Assembly: GCA_020912385.1 (NCBI GenBank)
Contig: CP087208.1
Span: forward strand, 186,001 to 250,000
DNA length: 64,000 bases
Origin: Neofusicoccum parvum
Lineage: Eukaryota > Ascomycota > Dothideomycetes > Botryosphaeriales > Botryosphaeriaceae
Direction of reading: 5' to 3'
The position numbers and the translations under genes are program-made. How positions within the stretch are numbered: the first letter of the stretch is position 1; the number at the start of each line of letters is the position of its first letter. Below the pieces are notes generated by a model. That model searched no databases. It had not been told where the DNA came from and saw only the letters and a list, made by a program, of their open reading frames with translations. Below, in pieces: positions 1-64,000 of the stretch.

Positions 1-1233
1 TTCCTGAGGATTTGGACAGTCTGAGCGCGGTGAGTGAAGGTAAGTCTTCCTCCTCTGGATGAAGCTTGAAGGGATACTGATGATGGCGCAGAGGGCTCGA
101 AACTGGTGCAGCATCTCTACCAAGCCCACAAGTTCTACAGGAACGTTGTCCGGGCAGACCATTCTCTGGCGTATCATCTTGTGCAGGCCTCTGATCACTT
201 GGCATCTCTTCTCACGTCTGCATGCAAGCAATACCAGCACCGTATAGGAGACTTGCCATCAGGCTCGAGTATCAAGGCGGTACCAAAAGGACCAATTCCT
301 CCGCCGGTACTTGCGAGGTACGAGAATGAATTGATCTCTACATTCGAGGCCGCAGCTCGGATCTTCATGTCTCTGCTCTACGGGCTGAAGAAGCTCAACT
401 CAGGGGAGTCGATTCCAGAAGAATGCGGAGCTGTAATTCACAGCTTTGTCAATAATTTTGATCTCCTGCTTGACACTCTCAAGGAGGTCACATCAACCCA
501 CGCCGCCCAGGAAGCAGCAGCTACCGAAGCCTCCACCTCAAAGAAGAGGATGAAAACTCGCATGAGTCAGAATGTCATCAGAGACACCAAACGAGAATCT
601 CTGGTGACTCGTTTGCTATCGAACTTTCTCGTAAACGTCCTCGCGGTGCCTTCTACCAACGAACCTCGACATCGAGAGCTCTTGGAAGGGTTCCTCTTCG
701 TCCTTTTCCGTCGCCTGGGGAGCCGCGTGTTCCTCTGCACATTCGGGCACGAGAAGTGCGATACTGTTGAGGGCGACATCGCGGCCTGGGTTGACCCAGA
801 AGCCCCTGAAGACACACCGCCTGACCGACAGAAGCAGATCGACCTGAGGGCTCTGGACCTTGAGCTGCCCGTATTGATCTCCCTGCTCGAGCGCGGTCTA
901 GCGGTCGCACAGCATCATATCGCGCCCTTCGAAACTCCCGGACCACGCAAGCAGATCAAAGGGTTTGTTGGCAAGCCCGGACCAAGGCCATCCTCGGAGT
1001 CATTGAGGGCTGGACTGAGTCTCGCAGCGAGGAACAAGTTGGAGCAGACCCTTGCCCGTGCCATTTTCAGGGATGAGTCAGGTGGTGATGAAATGGCGGA
1101 ATGTCTGACGATGCCGGTAAGGCAGGCGCTGATGGATCCTCCGCAGAAGACTGAGCAGGACGATGTTAAGGTGTGGTTCATGGAGAAGGTGTGGGAGCTG
1201 GTAGGCTGGCAAACGGTTCTCACACTGAGATAG
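1..1233 (+). CDS. 3' part of a conserved fungal protein of unknown function (5' end outside window)
   Basis: Two exons are visible: 1-39 (open from before the window) and 92-1233, stop TAG at 1231-1233. The 52-bp intron 40-91 has GTAAGT, a CTGAT branch motif at 77-81 and a CAG acceptor. Removing it joins the upstream frame to the long frame with no stop, giving about 393 visible residues; the GTG at 106 is not a start. The visible protein is mostly helical in character, with a basic Lys/Arg patch near visible residues 160-175 and a Cys/His pair in CTFGHEKC near residue 225. There is no signal peptide (the N-terminus is missing), no clear membrane segment and no catalytic motif that I recognise. 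Codon use is ordinary for a host gene and shows no RIP damage. I do not recognise the family and infer only that it is a real gene. Confidence 0.8.
40..91 (+). other. Spliceosomal intron in the partial gene
   Basis: GTAAGT donor, CTGAT branch motif 10 nt before the CAG acceptor, 52 bp. It contains an in-frame stop at 67-69 in the downstream frame, so the exon cannot simply read through. Confidence 0.8.
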
Positions 1234-3899
1234 GAAGAGGCGGATGTTCCTGGTATCGATAGAGAGTCTGGAGATCAATTTGCTTATTAGCACTGAAGAT
1301 TTCGTTAGGTTTTCTAGAGAAGTGCTTTTCTTCTCGGTCCACTCAGTTCTCGCGGGTTCTTGCTCTTTCCTGTAGGGAGACTTCCAAAAACCCGCTTGCT
1401 GCTCCTCAGGCCCTGCAAGAACGAACAAATATGCTAAAAATGGACTAGATGAGCCTTGATTCAAAGAGCAAGAGGATGAGGAATGATCTGCGTGGGCCTC
1501 AAAGACAAAAAGCACGGCGCATGGCCACAAGCAACGGAAAAGGGTCTCGTCGATTAAGTTTCGACAGAGAAGCTAATCGAACCTCCCATATTGAGAGACC
1601 CTCCCGTACCTGCATACCAGGGCCGGGGCTCCGATATTGCAAAATGGGTTGCCCGAAAGCAGTGTTCATCTGGACCCATTAAAGGATGGCGGATCAATAC
1701 TGTAGGGGTCTAGACGACGAAAATGAATAGGAGTCCTTCATCCACTCACACCGACATGACGAAAACAACAAGCCTCATCTCACCATCACCGCTTCCTCCC
1801 CGCGGTGTTTTTCTGACCGCCGCAAGCCCGGTCGTGGAACACGAAGCGCCATCTCAAGCACGCACGCACCGAACGTACGACAGAAGAGAATATCTCCGGT
1901 GGCGAGAGCGCTGCAATGCAAGAGAGCGTGACACATACATCGAAGTCCGCTTCGCGGCACCAACCCGCACCCCATGCCAGGAACGGGCACCGAAAGAAAA
2001 AAACAAATCATTTCTCAGCGCGTGCGCCATCCAAGGCACGTGGCGCAAGCCCGCATATGTACGTCGTGGAGTTTTGGCTGGCTCGTGGCGTTTCCTTTCC
2101 CCCTTCCCATGCTCGCTTCGCCGCGGCGGCGCATCTCCCGACCTTCGATCGAGTCAAGCCAAGCGGCTGCGCCGTGTCGAACCGTGCCAACTGGCGCCTC
2201 GGAGCGAGAACAAAGCTTTTCTCTCGGCGCCGCACCCGAGAAGGAGGCGTTTTAGGGGAGCGCTGGTGGTGGGGTCCGCCGGGATTTCTGGCCGACGTTC
2301 CTACAATGTACTGTATTGTCTCTGGGCAGCTGGCTGGCTGGCCGCTGGGCCGATGTTGCGCGCTTTCCTGGCATCCGTCGTTTACGGCTGAATGCTTCCG
2401 AGCGTGGAGTCGATGGACATACACACGCATACATACGGCAGGCGATTAGATCAAGCGGTTGTTATGCTGCGTTTCGGGTTCACGTTTGGGTTTATTGTTT
2501 CGAAAAGGCAGCCCTGCATTGTACATCGTTTTGCGGCTGCATGAACGGAAGCTAAACACGTCGATGAAGTCCGTCCCGCGGGGGTGTGGGTGAAATAATA
2601 TGGCAATGTCCGGGGCAGGGTGATTTTAGTGAAACATCTGCGGCAGCGGCTTGAGCGCGACGTTCATGCTCCCCGCCAACACCAACCGCCCACCACGCTG
2701 CTGACTGACGGTCGAACAGAAATAGCAGCGCGACTGCTGACGATCAGGGCGGACGACGTGACGCACGGAGGAAGGCCAGCGCCGCCTCACGAGCCGGCCA
2801 GACGGGGTGCGGAAAGAGCTCTGGCCCGGCGCGGGAGCAGCATCGTGTGGTGAGAGTGGGAGAGCTGTGCCGCAGAAAGGATTCTTGGTTCTAGTCCCTT
2901 TCGATTGCATGCCCGACGTGTCACAAGCATGTCCCCGTGGGGAAAGGGCGCGCGGGCAGCGTGGATTTGTGACCGAGTGATATGCAAGAGATGCGCAGAG
3001 GCGACCCGCCCGCGCGTCAGCTTCCCGAGCCGCCAGACAAGACACAGTCGGGGCCGGGATGGCCGCAGGGAATGCGGGCTGTGCTTGACTCGATAAGATT
3101 GGGGCTGCGTCGCAAGGGCAGGGCGGAGCGAGGGAGGCCGCTGCACGAAGGTTTAGCAGGCTTGGGAGCGCAGACGCGCAGATGTCGTGCGGCGCGACAG
3201 AGAGAGAGAGGCGTTGAGCAAGAAGGCGACAAGAGAATTAGTCGGGCACAGGGGCTCCGGGGCCCGATTCGAGCGCGGCGACCCCAGACTCGGGGTGTTC
3301 CCGCGGCGTGGGGATGGCGGGCTTGGTCGTGGTGCGGACGGGCTCCCTCCGCGTTGCGCAGAGCAAGTGCAGGCCGGCACCAGGCGCGCGCTAGCCTCCA
3401 GCACGCCAGGCACCGCTGCTTCACGGCCGCGCGCTGGCAGCCAGGCCGCGGCTCTTGCGCGGCGCGACATCGCACAGCAATCTGCTGTCTCGAGGCCGGC
3501 TGCGCTGCGCGTGCGTCTCGCGTCGCCGCACACAGATTGCCTGCAGAATTTACCCGCCATGGCTGTCCGGAGCGCGGTGACTGGTGACACTTTGTCGGGA
3601 GACGGCGAGTGTCACGGCAGCTCCGGCTGCTGCTCGCCGCCCTGGGCCCCGTCCAAGCGCAGGCCTGCCCGCCAGCCCGGCTAGCCCTTGCCTCTACACA
3701 CTGCCTAAGCCTGCCCGCCCCCGGCCTGCACGCCACACAGCAAACGCTCTTTAGTCCACGGCGCCCGGAGCGTGAGCTGACCTGCAGCCCACCACCGTCC
3801 TTGGCGCCCCGATGCTCGAGTTCTATACATATAGAACTGACCTCCCCGCCTGGGCCCCGGACTAGCACAGTCGAGCTCCCCCCGACCCCCACAAGCCCA
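1234..3899. other. Long GC-rich intergenic region upstream of the sugar transporter
   Basis: No gene is supported here. Several open frames exist on both strands, but they overlap each other, have no recognisable domain and lack splice structure. The last few hundred bases before 3900 are C-rich with a TATACATATA-like stretch near 3821-3830, plausible core promoter or leader for the transporter. GC-rich hexamers resembling CreA sites occur, but in sequence this GC-rich they are not informative. Confidence 0.6.
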
Positions 3900-5735
3900 A
3901 TGGATACCAAGGACGTCGCTCTGCACCGCGAGCAGTCGGTACGCCGCCCTTCCCCGCCCGTGTGACCGAAGCTGACCGCCCACAGCTCGACGAGAAGGCC
4001 AATGTCACTGCCGTCAAGGAGATCACCGGCAATGAGGCCTTCAACGAGGCCCTGCTCAAGGAGCCGCCGCAGCCCTTCAACGGCGCCAGCATTGTGCTGT
4101 ACCTGTGCTGCCTGGTCGGCTTCTTCTGCTCGACCATGAACGGCTACGACGGCTCGCTGCTGAACGGCCTGCTCATGAGCGACGACTTCAAGGCCTACTT
4201 TGGCGGCTCCGACAAGGGCATCTGGGCCGGCATCGTGACTGCCATGTACCAGATCGGCTCTGTCGTCGCCCTGCCCTTCGTCGGCCCGGCCATCGACAAC
4301 TTTGGCCGCAAGGGCGGCATGTTCATCGGCGCCCTGATCATCGTCATCGGAACCGTCATCAATGCCACCACCATGTTCACCGCCAGCATCGGCCAGTTCG
4401 AGGCCGGCCGCTTCATCCTCGGCTTCGGCGTGTCCATCGCCACGGCGGCTGGGCCCATGTACGTTGTCGAGGTCACGCACCCGGCGTACCGCGGAGGTAG
4501 TGCTCCCGTTCCCTGCAAATCGTGAGCTGTTGCTGATTGCCGTCTAGTCATGACCGCCCTGTACAACACATTCTGGTTCACCGGCTCCATCCTGGCTGCC
4601 GGTGCTGTCCGTGGTTCCCTGGACAGCACGCTCAAGCACAACTGGGTCATCCCCGTCTGGCTTCAGCTGCTCTTCTCCGGACTCATCGTGCTCTTTGTTT
4701 ACTTCCTCCCCGAGTCGCCGCGTTGGCTGTACGTCAACAACAAGCGCGAGCAGTGCCGCGACATCCTGACCAAGTACCACGGCAATGGCAACGAGAACAG
4801 CATCTGGGTTTCCCTGCAGCTTCGCGAGTACGAGGAGTACCTCGAGATGGATGGTGCCGACAAGAGGTGGTGGGATTACCGTGCTTTGTTCAGGGACCGC
4901 GCGTCGAGATACCGCATCGCCTGCAACATTGTTATCTCCATCTTCGGCCAGTGGGCTGGGAACGGTTTGTCGTCTCCGCACCGACTTGATATGATTTCTT
5001 CTGACATGCCTGGCAGCCGTCTTGACCTACTTCATGTCCGCACTCCTCGAGTCCGCCGGCTACACCACCGAAGTCAGCAAGGCCAACATCAACCTCTTCT
5101 ACTCCTGCGAACAGTTCCTCATCGCCGTCGCTGGTGCACTCTGTGTTGACAAGATCGGCCGTCGCCCGCTTCTGCTCGGTGCCATGCTCGGCTGCTCCCT
5201 CGTTTGGGTTGGCATGACCATCGCCACCTCGCAATTCGACAAGACTGGCAGTACCGATGCATCCAAGGCCGCCACCGCCATGATCTTCCTGTTCGGCGCT
5301 GTTTTCAGTTTCGGTGTCACGCCTCTCCAGGCATTGTACCCCGTCGAGGTTCTCAGCTTCGAGATGCGTGCTAAGGGAATGGCCTTCTCCAGCTTTGCTC
5401 TCAACGCTGGTAAGTTTTCGTACCCTTGCTCTTTCTCAACCCACAACGCTAACGTTTTCTCTCCCACAGCCATGCTTCTCAACCAATTCGCCTGGCCCGT
5501 CTCGATGGAGAAGATCGGCTGGCGCACGTACATCATTTTCGTTATCTGGGATTCCATCCAGGCCGGCGTCATCTACTTCTTCATCCCCGAGACCAAGAAC
5601 CGCACCCTCGAGGAGCTCGACGACATCTTCCATGCCAAGAACCCCACCAAGGCCTCGCTGCAGAAGCGCAAGGTTGCTCTCGATGCGAACGCCAATGTTG
5701 TCGGCGTCGAGCCCTTGGACAGCGATAGTGCGTAG
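3900..5735 (+). CDS. MFS sugar transporter, lactose/cellobiose permease-like
   Basis: Proton-symport-type sugar uptake carrier of the plasma membrane (Major Facilitator Superfamily, sugar porter family). Exons: 3900-3938, 3986-4496, 4548-4964, 5017-5409, 5470-5735; introns of 47, 51, 52 and 60 bp, each with GT-AG ends and a branch-like motif in at least the first three. The splice is in frame throughout and gives 541 residues, normal for the family. Visible hallmarks: DNFGRKGG after TM2 (about residues 117-124), GRFILGFG, PESPRW after TM6 (238-243), GRRPLL in the second half, and PETKNRTLEE at the C-terminal end (493-502). The hydrophobic pattern fits 12 membrane segments. The start at 3900 is chosen because it is the only ATG that splices into the frame. 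The overall pattern resembles fungal lactose/cellobiose (LAC12-type) permeases; the substrate is inference. No sugar-hydrolase neighbour supports it. Confidence 0.93.
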
Positions 5736-6388
5736 ACGTTTGTCGTTTGAAACGACGACGGGGAATCGGTCGTGTTTTCGTTTCTGCATGAGATGACGGA
5801 ATTGTTGAGGGCGTTACGAACATTTTCTTTAATGAACCATTGGGATGATGGGTTTTTGCTGCTTCGCTTAGAGAGAAATCCCGCCGAGGGGCTATATATC
5901 CACAAATCAGTTTTTCTTATTCTCCCTGAAGAAGTTTTTTACCTGATGAGCAGAGCGGTTTTTCTTTTCTTCGTCGGCCCATGTTGGCGTTTCATTTGCT
6001 TTTCCTTTCGCGCTCGAGCTCTCGGCGCCACACGCACGCACTGTTTGTTTCCTTCTTCCCGCGAACGGGAGGTTTGACTCGTGTTTTTCATGCGTAGCGT
6101 CCGCGGGTAAGGAGAAAAAAAAGGCCAAGCCCCGCACCCGCCGTCCAACCAATCGACCCGCGAAGCAAGGCCTTCCTTCGAGCAAACAAACAGATCCACC
6201 GTTCCCTGCCGCAGCAGCAGCAGCCGCTAAGGTTCCAGACCCCGTCGGTCCTTTCCATCGTCGCACGGATCGCCTCCCTCACCTCACCTCTCCACCAACG
6301 CCTCCGTCCGTCTCCACACCCGCGAAAAAAAAAAGGAAACGCCCAACAACCGGACCTTCACATGCTCTCTTTTCGCTTCGGATTTATG
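5736..6388. other. Intergenic region between transporter and tRNA-Ser
   Basis: Contains the transporter 3' untranslated region and then the 3' flank of the tRNA gene. No supported gene; the open frames on both strands are low-complexity. Confidence 0.6.
6325..6334 (-). terminator. Possible RNA polymerase III terminator (T10 on minus strand)
   Basis: A run of ten A on the plus strand is a T10 tract about 55 nt downstream of the tRNA-Ser(CGA) 3' end, and is the first T run of four or more I find there. The distance is long, so the assignment is tentative. Confidence 0.4.
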
Positions 6389-6531
6389 CGACACAGACAA
6401 GATTCGAACTTGCGCGGCCGAAGCCATGTGATATCTGATTTATCTCGACGGCGTCGGGTCCTTCCCTTGGGGGGGAGGGGACGGTGGTCGGAGATTCGAG
6501 TCACACCCTTTAACCACTCAGGCACTGTGCC
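6389..6531 (-). tRNA. tRNA-Ser(CGA) with a 62-nt intron
   Basis: Read on the minus strand from 6531. The acceptor stem GGCACAG pairs with CTGTGTC (one G-U), discriminator G73 at 6389. The D stem is CCT/AGG and the D loop contains GAGTGGTTAA. The anticodon stem TGTGA pairs with TCACA around the loop CTCGAA plus A38, giving anticodon CGA at 6496-6498. The variable arm GGC-TTCG-GCC is the class II arm expected of Ser, and the T arm is GCAAG-TTCGAAT-CTTGT. The intron at 6433-6494 lies directly after position 37, the canonical site. Known biology: an intron in tRNA-Ser(CGA) is common in fungi. The intron is unusually long and contains a C-rich tract. Confidence 0.9.
6433..6494 (-). other. Intron of tRNA-Ser(CGA)
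   Basis: 62 nt placed after nucleotide 37 of the tRNA. On the plus strand it contains a G7-A-G4 tract. Removing it restores a complete anticodon arm. Confidence 0.8.
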
Positions 6532-7055
6532 GGGTTTTTTCTCGGAGGGGAGAGAAGGTGGAAGCGGTTGTGGGTGCTGCTTGATGCCGGGATTTTTGGG
6601 CGGGTGGGATTATGTAGGCTGGGGAAGGGGAGGTGGTGGGGAGGGGGGAGTGCATGGGGTGTGACTGGAGCTGTGGGGAGGGCGGCAGCGTGATGGCTGT
6701 GGGCAAGAAGGGGGGAGGTTTGTGAGAGACTACTGGAGGGTGGTAGAGACATGGGATGATCTTTTGTTTACATTATGTGAAGGGGTGTGAGTAGGTTCGA
6801 TAAATGCATAGAAAAGCAACGTCCAAGGAACCCTTAGACCCGTGGACGCGCTGTAGAGTGCATCCTATCAAGTTGATCTCTCTGCTTTACACTTCATTGT
6901 GGGTCTCGGAGGCAATTCACTTTTCAAGGTCAAAAGTTCACGTTGTATCCCATGTATAGCCCTAAGTCTTCGTGTGCTCGCTTGTGTCCCCCCTGCTCCC
7001 GTTTGAGCTCTAACCAGAATCTACAATGGGAGCCGGGGCAAGTGAGCCTGAAAGG
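6532..7055. other. Intergenic; G-rich tract upstream of tRNA-Ser(CGA)
   Basis: From about 6536 to 6740 the plus strand is strongly purine/G-rich with many GGG and GGGG runs. After that the sequence is unremarkable. No gene is supported. Confidence 0.5.
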
Positions 7056-7168
7056 TAGGCCAATCTGTATGTAAAATACTTTGGATTCTCTACCTAAGCA
7101 TACGAGTAGCCGTCACACAATTTGATGGCGCAGAGATTTCACCCCCCATTTTACATACAGATGGCCTA
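7056..7168. mobile_element. MITE-like element, 109 bp, TA target duplication
   Basis: Terminal inverted repeats at 7056-7077 and 7148-7168 agree over 21 of 22 positions with one single-base gap. The outermost TA on each side (7056-7057, 7167-7168) fits a TA target-site duplication, leaving a 109-bp element (7058-7166). TA duplications are typical of Tc1/mariner-type elements. It has no coding capacity, so this would be a non-autonomous copy. Seen: the inverted repeat. Inferred: that it is a transposon. Confidence 0.6.
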
Positions 7169-7303
7169 GCTCTCTCGCTTACTTAGTGCCGCACTAGCAG
7201 CACTTACCCGGCGACCCTGGTACAAACGTCCAAAAATCAAGCCCCTACAATCCCCGCCACAACCGACTACTCTCCATCTATGCAGGACGGACAGCACAAA
7301 CGC

Positions 7304-7309
7304 AAAAAA
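7304..7309 (-). terminator. RNA polymerase III terminator of tRNA-Ser(AGA)
   Basis: Six A on the plus strand give T6 on the transcribed strand, 9 nt after the tRNA 3' end. Confidence 0.75.
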
Positions 7310-7318
7310 GATATATTG

Positions 7319-7399
7319 CGACGCCGGCAGGACTCGAACCTGCGCTCCCGAAGGAAACAGATTTCTAGTCTGTCGCGTTAACCACTCCGCCACAGCGCC
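7319..7399 (-). tRNA. tRNA-Ser(AGA)
   Basis: Read on the minus strand from 7399. The acceptor GGCGCTG pairs with CGGCGTC (two G-U pairs) and the discriminator is G73 at 7319. D stem GCG/CGC, anticodon stem ACAGA/TCTGT, loop CTAGAAA with anticodon AGA (7364-7366, read as IGA). The variable arm TCC-TTCG-GGA is the class II arm of Ser, and the T arm is GCAGG-TTCGAGT-CCTGC. There is no intron. It lies about 790 bp from the tRNA-Ser(CGA) gene on the same strand. Confidence 0.95.
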
Positions 7400-7703
7400 T
7401 TTTGTATGGTTGTGGTGAAAGTGCGGATGGCGGTAAAACAATATAAAAGCCATCATAGCCGTTCTCCGGCACTTGGATCCGTGCAGGGTCGTCATGAGGC
7501 TCTGGGTTGTTCCAGAGGTAGGAAAACTCATGAAAGATCTTTGCAAGGGTGTGGCTTGGGTCAATTCGTGAGAGCCACGGTGGCCTGTTTGTTTTATAAT
7601 TTTTCCTGAAAACTCGACGACCAAGCTCTGCTTCAGGGGTACGAGGTCGGTTCAGATAGATCCCTTTCACACATGGGCAGTTGAAGCATTCGTCCGTACG
7701 CAA
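7400..7703 (-). pseudogene. Possible gene fragment, unknown
   Basis: About 100 codons are open on the minus strand from ATG at 7703 down into the tRNA-Ser(AGA) gene, where the reading becomes meaningless. The residue composition looks protein-like (for example LNRPRTPEAELGRR, and a WLSRIDPSHTLAKIF stretch), unlike the other intergenic frames, but I recognise no family. The first part lies inside the left arm of an inverted duplication. It could be a remnant of a host gene or chance. Confidence 0.25.
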
Positions 7704-7801
7704 ATGCGCAGCAAAAGGAGTGTCAGTTGCGTCCGTATGAATGCTCCAACTGGCCGTGTGTGACAGGGACGCGTTGCAATACTATCCGAACCGACCTCGT
7801 A
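7640..7801. repeat. Imperfect inverted duplication (about 65-75 bp arms)
   Basis: The left arm 7640-7703 and right arm about 7728-7801 are inverted copies. The inner 37 bp match at roughly 31 positions, the outer part (ACGAGGTCGGTT with following bases) matches almost perfectly, and the right arm has about 11 extra bases between the two blocks. The loop is about 24 bp. Confidence 0.65.
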
Positions 7802-8192
7802 GTTTGGGATCCGGGTTGGTGATCTGGAGAAAGTACTTCTCGGCCCGACCCCCGGCCGATTGTGGTTCGACAGCGGCTGTTCTTTTGTACTTCGGAACAC
7901 GTAACAAACCTTCCTCAACACACCTTCATTTCGTGACACGACTTAGCTGCACAGGCATCGGTCCTCAGGGATCAACACAACACGATGGGACTTATGTGTT
8001 GCAGTCTGAAGTATGAAATAGTCACACTTCATTGAACAAGTCAAGCACTGGAAATCTCGTGGGCATCTTCGTCTACACAGCATGAATACATTTTGTAGGT
8101 CTTAAAGTCAACTTCCTTCCTGAGATTCTCTTTCTCCTTCGCCCATTTTATCAATTTGGGTATTCCTCTTTTTTGTTACCATCTGGTTTCAT

Positions 8193-9376
8193 CTAGGCTT
8201 TTTGTTCGTACTTATCCAAATCACCGTACGTCTCACTCAACCTCTTCGCCAAGTAGTCCCCACTTAGCACACCTGGATACTTCCTCTGCCCCTCCTCATA
8301 CGTCCCCGGAATGGCCTCGATGTTCTTGTCGAAATCCGGATTGCAGAAGTAAGCGACACTGTACCTGGCCGGATACTTCTCGAGCTTCTCCTGGCCGGGC
8401 TTAAGCGGCGGTTCGACCACGCGGTGCTTGGTGCTCTTGATGGTATCGTTGGCCCAGCGTTCCAGCAAGTCTCCGGCATTGACGACGATGGTGTCCGGGA
8501 TAGGGGTTGCGTCGACGAACGTGCCCTTCGGAGACAAGACCTGCAGGCCGCCGCGGTCGTCCTGGAAAAGCAAGGTGAGAGAGCCTACACAGTCATCGAC
8601 AAGTCAGCGGCCATCCCACCCGGCCCTCAAAACCCAACGCACCGTAGTCCGAATGCTCGCCCGCCCTGACCTGCTCCTTCCCATCACTCCTCTGAAACAC
8701 GCCCTTCTCCACCTCCGGATAATGCAGCAACCTCAACGTGTTGTCGCCCCTCGCGGTGTACTCATCGAACCAGCCCTCATCCAGCCCCATGCCCAGCGCA
8801 ACCGCCCTCATCACGCTCCGATGCAGCTCCTTGCACTGCGCAAAAAACGCCTCCATCACAGCCCTAAACGCCCTCCCCTCCTCATCGTACGCATCCGGCC
8901 ACATATTCGGACACCCCTCCTCGCCCTCACGCCCGATCTCCAGGCTCTCCTTCAGGTCGGGCACCTGTGCGCGCAGGGCGTCGACGTCGCCGGCGAAGTC
9001 GGCGCGCGTGACCTTCTCGCGGCCGTGGGCGACGTAGCCGCGGTTGGCGCGCGGGCTGTACCACGCCAGCGGGTCCTTCTGGCGCTGCGGGCGCGCGAAG
9101 AAGCCGGCCGAGTGCGCGAACACGGCGCGCACCGTCGCCGCCGCCACGCCGTGGTTGCGCAGGTACACGAAGCCCGCGCGCTGGAAGCCGTCGAGGAGCG
9201 CGGCCGCGGCGTTGAGGCGCGCGGCTGGGTCGCCGGAGGTGAATTGGGAGAAGTCGATGAGCTGGGTGAGGGGTGGGGTGAGCGGGATGGGCTTGTGGGA
9301 GTTGGTGGTGGTGGGGACGCACGGGGATGAAGAGGTCGTCTTTCTCGACGGCTGAGTCGACTTGGATGGGCGCCAT
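8193..9376 (-). CDS. 2-oxoglutarate/Fe(II)-dependent oxygenase, isopenicillin-N-synthase-like fold
   Basis: Exons on the minus strand: 9376-9323, 9261-8643, 8584-8193; introns 9262-9322 (61 bp, GTGCGT...CAG with a CTCAC branch motif) and 8585-8642 (58 bp, GTGCGT...TAG). The splice gives 354 residues. The first splice joins LFIP to LIDFSQF, rebuilding the conserved IPLIDFS N-terminus of the family, which supports both the ATG at 9376 and the intron. The second rebuilds HSDYGSLTLL. The iron ligands are His221, Asp223 (HSD) and His278; Arg298 and Ser300 (RYS) form the 2-oxoglutarate-binding RxS. The N-terminal DIOX_N-type region has GFVYLRNHGV. Expected activity is oxidation of a small molecule with 2-oxoglutarate and O2 in the cytosol; the substrate is unknown. 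No secondary-metabolite neighbours are visible. The start codon lies about 445 bp from the transposon island. Confidence 0.9.
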
Positions 9377-9808
9377 GGTGGTGATGCGGCGGCGGCAGGA
9401 TGTGCAAGCACGCTGAGTCGTGGAGCGCTGATCAGGGTCCTGGTGATGCGCGGAGGAGCGGATACCAGCAGCGGCGGCGGTGGTGGTGGGCAGGCTATAT
9501 GGGCGGCGCAGGATATCAACACCCACCCGCCGCGGGCGTATCAGGAGACAGGCGCGGCGCAATGAGAGCATCCTGCACGATAAAGTTCCTGACTGGCTGA
9601 GCTTAACGGAGTGAGGCCATCGGCGACCGCCGCGGTGGCTCCGAAACGGGGAAGCTGGTGGGCGATAAGGGTGCGGGGCTTATCGCGGGGCTGCGGAGTA
9701 CGGTGGGCCGGGACTGGGTCCGCGCCACCTGGCATAAAGGGTCAACCCTACTAAACTTCTATCCCACTTTTCTAACGCTATAATATTACTATTTATTAAG
9801 CTACTTAC
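9377..9808. other. Oxygenase upstream region and edge of the transposon island
   Basis: The GC-rich promoter side of the oxygenase runs to about 9740, where composition changes abruptly to AT-rich, TpA-rich sequence. No gene is seen. Confidence 0.6.
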
Positions 9809-9822
9809 TAGTCTATTATATA
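9809..9822. repeat. Target-site copy TAGTCTATTATATA beside LINE A
   Basis: The 14 bp next to the 3' tail of LINE A recur, inverted, at 51767-51780 next to the 5' end of LINE C. Each LINE lacks this sequence at its other end. See the inversion finding. Confidence 0.75.
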
Positions 9823-10043
9823 GATAGATAAATTCATTTCTTCCCGATATAGCTCCCTTACGGGTCCATGCGGGGTTGGCTATCTGTAGTTATTTTACAC
9901 GAGGGGGAAAACCTTTTCGCCTAGCAAAAACCCCTCCTCTCGATCTGGGCATGATGTCTAATTCTGGTTCTGTTTTCCCTTCTTACCGGTAGCGGCTGCT
10001 GTGGCAGCCCTATATTCACCTACTAGCCCTATCCCTTTAGTCC

Positions 10044-13000
10044 TTATCCTCGTAGTTGTCCGGGTCCGAGTAGTCCTGGTGGTCCTCCTAGTTCCTCTTC
10101 CTGGCTGTCCTCCTGGATTAATTCCCTGGCTAGGCTAAACTGCTTGAGCAGCCCTAGGCGTAAGAACCAGTCTGTTGCTGCTTTGACTCCCTTTTTTGTA
10201 GAGAGAAGGGAGCGGTAGTCTGTAGTTTCCGCCTTTTGGAGCATCTGTGCCCTACCCTGTTGGAAGTGGGGGCAGAAGAGGAGGATGTGCTTTGGGGTTT
10301 GCCTATACTAGCCGCATGGGCAGGCGGGGCTAGGGTGTCCTGGCACCTTGCGCTTAGAGAGGAAGTCCTCCAGCCCAATATGCTTAGTACGCAGTAGAGT
10401 GGCGAGTGTGCTCTGTGGCTTAGACAGTTCGCTGTGAATTTGTCGAATCTTTGGGTTCCACTGTGTGCTCTGAGCCACTGGCTTGTACCGCCTTTCCTGG
10501 CTAGTGTACGTTGTCCATCTCTCCTTCCACTTCTTCCTATATGCTATGCGTAGCCTTGTTCGCTCCGGGAGGGTGGGGTAGCTGCCGAGAAGGGAGGTTA
10601 CCCTTGCTCTAAGTAGGGTTCTCCGAGCTGGGCCGGCTGGGCCTCTAGCGCCCAGAGTAGCCCGGGCTATCTGTTTGATGCTCTGGTAAGTTTCCTCTAC
10701 CACTGCTGCTACTGGGCCATCCCTAGCCCTAATAGTCTGGGCTAGTGTTAGTTCATCCAGGTGGAGTGAGAGCGGGGGGATCCCCGTCTCATGCTCTAAG
10801 GTTTATGTGCTGGTTGACTTGTACGCCCCTGAGATGGTACGAAGGCACTGGTTTTGAATCTTCTGTAGTGGCTGGATGGCTATTTTCCTCCACCCTGGGA
10901 TCCCCTCCGGGATATGCCACACCCCGCAGCCGTAGGTAAGGACTGGCCTCACCACTGCTGTATAGATATGACGGGCTTTAGTAAATGAGGCTCCCCAGGT
11001 GGATGCTGCGAGTCTAGAGAGGGATGTGTACTGCTTGAGTGCCCTGGCCCTAGTTTCCCTAATGTGAGGTCCCCATCTTAGCTTGTTATCTACATGGACT
11101 CCCAGGATCTTGACTGTAGGTTCTGGGTGTCCCGCAAATCCCGGGATGCGGATTCCTGCTGCCATATTGAATCTCTTTGGCCTTCTCGTGAAGTGAACGA
11201 GATGGTACTTGTCAGGCGAGAAGGTCGACCCGTGGGTAGCTGCCTAGTGTTCGCAGGTTCTATTAGCCTCCTCTAGCATCCTACAGTTTTGTTCTGTAGA
11301 TCTACTAAATGTAAGGATGTTGGTATCGTCTACAAAGCCAAGGGGGAAAGTGTTGCCCCTTTGGAGTTTTGTAAGTAGGTTAGAGGCAAAGAACAGATAG
11401 AGGATCGGGGACAGTGAGGATCCCTGGGGGATGCCTGTTGTGGTGTGGATTGGTTGGCTTGTAAAGTCCCTAAAGGACAGCTGAGTGGTGCGGTCCTGTA
11501 GGAAGGAGTGAGTGAATCTTTCTATCCAGGCTGGGAGCCTTGCCATCCTCATATTGTGGAGGAGTCTCTTGTGGGATACATGGTCGTATGCCCCTGAGAT
11601 GTCCAGACTGAGGACTGAGGCTACCAGCCTAGGATCTTACGCCCAGATAGTATGAATCTGTTCCGTAAGTAGGTCAAGAGCTGCTGCTACTGACCTGTTT
11701 CTCCTAGCTCCTATCTGTGTATCGGGGAGCAGTTTGTGGGCCTCAGTAGCCTGGGAGATCCGATCTGCTACAACCCTCTCAAGCAGCTTCCCTAGCGTAT
11801 TAAGTAGGACAATCGGTCTAAATGACTTGGCTTTAGTGTAGTCATCCCTCTGTGGTTTTCTAAGGACTACGGTAATAGAGCTTTTAAACTGCCTGGGGTG
11901 GTATGCAAGCGCTAGGCATTTCTAGAAGAGCCTGGTGAGTGGTCCACTTAGTGTCTGAGCACACTGCTTTAGGAACCTATTGATAATCTTGTCTGGGCCT
12001 GGTGCCTTATCTGGGGGAAGCTTCTTGATGGTGTGGAGGACCTACTCTTCGGCGAGGTCTTGGGGGATCTCTACTGGTACTGGGTATATGTACCCATCCA
12101 GGTCTGAGAGGTCGGTGGCCCTAGGAGGGGGGAAGAACTGGTTGGTAAGGATTTCTGCCTTGGCCTGATTGTCGTAGCGCAGTTGTCCATCTGCTCCCTG
12201 GAGGGGTAGGAACTAGGGTGGGGCTTATGGTTCTTGTACTTTTATTCTTGCCCACTTTGAGAGCTTCTAGAGTGTAGATGGGTCTGAGGTGATCTTAGCT
12301 ACTGTTCTACGCTATGCTTTTATTCTATCCCTTCTGATCTGCCTCTTCTTGCTGTTAGCAGTGGTTTGGTATGCTACCCAGTCCTCCTCCCTCCCTATGG
12401 CTGTCCACTTCCTTCTAGCTGCTCTAGCCTGGTTTACCAGGTCCGAACACTCCTTTGTCTATTGTATAGAGGCCCAGGGTAAGGGTCTCGCTACTAGGAT
12501 GGTCTCCTGGATTGTCCTTTCGATGGCCTCCTAGAGTAGTTTAGTGAAGTGATCTAGGTCTGCTTTAGTGTTAAGAGGGGCTACTTTAAGGTGTTTGAGC
12601 TTTATTTAGAGTACCTCATTGGTTCTCTTCCAGTCTGCTTTCTTCCACTGGGGCCTTGGGGGACGTGGTTCCGCGGGGGTAAGAGAAAAATCAAGTATAG
12701 TGAGGATAGGTAGGTGGTTAGAGGATGATTTAAGCTCCTAGCTAACTCTACAGCTAAGGATTCTCTCCTCTAGCCACCGTGATATAAAGACAAGGTCTAG
12801 AGTACTCTTACTACTACTATCTCTTCTAGTGATAGTGCCCCTTGGAAGGGCGAGGTTAAGATTAGCTGCGGTAGCTATCTCAATCAGGTTATCCGCTAGG
12901 GTGTGGTGTGTTAGAGAGGCTATACCTCCCTAGATAGGATGGTGGAGGTTAAAGTCCCCTAGGAGGATGTACTCCCCTGGTTTTCTAAGAGCTTCCGGTA

Positions 13001-13352
13001 GAAGAGATAGGGTTTCCAGAGCTGTACTAGTGTGAGAGGCTGGCGGGGGATTGTAGCAGTTATGGATATAGATTGTACGTGTCTTAGTGGTAAGGGATAG
13101 TGTAATAAGGTCTGGTGAGTAGACTATTACTTGCTAGGAGTCGGGGGCAATGGCCTTGCTTATGAAGAAGCAGGTTCTTGCCGTCCCCTCCTGAGGGAAA
13201 ACTGTGTGGTAGGTAGGGTGTCTTGCTATTATCTTGACCCTCGGGTTCCTCCACGGTTCCTAGATGGCTAGGATATGGTGGATCTTTGGGTCCACCTCCT
13301 TAAAGAACGGGAGCATCACCCTATTCTTACTCTTATAGACGTTGTACTGCAC
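10044..13352 (-). pseudogene. LINE A ORF2: AP-endonuclease and reverse transcriptase, RIP-inactivated
   Basis: 1103 codons in one frame from the same point as copies B and C (first shared codon GTG at 13352; the true start is unclear) to a TAA at 10044. Endonuclease first, then reverse transcriptase with FVDD in place of YADD, then a C-terminal Cys/His motif. The frame is interrupted by several in-frame stops where copy B has CAG or TGG. There is no length change relative to B or C, so the damage is point mutation only. The longest open pieces encode parts of the reverse transcriptase and C-terminus. Confidence 0.85.
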
Positions 13353-13372
13353 GATAGATAGAGAGCCTATAT

Positions 13373-14932
13373 CTAATATTGACTTCCTTCTATCTCTAAG
13401 TCAGGCTGCGGGGGGGTTGGTGGTGTAGGCTACGAGGAGGAGGGGGTTCCCGTAGGCTCCTCCCCCGAGGCATGCTAGGAGCTGTTGAGTCTAGTAAACC
13501 GCATTTAGTTGGGAGGCGGGGGGCGGCTTAGGTCCCTTGGCCTACCTAGCCCTCTCTTGGCCGGCTCCTCCTCTCTAGGCCTCTTCCTTGGCCCGACTGT
13601 CAACTAGTTGGTTTGGGGCTGTGTCTTGGCCATAGGGGATCCTACCCTATACCTCTCTGGAGTTGCCAGGCGGGCCTGGGTGGCCTTTACCTGGCATGCT
13701 CTGCGTGCTGGGCAGGCGTTGCTCTAGGCCGTGTGCTTTTGTGAGCAGTTTACACACTGCATTTTTTCCTTAGGGCACTCCTGGGTGTTATATGCCTTTG
13801 CACACTGGCCACACTTGGTCTCCCTTCTATAGTGGGTGGAGATGTGACCATAGTCCTGGCACTTAAAGCACTGGGTCACTGTAAAGGCTGTACTATAGTA
13901 TTCTACTGTGTGGAGAGCATAGTTACTAATAAGTCCTTTAGTAATAATCTGGTTGGCTGCCTCGGGGTCTATAGTGCTAAGGATAATGGCCGAGTGAGTT
14001 TTCCCCTCTAGGAGCTTCCTTTTTAGCCAGGCTAGCTTGCTGATACGAAGACTAGGGTGTAGGGTAAGGTTCTGATCCTGAAGGGTTTGGGCGGCCTGGG
14101 GATCCTTGATATCAATTCCTTCGAGGGGGACGTTGTGGACTAGCACTGAGTAGAGCTACTGGTTGGGACGGACTTCCCTGCCCAGTCCTGTAGTCCATTC
14201 CTGGTCCTGGAGGAGGGCTGCTCTGGTCTGAGTATCAGGCATAAAGAGCTTGATGTCCCCACTAGGGAGCTTCTTGGTAGCTAGCACCTTTTTATATGCT
14301 AGGCTTTTCCCTGCCTGAATCTTCTTAATAATGGCCTCGTTAGAGAGGTTTATGACCTCCTGTCTGTTGGTCTTGTCTGGGAAGTGTAGGGTAAGCTCAG
14401 TGGTAGCTGGGGGGGTAGGGGGCTTTAGGGCTGCTCGGGCTGCAATGTTGGCCCAGCTAGGCACTGCGGGCGTAGGAGTACTCTAGAGTCGGCTGACTGC
14501 CTTCTGGACTTGTTGTACTTCCTTAAGGATATCCTTAAGGCCGGGCTCCTTGGTGGTTGCCTCCTGGCATATAGAGATATGATCCTGGAAGATTGTCTTG
14601 GTAATGTCGAGAAAATTTTTTACCTGGCTGGAGAGGACTGAAGGGAGGCTAGCGGGTGCTTGTAGGGCTTAGAGGAGGGTGTCTGCTGTCTTTGATGCTC
14701 TTTTAACGTATTCTACGCCATACTGGATGCCCTGCGGTTTATTGGGGGTGCGCTGTGGTTGGGTAGAGGCGGTTGCTAGAGGGGGCTGTTCGCCCCTTCC
14801 TGCGGCCTCTACATCAACCACAACGCGGCTGTAGCTGCTCTGAGTGGTATTTTGAGTCTCGCTGGGCCTAGGAGAGTCCCTAGGGCCCTCTCCCGGCGCC
14901 GTAGCTTGGGATCGATTTTTTAGCGTGGTCAT
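13373..14932 (-). pseudogene. LINE A ORF1: nucleic-acid-binding Gag-like protein, RIP-damaged
   Basis: 520 codons including the stop, the same length as in copy C. Starts MTTLKNRSQ; a Pro/Thr-rich N-terminus is followed by a helical region and then a cluster of CCHC-type zinc knuckles at about residues 350-410 (CFKCQDYGH, then CGQC and CVNC units). Such ORF1 proteins bind element RNA in the ribonucleoprotein. Stops interrupt it, as in copy C but partly at other positions. Confidence 0.8.
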
Positions 14933-14951
14933 GTTTTTAAATTATGGGCAT

Positions 14952-16576
14952 GAAGTGAATCCTATTCTAATTTAGATTATTACTTATATTATTTATTCTA
15001 TACTTTCTACTTTTCCTCCACTGTTAGCTCCTACCTATGGTTTTTAATAGGAGCGTTTAGTTTTTTAATAGCTAGATTAGAGCTTCTTTCTCCTCTAGGT
15101 CTTCTAGCTCTAGTCCTGTATACTCCTACTAGGTAGGCCTTATAAAGTGTGTAGGTCTCCTTAGTAGTAGCTAAGGGTATTAGGCCACCTAGTGTATAGA
15201 GTCGCTATAGCGTAAGTAATAGTCCTTCTCCTTACGCTTATTTATTTCCTAACCATCTACCTATTTAATACAGCGTCCCTAAGCCACTCTAGCGGGTCTA
15301 GTAGGCTCCTAATCTATATTATCGTATTAAGGCGTCGTTAGTTTTAGCTACTTAGACTCTAGTAATAGTTGCTTAGACTCTACTGAGCTAACCTTATTTT
15401 AACCGCGCTACTAGCCTTACTACTAGCCTTACTAGGCTCTCTTCCTACTATTACGTAAGTTAAATGCTTCTAGTTAATCACTAACACGTTTTAGCTTAGT
15501 ATAGTAGTCCTTAAAGGACTGGCTTGTACTTCTAAGGCTAATTATACTATGTTAGAGCTCTTAACTAAGCCCTACTTCTAGGTAGGCCTTAAGAATCTTA
15601 TCTAGCTAGTAAGTACCTCCTACCTCTAGTACTAGTTTACGAAATTTAGTGAAGTATTCTATAAAAGACTTATTAGTTTAGCGTAGCTTATATAGCTTAC
15701 GCTAGGCCTTTTCTTACATATAAGGATCGCTAAATAATAGGTAGAGCTGATCTAGTAAGCGCTAGGCGGTTATATTACTTATATTAGTGCTAGCCTATAT
15801 CTAGGGCTATAGCTAGCGTGCGGCTTCGCCTCTAAGTTGGTTATAAAGTATAAAAAACTTAGTAGCCTTAGTATATTCCGTATAGTCCACTACGAGCTTT
15901 ACTTAGGCCTAAGTAATCTAAGGCTCTAGTTCGTCCCTATTACCTGAATATTCAGCTAGAGGGCCGAGATTCTTAGTAGGATTAGTCTTTATATACTGCT
16001 AATTATTATATTAGGCTAAAGTATTTCTAATTATCCTTACTCCTTCTTTCCTAGCCCCTTACTTAATAATTTTAGAGGGCTACGTAGATGGAGTTTAAGC
16101 GTCTTCTATCTTAAAGTAGTTCTCCTTCTCTTTCTTAAGCTATATAACTTCGTTAGTAATAAAGTCTATTCGTACTATTATCTACTATAGTATCTATATT
16201 ATTTCTTAAGGCTCTTAGGTCTACCGCTCTTAAGTCTACTACTCCTAAGTCTACTACTCTTAAGTCTACTATCCTTTAACTATTATCGTTGATCCTGTTG
16301 TCTCTAATAATTCTAGTAATTCTAGTGATTCCAGTGCGCGACTGTGCTAATAATCCGATATCTAGTAAGTCTAATAGGGATGAAGTCTTAGCTAATATTA
16401 GAGCTTAACCTTAGGATAATCGCTAAAAGATATATTACGCTATATACGTTAAGCTAAGACTTAAAGAGAAGAAGAAGAAGAAGAATAAAGAAAAGAACTT
16501 AAATATAAAGAGAGCTTAGTATTATATAACTACTAATAATCCTCTAAGGCTTCTCCTAAGGCTTTAGACTCTAATA
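14952..16576 (-). mobile_element. G2 gypsy chromovirus, 5' piece (LTR, leader, gag)
   Basis: On the minus strand this is the 5' LTR (16576-16396), self-complementary primer site (16383-16393), repeat-rich leader and gag of the same family as G1. It aligns with G1 47500-49136 in the same orientation and is heavily RIP-mutated. It stops at 14952 exactly where LINE A begins. The rest of the element (protease, pol, 3' LTR) is found at 56918-61230 in the opposite orientation beside LINE C. Confidence 0.85.
16396..16576 (-). repeat. G2 5' LTR (181 bp)
   Basis: Same length and ends as the G1 LTRs. Inner edge at 16396, outer edge at 16576, where it abuts a chromovirus fragment. No 5-bp duplication matches its partner LTR at 61230. 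Confidence 0.8.
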
Positions 16577-18789
16577 CTAGGCCTCTATAACTACTACCGC
16601 TAGTTTATTAAGAACTACTTAAGGATTATAAAACTACTTACCGACCTAACTAAGAATAAGGTAGCCTAGGCCTAGATATAAAAGTATAAGGCCGCCTTCT
16701 AAGTACTAAAGAATGCCGTCCGCTTAGACCTAGTACTTTAATATTTTAACCTAGTGAAGCCTATCTTCCTCGAAGTTAACTCTTCTAACTACGTTAGTAG
16801 AGGAGTCCTTTCGTAGAAGAATAAGAAAAGAAAGCTTTATCTAGTAGCCTACTTCTCTAAGAAGCTCTTAGATACGGAATATAATTATATAATCTACGAT
16901 AAGGAACTCCTAGCTATTATTTAAGCCTTTTAGGAATGAAGTCCTAAGTACCAGAGTGCCTAGGAGCCGATCTAGATGTTTACTAATTATAAGACCCTAA
17001 AAACGTTTATAACTAATAAGTAACTCTCGCGCCGCTAGATCTAATAAGCGGAGAAACTTATAGAGTATAACTTTAAGATTATCCCTATTATAGGAAAGAA
17101 GAATAAGAGGGCCGATACTTTCTCCTATTAGGAATAGAACCTACTAGCTAATAAATCTAACTCTCGTCTTATCTCTATAAACCATATAGTTCTCTCTCTA
17201 GGAAGCTTTACTCTCGCTCCTCTTAAGCTACTTAAAGACCTAGACCTCCCTATAGAGCTACGGACCGCTAACTAGGTAGATAACGCCTTAACGGCTATCT
17301 ACTAGAACGTTAGTAAGCACCCTAAATACTTAATCTACGATAGCCTACTTATCTTCTAAGAGAACCGCCTTATAGTACCCTAGAACGACCGCCTTAGGCT
17401 AAGGCTTATCTAGGCTGCTTACCGCCCCCCTACTACTAGATACCCGGATATCTAGCGTACCTAGAAGCTCTTAAAGGAGAGGTACTACTAGAATAGTATA
17501 AAAAAGGTAGTAAAGTAGTACGTATAGAACTACTACTCCTATAAGAAGGCTAAATATAAAATAGAATCCTATAATAGCCTACTTAAGCCGCTCCCTATTA
17601 GGGACTAGCCCTAGAAGCACCTATCCTATAACTTTATTACCAAGTTACTAAACTATAAAGGATTTACCGCCGTTCTAGTAGTAGTAGACTGGTTCTTAAA
17701 AATACGGTACTTTATCCCCTACTACGATACTACCACTACGAGTTAAATAGCGCAGCTCTTTAGAGATAATATCTAGAAGTATTATAGCCTACTAGACACT
17801 ATTATCTTAGATTAAGGGCCCTAGTTTATTAGCGAATTCTAGTAAGGCCTCTATAAGCTCCTAAAGATTAACCACCGCCTTTTAATAGCCTACCATCTAG
17901 AGATGGACGGGTAAACAGAAAATACTAATAAAGAAATAGAAATCTACCTCTATTACTACGTTAGCTATTATTAGGACGACTAGATAGACTGGCTTACCTC
18001 TATAGAATATACTACTAATAGAAACGTCTCTACCTCCTCTACCGTAAGCCCCTTCTTTATAGTCTATAGATATAAACCCCGTCTATCCTTTAACTAGACG
18101 CTTATCCCTCTAGCGCCCACCGCTGCGGCTACCTAGAGCAGGGAAAGAACCAACGAGATAGTAAATAAGATATAAAAGGTCTAGGAATTTATAAAATTCT
18201 ACCTATAGTAGTCCTAGGAGAAGTAAGTAGAGTTCGCTAACTATTATAGGAAGGATATATTCTACGAGGTAGGAGATAAGGTGTTTATCTCTACTAAGAA
18301 TATAGATTTAAACCGGCCCTTAAGGAAGCTAGGATGGACGCGGATTAAGCCGTATTCTATTATTAAGAAAGTAAGAACCGCTTACCGCCTTTAACTACCT
18401 CTAGGTATTAACCGCGGCAATATATTCCATCTAAGTAAGCTTATAAGGGACGATAGTAACCTTCTTCTAGACTAGATACCGGAGCCGTAGCCCGTAGTAT
18501 AGGTAGATAATAAAGATAAATATATAGTAGAGTCTATTCTCGACTCCCGTTATACTAGTAAGGGGAAGAGACTCTAATATAGGGTCTAGTAAGTAGACTA
18601 GTCACCCGACCCTTAATAGTATCTAGTAGATAACTTCAACCACGCGGCTTAAAAACTTAAGGAATTTTATAACTCCTACCTAGCGAAGCCTAGTCTACTA
18701 AAGGAACTTAAATAGTAGATTTAAGAAAATAATAAAGCTATTAAGTAAGATTATTACTAGAAGCTCTCGCTTAAGAGGAGGGGTAATAT
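16577..18789 (+). mobile_element. Chromovirus fragment: end of RT, RNase H, integrase, chromodomain
   Basis: A degraded pol reads left to right: the tail of the reverse transcriptase (NYYRxFIKN), RNase H with EYNYIIYDKELLAII (near 16870-16930), an integrase core (17260-18010), then a C-terminal chromodomain (18510-18700, beginning KYIVESILDSRYTSKGK). Frequent TAG/TAA codons replace Gln and Trp. The catalytic centre of the reverse transcriptase and everything 5' of it is missing, and the left end abuts the G2 LTR. It may be the other half of the fragment at 61231-63922. Confidence 0.75.
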
Positions 18790-19078
18790 AATAATTTAGA
18801 CCGTTAACATCTTATTCTCTAGGAAACTAAGCCTAATTAGGCTAAAGCACTTATCTAAGATAATATATCTAAGACATAGGGTTTACTAAGAGTAAATACT
18901 TAACGGGAATATATAGAAAAGAGAAGCCTAGAACCGGCTATTTAACTTCTAACTAGTATCTAGACTAAATATATAAGTTTCTCTTTTTCTTCTCTATTTT
19001 TTTTCTTTTCTCTTTCTTTTCTCTAGCTTAGAAACTTTAGTTAATTTTAAGAATCTAACTTGTTCTTCTTAAGTCGTA
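18790..19078 (+). repeat. Probable 3' LTR of the chromovirus fragment
   Basis: Begins directly after a purine-rich tract (AAGAGGAGGGG) that looks like a polypurine tract, contains a long pyrimidine run, and ends where G5 sequence starts. No second copy is present in the window, so the ends are approximate. Confidence 0.4.
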
Positions 19079-19494
19079 ATAGGAACCGGTATTAGTATTA
19101 TAGGATATAGTAGCGCTAGACTCCTACCTAGAGTAAAAGAACTAGTAACGACTCCTATAGAAACTCTAGTACTAAAACTAGACTAATAGGTAACTGAACA
19201 AGAACTAGTAGTAAGTAAAAAGACAAGCGGTTTAGCCTAGCTAAAGCCGAGCTTGACCTAGATAATATTAATCCTTCCTATTAACTAGTAGTAAACTGCG
19301 AGACGATAGTACTAGATTACCTAGTTAGGTATTATAGACTACTAGACGGAATCTACTAGTATTAGAGAATTCTTTTCCTATTAATAGATAGGCCCTTAAT
19401 TCGATAGCTAGTTAATAAGCCTATAATAGCCTATTAACTAAGAGATATTACTACCTTAATATAATATATTACCGTCGTATACTACCGGTCAGCT

Positions 19495-19507
19495 AAGTTT
19501 CTAACTA
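19495..19507. repeat. LINE B target-site duplication, left copy
   Basis: AAGTTTCTAACTA, repeated exactly at 23071-23083. The uninterrupted site is visible in G2 (about 60898-60912) and, inverted, in G1 (about 43530-43545). Confidence 0.9.
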
Positions 19508-22500
19508 TTAGATATAGGCTCTCTATCTATCGTGCAGTACAACGTCCATAAGAGTAAGAATAGGGTGATGCTCCCGTTCTTCAAGGAGGTGGACCCAAAG
19601 ATCCACCATATCCTGGCCATCCAGGAACCGTGGAGGAACCCGAGGGTCAAGATAACAGCAAGACACCCTGCCTACCACACAGTTTTCCCTCAGGAGGGGA
19701 CGGCAAGAACCTGCTTCTTCATAAGCAAGGCCATTGCCCCCGACTCCTGGCAAGTAATAGTCTACTCACCAGACCTCATTACACTATCCCTTACCACTAA
19801 GACACGTACAATCCATATCCATAACTGCTACAATCCCCCGCCAGCCTCTCACACTAGTACAGCTCTGGAAACCCTATCTCTTCTACCGGAAGCTCTTAGA
19901 AAACCAGGGGAGCACATCCTCCTAGGGGACTTTAACCTCCACCATCCTATCTGGGGAGGTATAGCCTCTCTAACACACCACACCCTAGCGGATAACCTGA
20001 TTGAGATAGCTACCGCAGCTAATCTTAACCTCGCCCTTCCAAGGGGCACTATCACTAGAAGAGATAGTAGTAGTGAGAGTACTCTAGACCTTGTCTTTGT
20101 ATCACGGTGGCTAGAGGAGAGAATCCTTAGCTGTAGAGTCAGCCAGGAGCTTGAATCATCCTCTGACCACCTACCTATCCTCACTATACTTGATTTTTCT
20201 CTTACCCCCGCGGAACCACGTCCCCCAAGGCCCCAGTGGAAGAAAGCAGACTGGAAGAGAACCAATAAGGTACTCCAAATAAAGCTTAAACACCTTAAAG
20301 TAGCCCCTCTTAACACTAAAGCAGACCTGGATCACTTCACTGAACTGCTCCAGGAGGCCATCGAAAGGACAATCCAGGAGACCATCCCAGTAGCGAGACC
20401 CTCACCCTGGGCCTCTATACAATGAACAAAGGAGTGTTCGGACCTGGTAAACCAGGCTAGAGCAGCCAGAAGGAAGTGGACAGCCACAGGGAGGGAGGAG
20501 GACTGGGTGGCATACCAAACCACTGCTAACAGCAAGAAGAGGCAGATCAGAAGGGATAGAATAAAAGCATGGCGCAGAACAGTAGCTGAGATCACCTCAG
20601 ACCTATCTACACTCTGGAAGCTCTCAAAGTGGGCAAGAACAAAAGCACAAGAACCACAAGCCCCACCCCAGTTCCCACCCCTCTAGGGAGCAGATGGACA
20701 ACTGCGCTACGACAATCAGGCCAAGGCAGAAATCCTTACCAACTAGTTCTTCCCCCCTCCTAGGGCCACCGACCTCTCAGACCTGGATGGGTGCATATAC
20801 CCAGTACCAGTGGAGATCCCCCAAGACCTCGCCGAAGAGCAGGTCCTCCACACCATCAAGAAGCTTCCCCCAGATAAGGCACCAGGCCCAGACAAGATTA
20901 TCAATAGGTTCCTAAAGCAGTGTGCTCAGACACTAAGTGGACCACTCACCAGGCTCTTCCAGAAATGCCTAGCGCTTGCATACCACCCCAGGCAGTTTAA
21001 AAGCTCTATTACCGTAGTCCTCAGGAAACCACAGAGGGATGACTACACTAAAGCCAAGTCATTTAGACCGATTGCCCTACTTAATACGCTAGGGAAGCTG
21101 CTTGAGAGGGTTGTAGCAGATCGGATCTCCCAGGCTACTGAGGCCCACAAACTGCTCCCCGATACACAGATGGGAGCTAGGAGAAACAGGTCAGCAGCAG
21201 CAGCTCTTGACCTACTTACGGAACAGATTCATACTATCTGGGCGCAAGATCCTGGGCTGGTAGCCTCAGTCCTCAGTCTGGACATCTCAGGGGCATACGA
21301 CCATGTATCCCACAAGAGACTCCTCCACAATATGAGGATGGCAAGGCTCCCAGCCTGGATAGAAAGATTCACTCACTCCTTCCTACAGGACCGCACCACT
21401 CAGCTGTCCTTTGGGGACTTTACAAGCCAACCAATCCACACCACAACAGGCATCCCCCAGGGATCCTCACTGTCCCCGATCCTCTATCTGTTCTTTGCCT
21501 CTAACCTACTTACAAAACTCCAAAGGGGCAACACTTTCCCCCTTGGCTTTGTAGACGATACCAACATCCTTACATTTAGTAGATCTACAGAACAAAACTG
21601 TAGGATGCTAGAGGAGGCTAATAGAACCTGCGAACACTGGGCAGCTACCCACGGGTCGACCTTCTCGCCTGACAAGTACCATCTCGTTCACTTCACGAGA
21701 AGGCCAAAGAGATTCAATATGGCAGCAGGAATCCGCATCCCGGGATTTGCGGGACACCCAGAACCTACAGTCAAGATCCTGGGAGTCCATGTAGATAACA
21801 AGCTGAGATGGGGACCTCACATTAGGGAAACTAGGGCCAGGGCACTCAAGCAGTACACATCCCTCTCTAGACTCGCAGCATCCACCTGGGGAGCCTCATT
21901 CACTAAAGCCCGTCATATCTATACAGCAGTGGTGAGGCCAGTCCTTACCTACGGCTGCGGGGTGTGGCATATCCCGGAGGGGATCCCAGGGTGGAGGAAA
22001 ATAGCCATCCAGCCACTGCAGAAGATTCAAAACCAGTGCCTTCGTACCATCTCAGGGGCGTACAAGTCAACCAGCACACAAACCTTGGAGCATGAGACGG
22101 GGATCCCCCCGCTCTCACTCCACCTGGATGAACTAACACTAGCCCAGACTATTAGGGCTAGGGATGGCCCAGTAGCAGCAGTGGTAGAGGAAACTTGCCA
22201 GAGCATCAAACAGATAGCCCGGGCTACTCTGGGCGCTAGAGGCCCAGCCGGCCCAGCTCGGAGAACCCTACTTAGAGCAAGGGTAACCTCCCTTCTCGGC
22301 AGCTGCCCCACCCTCCCGGAGCGAACAAGGCTACGCATAGCATATAGGAAGAAGTGGAAGGAGAGATGGACAACGTACACTAGCCAGGAAAGGCGGCACA
22401 GGCCAGTGGCTCAGAGCACACAGTGGAACCCAAAGATTCGACAAATTCACAGCGAACTGTCTAAGCCACAGAGCACACTCGCCACTCTACTGCGTACTGA

Positions 22501-23070
22501 GCATATTGGGCTGGAGGACTTCCTCTCTAAGCGCAAGGTGCCAGGACACCCTAGCCCCGCCTGCCCATGCGGCTGGCATAGGCAAACCCCAAAGCACATC
22601 CTCCTCTTCTGCCCCCACTTCCAACAGGGTAGGGCACAGATGCTCCAAAAGGCGGAAACTACAGACTACCGCTCCCTTCTCTCTACAAAAAAGGGAGTCA
22701 AAGCAGCAACAGACTGGTTCTTACGCCTAGGGCTGCTCAAGCAGTTTAGCCTGGCCAGGGAATTAATCCAGGAGGACAGCCAGGAAGAGGAACCAGGAGG
22801 ACCACCAGGACTACTCGGACCCGGACAACTACGAGGATAAGGACTGAAGGGATAGGGCTAGTAGGTGAATGTAGGGCTGCCACAGCAGCCGCTACCGGTA
22901 AGAAGGGAAAACAGAACCAGAATTAGACATCATGCCCAGATCGAGAGGAGGGGTTTTTGCCAGGCGAAAAGGTTTTCCCCCTCGTGTAAAATAACTACAG
23001 ATAGCCAACCCCGCATGGACCCGTAAGGGAGCTATATCGGGAAGAAATGAATTTATCTATCTATCTATCT
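19508..23070 (+). mobile_element. LINE copy B, 5'-truncated to ORF2
   Basis: Starts at the last bases of ORF1 and carries all of ORF2, the 3' untranslated region and a (TATC)n tail (about 23052-23070). It is flanked by a perfect 13-bp duplication. It is the least RIP-damaged of the three large copies. 5' truncation is the usual product of incomplete target-primed reverse transcription. Confidence 0.92.
19532..22840 (+). pseudogene. LINE B ORF2: endonuclease and reverse transcriptase, few stops
   Basis: 1103 codons in one frame. Residues 1-230 are an APE-type endonuclease with QEPW (about 31), GDFNLHHP (about 131) and SDHLPI (about 210), which nicks the target. The reverse transcriptase (about 430-760) has LDISGAYDHVSHKRL, GIPQGSSLSP (about 639) and FVDD (about 672). 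The C-terminus has a Cys/His motif (CPCG...H...C, about 1010-1030). A TGA at 20423-20425 stands where copy C has TGG, and there are at least two TAG codons between there and 20750. From 20810 to the end (676 codons) it is open. I see no RNase H domain after the reverse transcriptase. The start codon is unclear: the frame reads upstream into ORF1 without an obvious ATG. Confidence 0.9.
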
Positions 23071-23083
23071 AAGTTTCTAACTA
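23071..23083. repeat. LINE B target-site duplication, right copy
   Basis: AAGTTTCTAACTA immediately after the tetranucleotide tail; pairs with 19495-19507. Confidence 0.9.
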
Positions 23084-23224
23084 CGCTATATAGCCGTTTA
23101 ATATTAAAGTTCTTTACTTTTTCACCTTATATACCCCTCTATAATAGAAAAAGATCCGCCTCTACTAGGAATTAAACCCAATACCGTCCGAAAATAGAAA
23201 GAAGAAGAGGAAAGAGGGGGGTAA

Positions 23225-23407
23225 TATTAGAGTCTAAAGTCTTAGAAGAAGCCTTAGAGGATTATTAGTAGGTTATATAATACTAAGTAATTTTTATATT
23301 TAAGTTATTTTCTTCTTCTACTTTTCTTTCTTTTCTCCTTAAGTCTTAGCTTAACGTACATAGCGTAATATACCTTTTAGTAATCATTCTAAGATTAAGC
23401 CCTAATA
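23225..23407 (+). repeat. G5 3' LTR (about 183 bp)
   Basis: Follows a purine tract (GGAAAGAGGGGGG) and aligns with the 181-bp LTRs of G1 and G2; degraded by RIP. Confidence 0.75.
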
Positions 23408-23414
23408 TATAGTT

Positions 23415-23686
23415 ATCCTTCTATATCCTAGAGTAGAGAAAACTAGAATAGAACTAGTAGCTCTAGTACCTTTATTCTAGCCTATTTTAAGAGTTTCTAG
23501 ATAATATCTAGATTTAAGGTAATTTTAGCTACTATTTTTTACTATACTTTTATTCTATCTCTTCTAATTTACCTCTTCTTATTATTAGCTATAGTTTAGT
23601 AGGTTATCTAGTTTTTTTCTCTATCTATAGTAGTCTACTTTCTCCTAGTAGCTCTAGCCTATCTATTAAATAATATTAGAACTATA
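23415..23686 (-). mobile_element. Old LINE fragment (copy G), heavily RIP-mutated
   Basis: Aligns with LINE A at about 12190-12430 (ORF2 between endonuclease and reverse transcriptase) in the same orientation, nearly every difference being a transition. It is cut on the right by the outer Copia element. Confidence 0.65.
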
Positions 23687-23691
23687 ATAGA

Positions 23692-23943
23692 TGTTGAACA
23701 ATAAGGGTTTATAGTAGCGGTATAGAGATAGTCTACGATAAGTCATTTAATTCTTCTACCTATTAGCCGTATATGGAAGATATACGTATGCGTTATATAC
23801 TATACTAAACCCTAATTAGCTCTCGCTAATCTAGTCTTTTTTGGACCTTTAGTTTCCCAACTAGATTACTTCTCTAGGAAACTAACTCGCTCTATAGCTA
23901 AAATCCACCTAGGTATAGTAGCCCTTAGGCTGTTTATTTAATA
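23692..23943 (-). repeat. Outer Copia 3' LTR (252 bp)
   Basis: Pairs with 40192-40443; differences are overwhelmingly transitions. Confidence 0.88.
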
Positions 23944-25893
23944 CTCCTACTTAGCCTTAGAGCGTTAGCTGTAAACCTAGTTACTAGATAAAGCTAGTAA
24001 AGTGGTCTCTTACTAGAGGTTTAGTTAGTTCGTCTACTACTATATTCTTACTATAAATATACTTAACATGCATTCGGTTCCTTTAAACGAGGTCCCGGAC
24101 GTTATAATAATATACGTTAATATACTTTAACTGTTTATATATATAAGGATCCTTTATAAGGATTAACGCGGCCTAATTATCTCTCTTTAGACTTATAGTA
24201 CTATTAAACTTCTCGTTCTTAAATAGCACTACGTAATAAGGGGATAGTCTAAGATATTCACCTACTCCTATCTCTTAAAGTAGCTGTATAAGCTACTAAG
24301 ACTCCTTAGTATAGGTGGATATTACTATATATTCGGCTTCTATAGTAGAGGTAGCTACTAATCTTTACTTTTAGTTCCTCTAACTGATAGGACCGTTACT
24401 AAGTAGAAAGATATATCTAAGAATAGACTTCCTATCTATTTTATCTATAGTATAGTCTAAATCTAAATACCCTATAAGCCCTACGCTTCTACTATCCTTA
24501 TAGACTATTCTAAGATCGGCTGTTGATCTAAGGTACCGTAGTAGGCCTTTAAGTATATAGCTATAATATTCTACTAGGTTACTTAAATACTAGCTTAGCC
24601 AGCTAATTAGGAACGTAATATCTAGACGCGTAAGAACCGTAAGGTATATTAGCTTTCTAACGGTATACTAATACTCTTTTAGGTCGATTCGCTTATCGTT
24701 TAATCTAGAGGAACGGAGAGCGTCGTATCTATTTAGTAGTAGTATTACTAGTCTCAACTTATCTTTTTCTATATAAAGGGTTTAAAGTGTTTCTTATAAG
24801 TAGTAGGACTAGTTAAGACATAGTATCCTACTCTTTCTATTATAAGTAACTTTAATACTAAGGATCTTCTTTATCTCCCCTAGGTCCTTAATCTTAAAGA
24901 CCTTACTAATAGTGTTTTTAAACTAGATAATGTCCTTAATCTTTAGAGCGGCGATTGGGATATTATTAACGTAGACTAGTAAGATAATTTTTCTTTCGTA
25001 GTGAATAAGTAGGTAGGAGTTAGCTATACTCTAATAGAAGCTAAGGTCTTTTAGTACTTTTATATAGTTACTATTCTAGTCTCTCGCGGCTTGCTTAAGA
25101 CTATATAGACTGCGTAGGAGCTTAAAGACGCGTTCTAGTATAATAGTAATATCTTCTAGTAGGGCTATATAGATCTCCTTACGGAGGCATAATTCTATAA
25201 AGGTATTATTAATATTAACCTAATAGAGCTTAAGATCTATAAGCGCTATAATAGATAGGAATATCTAAAGAGTTTCGTATTAGACCGTTAGGGTAAAGAT
25301 ATCCTAGAAGTTATATCTAAATCTCTAGATAAATCCTCTTATAATAAGGCGGGCTTTTACTCTTTTAAGTAAGCTATCGGGGTTTAGCTTTAGCTTAAAT
25401 ACCTACTTACTTATTATAATATTTATTTCCTTTAGTAGTATAACTTCCTCCTAAGTTCTATTACTAGTAAGTTTAGTAAGTTTAGTTTAGATAGCTTATT
25501 TCTAAAGCTCTCTAAATTAAGGGTCTTCTACTACTTCTATATAGGTCTTTAGAGTTGGGATCTCGGGTCTAATAATATTCTAGAGGGTTACTAATAGAGC
25601 ATAGAACACCTATACTTCTAGAGGCTTATAGTACTTAATAGGTATTTAGCTAATAAGTATAAAAAGACTCTAAGATACCTTTAGTATTAGCTTTTCTATA
25701 GAAGGTTCTTCCTCTAGTAATCTCTTTCGTTTAGGGATGAATATTCCCCTAAATCTTCTAGTTCCTAGGGCGCTACTTAGAGTAGCTTATTATCCTCTAG
25801 GTTAATCCTCCTTATTTATAGTAGTAGGGGGCGTTTCTTAATATAATAGATATTAATCTAGGTTAATATTATCTCTCTTTTCTTCTACTACTA

Positions 25894-25898
25894 GTAAG
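25894..25898. repeat. Inner Copia target-site duplication GTAAG, left
   Basis: Repeated at 31339-31343, immediately outside both LTRs. Confidence 0.9.
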
Positions 25899-26114
25899 TG
25901 TCGAACGGCGCGAGAAAGTAAGACACCGCTGGTTTTCTTATTATTACTACAGAATCTTGCTATATAGGTGTAATGATCGGATTTACGGAAATACGCATAA
26001 CTAGGGTGAATGACTTGTGCAGGGGTAGGTGTATGGTGTAGTAATAAGGTAAGTAGTAAAACGCATGTGGAATAAGGAGGTAAAACACGTGATTACGGGC
26101 TAATGTGGTTGACA
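25899..26114 (-). repeat. Inner Copia 3' LTR (216 bp)
   Basis: Minus strand begins TGTCAACC and ends CGTTCGACA. Pairs with 31123-31338. Confidence 0.93.
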
Positions 26115-26281
26115 CACCCCCTTTAGAATGAGCAGTCTGGTGCTTGTTCTGATAAATGAAGTTGCTAATGCTCGGACTGAACTGAATTACTAACGTGTGT
26201 GCTTAAGGAAAACTTACTGTGGATTTAGTAAGAGAGAAATGGGTAAGGAAAGATTTAAACTTGGGAAGTATTGCTTAAGGG

Positions 26282-29200
26282 CTAAATAAGTTCTCTAATG
26301 TCCGTAAGATTCAGTTGCTTGACAAATTGCTTAAACCTTTAAGGAGGTAGTGACTTCGTTAAGCCATCTGCTACTATTTCAGCTAAGGGAGTCTACTGAA
26401 GTTTAATACGCTTGGCTTGGGTCTCCTGGCGTAGCCAGTGCTGATGGATATCTATATGGCGCAACTTGGTGGTGAGCTTAGGTGTGGATTCGTCTAGGAG
26501 GCGTATTGTTTGCCTGTTGTCGCATTGTATAAATAAGTGATGGTCTGGATTGAAGCGTATATACTGAAAGAGCCTTTCCCACTAAAGAAGCTCCTTTGCT
26601 ATGGTTAAAAGGGAAAGAAACTCGGCTTTAGTGCTTGAGGTAGTAACAGTCTTCTGCTTGCTTACTTTCCAATCAATGGGGCTACTAAAGAGCTGAAAGA
26701 CGTAGCCTTGGGCGGATCTTCTTATGTCTAGGTCGTTTGCAAATGAGGCATCGCTGCAGGCTAGGAAGATGTTCTTTGGTTCTGTCTAGAGAGGATTAAA
26801 CTCAATTGCAATGTACTTGGTTGCTGTAAGGTATTAAATGACCCGTGTAGCAAGCTATTAGTGTCTTTAAGAGGGGTTCTGTAGGTATTCTACAAGCTTT
26901 GAGGCTGCTTACGTAATATCTAGGCGCGTGACGACTGCTATAAAGTTGATTGACCCAATCTTCTATTGGTAGGTGTGAATATCCTGTGCTGGGGCCTGTT
27001 CCTGGGAGGCCTGGAGGTCTTTAACTGGAAGAGGCGTTGGTGGGAGCTTTCCTTAAATATTAAACTTGGCTGTAATCTTCTCAATATAGGAATCCTAACA
27101 TAGCTAAAGCTTTCTTTGGGGTCTATCTCTAATAATCCTGATTGCTAGGAACCACTCGAGTTCACTAAGAATGCGGAGTTGATAAGTGTCCTAGAGTCTA
27201 CGTTGGAATTCGTCCACTTTATACTCATTCTGCTTTGCATAGATGACTGCAATGTCATCCACATAGAAGAATACAATCATAAAATCGTTGGTGAAGAGGC
27301 AATTAACTCCTGGTATTTATGAGAGTCCAAGCTCTTATAGTGTTGCTAAGAGATGATTGCTCTAAAGGGTAGGGGATTACTTGAGTCCGTATAGAGCTCT
27401 TAGAAGTTGAAGGATAAGACCTGATTCAAGCCCCTAATATTCTTCGAGAAGGTATATTTCTTCTAGGAGTTCACAGTAAGTTTCCTCGTCAATCGGGCTA
27501 TTGATAAAGGCATTAACTGCGTCTAATTGTCTTAATTCAAGGTTAAAAGCGGCCATAATTGCGGCGAGGCTTTAGAAGGTTCGGGCAGCTAATGTAGCCG
27601 CGTAGGTATCTTGTTCCGTGACTTATAAGTCTCCTCGAACACAGAGTCTTGCCTTATGCTTGATAAGGTATGCTTCGGTGTCGAATTTATACTTGAATAC
27701 CTATGTGAGTGGAATAACTCGTTTATTAGCTTGTGTAGCAGCATGACGCTTGACTAGTTTCCAGGTTTTATAGTCAACGAGGCTGCGAATTTTAAACTTT
27801 AATGCCTGAATGAATCCTGGAGCTTCAGGGTGTTTGAGCATCTGTTTGAAGGACTTTGGCTTAGGTGGAAGTTGATCTCTGTGAATCCTTGTTTTCTCAT
27901 TGGGTTGGGGCCTTGGAAGGCTAAGTGCTGCTGTAAATGTATAGTGGAATGATGCGTTGGTTCCTCCTTGCGTCTCTATGAGTACTGAAGCGTACGCTTG
28001 TCTTCGTGTAGAACGTCTTGGTCCTCCTTAGTGCTGTTGGTCCTAAACGATGTTTTCCTAGCTGAATTCTACAGATATTAGGTTCCCTCTTGGTGCTCTA
28101 TTACCTCGCGCTACGCCAGGCGCAGGCGGGGTGTCGTATTATACGGGAAGAAGGCGTAGAAGACGTAACGTGTTATCTTCCACTTCTTGGTCAGGTGATT
28201 AGATTTTATACGGTTGGCTATCTGAATTGCTTTCTTGATCTGAAGGACCTAGAGTGGGAATTTGTTGATTTTCTTTGGTTGACTAGTCTGTTTGCTGCTC
28301 TAAGGGCTGATCTGGAGCTTAATCTAAGTGCTGTTGTGTTGGTTACTGTAGTACGTAATTAGAGCTATTATCTAATTCACCCCCTTAGTCTTAGGTAGTC
28401 CTCTAACCTGGACCATCTTCTTATTGTATGGCATGATAGGTAGGGACTTGTACCACAATCTCATCTTCCATTTGGTCTTCTACCTGTAGTAGTTCAGGTA
28501 GTACTGGAACTTCCAACGTTTGAATGAATTCTAAGGGTTCTTCTTAGAGTAGTTGTATGAGATCTGGGTCCTCTGGATTGTAGAATTCGTCTTCATTGAA
28601 GAGAACGTCTCTAGTACGAATCACTCTTTCTTGGCTAGGTATCTAGATACGGAAGATATTCGTTGAATCGTATCTAACGAGGTGACTAAGGTGTACGCGC
28701 TCTACGAGCTTCTGCGTACGTGGAAGCCCTTTCCTTAGTGTATACGCTCTGCAGCCAAATACTTTAAGGTGTGAAATATTTGGTTTCTTACTTGTGACCT
28801 TCTTAAATGGTGTTTTCCAGTTATGCTTTCTCGTAGGAGTCCTATTGTGGATATAGCCGGCTGTCTTAATGATTTCTGGCTAAATGGACTTAGGAATAAG
28901 TGCACCAATGCGTAGGGCTCTTGCTTTGGTAAGAAGTATACCTCCTGAGCGTTCAGCATGTCTATTTTACTCGGGTGTATCTGGTGAGGAGGTTTCTAAG
29001 GTAATTCCCTTGCTTTCGAGAAAGTCTTTAGCTTCCCATCTAATTGTACGTTCTCTATCTGTTCTAAAGAACGCTACTGTTCTCCCATAGCGTGTTTCAA
29101 TTATTTTGATGACGAATCGAATGAGGTGTAGGATGTCTGACTTATTTAGGTGGGTAAACACGAAAGTGAAGTCCGTTTTAGTGTATATAAAGTGGGAAAT

Positions 29201-30955
29201 CCACTTGTCTTGGTTATAGGCTCTTTACATCTTAATAAGATCAAATGAGATTCGGAAGAAAGGTTTCTAAGAGTCCTCTTCTTTGTCTGGGCTTCTTAAG
29301 ATGATTTTGTGTGCTTTGGAAAGCGTACAGGTCTGATATTGGGCAGTCTTGGGAATACTAAGGCCTGAGGTGACTGATACTCCTTCTATATTACTTTATA
29401 GGTGTTCAATCACTTCTGAGTTGGTATAAGCAAGAGTTCTATGCTATTTCTCTATAGTGGAGGCTCGGATGGAGGCTGGATTTATAGTATATCCGGTCTT
29501 GGCTGAGATGGAGTTGTTTTCTAGGAGGAATAGGCCTTGATACCGCTGAACTTTATAAATATAGTTTCCATATCGAGCCAGCTGTATATTCTGAGTGTCC
29601 CAGTAATAGCCTTTGCTCAATGCAACATCCACTGACACAAGATTAGTCATGAGTAGTGGAATAAGAGTAACTTCTGTTAGAGTAATAGTTGACTGGCTAT
29701 TCTCTATCTGAATGTAGATATCCAGCGTTCCCCATGCTTCAATTGGGTAGATCTGAGTACTAGATTTAAGGCCTATATTAGGAACTGCATCTCGTGTCTT
29801 TCTGAACCGTAGGAGCATAGTTTGGTTGCACACGTGGATGTCTGATCCTGAATCCAAGATCTATAAGTCCTGTAAGCTGTTGCTTGTGGCTGAGAATGAG
29901 GAGTGGTGCGCGGTTATTGTATAATACTCCTGCTGTTGCTGTTGGTTTTACTGCCCTAATTCTTGAGTGTTCTGGCTTGCTCTCGCGGTTCTGAACTCCT
30001 GGATTCTCTTGTTCTTTACAAGTGAATAGTTCACTCTACCCTTAAATGCTAAGTCCTGTATTTTCTTCTGGATCTTTTCTTGGATCACCTGGTCTGGCTT
30101 CCAATCTTTTTGACGTATATTAGGATTCAGATAGGGACATTTAGAAATCCAATGGGTCTGTCTATATTTATAGAGTGGAGGGTTTAGAAGCTGTCTGCCT
30201 TGGAAGTTGGCTAGGAAGGCTGAGTGAGAGGTACCGGTCTTTAGTAGCTTATTAGCTTGGTTCTCTTAGTGCGTCTTGCGGCAGTGCTTAATTAAGGTAA
30301 ACAGGTCTGTGATTTCCGTGAGGGGATTCATCTGTTGGGCTTGATAGGCTGTAATAAAGGCAGGTTCTATTGGCTGGAGGGCGAAGAGGAAGTCTCTAAT
30401 AGGCTTCTATCCTTCTACTTCCTAAAGCTTATACTTGGTTACTTCTGTGTAAAAGGTTTCCCATTGCTTGAGCCATTGCTCGATGCCTTGAAGTTTAGGT
30501 GGCTTGCAGAGCTGTCGGTATTAAAGTTCAAGCTCTATAAGTCTTACTTGATCTATGGGTATAAGGCGCTTCTTTAGTGCTCTGAGAATGTTCTAGGGAT
30601 GAGGTTCTGTTGAAATAATGAAGGAAAGATTATCGATTGAGATTAAGGACTGAATATAGGTTGTAAGGTCCGAAAGGGCCTTCTCTTAGCGTTTAAATCG
30701 TGTGAATAGGTCTCGGTATCGGCCTAATTGAGCCTTGTAGGTCTTATAGGCTTCTAGGGTGATAGCTTGGCCTTCTCTTGGCTTAGAAAGTTCCGGGAAT
30801 TGTGGTTCTGTAAGCTGTGTAGGCTTGGTTGCTTTTGATGGATCTATAAGATCCTAAATACGTGTCGTTTTGGCGCGGCTTTGCACTAAGTAAAGCTATT
30901 TATCCTAATCTAATGCTTTGGATAAAATGACGGTCTTTTTTGGAAGTTCTGCCAT
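26282..30955 (-). pseudogene. Inner Copia Gag-Pol polyprotein, RIP stops but full-length frame
   Basis: From ATG at 30955 (MAELPKKTV) to TAG at 26282-26284 is 4674 nt, exactly 1558 codons, with every recognisable domain in this one frame. Order: Gag (about 30955-29900); aspartic protease with DSGSDIHVCN (near 29850); integrase with a pre-integrase HHCC region and a core ending in SSPDTPE (about 29440-28600); reverse transcriptase with FYVDDIAVIYA (about 27300-27250); RNase H with TSSTKAEFLSL and KLRHIDIHQHW (about 26650-26340). Gag-protease-integrase-RT-RNase H is the Ty1/copia order. Inactivated by scattered TAG/TAA where Gln/Trp codons are expected; the longest open pieces are the protease region (137 codons) and part of the integrase (64 codons). 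Confidence 0.88.
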
Positions 30956-31110
30956 GGTAAGGGCTGAAGTAAACTACCGCGTGCTGTTGCGTGTAGTTAC
31001 TTGGAAAAGTAAGTAGTAAACTACTTGCTCATCGCAGTGTGTAGTAGAGAAAGACTTGTTGTAGAAGGTTTTACTTGAAAGAATGCTTATTAGCGCGTAG
31101 TATGCGCTTC

Positions 31111-31122
31111 CGGGCTTATAAC
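31111..31122 (-). promoter_or_regulatory. Inner Copia primer-binding site, probably initiator-tRNA half
   Basis: Directly after the 5' LTR the minus strand reads GTTATAAGCCCG. With one C-to-T RIP change undone on the other strand this is complementary to the anticodon region of initiator tRNA-Met (GGGCTCATAAC). Copia-type elements are known to prime with a 5' half of that tRNA. The outer Copia has GGCTTATAAC at 40181-40190, next to its own LTR. Confidence 0.5.
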
Positions 31123-31338
31123 TATCGAACGGCGCGAGAAAGTAAGACACCGCTGGTTTTCTTATTATTGCTATAGAATCTTACTATATAGGTGTAATGA
31201 TCGGATTTACGGAAATACGTATAACTAGGGTGAATGACTTGTGCAGGGGTAGGTGTATAGTGTAGTAATAAGGTAAGTAGTAAAACGCATGTGGAATAAG
31301 GAGGTAAAACACGTGATTACGGGCTAATATAGTTGATA
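31123..31338 (-). repeat. Inner Copia 5' LTR (216 bp)
   Basis: Pairs with 25899-26114; followed by GTAAG at 31339-31343. Confidence 0.93.
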
Positions 31339-33257
31339 GTAAGTCTTTCCTCTCTTTCTTAGTAGGCTCTAGTATAAAGAGAATCTTTTATAGATAGCCG
31401 ATTAGTTATCTCTTAGAGATAACGTTTGATTTTACCTTAACTTTTAGGTTTAAGTTAATATCGCCTCCCTTCTTATTCTCTATAAACTAGATACTATAGG
31501 TCTAGATTACCCTTCTAAGGTTAGGAGTCTATAGACGATATTACTTATTAGTTTTATCTATATAGCCTATAAAGACTTCTACTCTCTTTCGATCTATAAG
31601 CTTATTATATCTAGATCTAATAGGGAGTAATCTAGGGTTAACGTATAAGTAGACCTTATAACTCTATATATATATATAGTCGATACTTAGCTTTTAACCT
31701 ATAAATATTTCCTTAGGGCTCGAGGGTTTACCGTTGATAAGAGGTCTAACTATAGTCTAATTCTATAGGTATATATTAGTTTCGGCTACTTCTACCTAGA
31801 ATTTAATAGAAAGTCTTATATCTTTTAGTATAGCTCTTATATTAGTCTTAGTAGTTTAGATAGCTCGTTCTACTATACTATTCTAACTTAACTGATGGGG
31901 AATGGTGTACTAAGGAGTAATACTAAGGGTTATATACTACTAATTAAGTATTAACTTAAGTTTAGTAGTATTATCGCTATAGATAGTAATAAGTTTTACT
32001 TCCTCTTAAAGCTCTACCTTTACGCGCTATTTGTTTAGAGTATATAGTATATCTTCCCTTCTCTTAAGCGTAATTATCTAGACCTTCCTTAAGTAGTTGT
32101 TAATAATCTTAAGGAAGTAGAAGTATTCTACCTAAGATTTAGGTAGTAGTCCGTAGATATTAATTAAAATAAGTAATAGGAGCGCGGCCTTCCTATTACT
32201 AATATAGTATTCCTTCTTATTCTTAATTTTAGTAAGGGCGTATATATTATAAACGTAGTCTTCCTCTACTATAGTAGGAATCAGCTTAGAGAGAGTTATA
32301 ATCTTATAAAGCTCCTCTAATTTTCTTTTCCCTAGATGGGTAAATCTACGGTGCTAGAGCTTAAAGAGCTTAGATATCTTATCTATTAGTAAAGCGTCTA
32401 GTATAGGTCCTTTAGATTCCTCTACTTAAGAGCTAAGAGTATACTGAACTACTAGTTAGCTAGAGAGTATAGCTAGAGTAAAATACTTACTTATTAGTTT
32501 AACCTTATCTATAAGGTAGACTCCCCTATTCTTCTTTATAGTAAGAATAGTCTTACCTATCTAATCCTTTAGATAGAGGAATTAATTATTAAAACTACCC
32601 TTTAAGCTATTCTTATATACTTATTAACCTAAGAGGAGGTTTACACCTAATCTAGATATATAGAGTATTAAGGATAAAGAAATAGAATTATTATATCTAT
32701 CTACTAATATAACTAAGCTAATATAGTCGGCGTATAGTACTCTTCTACTAACCTTAATCGTGCGCCTTATAATATGGATTAGAGGTCTACTAAAGATTTA
32801 GCGTTAGTTAGTTATATACGTAGATATAGTAGAGTCTATAATCTAGATATCTTTAGAAAGCTTACTAGTAATAGATTTTAATAGTATAGTAATCTCCTTA
32901 ACGTCCTCCTTACTACTAGAGGCTTGGCTATTAGTAGCGTTATTATTATAGGTAGGTTTCTCCTCCTTAGCTAAGAGGGCCTTTAATTAATTAATCTAAT
33001 CTTATAGCTTCTAAAGCTAGGGCGATAGATTAGGTTTTCTACTATAATATCTCGCGCGTTCCTCCTAGACCTTTAACTATATAAATAAAAGGTACTTATA
33101 TATTTAAATATAATAAGGTCTCTTATAGAGGAAGTATTAGTCTCTTCTATTATAAGACGGGCTTTAGTAGCAAGACGTAGTCTAGTTTCTTCTAAAATTC
33201 TACTACTTTACTATAAATACCGTAGAGGATTTTTCTTAATATAGTTTCTCTTCTTAT

Positions 33258-33262
33258 AGTAG
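33258..33262. repeat. Nested gypsy target-site duplication AGTAG, left
   Basis: Repeated at 39156-39160 directly outside the other LTR. Confidence 0.85.
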
Positions 33263-33412
33263 TGTAACGGTTAGCGGTTAATGTTAAGTAGAAAGTACGT
33301 AAGAAGGTAAAGATAGTAACGTTATACGCTTCTACGACTTTATAGCGCGCGTTTATACGTAGATTCTTGTACTTTATATAATCTCTCTATAGCAGTATTA
33401 AGTCTTATTATA
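33263..33412 (+). repeat. Nested gypsy 5' LTR (150 bp)
   Basis: Pairs with 39006-39155; transitions only in the parts I compared. Confidence 0.88.
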
Positions 33413-33460
33413 TTAGGTCGTACCGCCTATCTTATAGCTAAGAGCAGGCTTTAGAATAGC

Positions 33461-33545
33461 TTATATTACTATTACTCTTACTATTACTATTACTCTTACC
33501 GTTACTATTACCCTTACTATTACCGTTACCGTTACCGTTACCGTT
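33461..33545 (+). repeat. TTACTA/TTACCG trinucleotide-hexanucleotide array
   Basis: About 85 bp of TTACTA, TTACTC and TTACCG units just downstream of the 5' LTR of the nested gypsy; the last units are perfect GTTACC repeats. Confidence 0.8.
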
Positions 33546-36500
33546 ATTAAGTCTCGCGCAGAGCCTTACTATTTCGTAGTAAGTTAGAGCCAAGCTAGGT
33601 ATCTAAAATCTATAGTAATTATTACCGTCCTTAATTATATTAGAAATATACCTAGACGTCACAGGCAACGACGCCTAGAGAGAGTTATACTATTACTTAA
33701 ATAATTTATTACCTATAAAACCTTCGTCGCATACTCTACCGCTCGAGAGCAACAGCCTAGCAGCTATAAATTACTAGAGTTAGAATATATTTAGTATTAA
33801 TTAGCTTAGCCTTAATCCTATCAATATTACTAACGCCTAGACACTTATTAATTACGTTACTATAGATAGCGATCAGGCCCAGCGTTTCCTCACCTAGTTA
33901 AGAGAATAGTATAAACGCGTATAATATATAGTAACCCTTAAAGTTCGGCTCTAGTCCGCCTAGAACAGCATTAACAGCCTTACTAACAAGTTAAACACCG
34001 CACGCGTAACGTAGGAAACACTAAGAGGATAATTAAATACTTATAAGAGATAGTAGCTATCTACTAGAGGATTTAGTTACGTACTACTATTAGCGAGGCT
34101 AGGAACCAGCTTCACTATAAGCTAGAGTTAGGATTAGAGCTTATAATAGAAGGTAAAGCTTAGTAAGAAGCTTCCTAACATACTAATCTTTAAGGATAAG
34201 AAGAAGGAGTACCTTAATTAGTAAATAGTAGTACGTATTAAGCTCGTAGTAAATAAGGACCGCTTTCCTATAGCGTAAGCTCGTCTCTAGTACGTTATAT
34301 TACGCCTTAAAGGCGAAGCAAGCGTACAAGTATAAGGATATATTAAAGAACGTAGCTTAATTAATATCCCGCTATACGATCCTTTATCGACTACGGGAGA
34401 CTTTAAGGACCTTTTATAGTTACTTAAACAAGCGTTTAGTAACCCTAATCGTCACGAGACGGTACTTCGAGAACTCTATAAGCTTAAGTAGACTAATAAG
34501 CCTTTTAGCTAGTACGCTATAAAGTACTAGCGCCTCTACACTAAACTTAATATCTCTCTAGAAGGCTATAAGGTAGAGTTTTAGTACGGACTCTTATAAG
34601 AGCTTAAGAGGGGCCTCTTTATAGTAGTAACTATAATTAGAGCTATACCTTTCTACTAAATAGTAAGCCATATCTAGTAGATTAATAACGAGCGCTTATA
34701 GGCCGAACGCCGCCCTACTTACTATATATATCTATTAGAATTATCGTCGTAGCTATTACACCAACCGACTTCTATAACGTCGACTCTAGTAGCTCTAGTT
34801 CTAGCTCTAGCGCCCACTTTAGGCGGCGAGCCTATAGATCTCTTAGTAATTAGTATAGGTTCTATTCCCTTAAAACCTCGTTATATTACTTAGAAGCAAT
34901 ACCAGCAGCGTCTCTAGACTAGTATTTATATTAACTACGGCGCTACCGGCTATCGTAGAGCTTAGTGTCCTTAATATCGTAATAACGGCTCGTATATTAA
35001 GCTTAATACTGCCTAAGTAGACAATACTCGTCAGTCAGATAACTAGAATAAGGAAAACTAACCGGCTCTAAGTAAAGTCCTACTTAGAAGCTATAGAAAA
35101 TAGGTAAATTAACTAGTATTAATATTAGCTTTATAAGCGTCTAGCCCGATATACTAGTACCTTTACGCGAATCCTACTTATTACTCTCTAGTATTATTAA
35201 TAGTCGCCTTTAGATATACGTCCTCTCGGACTCTAGCTATAAAGGATTTACTTTTATCAACCTTCTCTTTATTTAGCGCTATAACCTACCTCTTATCCAG
35301 ATGCCAGAGAAGCTCGCTGCTAATAGATATAATAGACAAGGCGATACTATTAGCTAGACTACTTATTTCGAACTTACTCTTACAGACGGCGCCTACCGCG
35401 AGACTATTACGGCCTACGTAGTCCTAAAGCTCTACTAGTACTTAGTAATCTTAGGAAAGCTATAGTAAAGAAAATATAGTATCCTTTAGGACTATAAAGA
35501 CGATCTTACTATATTTAAGTCCTATTACTACCGCGAAAACTACCTTAAGTAATATAATAGTAGATTTACTATCTCGACTTATAACGTACCTCATGATAAA
35601 GCACCTCCAGACCAGCTAATATAGTAGAACTAACCTAAGGAGCCTACCCTAGTATTAGTACTAAAATAGCTAGAAGCTCCCATCGGTATTAGCGTAGTCG
35701 CTATTAACCGGCTAGCTATTAGTAAACGTTATAACTCACCTAAAAAGGTTTAGATCTTTACCGTATTACTTTATAATATTAAGATTATACTTAATCCGTT
35801 AAGGAAACTAAAGCTAGATCCTTTTAATAAGCTTCCTAAGCAGTATCACGAGTTCCTTAAGGTCTTTAGTAAAGAGCTATCTAATAGGTTACCTCTATAC
35901 CGCCCGTACGACTATAAGATCCTACTTTAGAAGGATAATTAAGGTAATAAGAAACAGCTACCCTTCAGCTCTCTCTATAATATATTCCATAGTAAGCTAC
36001 TCGTTCTTAAGAAGACTCTTAAAGAGAACCTCTCTAAAGGCTTTATTTAAGCAAGCTTATTACCTACTATAGTACTAGTTCTCTTTACTCGTAAGCTAGG
36101 AGGAGGACTACGCTTTTATATCGACTACTATAGACTTAACGAGATTATAGTAAAGAACCGCTACCTACTACTCTTATTCTACGAGACTCTCGATAAGCTG
36201 TTACGTACTATAGTATATACTAAGCTAGATATTATTACTGTATTTTATAAGCTTCGCGTTATAAAAGGAGAAGAATAGAAGACCGCCTTTAGAACTTATT
36301 AGAGTCTATACGAATAGCTTATTATACCCTTTAGTCTCTTAAATGCTTCAGCCTTATAGTAATACTATATTAATAATATTCTATATAATCTACTCGACAT
36401 CTATTATACCGCGTACGTTAACGACATCTTAATCTATAGTAATAACCTTTAGAATCACCGTAAGCATGTTAAATAAGTCCTCTAATAACTATAAGATACT

Positions 36501-39005
36501 AGCCTCTAACTAGATATCTCTAAGTACGAATTTAAGGTTGATACCGTTAAGTACTTAGGCTTAATCATTGATATAAAGCACGGCCTATATATAGACCTAG
36601 ATAAGGTCTTAGTAATTACTAATTAGAAATAACCTCGTTATATTAAGGATGTTTAATCTTTCCTTAGTTTCTCTAACTTCTATAGACGCTTTATTAAGGA
36701 CTTTACGAAGATTATACAGCCGTTAACCAAGCTTACTACTAAAGTAATAGAGAATAATAGCTTCTAATAGATAACCTAAGTAGATACTACTTTTAATCAG
36801 CTAAAGTAAGCCTTTCTTAGTATACTAGTACTTAAGCACTTCGACCTAGAAGCTAAACTATAGCTCGTACTTAAAACTAATATATCTAATTACGTCTTAG
36901 CTAGAGTCTTATCTTAATATAATAAAGAAAGAGTACTTTACCCTATTACTTTCTTCTTAAAGAAGCACTTACTAGCCGAATATAATTATAAGATATATAA
37001 TAAGGAGCTTCTAGCTATTATTTACTACTTTAAAGAATAGAGAGCAGAGCTTAAAGGTAATATAACCGACCTACTAATTAAGGTTATTACTAACTATAAG
37101 AACCTTAAGTACTTTATAATATCTAAGTAACTCAGCTACTATTAAGTACGCTAGAGCGAGTTCCTCTTACGCTTTAACTTCTAAATTAAGTATATATAAG
37201 GTAAGTATTATAAGCTAGATACCCTTACTAGAAGATAATAAGATTTACTACACCTAGATCATCGCTTCTTAAATTAAATTATCCTTAAGGCTTATAACCT
37301 TTATCCGAATATCTATTCTAAATAATAAGAGTAATTCTCTACCGCCTCTATTACTCTAATTTAGATCCTAACTATATTCCTTAAACGCTAAAGCGCAATG
37401 GACACTTATATTATAAAATTCTATAGGGATATAAAGGATAATAAGCTTTAGTTAGTACTAGAAGCCTTATAAGAGGGGAAGAAGCGCCTAGACTATATTA
37501 CCTTAGCCGATTATAAAGAATCTAATAGTTTCCTACTATATAGAGGTAAGATCTAGGTGCTAGATACACTAGTAATATTAGAAGATAACGAAGTAAACCA
37601 GCTATTAGCCCGCCTTAAGTTACTTTATCAAGCTTATAAATCACTTCTATTAGGACACCTAGGCGTAACTAAGACGTACGAGATCCTTTAACGTTATTAC
37701 TACTAGCTAAAGATACTAGACGACGTTAAGCGCTTTATACGTAACTATTATACCTATACTCGGATTAAGCCTAATAGATAGAAGCTCTTAGGCCTCCTAC
37801 GACCTCTTCTAGTTACCGAATAACGTAGTAAGTACTACTTAATAGACTTTATTATCGAGTTACTACCTAGCAACCGAATAGACGCTTAGAATATACTAGT
37901 TATAGTTAATAGATATACTAAGCGCGTTTCCTTTAAAGTAACTACTAAAATAGATACGGTAGTAGTAGTAGATATCTTTATACGTAGAATCTTTAGCTAA
38001 CGAGGCCTTCTAGACTCTCTTATATTAGATAGAGGTACGTAATTTATTAGCGACTTTTAGCGTACTCTTTACTAGCAGCTAAATATTAAGGCTAACTTCT
38101 CTACTACTTTTTATCCTAAGACAGATGGTCAGATAGAGCGTATAAACTAGGAGCTAGAGTAGTACTTACGCGCTTTTACTTTCTTTAGATAAGATAACTA
38201 GGAGGAGCTACTACTTCTAGCAGAGTTTACTATTAATAACTATAAGTCCTTAATAACCTAAATAATATCCTTCTTTACAGATACTAGTGCTCATCTATAA
38301 ATAGGATTTAAGTCAATAGACTCAACAATTACTAAGCCTATTAAAAGTAAAGCGGCCGTAGTCTACGCCTATAGGATAGAAAAGATAACCGACTTCTATA
38401 AGGCTTAGATCCTAGCTACTAGATCTACGTAAGCTGAATATATAAACTAGTACCGTTAAGCATCACCTACGTATACTAAAGGCGACGAAGTCTGGCTGGA
38501 TATACGTAATATAAAGACCCTCCGGCCCAGCAAGAAACTCGACTATAAATAGACTAGCCTATACTAGATACTCCGTATAATTAATCCTTAAGCCTATGTA
38601 TTAGTACTACCTATATTACTAAAAGTTCACCTAGTCTTTTATACCTTAATGCTACGTCCAGCTACCGACGATCCACTAGAAGGCTAGAGCTAACCACCTC
38701 CTCTACTAATACTCGGTATAGAAGGTAACCCTAAAGTAAAATAAGAGGTTACTATAATTATTAGCTATTATCTAAATCGCCGCCGTAGAAGATATAAGTA
38801 CTATATCTACTAGAAGAGCTATCCACTAGATTAATTCACCTAGAAGCTGAAAGAACACTTAATTAATATACTAGACCTTATTAAAGAATTCTATAAGCGT
38901 TATCTAGACGCTTACTACCTAAGTAAAGGCTTTCCACTACTATAGAGGAAAGGATAGACGGAAGAACTACTAACTTATAGGAGCTACGCCTAAGGAAGAG
39001 GGTAC

Positions 39006-39155
39006 TATAACGGTTAGCGGTTAATATTAAGTAGAAAGTATATAAGAAGGCGAAGATAGTAACGTTATATACTTTTATAACTTTATAGCGCGCGTTTATA
39101 CGTAGATTCTCGCACTTTATATAATTTCTCTATAGCAGTATTAAGTCTTATTATA
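39006..39155 (+). repeat. Nested gypsy 3' LTR (150 bp)
   Basis: Pairs with 33263-33412; AGTAG follows at 39156-39160. Confidence 0.88.
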
Positions 39156-40191
39156 AGTAGGGTAATACCTTTCTCGACCTTAATATCCTTCTAAATATCG
39201 AGGCTCATTCGGATTAGCTAGTACGAGTCTAGGAGTGCCTATAGTAGACGCTAAAAGTATACTTTTTCTAAAGTAATACTTTTTATATCTTTATTAAAGG
39301 CAGCGAGTTTCTTTCTAAGTGTTTAAAGCTAAGTCTAAGCGCTATTAATAGTGGTTTCTAGCTCTATTTAGTAATTAATATAGTTTAGTAGATATTACTT
39401 ACTAATACCTTAGAGCTTCTCTAAATACTTATTCTTTAGAGAGTCCTACACGAGCTTAGCTATATCTAAATCTTATATCCTTTTAGTATTATCTTTATTA
39501 ATATAAATTTTTAATTAATATTAAGTCCTTATATCGTCCTTAGCGCTTCTAAATCTAGTAGGGAGCTAGCTATTAGGCGTAGAGGGATTATTAATATTAG
39601 TAATAGTATAGAAAAGACCTTTACCTTCTAGCTATTCCTTTATTAGTGAAAACTAGGCATCCTTATTTTATCTTAAGAGGATTAGAACGGGGCAACACTT
39701 AGTAAAAGAGTTAGAAGAGTCTATATTAAATAGAAGTAGATAGAATAATATAAATATAATAAAATAAGTGTACTACGGTCGATTAGGTTCTACGTATAGA
39801 ACTTTAAGGGTCGTATTAAATAGTAGTTATACGAATTATAAATATATAGGTGGTTTTACTTAATAAGACTACGTGGTTAATACTAGAACGTAGCTAAGCG
39901 GTTATTAGTAAAAAAGAAACGTCTACTCCTAGTAGGATAATAATAGACGCTTAAGTACTACTTCTCCTAGCGTAAGCCTAGGCCTAAGGATATAGCTTCT
40001 TTAAGTTATATAAATTAATCGCACTACTAATTTTCTTTAACTAATAGAGACCGTATTCAGCTACCGGTACTAGATTACGTATAGATTAACTATAGAGGTA
40101 ATACGTCTTTTATATAGATATTTACGGGATCTAACACCTAGCGGGAACGCTTAGACTACTCTAGTAGATATATAAACCTAGGCTTATAACC

Positions 40192-40443
40192 TATTAAATA
40201 ATAAGGGTTTATAGTAGCGGTATAGAGATAGTCTACGATAAGTCGTTTAATTCTTCTACCTATTAGCTGTATACGGAAGATATACGTATATGTTATATAC
40301 TATACTAAACCCTAATTAGCTCTCGTTAATCTAGTCCTTTTCGGATCTTTAGTTTTCTAACTAGATTACTTCTCTAGGAAACCAACTCGCTCTATAGCTA
40401 AAATCTACCTAGGTATAGTAGTCCTTAGGCTGTTTATTTAACA
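40192..40443 (-). repeat. Outer Copia 5' LTR (252 bp)
   Basis: Pairs with 23692-23943; ATAGA duplication follows at 40444-40448. Confidence 0.88.
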
Positions 40444-40470
40444 ATAGATATATTTATAAAAATATAATAG

Positions 40471-40639
40471 TATTAGAGCTTAATCTTAGGATAATTACTA
40501 AAAGATTTATTATACTACTAAGACTTAAAGAGAAAAAAAAAAGAAGAATAAAGAAGAAAACTTAAATATAAAAAGAACTTAATATTATATAACTATTAAT
40601 AATCCTCTAAGACTTCTTCTAAGGCTTTAGACTCTAATA
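40471..40639 (-). repeat. Solo LTR of the G1 gypsy family
   Basis: About 169 bp aligning with the 181-bp G1 LTR, very AT-rich after RIP. Flanked by AATAG at 40466-40470 and 40640-40644, as left by LTR-LTR recombination of an inserted element. Confidence 0.8.
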
Positions 40640-40644
40640 AATAG

Positions 40645-40744
40645 CTTTTTTTTTTAAAAAAAAATACTATTATTACTTTAAAAAAATATAAAATATTATA
40701 TATTTACTATTATATATTTTATAGAGATTATATATAAATAAATA
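40645..40744. other. AT-only spacer between the solo LTR and LINE E
   Basis: Long T and A runs with TATATTTA words; no recognisable content. Confidence 0.5.
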
Positions 40745-43093
40745 AATAGATTTATTTTCATCCTAATTTAGCTCCCTTATAGGTCTATATAGAGTAGGCT
40801 ATCTATAGTAGTTTATATAAGAGAAAAAATCTTTTCTAGATAGAAAATCTTTTCTCTCTTTTATATTAGATACGTTACTTTTTCTTTTCCTATTTTTCTA
40901 CTTACTAGTAGTAGCTACTATAGTAGTCCTATAATTATCTTAGGTATTAATTCCTAGCTTTTTTATTCTATTCTAGTCTTTTTAGTTTACTAGGTCCTCC
41001 TAGTTCTCTTAGTTTTCCTAGTCTATTTTCTTCGCTAGGCTAAATTAGCCTAGTAGTTCTAGCTTTAGAAACTACTCTATAGCTATATAGACTCCTTTCT
41101 TTATTATTAGTAGAGTATAGTAGTCTATAGTTTAAGCTTTATAAAGTATCTAGGCTCTATCTACTTAGAAGTAAGGATAGAATAAGAGGATATACTTTAG
41201 AGTTTATCTATACTAGCTATATAGATATATAGGGCTTAGATAGTCTAGTACTTTACGTCTAGAGAGGTAGTTCTCTAGTCTAATATATTCTATTCTTAAT
41301 AGAGTAAGGAGTATACTTTATAGTTTTAGTAGGCTACTATATAGTTATCTAATCTTTAAGTTTTAGAATAAACTCTAGGCTACTAGTCTCTTCTTCTATC
41401 TAGTTTACTCTATCTACTTCTTTTTCCACTACTCCTTTATTACTATACGGAGTTAGATCCTCTATAGTAGTTTCTATATATTAGGTAGGTAGCTACTAAG
41501 AAGGGAATTTATTCTTCTCTTAAGTAGTTTCTCTCTAGCTAGACTAGCTATTCTCTTTATACTAAATACTACTCTAGCTACTATCTTAATATCCCTATAT
41601 ATTACCTTAATTACTACTATTACTAGTCCTTCCCTGGTCTAAATAGAGTGGGCTAAGGTTAGTTTATCTAGGTATAGTAGGAGAGGAGGGATCCTAGTCT
41701 TATATTCTAGTATTTACGTAGGGGTAGACTTATAGGTACCTACTATAGTATATAGGTATTAGTTCTAGATCTTCTTAAGGGGTTTAGTTACTATTCTTCT
41801 CTACTCTAGGGAACCCTCTAGCGTATACTATATACTATACCTATAGGTGAGAACTAGCCTTACTATAGCTATATAGATATAGCGCGCCTTAATAAAGGAA
41901 GCGCTCTAGGTTAATATAGTAAGCCTAGTAAGAGATATATACTATCTAGTAGCTTTAGTACTAGTTTTCTTAATATATAGGCCCCACCTTAGCTTACTAT
42001 TAATATAAACGCCTAGTATTTTAATTAGTAGCTCTAGGTTTCCCTTAAAGCTAGGAATCTAGATTTTTACCGCTATATTAAACCTACGTAGTTTCCTACT
42101 AAAGTAGATAAGGTAGTACTTATCTAGGAAGAAGGCTAATCTATAGGTAACTATCTACTTTTTATAGGTTCTATTTACTCCTTTAAGCACTCTATAGTTA
42201 TGCTCTATAGACCTACTAAAGGTTAGGATGTTTATATTATCTATAAATCTAAAGAAAAAGATATTCCTCCTTCTAAGCTCTATAAGGAGGTTAGAGGTAA
42301 AGAAGAGATATAGGATTAGTAATAATAAAGAGCCTTATAGGATCCCTATAGGAGTAGAGATAGCCTAGCTTATATATTCTTTAAAGAGGAGCTATATTAA
42401 CCTTTTACTTAGAAAGAAGTAGGTGAACTTCTCTACCTAGTCTAGTAGCCTTATAGCTTTTATATTATAGAGGAGTCTCTTATAGAATATATAATCGTAT
42501 ACCCTAGAGATATCTAAGCTAAGGATAGAGACTACTAGGCCTAGATTCTATTTCTAGATAGCGTGGATTTATTCTATAAGAAGACTAAAAATAGTAACTA
42601 CTAATCTACTCCTCTTAGCTCCTATCTAATAGTCTAGGAGGAGATAGTTAGTTTTAATAGCCTAGAAGATTCTATCTACTATAATCCGCTTAAGTAGCTT
42701 ACCTAGTATATTAAATAGGATAATTAGTCTATATATCTTTACCTTAGTATAGTCTTCTCTCTATAGTTTCTTTAGTACTATAGTAGTAGAGGTTTTAAAC
42801 TATCTAGGATAGTAGGCTAGTGCTAGGTATCTCTAGAAGAGTCTAGTAATTAGCTTACCTAGTATTTATATATACTACTTTAGGATTCTATTAATAATCT
42901 TATCTAGCCTAGGTATCTTATCTAGGAGAAGCTACTTAATAGTATAGAGTATCTACTCTTCTATAATATCCTATAAGATTTCTACTAGGGCTAGATATAT
43001 ATACTTATCTAGGTTAGAGAGGTTAGCTTCTTTTAGTAGAGAAAAGAATTAGCTTCTAAGAATATTAGTTTTTATAGTAGCTGCCCACCTAAT
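40737..43093 (-). mobile_element. Old LINE fragment (copy E), 5'-truncated, variant tail
   Basis: Aligns along its length with LINE A 9835-12180 (3' end through the reverse transcriptase) on the same strand, but almost every CpA/TpG is gone. The 3' tail is (AAAT)n-like rather than (ATCT)n, shared with copy F, which suggests a separate subfamily. Confidence 0.7.
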
Positions 43094-43109
43094 ATATAGA
43101 AATTACTAC

Positions 43110-43199
43110 AGAGGACCCAACTCCGCATAGTAATAAGGGAGTAGTGGAAAAAGAGGTGGATAGAGTAAACTAGATAGAAGAGGAGACTAGTAGCCTAGA
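43110..43199 (+). mobile_element. Old LINE fragment (copy F), left piece
   Basis: Aligns with LINE B near 22320-22410 (C-terminal part of ORF2). It continues at 49142-49775 after the G1 insertion; the two pieces share CTAGA at the junction. Confidence 0.65.
43195..43199. repeat. G1 target-site duplication CTAGA, left
   Basis: Repeated at 49137-49141. Confidence 0.8.
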
Positions 43200-43380
43200 T
43201 ATTAGGGCTTAACCTTAGGATGATCACTGAAAGGTTTATTGCGCTATGTACATTAAGCTAAGACTTAAAGAGAAGAAGAAGAAGAAGAATAAAGAAGAGA
43301 ACTTAAATATAAAGAGGGCTTAGTATTACGTGACTACTAATAATCCTCTAAGGCTTCTCCTAAGGCTTTAGACTCTAATA
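43200..43380 (-). repeat. G1 3' LTR (181 bp)
   Basis: Pairs with 48956-49136. Confidence 0.92.
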
Positions 43381-43413
43381 TCACTCCCCCCCCCTTCCCC
43401 TCTTTCCGTTTTT
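43381..43413 (-). promoter_or_regulatory. G1 polypurine tract
   Basis: On the minus strand a purine run (GGAAAGAGGGGAAGGGG and further G) ends a few bases before the 3' LTR. It is the expected start site for plus-strand DNA synthesis. G2 (61023-61048) and G5 have the same tract. Confidence 0.8.
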
Positions 43414-43899
43414 AGATAGTATCGGGTTTAATTCTCAGTGGGGGCGGATCTTCTTCCATTATAGAGGGGTATACAAGGTGAAAAAGCGAAGGACTTTGAT
43501 ATTAAACGGCTATATAGCGTAGTTGGAAACTTAGCTGACCGGTAGCATACGACGGTAGTACGTTACGTTGAGGTGGTGATATCTCTTAGTTAATAGGCTG
43601 TTATAGGCTTATCAACTAGCTATTAAATTAAGGGCCTGTCTATTAACAGGAAGAGGGTTCTCCGGTACTAGTAGATTCCGTCTAGTAGTCTGTAATGCCC
43701 GACTAGGTGACCTAGTACTATCGTCTCACAGTTCACTGCTGGTTTATAGGAAGGATTAATATCACCTAGATTAGGCTCGGCTTCGGCCGGGCTAAACCGC
43801 TTGTCTTTTTACTCACTACTAGTTCTCGTTTAGTTGCCTATTAGTCCAATCTTAGTGCTAGAGTTCCTATAGGGTTCGTTGCTGGTTCCTTTATTCTAG

Positions 43900-46800
43900 G
43901 TAGGAGTCCAGCGCTACTGTGTCCTTTAGTGCTAATACGGGTTCCTATATTAGCCGAGTATACCCTTCCCATTTAACTTAATACTATAGCTAGTACCTTT
44001 ATTAACTCGGTCTTTTTACTATTCTCTCGCCTAGGATTGCCTCTACTACTCATTCGTCCTGGCCGTCCACTTGGACTGGTGGGGGTTAATAGTCGTCCTA
44101 TACTTAGCTTAGTAGTGGGTCCATTCCTACCGGCTAGAGGAGGTCTACGTGGAAGACATTATATACTGCTCTAGGGATATCTAGTTTGTAGTTGTGAGAT
44201 CCAACTACTTTAATAATAGTGAATTTTACTACCTTATTATCGAGTTTCTTGCTTAGCCTATCCGTCTTTAGGTTCCGTAGGTATAGCTAGACCTTGTCAC
44301 CTACTTTATACGTAGGTAAAGGGTTTCTCTACCGGTTAGCTTGCTTTTCTTGTTTCTATTAAGCCTCTACTATAGACATCTACGCCTAGTCCGTGACTTC
44401 TTTAATCTTAGCTATAATTGCCTCCGCTCTTGCTACTGGGGAGTCCCTGTAGGGGTTATTAGGTTGAATATCCTCAAGCAGTTCCAGTGGCTCGAGGTGG
44501 AACCTATAGGAGAGGAAGAAGGGGCTTACCTAAGTTATTATTAACGTTCTTCTATTAAGGGCCAGCTGAACAACCGGTAACTAGTCCACCCAGTCTTACT
44601 AGTGGTAATCTACAAATAATACGAGTTTCCTTACTACTTTAGTGTTTATTCTTTCCGTTAATCCATCCGTTTAGGGGTAGTAGGCCGTTAAGATACGTCT
44701 CTTAATCTTAAGCAGTTAATAAATATATTGCTAAAGAAGGCTTACAAATTACGTTCCCCTATTAGATACGATTGCTGCTGGGACACTATGATTCCGGTAG
44801 AAGCATCTAATAAACAGCCTTATAATGGTTTCCGTTTTAGTATTTAGGTAGGCCTTAAGGATTACTCCTTTTCCTAGGCGGTCGGTTATTACTATAAGCA
44901 TTTCGCAACCGTTACTAGATGGTAGTGGCCTAGTAAAGTCAATAGAGATCTCTCTCCATTAACGGCTTAGTACTAGTAACGGCTTAAGCAGCCCTTACTT
45001 CCTATTCCTCTAGACCTTAGTCCTTCCACAGACATTACAGTTCCGGTAGAACCTCCGGACATCATTAATAAATCCTAGCCAGAAGAAATACCTTGCCACG
45101 AGAGAGACTGTTTGGATACGTCTAGGATATACTAAGAGGGGGGAGTCGTATATCTCTTAAATAATTCTCGTTCGTAGTAGCTTAGAGTCTAGTACCTATT
45201 TCCTATCCCTGAAGAGGAGGCTCCCTTGGTTGTCTAGTAAGTACTTAGTAATTGAGACCTTGAACTTTATAGTAAACTCTAGGGGAAATGTTCTTTCTCC
45301 TTACTATACTGCTTCTCGGAGTTGCCTTAATATCTAGTCCTGCTGGAGTGCCTCTTACTATTAATCCTCTAGGGAAGGAGGTTCTCGTACTTATTGTCCT
45401 GGTCGTGCTTATTGAGGTTTAACTACTATAGCTTCTTTAGATAGAAGTGACTCTTTATTGCTTTATTCTTATTCTTCAGGGTCCTCTGGTGATCTAGTGT
45501 TAAGGACCAATCCGTGGGGTATTAACTGAAGCAATTGAGCCGTTCTTTATTCAAGTCTCTTATCTATATCTGTTGTAGGCAAGTCTTAGTCCCTTCTTGT
45601 TAATACGTCTACCAATCCATTAGTTTTCCCTAGGGTATATTTAATAATAAAGGAGAAGCGGCTAAGCTCTCTCTACTATCGAATCTACCTTTCAGAAAGC
45701 CTTCTTGCTGTGGTAAAGTATTCCAGGTTCTTATAATCAGTGAAAATCTTAAACTAATAAAGTCCTTTTAGTTCGGTATCCCACTAGCGTAAATACTTAA
45801 CCACCGCAAGTAGTTCCTTATTATAGATCGGGTAGTTGTATTCTGCTGGGAGATTCTTCTTTGAAAAGAACGCTACTGGTCGTAGAAAGCCGTCGTTATT
45901 AAATTATTAGAGCACTCCTCCTATGTAGTAACTAGATAAGTCCGTTATGAGGATTGTTTCTCGCTCTGGATTAAATTGTATAAGGACTAGTGTAGTAATA
46001 AAGGCCTTCTTTAGTTTCTTAAATACGGCATTGGCCTCTTAACTCTATTGGAAAACGGTGTTCTTTCTTATTAGGGAGACTAGGGGAGATACTAGGTTTA
46101 AAAACCCCTTGATAAACCTTCGGTAAAAATTAGTAAAGCCGAGGAACCCAAGTACCCCCTTTATAGTCGTTAGGGCTTTCTATTCTTGAATTACTCTAAC
46201 CTTCTCTAGATCCATACGGATGCCTTGTCCGGCCTTGATGATGTACCTAAGATACTTAGTGGACTGGACTTTAAATTCGTATTTCTTTAGGTCAAGTTAT
46301 AGGCCTATAGTGTCTAGCTTCTCTAGTACCTTATTCACCTTCTCGCGGTGCTCCCGGCGCGATCCATCCGTAAAGATTAGGATGTCGTCAATATAAGCTA
46401 AGATAAAGTCGTCTAGGAAGTCCTTTAGGGTCTAGTTAATATACCGTTAAAAGGTGCTTGGCGCGTTTACCAGTCTAAATGGTGTTACTAGCCATTTAAA
46501 GAGCCTAAAGCGTATTTAGAATGCCGTTAACCACTCGCTTTCTTCCGTAATTCGTATCCAGTAGAAGGCAGCACTCACGTCGAGCTTCGTAAACCACTTA
46601 GCCTTACTAATTCGATTAAGTGTCTCCTAGATTAGTGGTAGGGGATAGCGGTCCTTTCTTATAATCCGATTAAGAGCCCGGTAGTTATAGTAGAAATAAA
46701 GGCCTCCTCTAGGTTTCTTTATAAAGAGGATAGGTGCTGCTGCTAGTAAGTTACTTATACGGATAAAGCCTTTATCTAGTAGCTCGTTAAGAGTCTTCCT

Positions 46801-47490
46801 TAGTATAAGAAGCTCATTACGAGACATATTATATAAAGGTCCCTATGGGGTATTAGGTGTCTTGCCGTTGGTATCCTTTTCCAGTTCAATTTAATGGTTA
46901 ATTCCAGGTCGGTACGGTGGGAGTTTTTCCGCCTCTTTCTTATCAAATAGACTGATCCGTTTAGGGTCTACCCAGCTAGGTAACTGGCTTTAGAAATCTA
47001 TAAGGGGCTTCTCCTATAAGGCCTTATTGATATCCGCGAGGCTGGCTATAAAGATCTAATATCCTTTCTTTTTTCTAAGCCTTATAAGGTGGTAAAAGGC
47101 AGCAGCTCTAATTAGCTTGCCTTAAGACTTAGGGAGATTAGTGTCTTACTTTACAGTCAATCCAGTATCCTTAAAGGTGATAGTTCGTTCGCTCTAGTTA
47201 AGTACTACTTTTTCTTACACTATCTAGGGGCTCCCTAGCATAAGATCGCATCTAGAGAGTTTTAGGACGATATAGAAGAATATACGCTTTTAATGATGAC
47301 TCTTAATATCGACTTCAGCCTAGGCAACTTCATTAATCTTCCACCCAGTTAGTATTAGTCCATCCAGTGTCCTTAGTGAGATTTTAATACGCGGGAGGTT
47401 ACAGCGTTCAGCGAATTTATAGCTTATTATAGCGTAGAATTCATAACTAGTATCAGTAAGAGCTTTTCTAAAAGTCTCTTTATTAATCAT
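43900..47490 (-). pseudogene. G1 Pol: protease, RT, RNase H, integrase, chromodomain
   Basis: Protease near 47480-47330 (DTS at the usual DTG position, followed by YEFYAIIS). Reverse transcriptase 46827-46000, with an uninterrupted piece containing [19 protein letters not shown] (46827-46627) and the catalytic YIDDILI near 46415-46380. RNase H about 45990-45600 with [18 protein letters not shown]. Integrase about 45130-44280, with the Cys pair CNVCGRTK and the catalytic D...D...E core. C-terminal chromodomain about 44080-43920 (VVEAILGERI then YxVKWEGYTRLI), which in chromoviruses guides integration to marked chromatin. TAG/TAA codons at Gln/Trp positions break it. No frameshift was needed between the domains I checked. 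Confidence 0.85.
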
Positions 47491-47599
47491 AACTAAAGTG
47501 AGAAGTAAATCCTATTCTAATTTAGGTTGCTATTTATACTATTCATCCTATACTTCCTACTTTTCCTCCACTGTTAGCTTCTACCTACGATTTCCAACA

Positions 47600-48790
47600 G
47601 GAGCTTTCAGTTTTCTAACTACTAGGAGGAGGTCTTATTATCCTCTATATCTTCTAATTACGGTCCCACGTGTCCCTCCTGCTAAGTAGGCCTTGTAAAG
47701 CGTGTAGGTCTCCTTAGTGATAGCTAGGGGCATTAGGTAATTAGATGCGTTAAGTCGCCGTAGCGTAGGTAACGGTGTTCCTCCTTTCGTTTCTACATCT
47801 CTTAATCATTCACCCACTTAATACGGCGCCCTTGGGCTGCCTTAGCTGGCCTAGTAGGTTCCTAGTCTATATTATCGTGTTAGAGCGTCGTTGTTTTTGG
47901 CTGCTTAGACCCTGGCTGCCTGCTAGTGGACCCTACCGAGCTAACCTTATTCTAACCACGCTACCACCCTTCCTACCAGCCCTGTTGGGCTTTCTTGCCA
48001 TTATTACGTACATAAAATGCCTCTAGTTGATCACTAACGCGTTTCAGCTCAGTGTAGTAGTCCTTAAAGGACTGGCTTGTACTTCTAAGGCTAATCATGC
48101 TGTGCTAAAGCTCTTGACTGAGTCCTGCTTCTAAGTAAGCTTTTAGGATCTCATCTAGCTAGTGGGTACCTCCTGCCTCCAGTACTAGTTTGCGAAACTC
48201 GGTAAAGTATTCTATAAAAGGCTTATTGGTTTGGTGTAGCTTATACAGCTTGCGCTGGGCCTTTTCTTATACATAGGGGTCGCTAAATGATAGGCGTAGT
48301 TGGTCTAGTAGGCACTGAGCAGTTATATTACTTATGTTAGTGGTAGCTTATATCTAGGACTGTAGCTGACGCGCTGCCTCGCCTCTAAGTTGATTATAGA
48401 GCATGAAGAACTTAGTTGCCTCGTTATAGTTATTATAATCTACGGAGAGCTTTGCCAAGGCCTAAGAGATCTAGGGTTCGAGTTCATCCCTATTGCCTAA
48501 GAACTTAGCGAGGGGGCTAAGGTTCTTAGTAGGCTTGTTATTCTAAGAGGAAGGCGTATGTTCTTAAGGCTAGGCTATAGCCTGTGCTTAGAGAGGCTCG
48601 GTCGGTTGTTACTCGGAAATTATAGTTCTAGTTTAAGATGTCTGTTGCCCTTTTTCTAGCTATTCCACCTTGCTATTTAGTGTGCTTATCTAAGCCATTA
48701 TCTACTGTAGCATCTGCTTTATTTCTTAGGATTCTTAAGCCCGTTACTCCTCCTTATACTATAGGTTAACCATTCTAAGAATCCCTTGCT
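47600..48790 (-). pseudogene. G1 Gag region
   Basis: Minus-strand remnant with the typical retrotransposon Gag signature around 48290-48130: a KLYKLHQT stretch, then FxEYFTEFRKLVLEAGG. Stops occur throughout. I see no clear CCHC knuckle. Confidence 0.65.
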
Positions 48791-48797
48791 TCGTGTT

Positions 48798-48900
48798 GCT
48801 TCTAGTGATTCCAGTAGTTCTAGTAATTCCAGTGATTCCAGTGATTCTAGTGATTCTAGTAATTCCAGTGATTCCAGTGATTCTAGTGATTCCAGTGCGA
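48798..48900 (-). repeat. 9-bp minisatellite in the G1 leader
   Basis: About eleven units of CCAGTGATT with C/T variants (plus-strand reading). G2 has only about four units at 16297-16335 in the same place. Confidence 0.85.
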
Positions 48901-48942
48901 GACTGTGCTAATAATCCAGTTCTAATAAGTCCAGTGGGTTTG

Positions 48943-48953
48943 AAGTCTTAGCT
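48943..48953 (-). promoter_or_regulatory. G1 primer-binding site, self-complementary to its LTR
   Basis: Two bases after the 5' LTR the minus strand reads AGCTAAGACTT. Its exact reverse complement AAGTCTTAGCT lies inside the LTR (plus 49012-49022). The same pair is kept in G2 (16383-16393 and 16452-16462). This is the arrangement of Tf1/sushi elements, where the 5' end of the transcript folds back to prime reverse transcription. Confidence 0.7.
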
Positions 48954-48955
48954 AT

Positions 48956-49136
48956 TATTAGGGCTCAACCTTAGGATAATCACTGAAAGGTTTATTACGC
49001 TATGTACGTTAAGCTAAGACTTAAAGAGAAGAAGAAGAAGAAGAATAAAGAAGAGAACTTAAATATAAAGAGGGCTTAGTATTACGTAACTACTAATAAT
49101 CCTCTAAGGCTTCTCCTAAGGCTTTAGACTCTAACA
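48956..49136 (-). repeat. G1 5' LTR (181 bp)
   Basis: Minus strand begins TGTTAGAGTC and ends CCCTAATA (CA changed to TA). A pyrimidine-rich tract lies before the presumed transcript start at AAGTCTTAGCT. Confidence 0.92.
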
Positions 49137-49775
49137 CTAGAATTCACTCTAGAACCTAAAGATTAGGTAACTACACAGTGGCCTACTAAAACTATAGAGT
49201 ACACTCCTTACCCTACTAAGAATAGAATATATTAGACTGGAGGACTACCTCTCTAGATGTAAGGTACTAGACTATCCAAGTCCTATATATCTATACGGCT
49301 AGTATAGATAAACTCTAAAGTATATCCTCTTATTCTATCCTCACTTCCAAGTAGGTAGAGCCTAGATACTTTATAAAGCTTAAACTATAGACTACTATAC
49401 TCTACTAATAATAAAGAAAGGAGTCTATACGGCTATAGAATGGTTTCTAAAGCTAGGGCTACTAGGCTAATTTAGCCTAGCGAAGGAAATAGACTAGGAA
49501 AACTAAGAGGATTAGGAGGACCTAGTGGACTAAGAAGACTAGGATGGAATAAGAGAGCTAGGAATTAATACCTAGGATAATTATAGGACTACTATAGTAG
49601 CTACTACTAGTAAGTAGAAAAACGGAAAAAGAAAAAGTAACGCATCTAATATAAAGAGAGGAGAGGTTTTCTATCTAGAAAAGATTTTCCCCCTCGTATA
49701 AACTACTATAGATAACCTACCCCGTATAGACCCGTAAGGGAGCTAAATCGGGATGAAAATAAATTTATTTAATAT
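49137..49775 (+). mobile_element. Old LINE fragment (copy F), right piece with 3' end
   Basis: Begins with the CTAGA duplication and aligns with LINE B 22410-23055 to the 3' end, ending GAAAATAAATTTATTTAA: the (TTTA)-type tail of the variant subfamily. RIP-mutated. Confidence 0.75.
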
Positions 49776-49788
49776 TAGTTTTTATTTA

Positions 49789-49960
49789 TGTGATGGTTCA
49801 ACCCTAGGGTGAGCGCTGAAGAGTTGGATTCCGTCTATATAAAGGTCAAGCTGGGGAGGAAAGGATACGCGTCTCTAGCGACTCTATATAAGCGAATACT
49901 AGCGCTATACGTGATCGCTACGGATCCTCTAAGGCACTATTATAGGTATAAACCATAATA
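49789..49960 (-). repeat. Non-autonomous element 3' LTR (172 bp)
   Basis: Pairs with 50951-51122. Less mutated than its partner; differences are C/T and G/A. Confidence 0.8.
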
Positions 49961-49989
49961 TCACCCCCCTCCCTCCGGCCTCCGGGTGG

Positions 49990-50560
49990 AAGGCGGGATA
50001 AGGAATATATCTATCTATCCTTCTATCTATCCTTCTAAAACTAGTCCCTCCTCTAGTAAAAAATTAGCTACTTTCTTAAGCGCTCTTATAAGTAGCTTCG
50101 CTATCTACTTTACTGCTTGCTTCGGTTAACTCCCTAGCTATAGGTACTAGGACTTTCCTTCTTTAGCTGTCTAATAACCTATATACCTAGAGAGGTAACC
50201 TTAACTACTAGCTCTACTACTTACTCCGCTGCTCGTCCTATTGCTTAATCCTTATCTATTACTAATGCTCTTACCTTACTACTAGTAGGCAGCTCTCTTA
50301 TCTTACTACTAGCTAGTAGCTCTCTTATTATACTACTAGTAGGCAGCTCTCTTATCTTATTACTAGTAGGTAGCTCTCTTATCTCGCTACTAGTGGTAGC
50401 TCTCTTATTATGCTACTAGTGGTAGCTCTATTATCATACTACCTAAATAGCCAGCCTAAAGCCAAGCCCTATTTGTCCAGCTAGGCCTCCTAGCCCTATA
50501 TTCCTTCGTAATAGGCGTCGTCCTCGACGCCCGGTAGACCCCCTCTCTCCCCCCCCTCCC
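49990..50560 (-). pseudogene. Unknown coding remnant inside the non-autonomous element
   Basis: From about 50560 leftward the minus strand can be read as one protein-like frame broken only by TAG/TAA at likely Gln positions: GVYRASRTTPITKEYRARR, then a 9-residue repeat (IRELPTSS plus one), then VRALVIDKD and VVELVVKVTSLGI and IRQLKKESPS. It resembles none of the Gag or Pol proteins in the window. It may be an element-specific protein or a captured host segment. I do not recognise it. Confidence 0.4.
50270..50440 (-). repeat. 27-bp tandem repeat (about six units)
   Basis: Units with the core AGCTGCCTACTAGTAGTA (minus strand) recur every 24-30 bp, mostly 27, a multiple of three, encoding IRELPTSS-like repeats. 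Confidence 0.75.
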
Positions 50561-50585
50561 CTCTAAGGTGGGAGGAGAGTAATAG

Positions 50586-50618
50586 ATTATAAAGAGAGAG
50601 TCCCCTTTATAATCTAGT
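50586..50618. repeat. Hairpin-forming inverted repeat
   Basis: GATTATAAAG and CTTTATAATC face each other across about 11 bases, beside a long C/T tract (50528-50565). Confidence 0.6.
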
Positions 50619-50684
50619 AAGGAAAAAAATTTCTAGGAAAAACCGTTCGAGTTACCGTCGATAAGCATACTACTCTAGGTAGCC

Positions 50685-50760
50685 TATTACGTTACGCCCG
50701 TTGCGTTACGCCCGTTACGTTACGCCTATTACGTCCGTTACGCCCGTTACGCCTATTAAT
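50685..50760 (-). repeat. GTTACGCCC short-unit array
   Basis: About eight units of GTTACGCCC, with variants. On the minus strand part of it reads as Arg/Asn/Gly repeats. Confidence 0.75.
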
Positions 50761-50938
50761 CGGTTGGTCGTTATTACGTCGGTTACCGTTCGTATTATCG
50801 TTCGATCCGTTGTCGTTCCTTATTCTGTTCCAGTAATATCCTACTACAAATAGGCGATCGTAGCTAGGTAGGTAGTAACCAGCCTCCTACTCTCGCTCTG
50901 GAAGTTACGGAAAACCAATCACTGTCTAGTAGTAAGGG

Positions 50939-50948
50939 AGCTTGACCT
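50939..50948 (-). promoter_or_regulatory. Primer-binding site of the non-autonomous element, self-complementary to its LTR
   Basis: Two bases after the 5' LTR the minus strand reads AGGTCAAGCT. Its reverse complement AGCTTGACCT lies within the LTR (plus 49843-49852 in the left LTR; one C-to-T change in the right LTR). Same spacing and logic as in G1, with a different sequence. Confidence 0.6.
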
Positions 50949-50950
50949 AA

Positions 50951-51122
50951 TATAATAGTTTAATCCTAGGATGAGCGCTGAAGAGTTAGATTCCGTCTAT
51001 ACGAAGGTTAAGCTAGGGAGGAAAGGATATACGTCCCTAGTAACTCTATATAAGTAAATACTAGCGCTATACGTGATCGCCGCGGATCCTCTAAGGCACT
51101 ATTATAGGTATAAACTATAATA
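50951..51122 (-). repeat. Non-autonomous element 5' LTR (172 bp)
   Basis: Pairs with 49789-49960. Confidence 0.8.
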
Positions 51123-51134
51123 GTAAGGTAATTT

Positions 51135-51712
51135 CCTACCTATTCTATTACTTAGAGAAGTATAGGGTGAGTTCTATAGTAATAGAAGGGGTAGGTAGCT
51201 TTAGAGTTATCTAAGCTATAATCTATAACTACTTTAGGACTATAGGTTAGAGAGGTACGCTAATAGCTTTTTTAATCTTCTAGATTTTCTTTATAATATT
51301 CTTAAGGCCTAGATCCTTAGGATTAGCCTTCTAGAGGATAGTAGTAAATTCCTAGAAGATTATTTTAGTAACGTTAAGAAAATTTTTTAGCTAGAAAAAA
51401 AGAGCTAGGAGGTTACTATCTAGTATCTATAGAGCCTACTAGATAGTTTTAAGTGTTTTATTTACTCTATTAATATACTTTATACTAATAGGAGCCTACT
51501 TAGGTGCCTATTAGCTATACTATAGATAGTAGGATTAGATATCTTAAGAGAGTATTTTATTCTTTTTCTAGCCCTCTTCTTCTACTCTAGCGTGGTTACT
51601 ACTACTAGGGTTATTATATAGCTAGTTTTAAGGCTAGAAAGAGTTCTTAGGGCCCTCTTCTAGCGCTATAGCTTGAGGTCGATTTTTTAGTACGGTTATA
51701 TTTTTAGAGATT
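51135..51712 (-). mobile_element. Old LINE fragment (copy D), 5' part of ORF1
   Basis: Aligns with LINE A 14370-14940 on the same strand, including the start of ORF1 and the ATCGATTTTTTAG context near 51680-51700. Heavily RIP-mutated. Confidence 0.7.
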
Positions 51713-51766
51713 ATATATATACTAGCGCTATTCTTATTATTTAAAAATAGTATAGTTTCTATAGAT

Positions 51767-51780
51767 TATATAATAGACTA
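51767..51780. repeat. Target-site copy beside LINE C, inverted relative to 9809-9822
   Basis: TATATAATAGACTA, the reverse complement of TAGTCTATTATATA at 9809-9822. Confidence 0.75.
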
Positions 51781-51794
51781 CATACAAAAAAAAC

Positions 51795-53354
51795 ATGACC
51801 ACGCCAAAAAATCGATCCCAAGCTACGGCGCCGGGAGAGGGCCCTAGGGACTCTCCTAGGCCCAGCGAGACTCAAAATACCACTTAGAGCAGCTACAGCC
51901 GCGTTGTGGTTGATGTAGAGGCCGCAGGAAGGGGCGAACAGCCCCCTCTAGCAACCGCCTCTACCCAACCACAGCGCACCCCCAATAAACCGCAGGGCAT
52001 CCAGTATGGCGTAGAATACGTTAAAAGAGCATCAAAGACAGCAGACACCCTCCTCCAAGCCCTACAAGCACTCGCTGGCCTCCCTTCAGTCCTCTCCAGC
52101 CAGGTAAAAAATTTTCTCGACATTGCCAAGACAATCTTCCAGGATCATATCTCTATATGCTAGGAGGCAACCACCAAGGAGCCCGGCCTTAAGGATATCC
52201 TTAAGGAAGTGCAACAAGTCCAGAAGGTAGTCAGCCGACTCTAGAGTACTCCTACGCCCGTAGTACCTAGCTGGGCCAACATTACAGCCCGAGCAGCCCT
52301 AAAGCCCCCTACCCCCCCGGCCACCACTGAGCTTACCCTACACTTCCCAGACAAGACCAACAGACAGGAGGTCACAAACCTCTCTAACGAGGCCATTATT
52401 AAGAAGATTCAGGCAGGGAAAAGCCTAGCATGCAAAAAGGTGCTAGCTGCCAAGAAGCTCCCTAGTGGGGACGTTAAGCTCTTTGTGCCTGATGCTCAGA
52501 CCAGAGCAGCCCTCCTCCAGGACCAGGAATGGACTACAGGACTGGGCAGGGAAGTCCGTCCCAATCAGCAGCTCTACTCAGTGCTAGTCCACAACGTCCC
52601 CCTCGAAGGAATTGACATCAAGGATCCCCAGGCCGCCTAAACCCTTCAGGATCAGAACCTTACCCTACACCCTAGTCTTCGTATCAGCAAGCTAGCCTGG
52701 CTAAAAAGGAAGCTCCTAGAGGGGAAAACTCACTCGGCCATTATCCTTAGCACTACAGACCCCGAGGCAGCCAACTAGATTATTACTAAAGGACTTATTA
52801 GTAACTATGCTCTCCACACAGTAGAATACTATAGTACAGCCTTTACAGTGACCCAGTGCTTTAAGTGCTAGGACTATGGTCACATCTCCACCCACTGTAG
52901 AAGGGAGACCAAGTGTGGCCAGTGTGTAGAGGCACATAACACCCAGGAGTGCCCTAAGGAAAAAATGCAGTGTGCAAACTGCTCATAAAAGCACACGGCC
53001 TGGAGCAACGCCTGCCCAGCACGCAGAGCATGCCAGGTAAAGGCCACCTAGGCCCGCCTGGCAACTCTAGAGAGGTATAGGGCAGGATCCCCTGTGGCCA
53101 AGACACAGCCCCAAACTAACTGGTTGACGGTCGGGCCAAGGAAGAGGCCTAGAGAGGAGGAGCCGGCCAAGAGAGGGCTAGGTAGGCTAAGGGACCTAAG
53201 CCGCCCCCCGCCTCCCAACTAAATGCGGTTTACTGGACTCAACAGCTCCTAGTATGCCTCGGAGGAGGAGCCTACGGGAACCCCCTCCTCCTCGCAGCCT
53301 ACACCACCAACCCCCCCGCAGCCTGACTCAGAGATGGAAGGAAGTCAATATTAG
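51795..53354 (+). pseudogene. LINE C ORF1: Gag-like protein with zinc knuckles, RIP-damaged
   Basis: 520 codons including TAG at 53352-53354. Starts MTTPKNRSQ. About ten internal TAG/TAA codons replace Gln or Trp. Knuckle residues CFKC, CGQC and CANC remain readable near 52858-52990. The stop overlaps the region where ORF2 begins in another frame. Confidence 0.85.
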
Positions 53355-53374
53355 ATATAGGCTCTCTATCTATC

Positions 53375-56300
53375 GTGCAGTACAACGTCTATAAGAGTAA
53401 GAATAGGGTGATGCTCCCGTTCTTCAAGGAGGTGGACCCAAAGATCCACCATATCCTAGCCATCCAGGAACCGTGGAGGAACCCGAGGGTCAAGATAACA
53501 GCAAGACACCCTGCCTACCACATAGTTTTCCCTCAGGAGGGGACGGTAAGAACCTGCTTCTTCATAAGTAAGGCCATTGCCCCCGACTCCTGGCAAGTAA
53601 TAGTCTACTCACCAGACCTCATTACACTATCCCTTACCACTAAGACACGTACAATCCATATCCATAACTGCTACAATCCCCCGCCAGCCTCTCACACTAG
53701 TACAGCTCTGGAAACCCTATCTCTTCTACCGGAAGCTCTTAGAAAACCAGGGGAGCACATCCTCCTAGGGGACTTTAACCTCCACCATCCTATCTGGGGA
53801 GGTATAGCCTCTCTAACACACCACACCCTAGCGGATAACCTGATTGAGATAGCTACCGCAGCTAATCTTAACCTCGCCCTTCCAAGGGGCACTATCACTA
53901 GAAGAGATAGTAGTAGTGAGAGTACTCTAGACCTTGTCTTTGTATCACGGTAGCTAGAGGAGAGAATCCTTAGCTGTAGAGTCAGCTAGGAGCTTGAATC
54001 ATCCTCTGACCACCTACCTATCCTTACTATACTTGATTTTTCTCTTACCCCCGCGGAACCACGTCCCCCAAGGCCCCAGTGGAAGAAAGCAGACTGGAAG
54101 AGAACTAATGAGGTACTCTAAATAAAGCTCAAACACCTTAAAGTAGCCCCTCTTAACACTAAAGCAGACCTGGATCACTTCACTGAACTGCTCCAGGAGG
54201 CCATCGAAAGGACAATCCAGGAGACCATCCCAGTAGCGAGACCCTCACCCTGGGCCTCTATACAATGGACAAAGGAGTGTTCGGACCTGGTAAACCAGGC
54301 TAGAGCAGCCAGAAGGAAGTGGACAGCCACAGGGAGGGAGGAGGACTGGGTGGCATACTAAACCACTGCTAATAGCAAGAAGAGGCAGATCAGAAGGGAT
54401 AGAACAAAAGCATAGCGCAGAATAGTAGCTAAGATCACCTCAGACCCATCTACACTCTGGAAGCTCTCAAAGTGGGCAAGAACAAAAGCACAAGAACCAT
54501 AAGCCCCACCCCAGTTCCCACCCCTCTAGGGAGCAGATGGACAACTGCGCTACGACAATCAGGCCAAGGCAGAAATTCTTACCAACCAGTTCTTCCCCCC
54601 TCCTAGGGCCACCGACCTCTCAGACCTGGATGGGTGTATATACCCAGTACCAGTAGAGATCCCCCAAGACCTCGCCGAAGAGCAGGTCCTCCATACCATC
54701 AAGAAGCTTCCCCTAGATAAGGCACCAGGCCCAGACAAGATTATCAATAGGTTCCTAAAGCAGTGTGCTCAGACACTAAGTGGACCACTCACCAGGCTCT
54801 TCCAGAAATGCCTAGCGCTTGCATACCACCCTAGGCAGTTTAAAAGCTCTATTACCGTAGTCCTCAGGAAACCACAGAGGGATGACTACACTAAAGCCAA
54901 GTCATTTAGACCGATTGCCCTACTTAATACGCTAGGGAAGCTGCTTGAGAGGGTTGTAGCAGATCGGATCTCCTAGGCTACTGAGGCCCACAAACTGCTC
55001 CCCGATATACAGATGGGAGCTAGGAGAAACAGGTCAGCAGTAGCAGCTCTTAACCTACTTACGGAACAGATTCATACTATCTAGGCGCAAGATCCTGGGC
55101 TGGTAGCCTCAGTCCTCAGTCTGGACATCTCAGGGGCATACGACTATGTATCCCACAAGAGACTCCTCCACAATATAAGGATGGCAAGGCTCCCAGCCTG
55201 GATAGAAAGATTCACTCACTCCTTCCTACAGGACCGCACCACTCAGCTGTCCTTTAGGGACTTTACAAGCCAACCAATCCACACCACAACAGGCATCCCC
55301 CAGGGATCCTCACTATCCCCGATCCTCTATCTGTTCTTTGCCTCTAACCTACTTACAAAACTCCAAAGGGGCAACACTTTCCCCCTTGGCTTTATAGACG
55401 ATACCAACATCCTTACATTTAGTAGATCTACAGAACAAAACTATAGGATGCTAGAGGAGGCTAATAGAACCTGCGAATACTAGGCAGCTACCCACGGGTC
55501 GACCTTCTCGCCTAACAAGTACCATCTCGTTCACTTCACGAGAAGGCCAAAGAGATTCAATATAGCAGCAGGAATCCGCATCCCGGGATTTACGGGACAC
55601 CCAGAACCTACAGTCAAGATCCTGGGAGTCTATGTAGATAACAAGCTGAGATAGGGACCTCACATTAGGGAAACTAGGGCCAGGGCACTTAAGCAGTGCA
55701 CATCCCTCTCTAGACTCGCAGCATCCACCTGGGGAGCCTCATTCACTAAAGCCCGTCATATCTATACAGCAGTGGTGAGGCTAGTCCTTACCTACGGCTA
55801 CGGGGTGTGGTATATCCCGGAGGGGATCCCAGGGTGGAGGAAAATAGCCATCCAGCCACTGTAGAAGATTCAAAACTAGTGCCTTCGTACTATCTCAGGG
55901 GCGTACAAGTCAACCAGCACATAAACCTTAGAGCATAAGACGGGGATCCCTCCGCTCTCACTCTACCTAGATGAACTAACACTAGCCCAGACTATTAGGG
56001 CTAGGGATGGCCCAGTAGCAGTAGTGGTAGAGGAAACTTGCCAGAGCATCAAACAGATAGCCCGGGCTACTCTAGGCGCTAGAGGCCCAGCCGGCCCAGC
56101 TCGGAGAACCCTACTTAGAGCAAGGGTAACCTCCCTTCTCGGTAGCTGCCCCACCCTCCCGGAGCGAACAAGGCTACGTATAGCATATAGGAAGAAGTGG
56201 AAGGAGAGATGGACAACGTACACTAGCCAGGAAAGGCGGTACAGGCCAGTGGCTTAGAGCACACAGTGGAACCCAAAGATTCGACAAATTCACAGCGAAC

Positions 56301-56683
56301 TGTCTAAGCCACAGAGCACACTCGCCACTCTACTGCGTACTGAGCATATTGGGCTGGAGGACTTCCTCTCTAAGCGCAAGGTGCCAGGACACCCTAGCCC
56401 CGCCTACCCATGCGGCTGGCATAGGCAAACCCCAAAGCACATCCTCCTCTTCTGCCCCCACTTCCAACAGGGTAGGGCACAGATGCTCCAAAAGGCGGAA
56501 ACTACAGACTACCGCTCCCTTCTCTCTACAAAAAAGGGAGTCAAAGCAGCAACAGACTGGTTCTTACGCCTAGGGCTGCTTAAGCAGTTTAGCCTGGCCA
56601 GGGAATTAATCTAGGAGGACAGCCAGGAAGAGGAACCAGGAGGACCACCAGGACTACTCAGACCCGGACAACTACGAGGATAA
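53375..56683 (+). pseudogene. LINE C ORF2: endonuclease and reverse transcriptase, RIP-damaged
   Basis: 1103 codons, the same length as in A and B. The endonuclease part is open for 192 codons (53375-53953), then a TAG replaces TGG at 53951. Many further TAG codons follow. FVDD is changed to FIDD (near 55391). The C-terminal Cys/His motif is retained (near 56401-56460). The same frame extends upstream past 53375 without a clear ATG, as in the other copies. Confidence 0.9.
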
Positions 56684-56917
56684 GGACTGAAGGGATAGGG
56701 CTAGTAGGTGAATATAGGGCTGCTACAGCAGCCGCTACCGGTAAGAAGGGAAAACAGAACCAGAATTAGACATCATGCCTAGATCGAGAGGAGGGGTTTT
56801 TGCCAGGCGAAAAGGTTTTCCCCCTCGTATAAAATAACTACAGATAGCCAACCCCGCATGGACCCGTAAGGGAGCTATATCGGGAAGAAATGAATTTATC
56901 TATCTATCTATCTATCT

Positions 56918-59900
56918 AGGATTCACTTCTCACTTCAGTTATAATTAATAAAGAGACTTTTAGAAAAGCTCTTACTAATATAGGTTGTAAATTCTACGCT
57001 GTAATGAGCTATAAATTCGCTAAACGCTATAACCTCCCGTATATTAAAATCTTACCAAGGACACTGGATAGACTAATACTAACTAGGTAGAAGATCAATG
57101 AAGTTACCTAGGCTAAAGTCGATATTAGGGGTTATTATTAAAAGCGTATATTCTTCTATATCGTTCTAAGACTCTCTAGCTGTAATCTTATACTAGGAAG
57201 CCCCTAGATAGTATAAGAAAAAGTAGTACTTAACTAGAGCGAATAAACTATCACCTTTAAGGATACTAGATTAATTATAAAGTAAGACACTGATCTCCTT
57301 AAGCCTTAAGGTAAGCTAATTAGAGCTACTACCTTTTACTACCTTATAAGGCTTAGGAAAAAGAAGGGATATTAGATCTTTATAGCTAGCCTTACGGATA
57401 TTAATAAGGCCTTATAGGAGAGGCCCCCTATAGATTTTTAAAGCCAGCTGCCTAGCTGGGTAGACCCTAAACAGATCAGTCTATTTAATAAGAAAGAGGC
57501 GGATAAACTCCTACTATACCGACCTAGAATTAACCACTAAATTAAACTAGAAAAGGATACTAACGGTAAGATACCTAATGCCTTATAGGGACCTTTATAT
57601 AATATATCTCGTAATAAGCTTCTTATACTAAGGAAGACTCTTAACGAGCTACTAGATAAAGGCTTTATTTATATAAGTAACTCGCTAGTAGTAGCACCTA
57701 TCCTCTTTATAAAGAAACCTAGAGGAGGCCTTTATTTCTACTATAACTACCGGGCTCTTAATTAGATTATAAGAAAGGACCGCTATCCTCTACTACTAAT
57801 CTAGGAGACACTTAATTGAATTAGTAAGACTAAGTAGTTTACGAAGCTCGACGTGAGTACTACCTTCTACCGGATACGAATTACGGAAGGAAGCGAGTGG
57901 TTAACGGTATTCTAAACACGCTTTAGGCTCTTTAAATAGCTAGTAATACTATTTAGACTGGTAAACGCGCCAAGCACCTTTTAATAGTATATTAACTAGA
58001 CCCTAAAGGACTTTCTAGACGACTTTATCTTAGCTTACGTTAACGACATCCTAATCTTTACAGATGGATCGCGCCGGGAGCACCGCGAGAAGGTAAATAA
58101 GGTACTAGAGAAGCTAGATACTATAGGCCTATAACTTAACCTAAAGAAATACGAATTTAAAGTCCAGTCCACTAAGTATCTTAGGTACATTATCGAGGCC
58201 GAATAAGGCATCTGTATGGATCTAGAGAAGGTTAGAGTAATTTAAGAATAGAAAGCCCTAATAACTATAAAGAGGGTACTTAGATTCTTTAGCTTTACTA
58301 ATTTTTACTAAAGGTTTATTAAGGGGTTTTTAAACCTAGTATCTCCCCTAGTCTCCCTAATAAGAAAGAACACCGTTTTCTAATAGAGTTAAGAGGCTAA
58401 TACCGTATTTAAGAAACTAAAGAAGGCCTTTATTACTATACTAGTCCTTATATAATTCGATCTAGAGCGAGAAATAATCCTCGTAACGGACTTATCTAGT
58501 TACTATACAGGAGGAGTACTCTAATAATTTAATAATAACGGCTTTCTACGACTAGTAGCGTTCTTTTTAAAGAAGAATCTCCTAGTAGAATACAACTACC
58601 CGATCTATAATAAGGAACTACTTACAGTGGTTAAGTATTTACGCTAGTAGGATACCAAACTAAAAGGACTTTATTAGTTTAAGATTTTCACTAATTATAA
58701 GAACCTAGAATACTTTACTACAGTAAGAAGGCTTTCTAAAAGGTAGATTTAATAGTAGAGAGAGCTTAGCCGCTTCTCCTTTATTATTAAATATACCCTA
58801 GGGAAAACTAATAGATTGGTAGACGTATTAACAAGAAGGGACTAAGACTTACCTATAATAGATATAGATAAGAGACTTAAATAAAGAACAGCTTAATTAC
58901 TTCAGTTAATACCCCACGGATTAGTCCTTAATACTAGATCACTAGAGGACCCTAAAGAACAAGAATAGAGTAATAAAGAGTCACTTCTATCTAAAGAAGC
59001 TATAGTAGTTAAACCTTAATAAGTATAACTAGGATAACAGGTACGAGAACCTCCTTCCCTAGAGGATTAATAGTAAGAGGCACTCTAGTAGAACTAGATA
59101 TTAAGGCAACTCTAAAAAGTAGTATAGTAAGAAGAAAGAATATTTCCTCTAGAGTTTACTATAAAGTTCAAGGTCTCAATCACTAAGTGCTTACTAGATA
59201 ACTAAGGGAGCCTCCTCTTTAGGGATAGAAAATAGGTACTAGACTCTAAGCCACTACAAACGAGAATTATTTAAGAGATATACGACTCCCCCTTCTTAGT
59301 ATATTTTAGATATATCCAAACAGTCTCTCTCGTAGCAAGGCATTTCTTCTAGCTAGGATTTATTAATAATATCCGGAGGTTCTACCGGAACTGTAATATC
59401 TATAGAAGAACTAAGGTCTAGAGGGATAGAAAGCAAGGACTACTTAAGCCATTACTAGTACTAAGCCGTTAATAGAGAGAGATCTCTATTAATTTTACTA
59501 GACTACTACTATCTAGTAACGGTTACGAAATACTTATAGTAATAACTAACCGCTTAGGAAAAGGAGTAATCCTTAAGGCCTACCTAAATACTAAAACGGA
59601 AACCATTACAAGGCTGTTTATTAGATACTTCTACCGGAATTATAGTATCCCAGTAGTAATCGTATCTAATAGAGGAATATAATTTATAAGCCTTCTTTAG
59701 CAACGTATTTATTAACTACTTAAGATTAAGAGACGTATCTTAACGGCCTACTACTCCTAAACGGATAGATCAACGGAAAGAATAAATACTAAAGTAGTAA
59801 GGAAACTCGTATTATTTATAGATTACTACTAGTAAGACTAGGCGGACTAGTTACCAGTTATTCAGCTGGCCCTTAATAGAAGAACGTTAATAATAACTTA

Positions 59901-61230
59901 GATAAGCTCCTTCTTCCTCTCCTATAGATTCCACCTCGAGCTACTAGAACTACTTAAGGATATTCAACCTAATAACCCCTATAGGGACTCCCTAGTGGTA
60001 AGAGCGGAGGTAATTATAGCTAAGATTAAAGAAGTCACGGACTAGGCGTAGATATCCATAGTAGAGGCTTAATAGGAATAAGAGAGATAAGCTAACTAGT
60101 AGAGAAACCCTTTACCTATGTATAAAGTAGGTAATAAGGTCTAGCTATACCTACGGAACCTAAAGACGGATAGGCTAAGTAAGAAACTCAATAATAAAGC
60201 AGTAAAATTCACTATTATTAAGGTAGTTAGATCTTATAACTATAAACTAGATATCCCTAGAGTAGTATATAATGTCTTCTATATAGACCTCCTCCGGCCG
60301 GTAGGAATAGACCCACTACCAAGCTAAGTACAGGACGACTATTAACCCCTACTAGTCTAAGTAGACGGCCAGGACGAATAGGTAGTAGAGGTAATCCTAG
60401 ACGAGAGAATAGTAAAAAGACCGAGTTAATAAAGGCGCTAGCTATAGTATTAAGTTAAATAGGAAGAGTATACTCGACTAATATAGGAACCTATATTAGT
60501 ACTAAAGAATATAGCAGCGCTAGACTCCTACCTAGAATAAAGGAACTAGTAATGAACCCTATAGGAACTCTAGCACTAAGATTAGACTAATAGGCAACTA
60601 AACGAGAACTAATAGTAAGTAAAAAGACAAGCAGTTTAGCCCGGCTAAAGCCGAGCCTAATCTAGGTAACATTAATCCTTCCTATAAACTAGTAGTAAAC
60701 TATAAGACGATAGTACTAGGTCACCTAATTAAGCATTATAGACTACTAGACGGAATCTGCTAGTACTAGAGAACCTTCTTCCTATTAATAGATAGGCCCT
60801 TAATTTAATAACTAGTTAACAAGCCTATAATAGCCTATTAACTAAGAGATATTACTACCTCAACGTAATATACTACCGTCGTATACTACTAGTCAGCTAA
60901 GTTTTCAACTACGCTATATAGCCGTTTAATATTAAAGTCCTTCACTTTTTCACCTTATATACCCTTCTATAATAGAAGAAGATCTGCCCCCACTAAGAAT
61001 TAAACCCGACACTGTCTAAAAACGGAAAGAGGGGAAGGGGGAGGAGTAATATTAGAGTCTAAAGCCTTAGAAGAAGCCTTAGAGGATTATTAGTAGTTAT
61101 ATAATACTAAGCTCTCTTTATATTTAAATTCTTTTCTTTATTCTTCTTCTTCTTCTTCTCTTTAAGTCTTAGCTTAACGTATATAGCGTAATAAACCTTT
61201 TAGTAATTATTCTAAGGTTAAGCCCTAATA
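56918..61230 (+). mobile_element. G2 gypsy chromovirus, 3' piece (protease to 3' LTR)
   Basis: Starts AGGATTCACTTC at the LINE C tail and continues as G1-family sequence on the plus strand: protease (about 56950-57070), reverse transcriptase (57560-58280; the polymerase motif reads YVNDILIF near 58040), RNase H (58480-58850), integrase (59280-60100), chromodomain start (60350-60480), 3' untranslated region, polypurine tract and 3' LTR 61050-61230. Heavily RIP-mutated. The 5' piece is at 14952-16576 in the opposite orientation. Confidence 0.88.
61050..61230 (+). repeat. G2 3' LTR (181 bp)
   Basis: Follows the tract GGAAAGAGGGGAAGGGGG. Pairs with 16396-16576. Confidence 0.85.
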
Positions 61231-63922
61231 AGTAGTAGCGTTAAGACGATAGTAGTTTACGTAGAAGTAGAATCCTCTATTAGCCTTTCTTACTATAAGG
61301 ATAGGGGAGCTAAACGGAGCTCTACTTACTTCGATAAACCCTTTTTCTAAGTTCTCCTTAATATAGTTCTTTATAGCCGTAAGTTTGTCTGTAGATATCT
61401 AGTATAACGGTAGTATATATAACTCTAGGTCCTAGTTAAGCTCTATCCTATAGTTATAAGATCTTAAGGGGGGAAACTTATCTAATCTCTACTTAGAGAA
61501 GTTCTCTACTAGGTCCTATAGTTATTTAAGTAGCTAAGAAGTGAGTTCTCTTAACTTCTTAAATAACTATTATTAGAAGGTATTAATTCTTACCTACTCC
61601 TCCTTCTCTAGTAACTCCTAGAGATAGAGATAGTATACTTTAGTACCTTATTACTTTAGTAAACGTAGAAATCCTTCTATAGTTATAAGCTATATATCCC
61701 TCTTTTATATCTTTTTTTAAGGTAGGGGAGGCTTCTTCTCTATATTCTTAATTAGTTTCTTATTTATTTCTTTAAGGGACTCCCTTATATCGGTCTAGAA
61801 GAAGTATCTAGTAAGGATTCTCTAGGGCCTCTATAGTTCTACCTTAGGAGGTATTATTAGATTAAGCTTTCTTAGCTCTACCGCGGTAGGCCTACTAGGG
61901 TACGTATAAAAGTCTAGCTTAAACGTAACTAAGTTGCTATTTATATCTAGTAATATACTATAGGCCTATAACTAGTCCTTTCCTAATAGTATATCGTGGT
62001 TCCTAAGGTCTATAATAAGAAGGGGAGAGGTAGCTTTCTAGTAATCCTTAACCTAGAGGTATAGGTAGATCTTATAGGTAATAGACTTTCCGCTTCGCCC
62101 GTCCGTAACGGTATAAGGAATCGGCTTAGAGAGAGGAATAGATATAATTCCTAACTCTTCTATTATCTAGTACGCGAGGTTTTTACTTATAGTAGTATAT
62201 ATAAGGGCCCTAGTATCTACTATTATATCCATCTATATTTCCTTTCCTTGACTAGATAGTGTATAGTGTGCAATAATAGGTTCTAGGTTAGGGTACTAAA
62301 GGAAAGTAATCTATACTTTAGTAAATAAAATCTTTTCTTTACTCCTAGGCGTGTCTTTACTAGGAGTTACTCTTTTCCTAAGTCTTTAGCTAATCTAGAG
62401 TCCGGCTTAGTATTAGCGATAGTAACTACTTTAGTAGAGTAGGCGTTAGCTATATACTCTTTCTAATAGTAGTGGAAGTAATAGTCTTTCTTACGGTAAG
62501 AATTCTATTTCTTAACTATTAGTAACTTCTTCTATTCCTACCTAGAGGTAGTACGCTCTACTATTAGCTTAGTATTCTTTAAGAGTTTATTAGTACGCTT
62601 CTTCTTCTTCTCTACCGTATTAATATCGTTCTAGAGTTCCCTGTCCAGCGTATAGGTACGAGCCGTAAGGTCCTAGAAGCTGGAGTTTAAGGAGTCCTTA
62701 ATAGGCGCTAGTCTATAATAAAGTCCTTCTAAGAGGCGAGTCTATATCTCCTTAAACTACTAGTCCCTAGGAAGTTTAGATTCCATAGTAAGAGTAATAA
62801 ACTTAGCGTAGAAGGAGTTAAAGGGCGTGGTATTCTAATAGAAGCGGTAGAACTCCTAACGCTTATTCTAGATAAAGTAAGGGTTATTAAATATAGATAT
62901 AAGAAGTATAAAGGCTTCCTCTACTATCTAGAATACGGTAGGTCTATTATAAACGTTAGGCTGGATGATATCCGAGGTAGTTCTAGTGGTATATAAGAAG
63001 ATATAAGAGATCTTAGCCTATTTAGTCTTATAGTAGTCTACGTTAATCTCTAGCTTATTATATATCTCTACTTTCTAATACCTAAAGGAAGGCTCCTTCT
63101 TGGGTTCTCTAGTAAACTATAGAGGATTAGATAGCTTCGCGGAACGTTCTCTCTAATACTAAGATATTAGGGAGCGGATTAGGATTTCTATAATTAGTTA
63201 ACTATTAGGAATAGAGCTTAGCTTAGACTAGTTTCTAGAGGATTAACGTCCTATAGTAGGCTAGTAGCTAAAAGTAATATTCGGCTCTCTAAGACCCTTA
63301 TTCTACCGTCTAGCGTGCTTTAGTTTAGCCTTAAGGATACCTTACTCTATAGTAAGCTCCTTATTCTTCTAGTAGATCTATATACTTCCTTCTTTAAGGT
63401 TCTTAAAGTTCCTAAGAAGCTCGTTAAATTTAATAGTAGTCTCTATCTTCTTTTCTTACTCTTACTAAATATACTAGAGGAGGTCTCCTATAAGATACTT
63501 AATCTTATCTATATTCTAGAAGAGGACTTCTATCTCTTTCTTATTCTTTAAGATACTAAACAAGGAGATCTTCTCGTATTAGAAGAGGTTTATAGTAAAA
63601 TCCTAAATCTTACCTCCGCCTAGGTGGTTGTAGGGTGTGTACTAGAAGAGTATATTATCTAAGGTTATAGGAAGTAGCTATTTAATTATTTTAGAAGTAT
63701 CTTACTTCTTTTCTTTTTCCTTTTCCTTAGGCTTCTTAGTACGTCTAGCGCCGCGAGCGCTCGATCTAGGAGCTAATATAGTAGTAGGTCTAACGTTCGT
63801 TTACTAGGGTAAGCCTGCTAGAAGCTGAATAAAGAAGAGGTTAGTAAGAAGTAATAAGAAGTAATAAGAAGTAACTAGAACGAGTTAGCTAGTTAGATAG
63901 GTATTTAATAGAGTGGTAATAC
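61231..63922 (-). mobile_element. Chromovirus fragment: gag, protease, start of RT
   Basis: Minus-strand reading from about 63870: a Gag-like region with Lys/Glu-rich stretches (62400-63860), a retropepsin-like region (about 62240-61900; an NHDILLGKD stretch near 62000), then the N-terminal part of a reverse transcriptase with APFSSPIL and GFYFYVNY near 61330-61250. It ends abruptly at the G2 LTR, before the catalytic motif. Heavily RIP-mutated. Confidence 0.65.
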
Positions 63923-64000
63923 TTAGATAGATAGATAAATTTATTTCTTCCCGATATAGCTCCCTTACGGGTCCATGCGGGGTTGGCTATCTGTAGTTAT
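63923..64000 (-). mobile_element. LINE copy H, 3' end only (continues beyond window)
   Basis: (AGAT)n tail followed by the family's 3' untranslated sequence on the minus strand, nearly identical to LINE A 9823-9900. Confidence 0.88.

Follow-up and report, generated by a model that had tools for sequence, protein, structure and literature searches.

Exchanged target duplications around two inverted LINE copies suggest inversion by ectopic recombination in an AT-rich island of Neofusicoccum parvum

Two near full-length copies of one LINE, referred to as A and C, lie in opposite orientation on contig C3 of the Neofusicoccum parvum genome (44.0 Mb in 18 contigs). The question raised by this locus is whether the DNA between these copies was inverted by recombination, or whether their unusual flanks arose by independent insertion, by another route of repair or in assembly. 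On the sequence available, inversion by ectopic recombination between the two inverted copies is, in our judgement, highly probable.

The window, i.e., the whole stretch of 64,000 nucleotides that was analysed, corresponds to C3:186001-250000, and positions are numbered from its first letter. An AT-rich island extends from approximately 9.8 kb to approximately 68 kb, with 26–43% GC in 1-kb bins apart from the LINEs within it, which are 51–52% GC, and is flanked by GC-rich arms of mostly 50–72% GC. Left of the island, a dioxygenase frame (8596-9540, minus strand) matched a Neofusicoccum ribis protein with 98% identity along 66% of the frame. A single tRNA was found with Rfam, and no broken host gene was recognised at a breakpoint among the ten window frames scanned.

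LINE copies and their target duplications

Copy A (9817-14938, minus strand) and copy C (51789-56907, plus strand) are 97% identical over 5.1 kb, while copy B (19506-23064, plus strand), which is 5'-truncated and bordered by a 13-bp duplication of its own, served as a control. Matches to endonuclease (PF14529/PF03372) and RVT_1 (PF00078) domains placed the family among non-LTR retrotransposons, and its 3' end carries a short tandem TCTA tail. The match started past LINE position 1500 in 16 of 29 copies, indicating 5' truncation, although separate 5' pieces were not checked copy by copy. The element may be a fungal Tad1-like LINE. Endonuclease and RVT_1 domains, 5' truncations, target duplications and the TCTA tail are common to Tad1-like non-LTR retrotransposons and this LINE; in contrast with them, its 534-aa first frame had no Pfam match, and in the one fully scanned copy no RNase H match reached the threshold.

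At least 41 genome matches to the LINE were listed, and flanks were analysed for 29 copies. Set aside were one copy with an incomplete 3' end, 11 more distant matches (72–79% identity) and the 5'-end matches C15:876075 and C15:877713, the lists of LINE and 5'-end matches being lower bounds with 40 candidates scored for each. One copy on C9 is split by a gypsy element and a separate locus supplied its 5' part; this copy was entered twice, giving 30 rows for the 29 copies. A duplication of 11–18 bp was noted around 23 of the 29 copies; those without one of at least 11 bp were A, C, C10c, C12a, C2 and C18b, with 7-bp words in the case of C2 and C18b. No duplication of its own was found around A or C, where the longest words were 5 and 6 bp, and the flanks matched crosswise instead, over 13 and 14 bp.

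The first of these words, target duplication X (TAGGATTCACTTC), was present at the 5' end of A (14952-14964, minus strand) and the 3' end of C (56917-56929, plus strand). Within it, AGGATTCACTTC, which extends to 13 bp with T, occurred in the window only at 14952-14963 (minus) and 56918-56929 (plus). The second, target duplication Y (TAGTCTATTATATA, 14 bp), had just two occurrences in the window, one at the 3' end of A (9809-9822, plus strand), where it overlaps the ambiguous LINE tail, and the other at the 5' end of C (51767-51780, minus strand). Both lengths are upper estimates because bases at the 3' junction may belong either to the LINE tail (TCTA repeats) or to the target. The original prediction that the flanks of A and C are unmatched within each element and matched across the two was thus borne out, as were its positions for Y and its comparison of the shared words with the true duplication of B; its positions for X agreed at 14952-14963 and fell one base short on the C side, where the word ends at 56929 and not 56928.

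Among 868 ordered pairs of the 30 rows, the longest words were those of C to A (14 bp) and A to C (13 bp), and only these two showed a match of at least 10 bp at both junctions; words of 12, 11 and 10 bp were seen in three other ordered pairs, in none of them at both junctions. No further exchanged pairs were found among the 29 copies.

Several other observations were made on LINE junctions. Near full-length LINEs at C10:557800-565300 and C2:3793400-3800900 were without clear duplications of their own and partnerless among the 29 copies. The flanks of copy C10c, which has no duplication of its own, were two different repeats. At C9:2460500-2474000, a LINE split by a gypsy retained a 16-bp target duplication across its pieces. 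Between the duplication and the LINE, A (14939-14951) and copy C14d (L027 1255-1265) have a similar short extension, which may represent a 5' end missing from most copies.

Elements interrupted at the two insertion sites

Duplication X lies in a gypsy element, G2, which is in two parts at 14952-16585 (plus; LTR approximately 16396-16585) and 56917-61235 (minus; LTR approximately 61041-61230), with strands given relative to a comparison copy, G1 (43200-49134), that was arbitrarily taken as plus and is bordered on either side by the 5-bp duplication CTAGA. On G1, the right part of G2 (14952-16585) and the reversed left part (56917-61235) met at 47502-47514, and the overlap was the 13 bp of X. 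Thus, the uninterrupted site that had been predicted near 47490-47510 of G1 was located at 47502-47514, with one transition. In other paralogous copies, the uninterrupted site was exact (C16a, C14 and C16b) or likewise differed by one transition (C8).

Repeat-induced mutation does not cause transversions. Over the right 700 bp of G2 from the site, transversions numbered 0 to C16a, C16b, C14 and C8, 1 to C4, 26 to G1 and 28 to C12, and by these counts this stretch clearly belongs to a subfamily other than that of G1. Over the left 700 bp, no transversions were counted to C16a, C8, C4, C14 or C16b (only 169 bp for the last), against 2 each to G1 and C12. The left 700 bp appears to fit the same subfamily as the right, a weak assignment because no more than 2 transversions and 2 gap positions underlie it. 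Among the LTRs compared, those of G2 were mutually closest (95.6% identity, one transversion; next 93.9%). A chance meeting of two unrelated gypsies exactly at the LINE site was considered and not favoured, since transversions assign both sides to type I, the right one clearly and the left one weakly. Farther out, the left part was nearer to G1, with 2 transversions in 1484 bp and none in the following 2638 bp, than to C4, with 13, from which G2 is taken to be a mosaic of subfamilies. A clean 5-bp duplication was not found around G2, the outer flanks of which, CTACT and CTAGG, mismatch.

Outside both LTRs of G2 lies a second LTR retroelement, E, in which matches to protease, reverse transcriptase, RNase H and integrase were found. 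The stretches that directly adjoin these LTRs (16586-17700, plus; 61236-62400, minus; the extent searched and not that of the element) were searched separately across the genome, and each search returned 16 matches, consisting of the window, 12 substantial loci and either 3 short matches (first part) or 3 fragments (second part). The 12 substantial loci were identical in both searches, with one locus partial in each. At all 12, the two parts were arranged start to start and pointing apart with 526–530 bp between them, whereas in the window 44.6 kb separated them and they shared one direction (both plus). Flipping the segment between A and C restored the order seen at all 12 other loci. Neither half differed by any transversion from the C12 or the C18 copy of E, while the C11 copy was more distant (15 and 28).

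Alignment of E to these three copies put the starts of the two flanks 524 bp apart, and G2 thus replaces about that much of E. In the E copies, CTACT (C18 and C12) and CTAGG (C12 and C11, with one transition in C18) are at two different places. The mismatched outer flanks of G2 would be explained if two gypsies had inserted in E and recombined, and G2 may be the product of such an earlier event, in which the piece of E between the insertions was lost. The missing 524 bp or so of E, together with the mismatched flanks, indicates that something else also happened at G2. Apart from this, six copies of E (C18:564586, C16:679426, C16:480545, C11:14393, C9:2197985 and C6:2577529) had identical scores in both searches, which suggests a young, nearly identical group.

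These results bear directly on the idea that there was no inversion and that A and C inserted independently at sites sharing words by chance, perhaps through a target preference. Gypsy sequence also adjoins LINE B and copy C10c, and shared repeat flanks are therefore conceivable. Against this, A and C would then lack duplications of their own, unlike 23 of 29 copies, with both words lying at the junctions, and a matching split of E is present in the window but absent from the 12 other loci; independent insertion can hardly account for the locus. A preference of the LINE for one gypsy site was ruled out by the order of E and by the varied sites among the 23 copies with duplications.

The second insertion site could be read from a paralogue. 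When the 119 bp left of A (9698-9816) were searched against the genome, a single paralogue was found, at C3:257503-257621 and in reverse orientation, which reads through site Y (corresponding to 9698-9822, plus strand, in the window). This paralogue continues through TAGCCTATTATATA, which differs from the Y word by one transition, into ATCTATA, as does the flank of C, and the two diverge after these 7 bases; the frequency of this 7-mer in the island is 0.0005 per position. Such read-through of the Y site lends modest support to an inversion. The 9698-9816 stretch itself is at the left edge of the island, while its inverted paralogue is approximately 62 kb off, approximately 3.5 kb past the right edge, in a less GC-rich 1-kb bin.

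Exchange within the LINEs

Mutations in A and C were labelled by comparison with four less mutated LINE copies, which gave 85 changes in A only, 74 in C only and 24 more common to both. Repeat-induced point mutation is expected to give C>T or G>A changes, mostly in a CA/TG context. The changes observed were as expected of this process, since all 159 single-copy changes were C>T or G>A and the context was CA/TG for 102 of 109 changes in A and 92 of 98 in C (summed over bins).

A switch in labels was noted at LINE position 3250, with an A:C ratio of 69:37 to the left and 16:37 to the right, and the interval within 2 log units was 2695-3527, i.e., 11412-12244 in A (best position 11689) and 54483-55315 in C (best position 55038). 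The log-likelihood ratio (LLR) of the switch, 8.80, was matched by 26 of 20000 label shuffles and was the largest among the 28 pairs of eight copies (next pair 7.08); it was also reached by 38 of 158 circular label shifts, a weak control because shifting keeps the two-state signal. The longest tract of A-C identity within the interval was 137 bp (3389-3527). We infer that the switch near LINE 2.7–3.5 kb probably marks the crossover point and that A and C are probably chimeric. If the switch is real, the LINE that inserted in G2 would have been the more mutated one. If it marks the crossover, the inverted segment would take in the 5' parts of both LINEs and measure 42–44 kb, within the 37–47 kb originally proposed.

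Strand ratios of C>T to G>A changes were alike in the 5' part of A and the 3' part of C (37:34 and 19:15) and unlike in the 5' part of C and the 3' part of A (34:6 and 4:10). Mutation strand was rejected as proof of chimerism, as it fits only one of the two inferred parents.

The sequence of events that we favour is as follows. Two copies of one non-LTR retrotransposon would have inserted independently and in opposing orientation within an AT-rich island of C3 that is degraded by mutation, one entering G2 with duplication X and the other entering the left edge of the island with duplication Y. A crossover between them, probably at LINE 2.7–3.5 kb, would then have inverted the 42–44 kb between the exchange points, leaving two chimeric LINEs with exchanged duplications and both G2 and the surrounding E split. 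Two insertions followed by recombination, as in the original prediction, are favoured because this is the only reading found that explains the exchanged duplications, the split G2, the split E, the Y paralogue and the label switch together.

Inversion by end joining or by replication template switching, with breakpoints in the LINEs, has nothing specific in its favour beyond the fact that a repair pathway is not identifiable from sequence alone. The alignment of A with C is gap-free over 5122 bases, so nothing was lost or gained at the switch, which fits homologous exchange, and a repair route of either other kind is considered very unlikely.

The mis-joined or collapsed assembly that was originally offered as the alternative deserves more weight. 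If the true order were uninverted and the assembler had jumped from one copy to the other within each LINE, the assembly would likewise show exchanged flanks, chimeric LINEs and a divided G2 and E, and inverted repeats of 5.1 kb at 97% identity are present for such a switch. However, C3 has telomere repeats at both contig ends and the window is gap-free with no N, which suggests a long-read assembly, and the aligned copies differ at 162 positions and share no identical tract longer than 170 bp, so that reads of more than 5 kb should resolve them. An assembly error was therefore judged unlikely, and an event in the cell is the better account.

Overlapping with inversion by recombination between A and C is the possibility that the segment flips back and forth, both orientations being present among nuclei or isolates and one having been assembled. 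The inverted copies are still 97% alike, but the label switch fits one exchange point and varied repeat exchanges should have blurred it; we regard repeated flipping as improbable. It is similarly doubtful that the inverted LINE pair acts as a live switch, in which lightly mutated LINEs remain alike enough to recombine inside a degraded island and the mutation pattern records the exchange points.

Comparison with known inversions and significance

Ectopic recombination between inverted transposon copies is already known from Drosophila. The Galileo-generated inversion 2z3 of Drosophila buzzatii was ascribed to such recombination by the authors of that study, and homologous copies in opposite orientation at both breakpoints and exchanged target duplications are found as they are for A and C (PMC2775673). 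Both Galileo copies are chimeric, while A and C are only probably so; Galileo is a cut-and-paste DNA transposon with 7-bp duplications as opposed to a non-LTR retrotransposon with words of 11–18 bp in other copies; and the uninverted chromosome was sequenced, whereas here 42–44 kb in a repeat island are concerned and the reference consists of paralogues and other repeat copies (PMC2775673). Among open-licence PMC papers, exchanged target sites together with inversion and LINE were met in Drosophila papers, the phrase 'swapped target site duplication' was absent, and no paper was found that treats transposable elements along with structural variation and inversion in Neofusicoccum parvum.

At this locus, the breakpoints, the two insertion sites and the probable crossover interval can all be recovered from a single genome. 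Repeats that have diverged through repeat-induced mutation are regarded as poor recombination partners. The recombination partners here would have been the lightly mutated LINEs and not the surrounding, heavily mutated gypsies. The combination of exchanged duplications, the order of neighbouring repeats and a switch in mutation labels could be used genome-wide to count such events.
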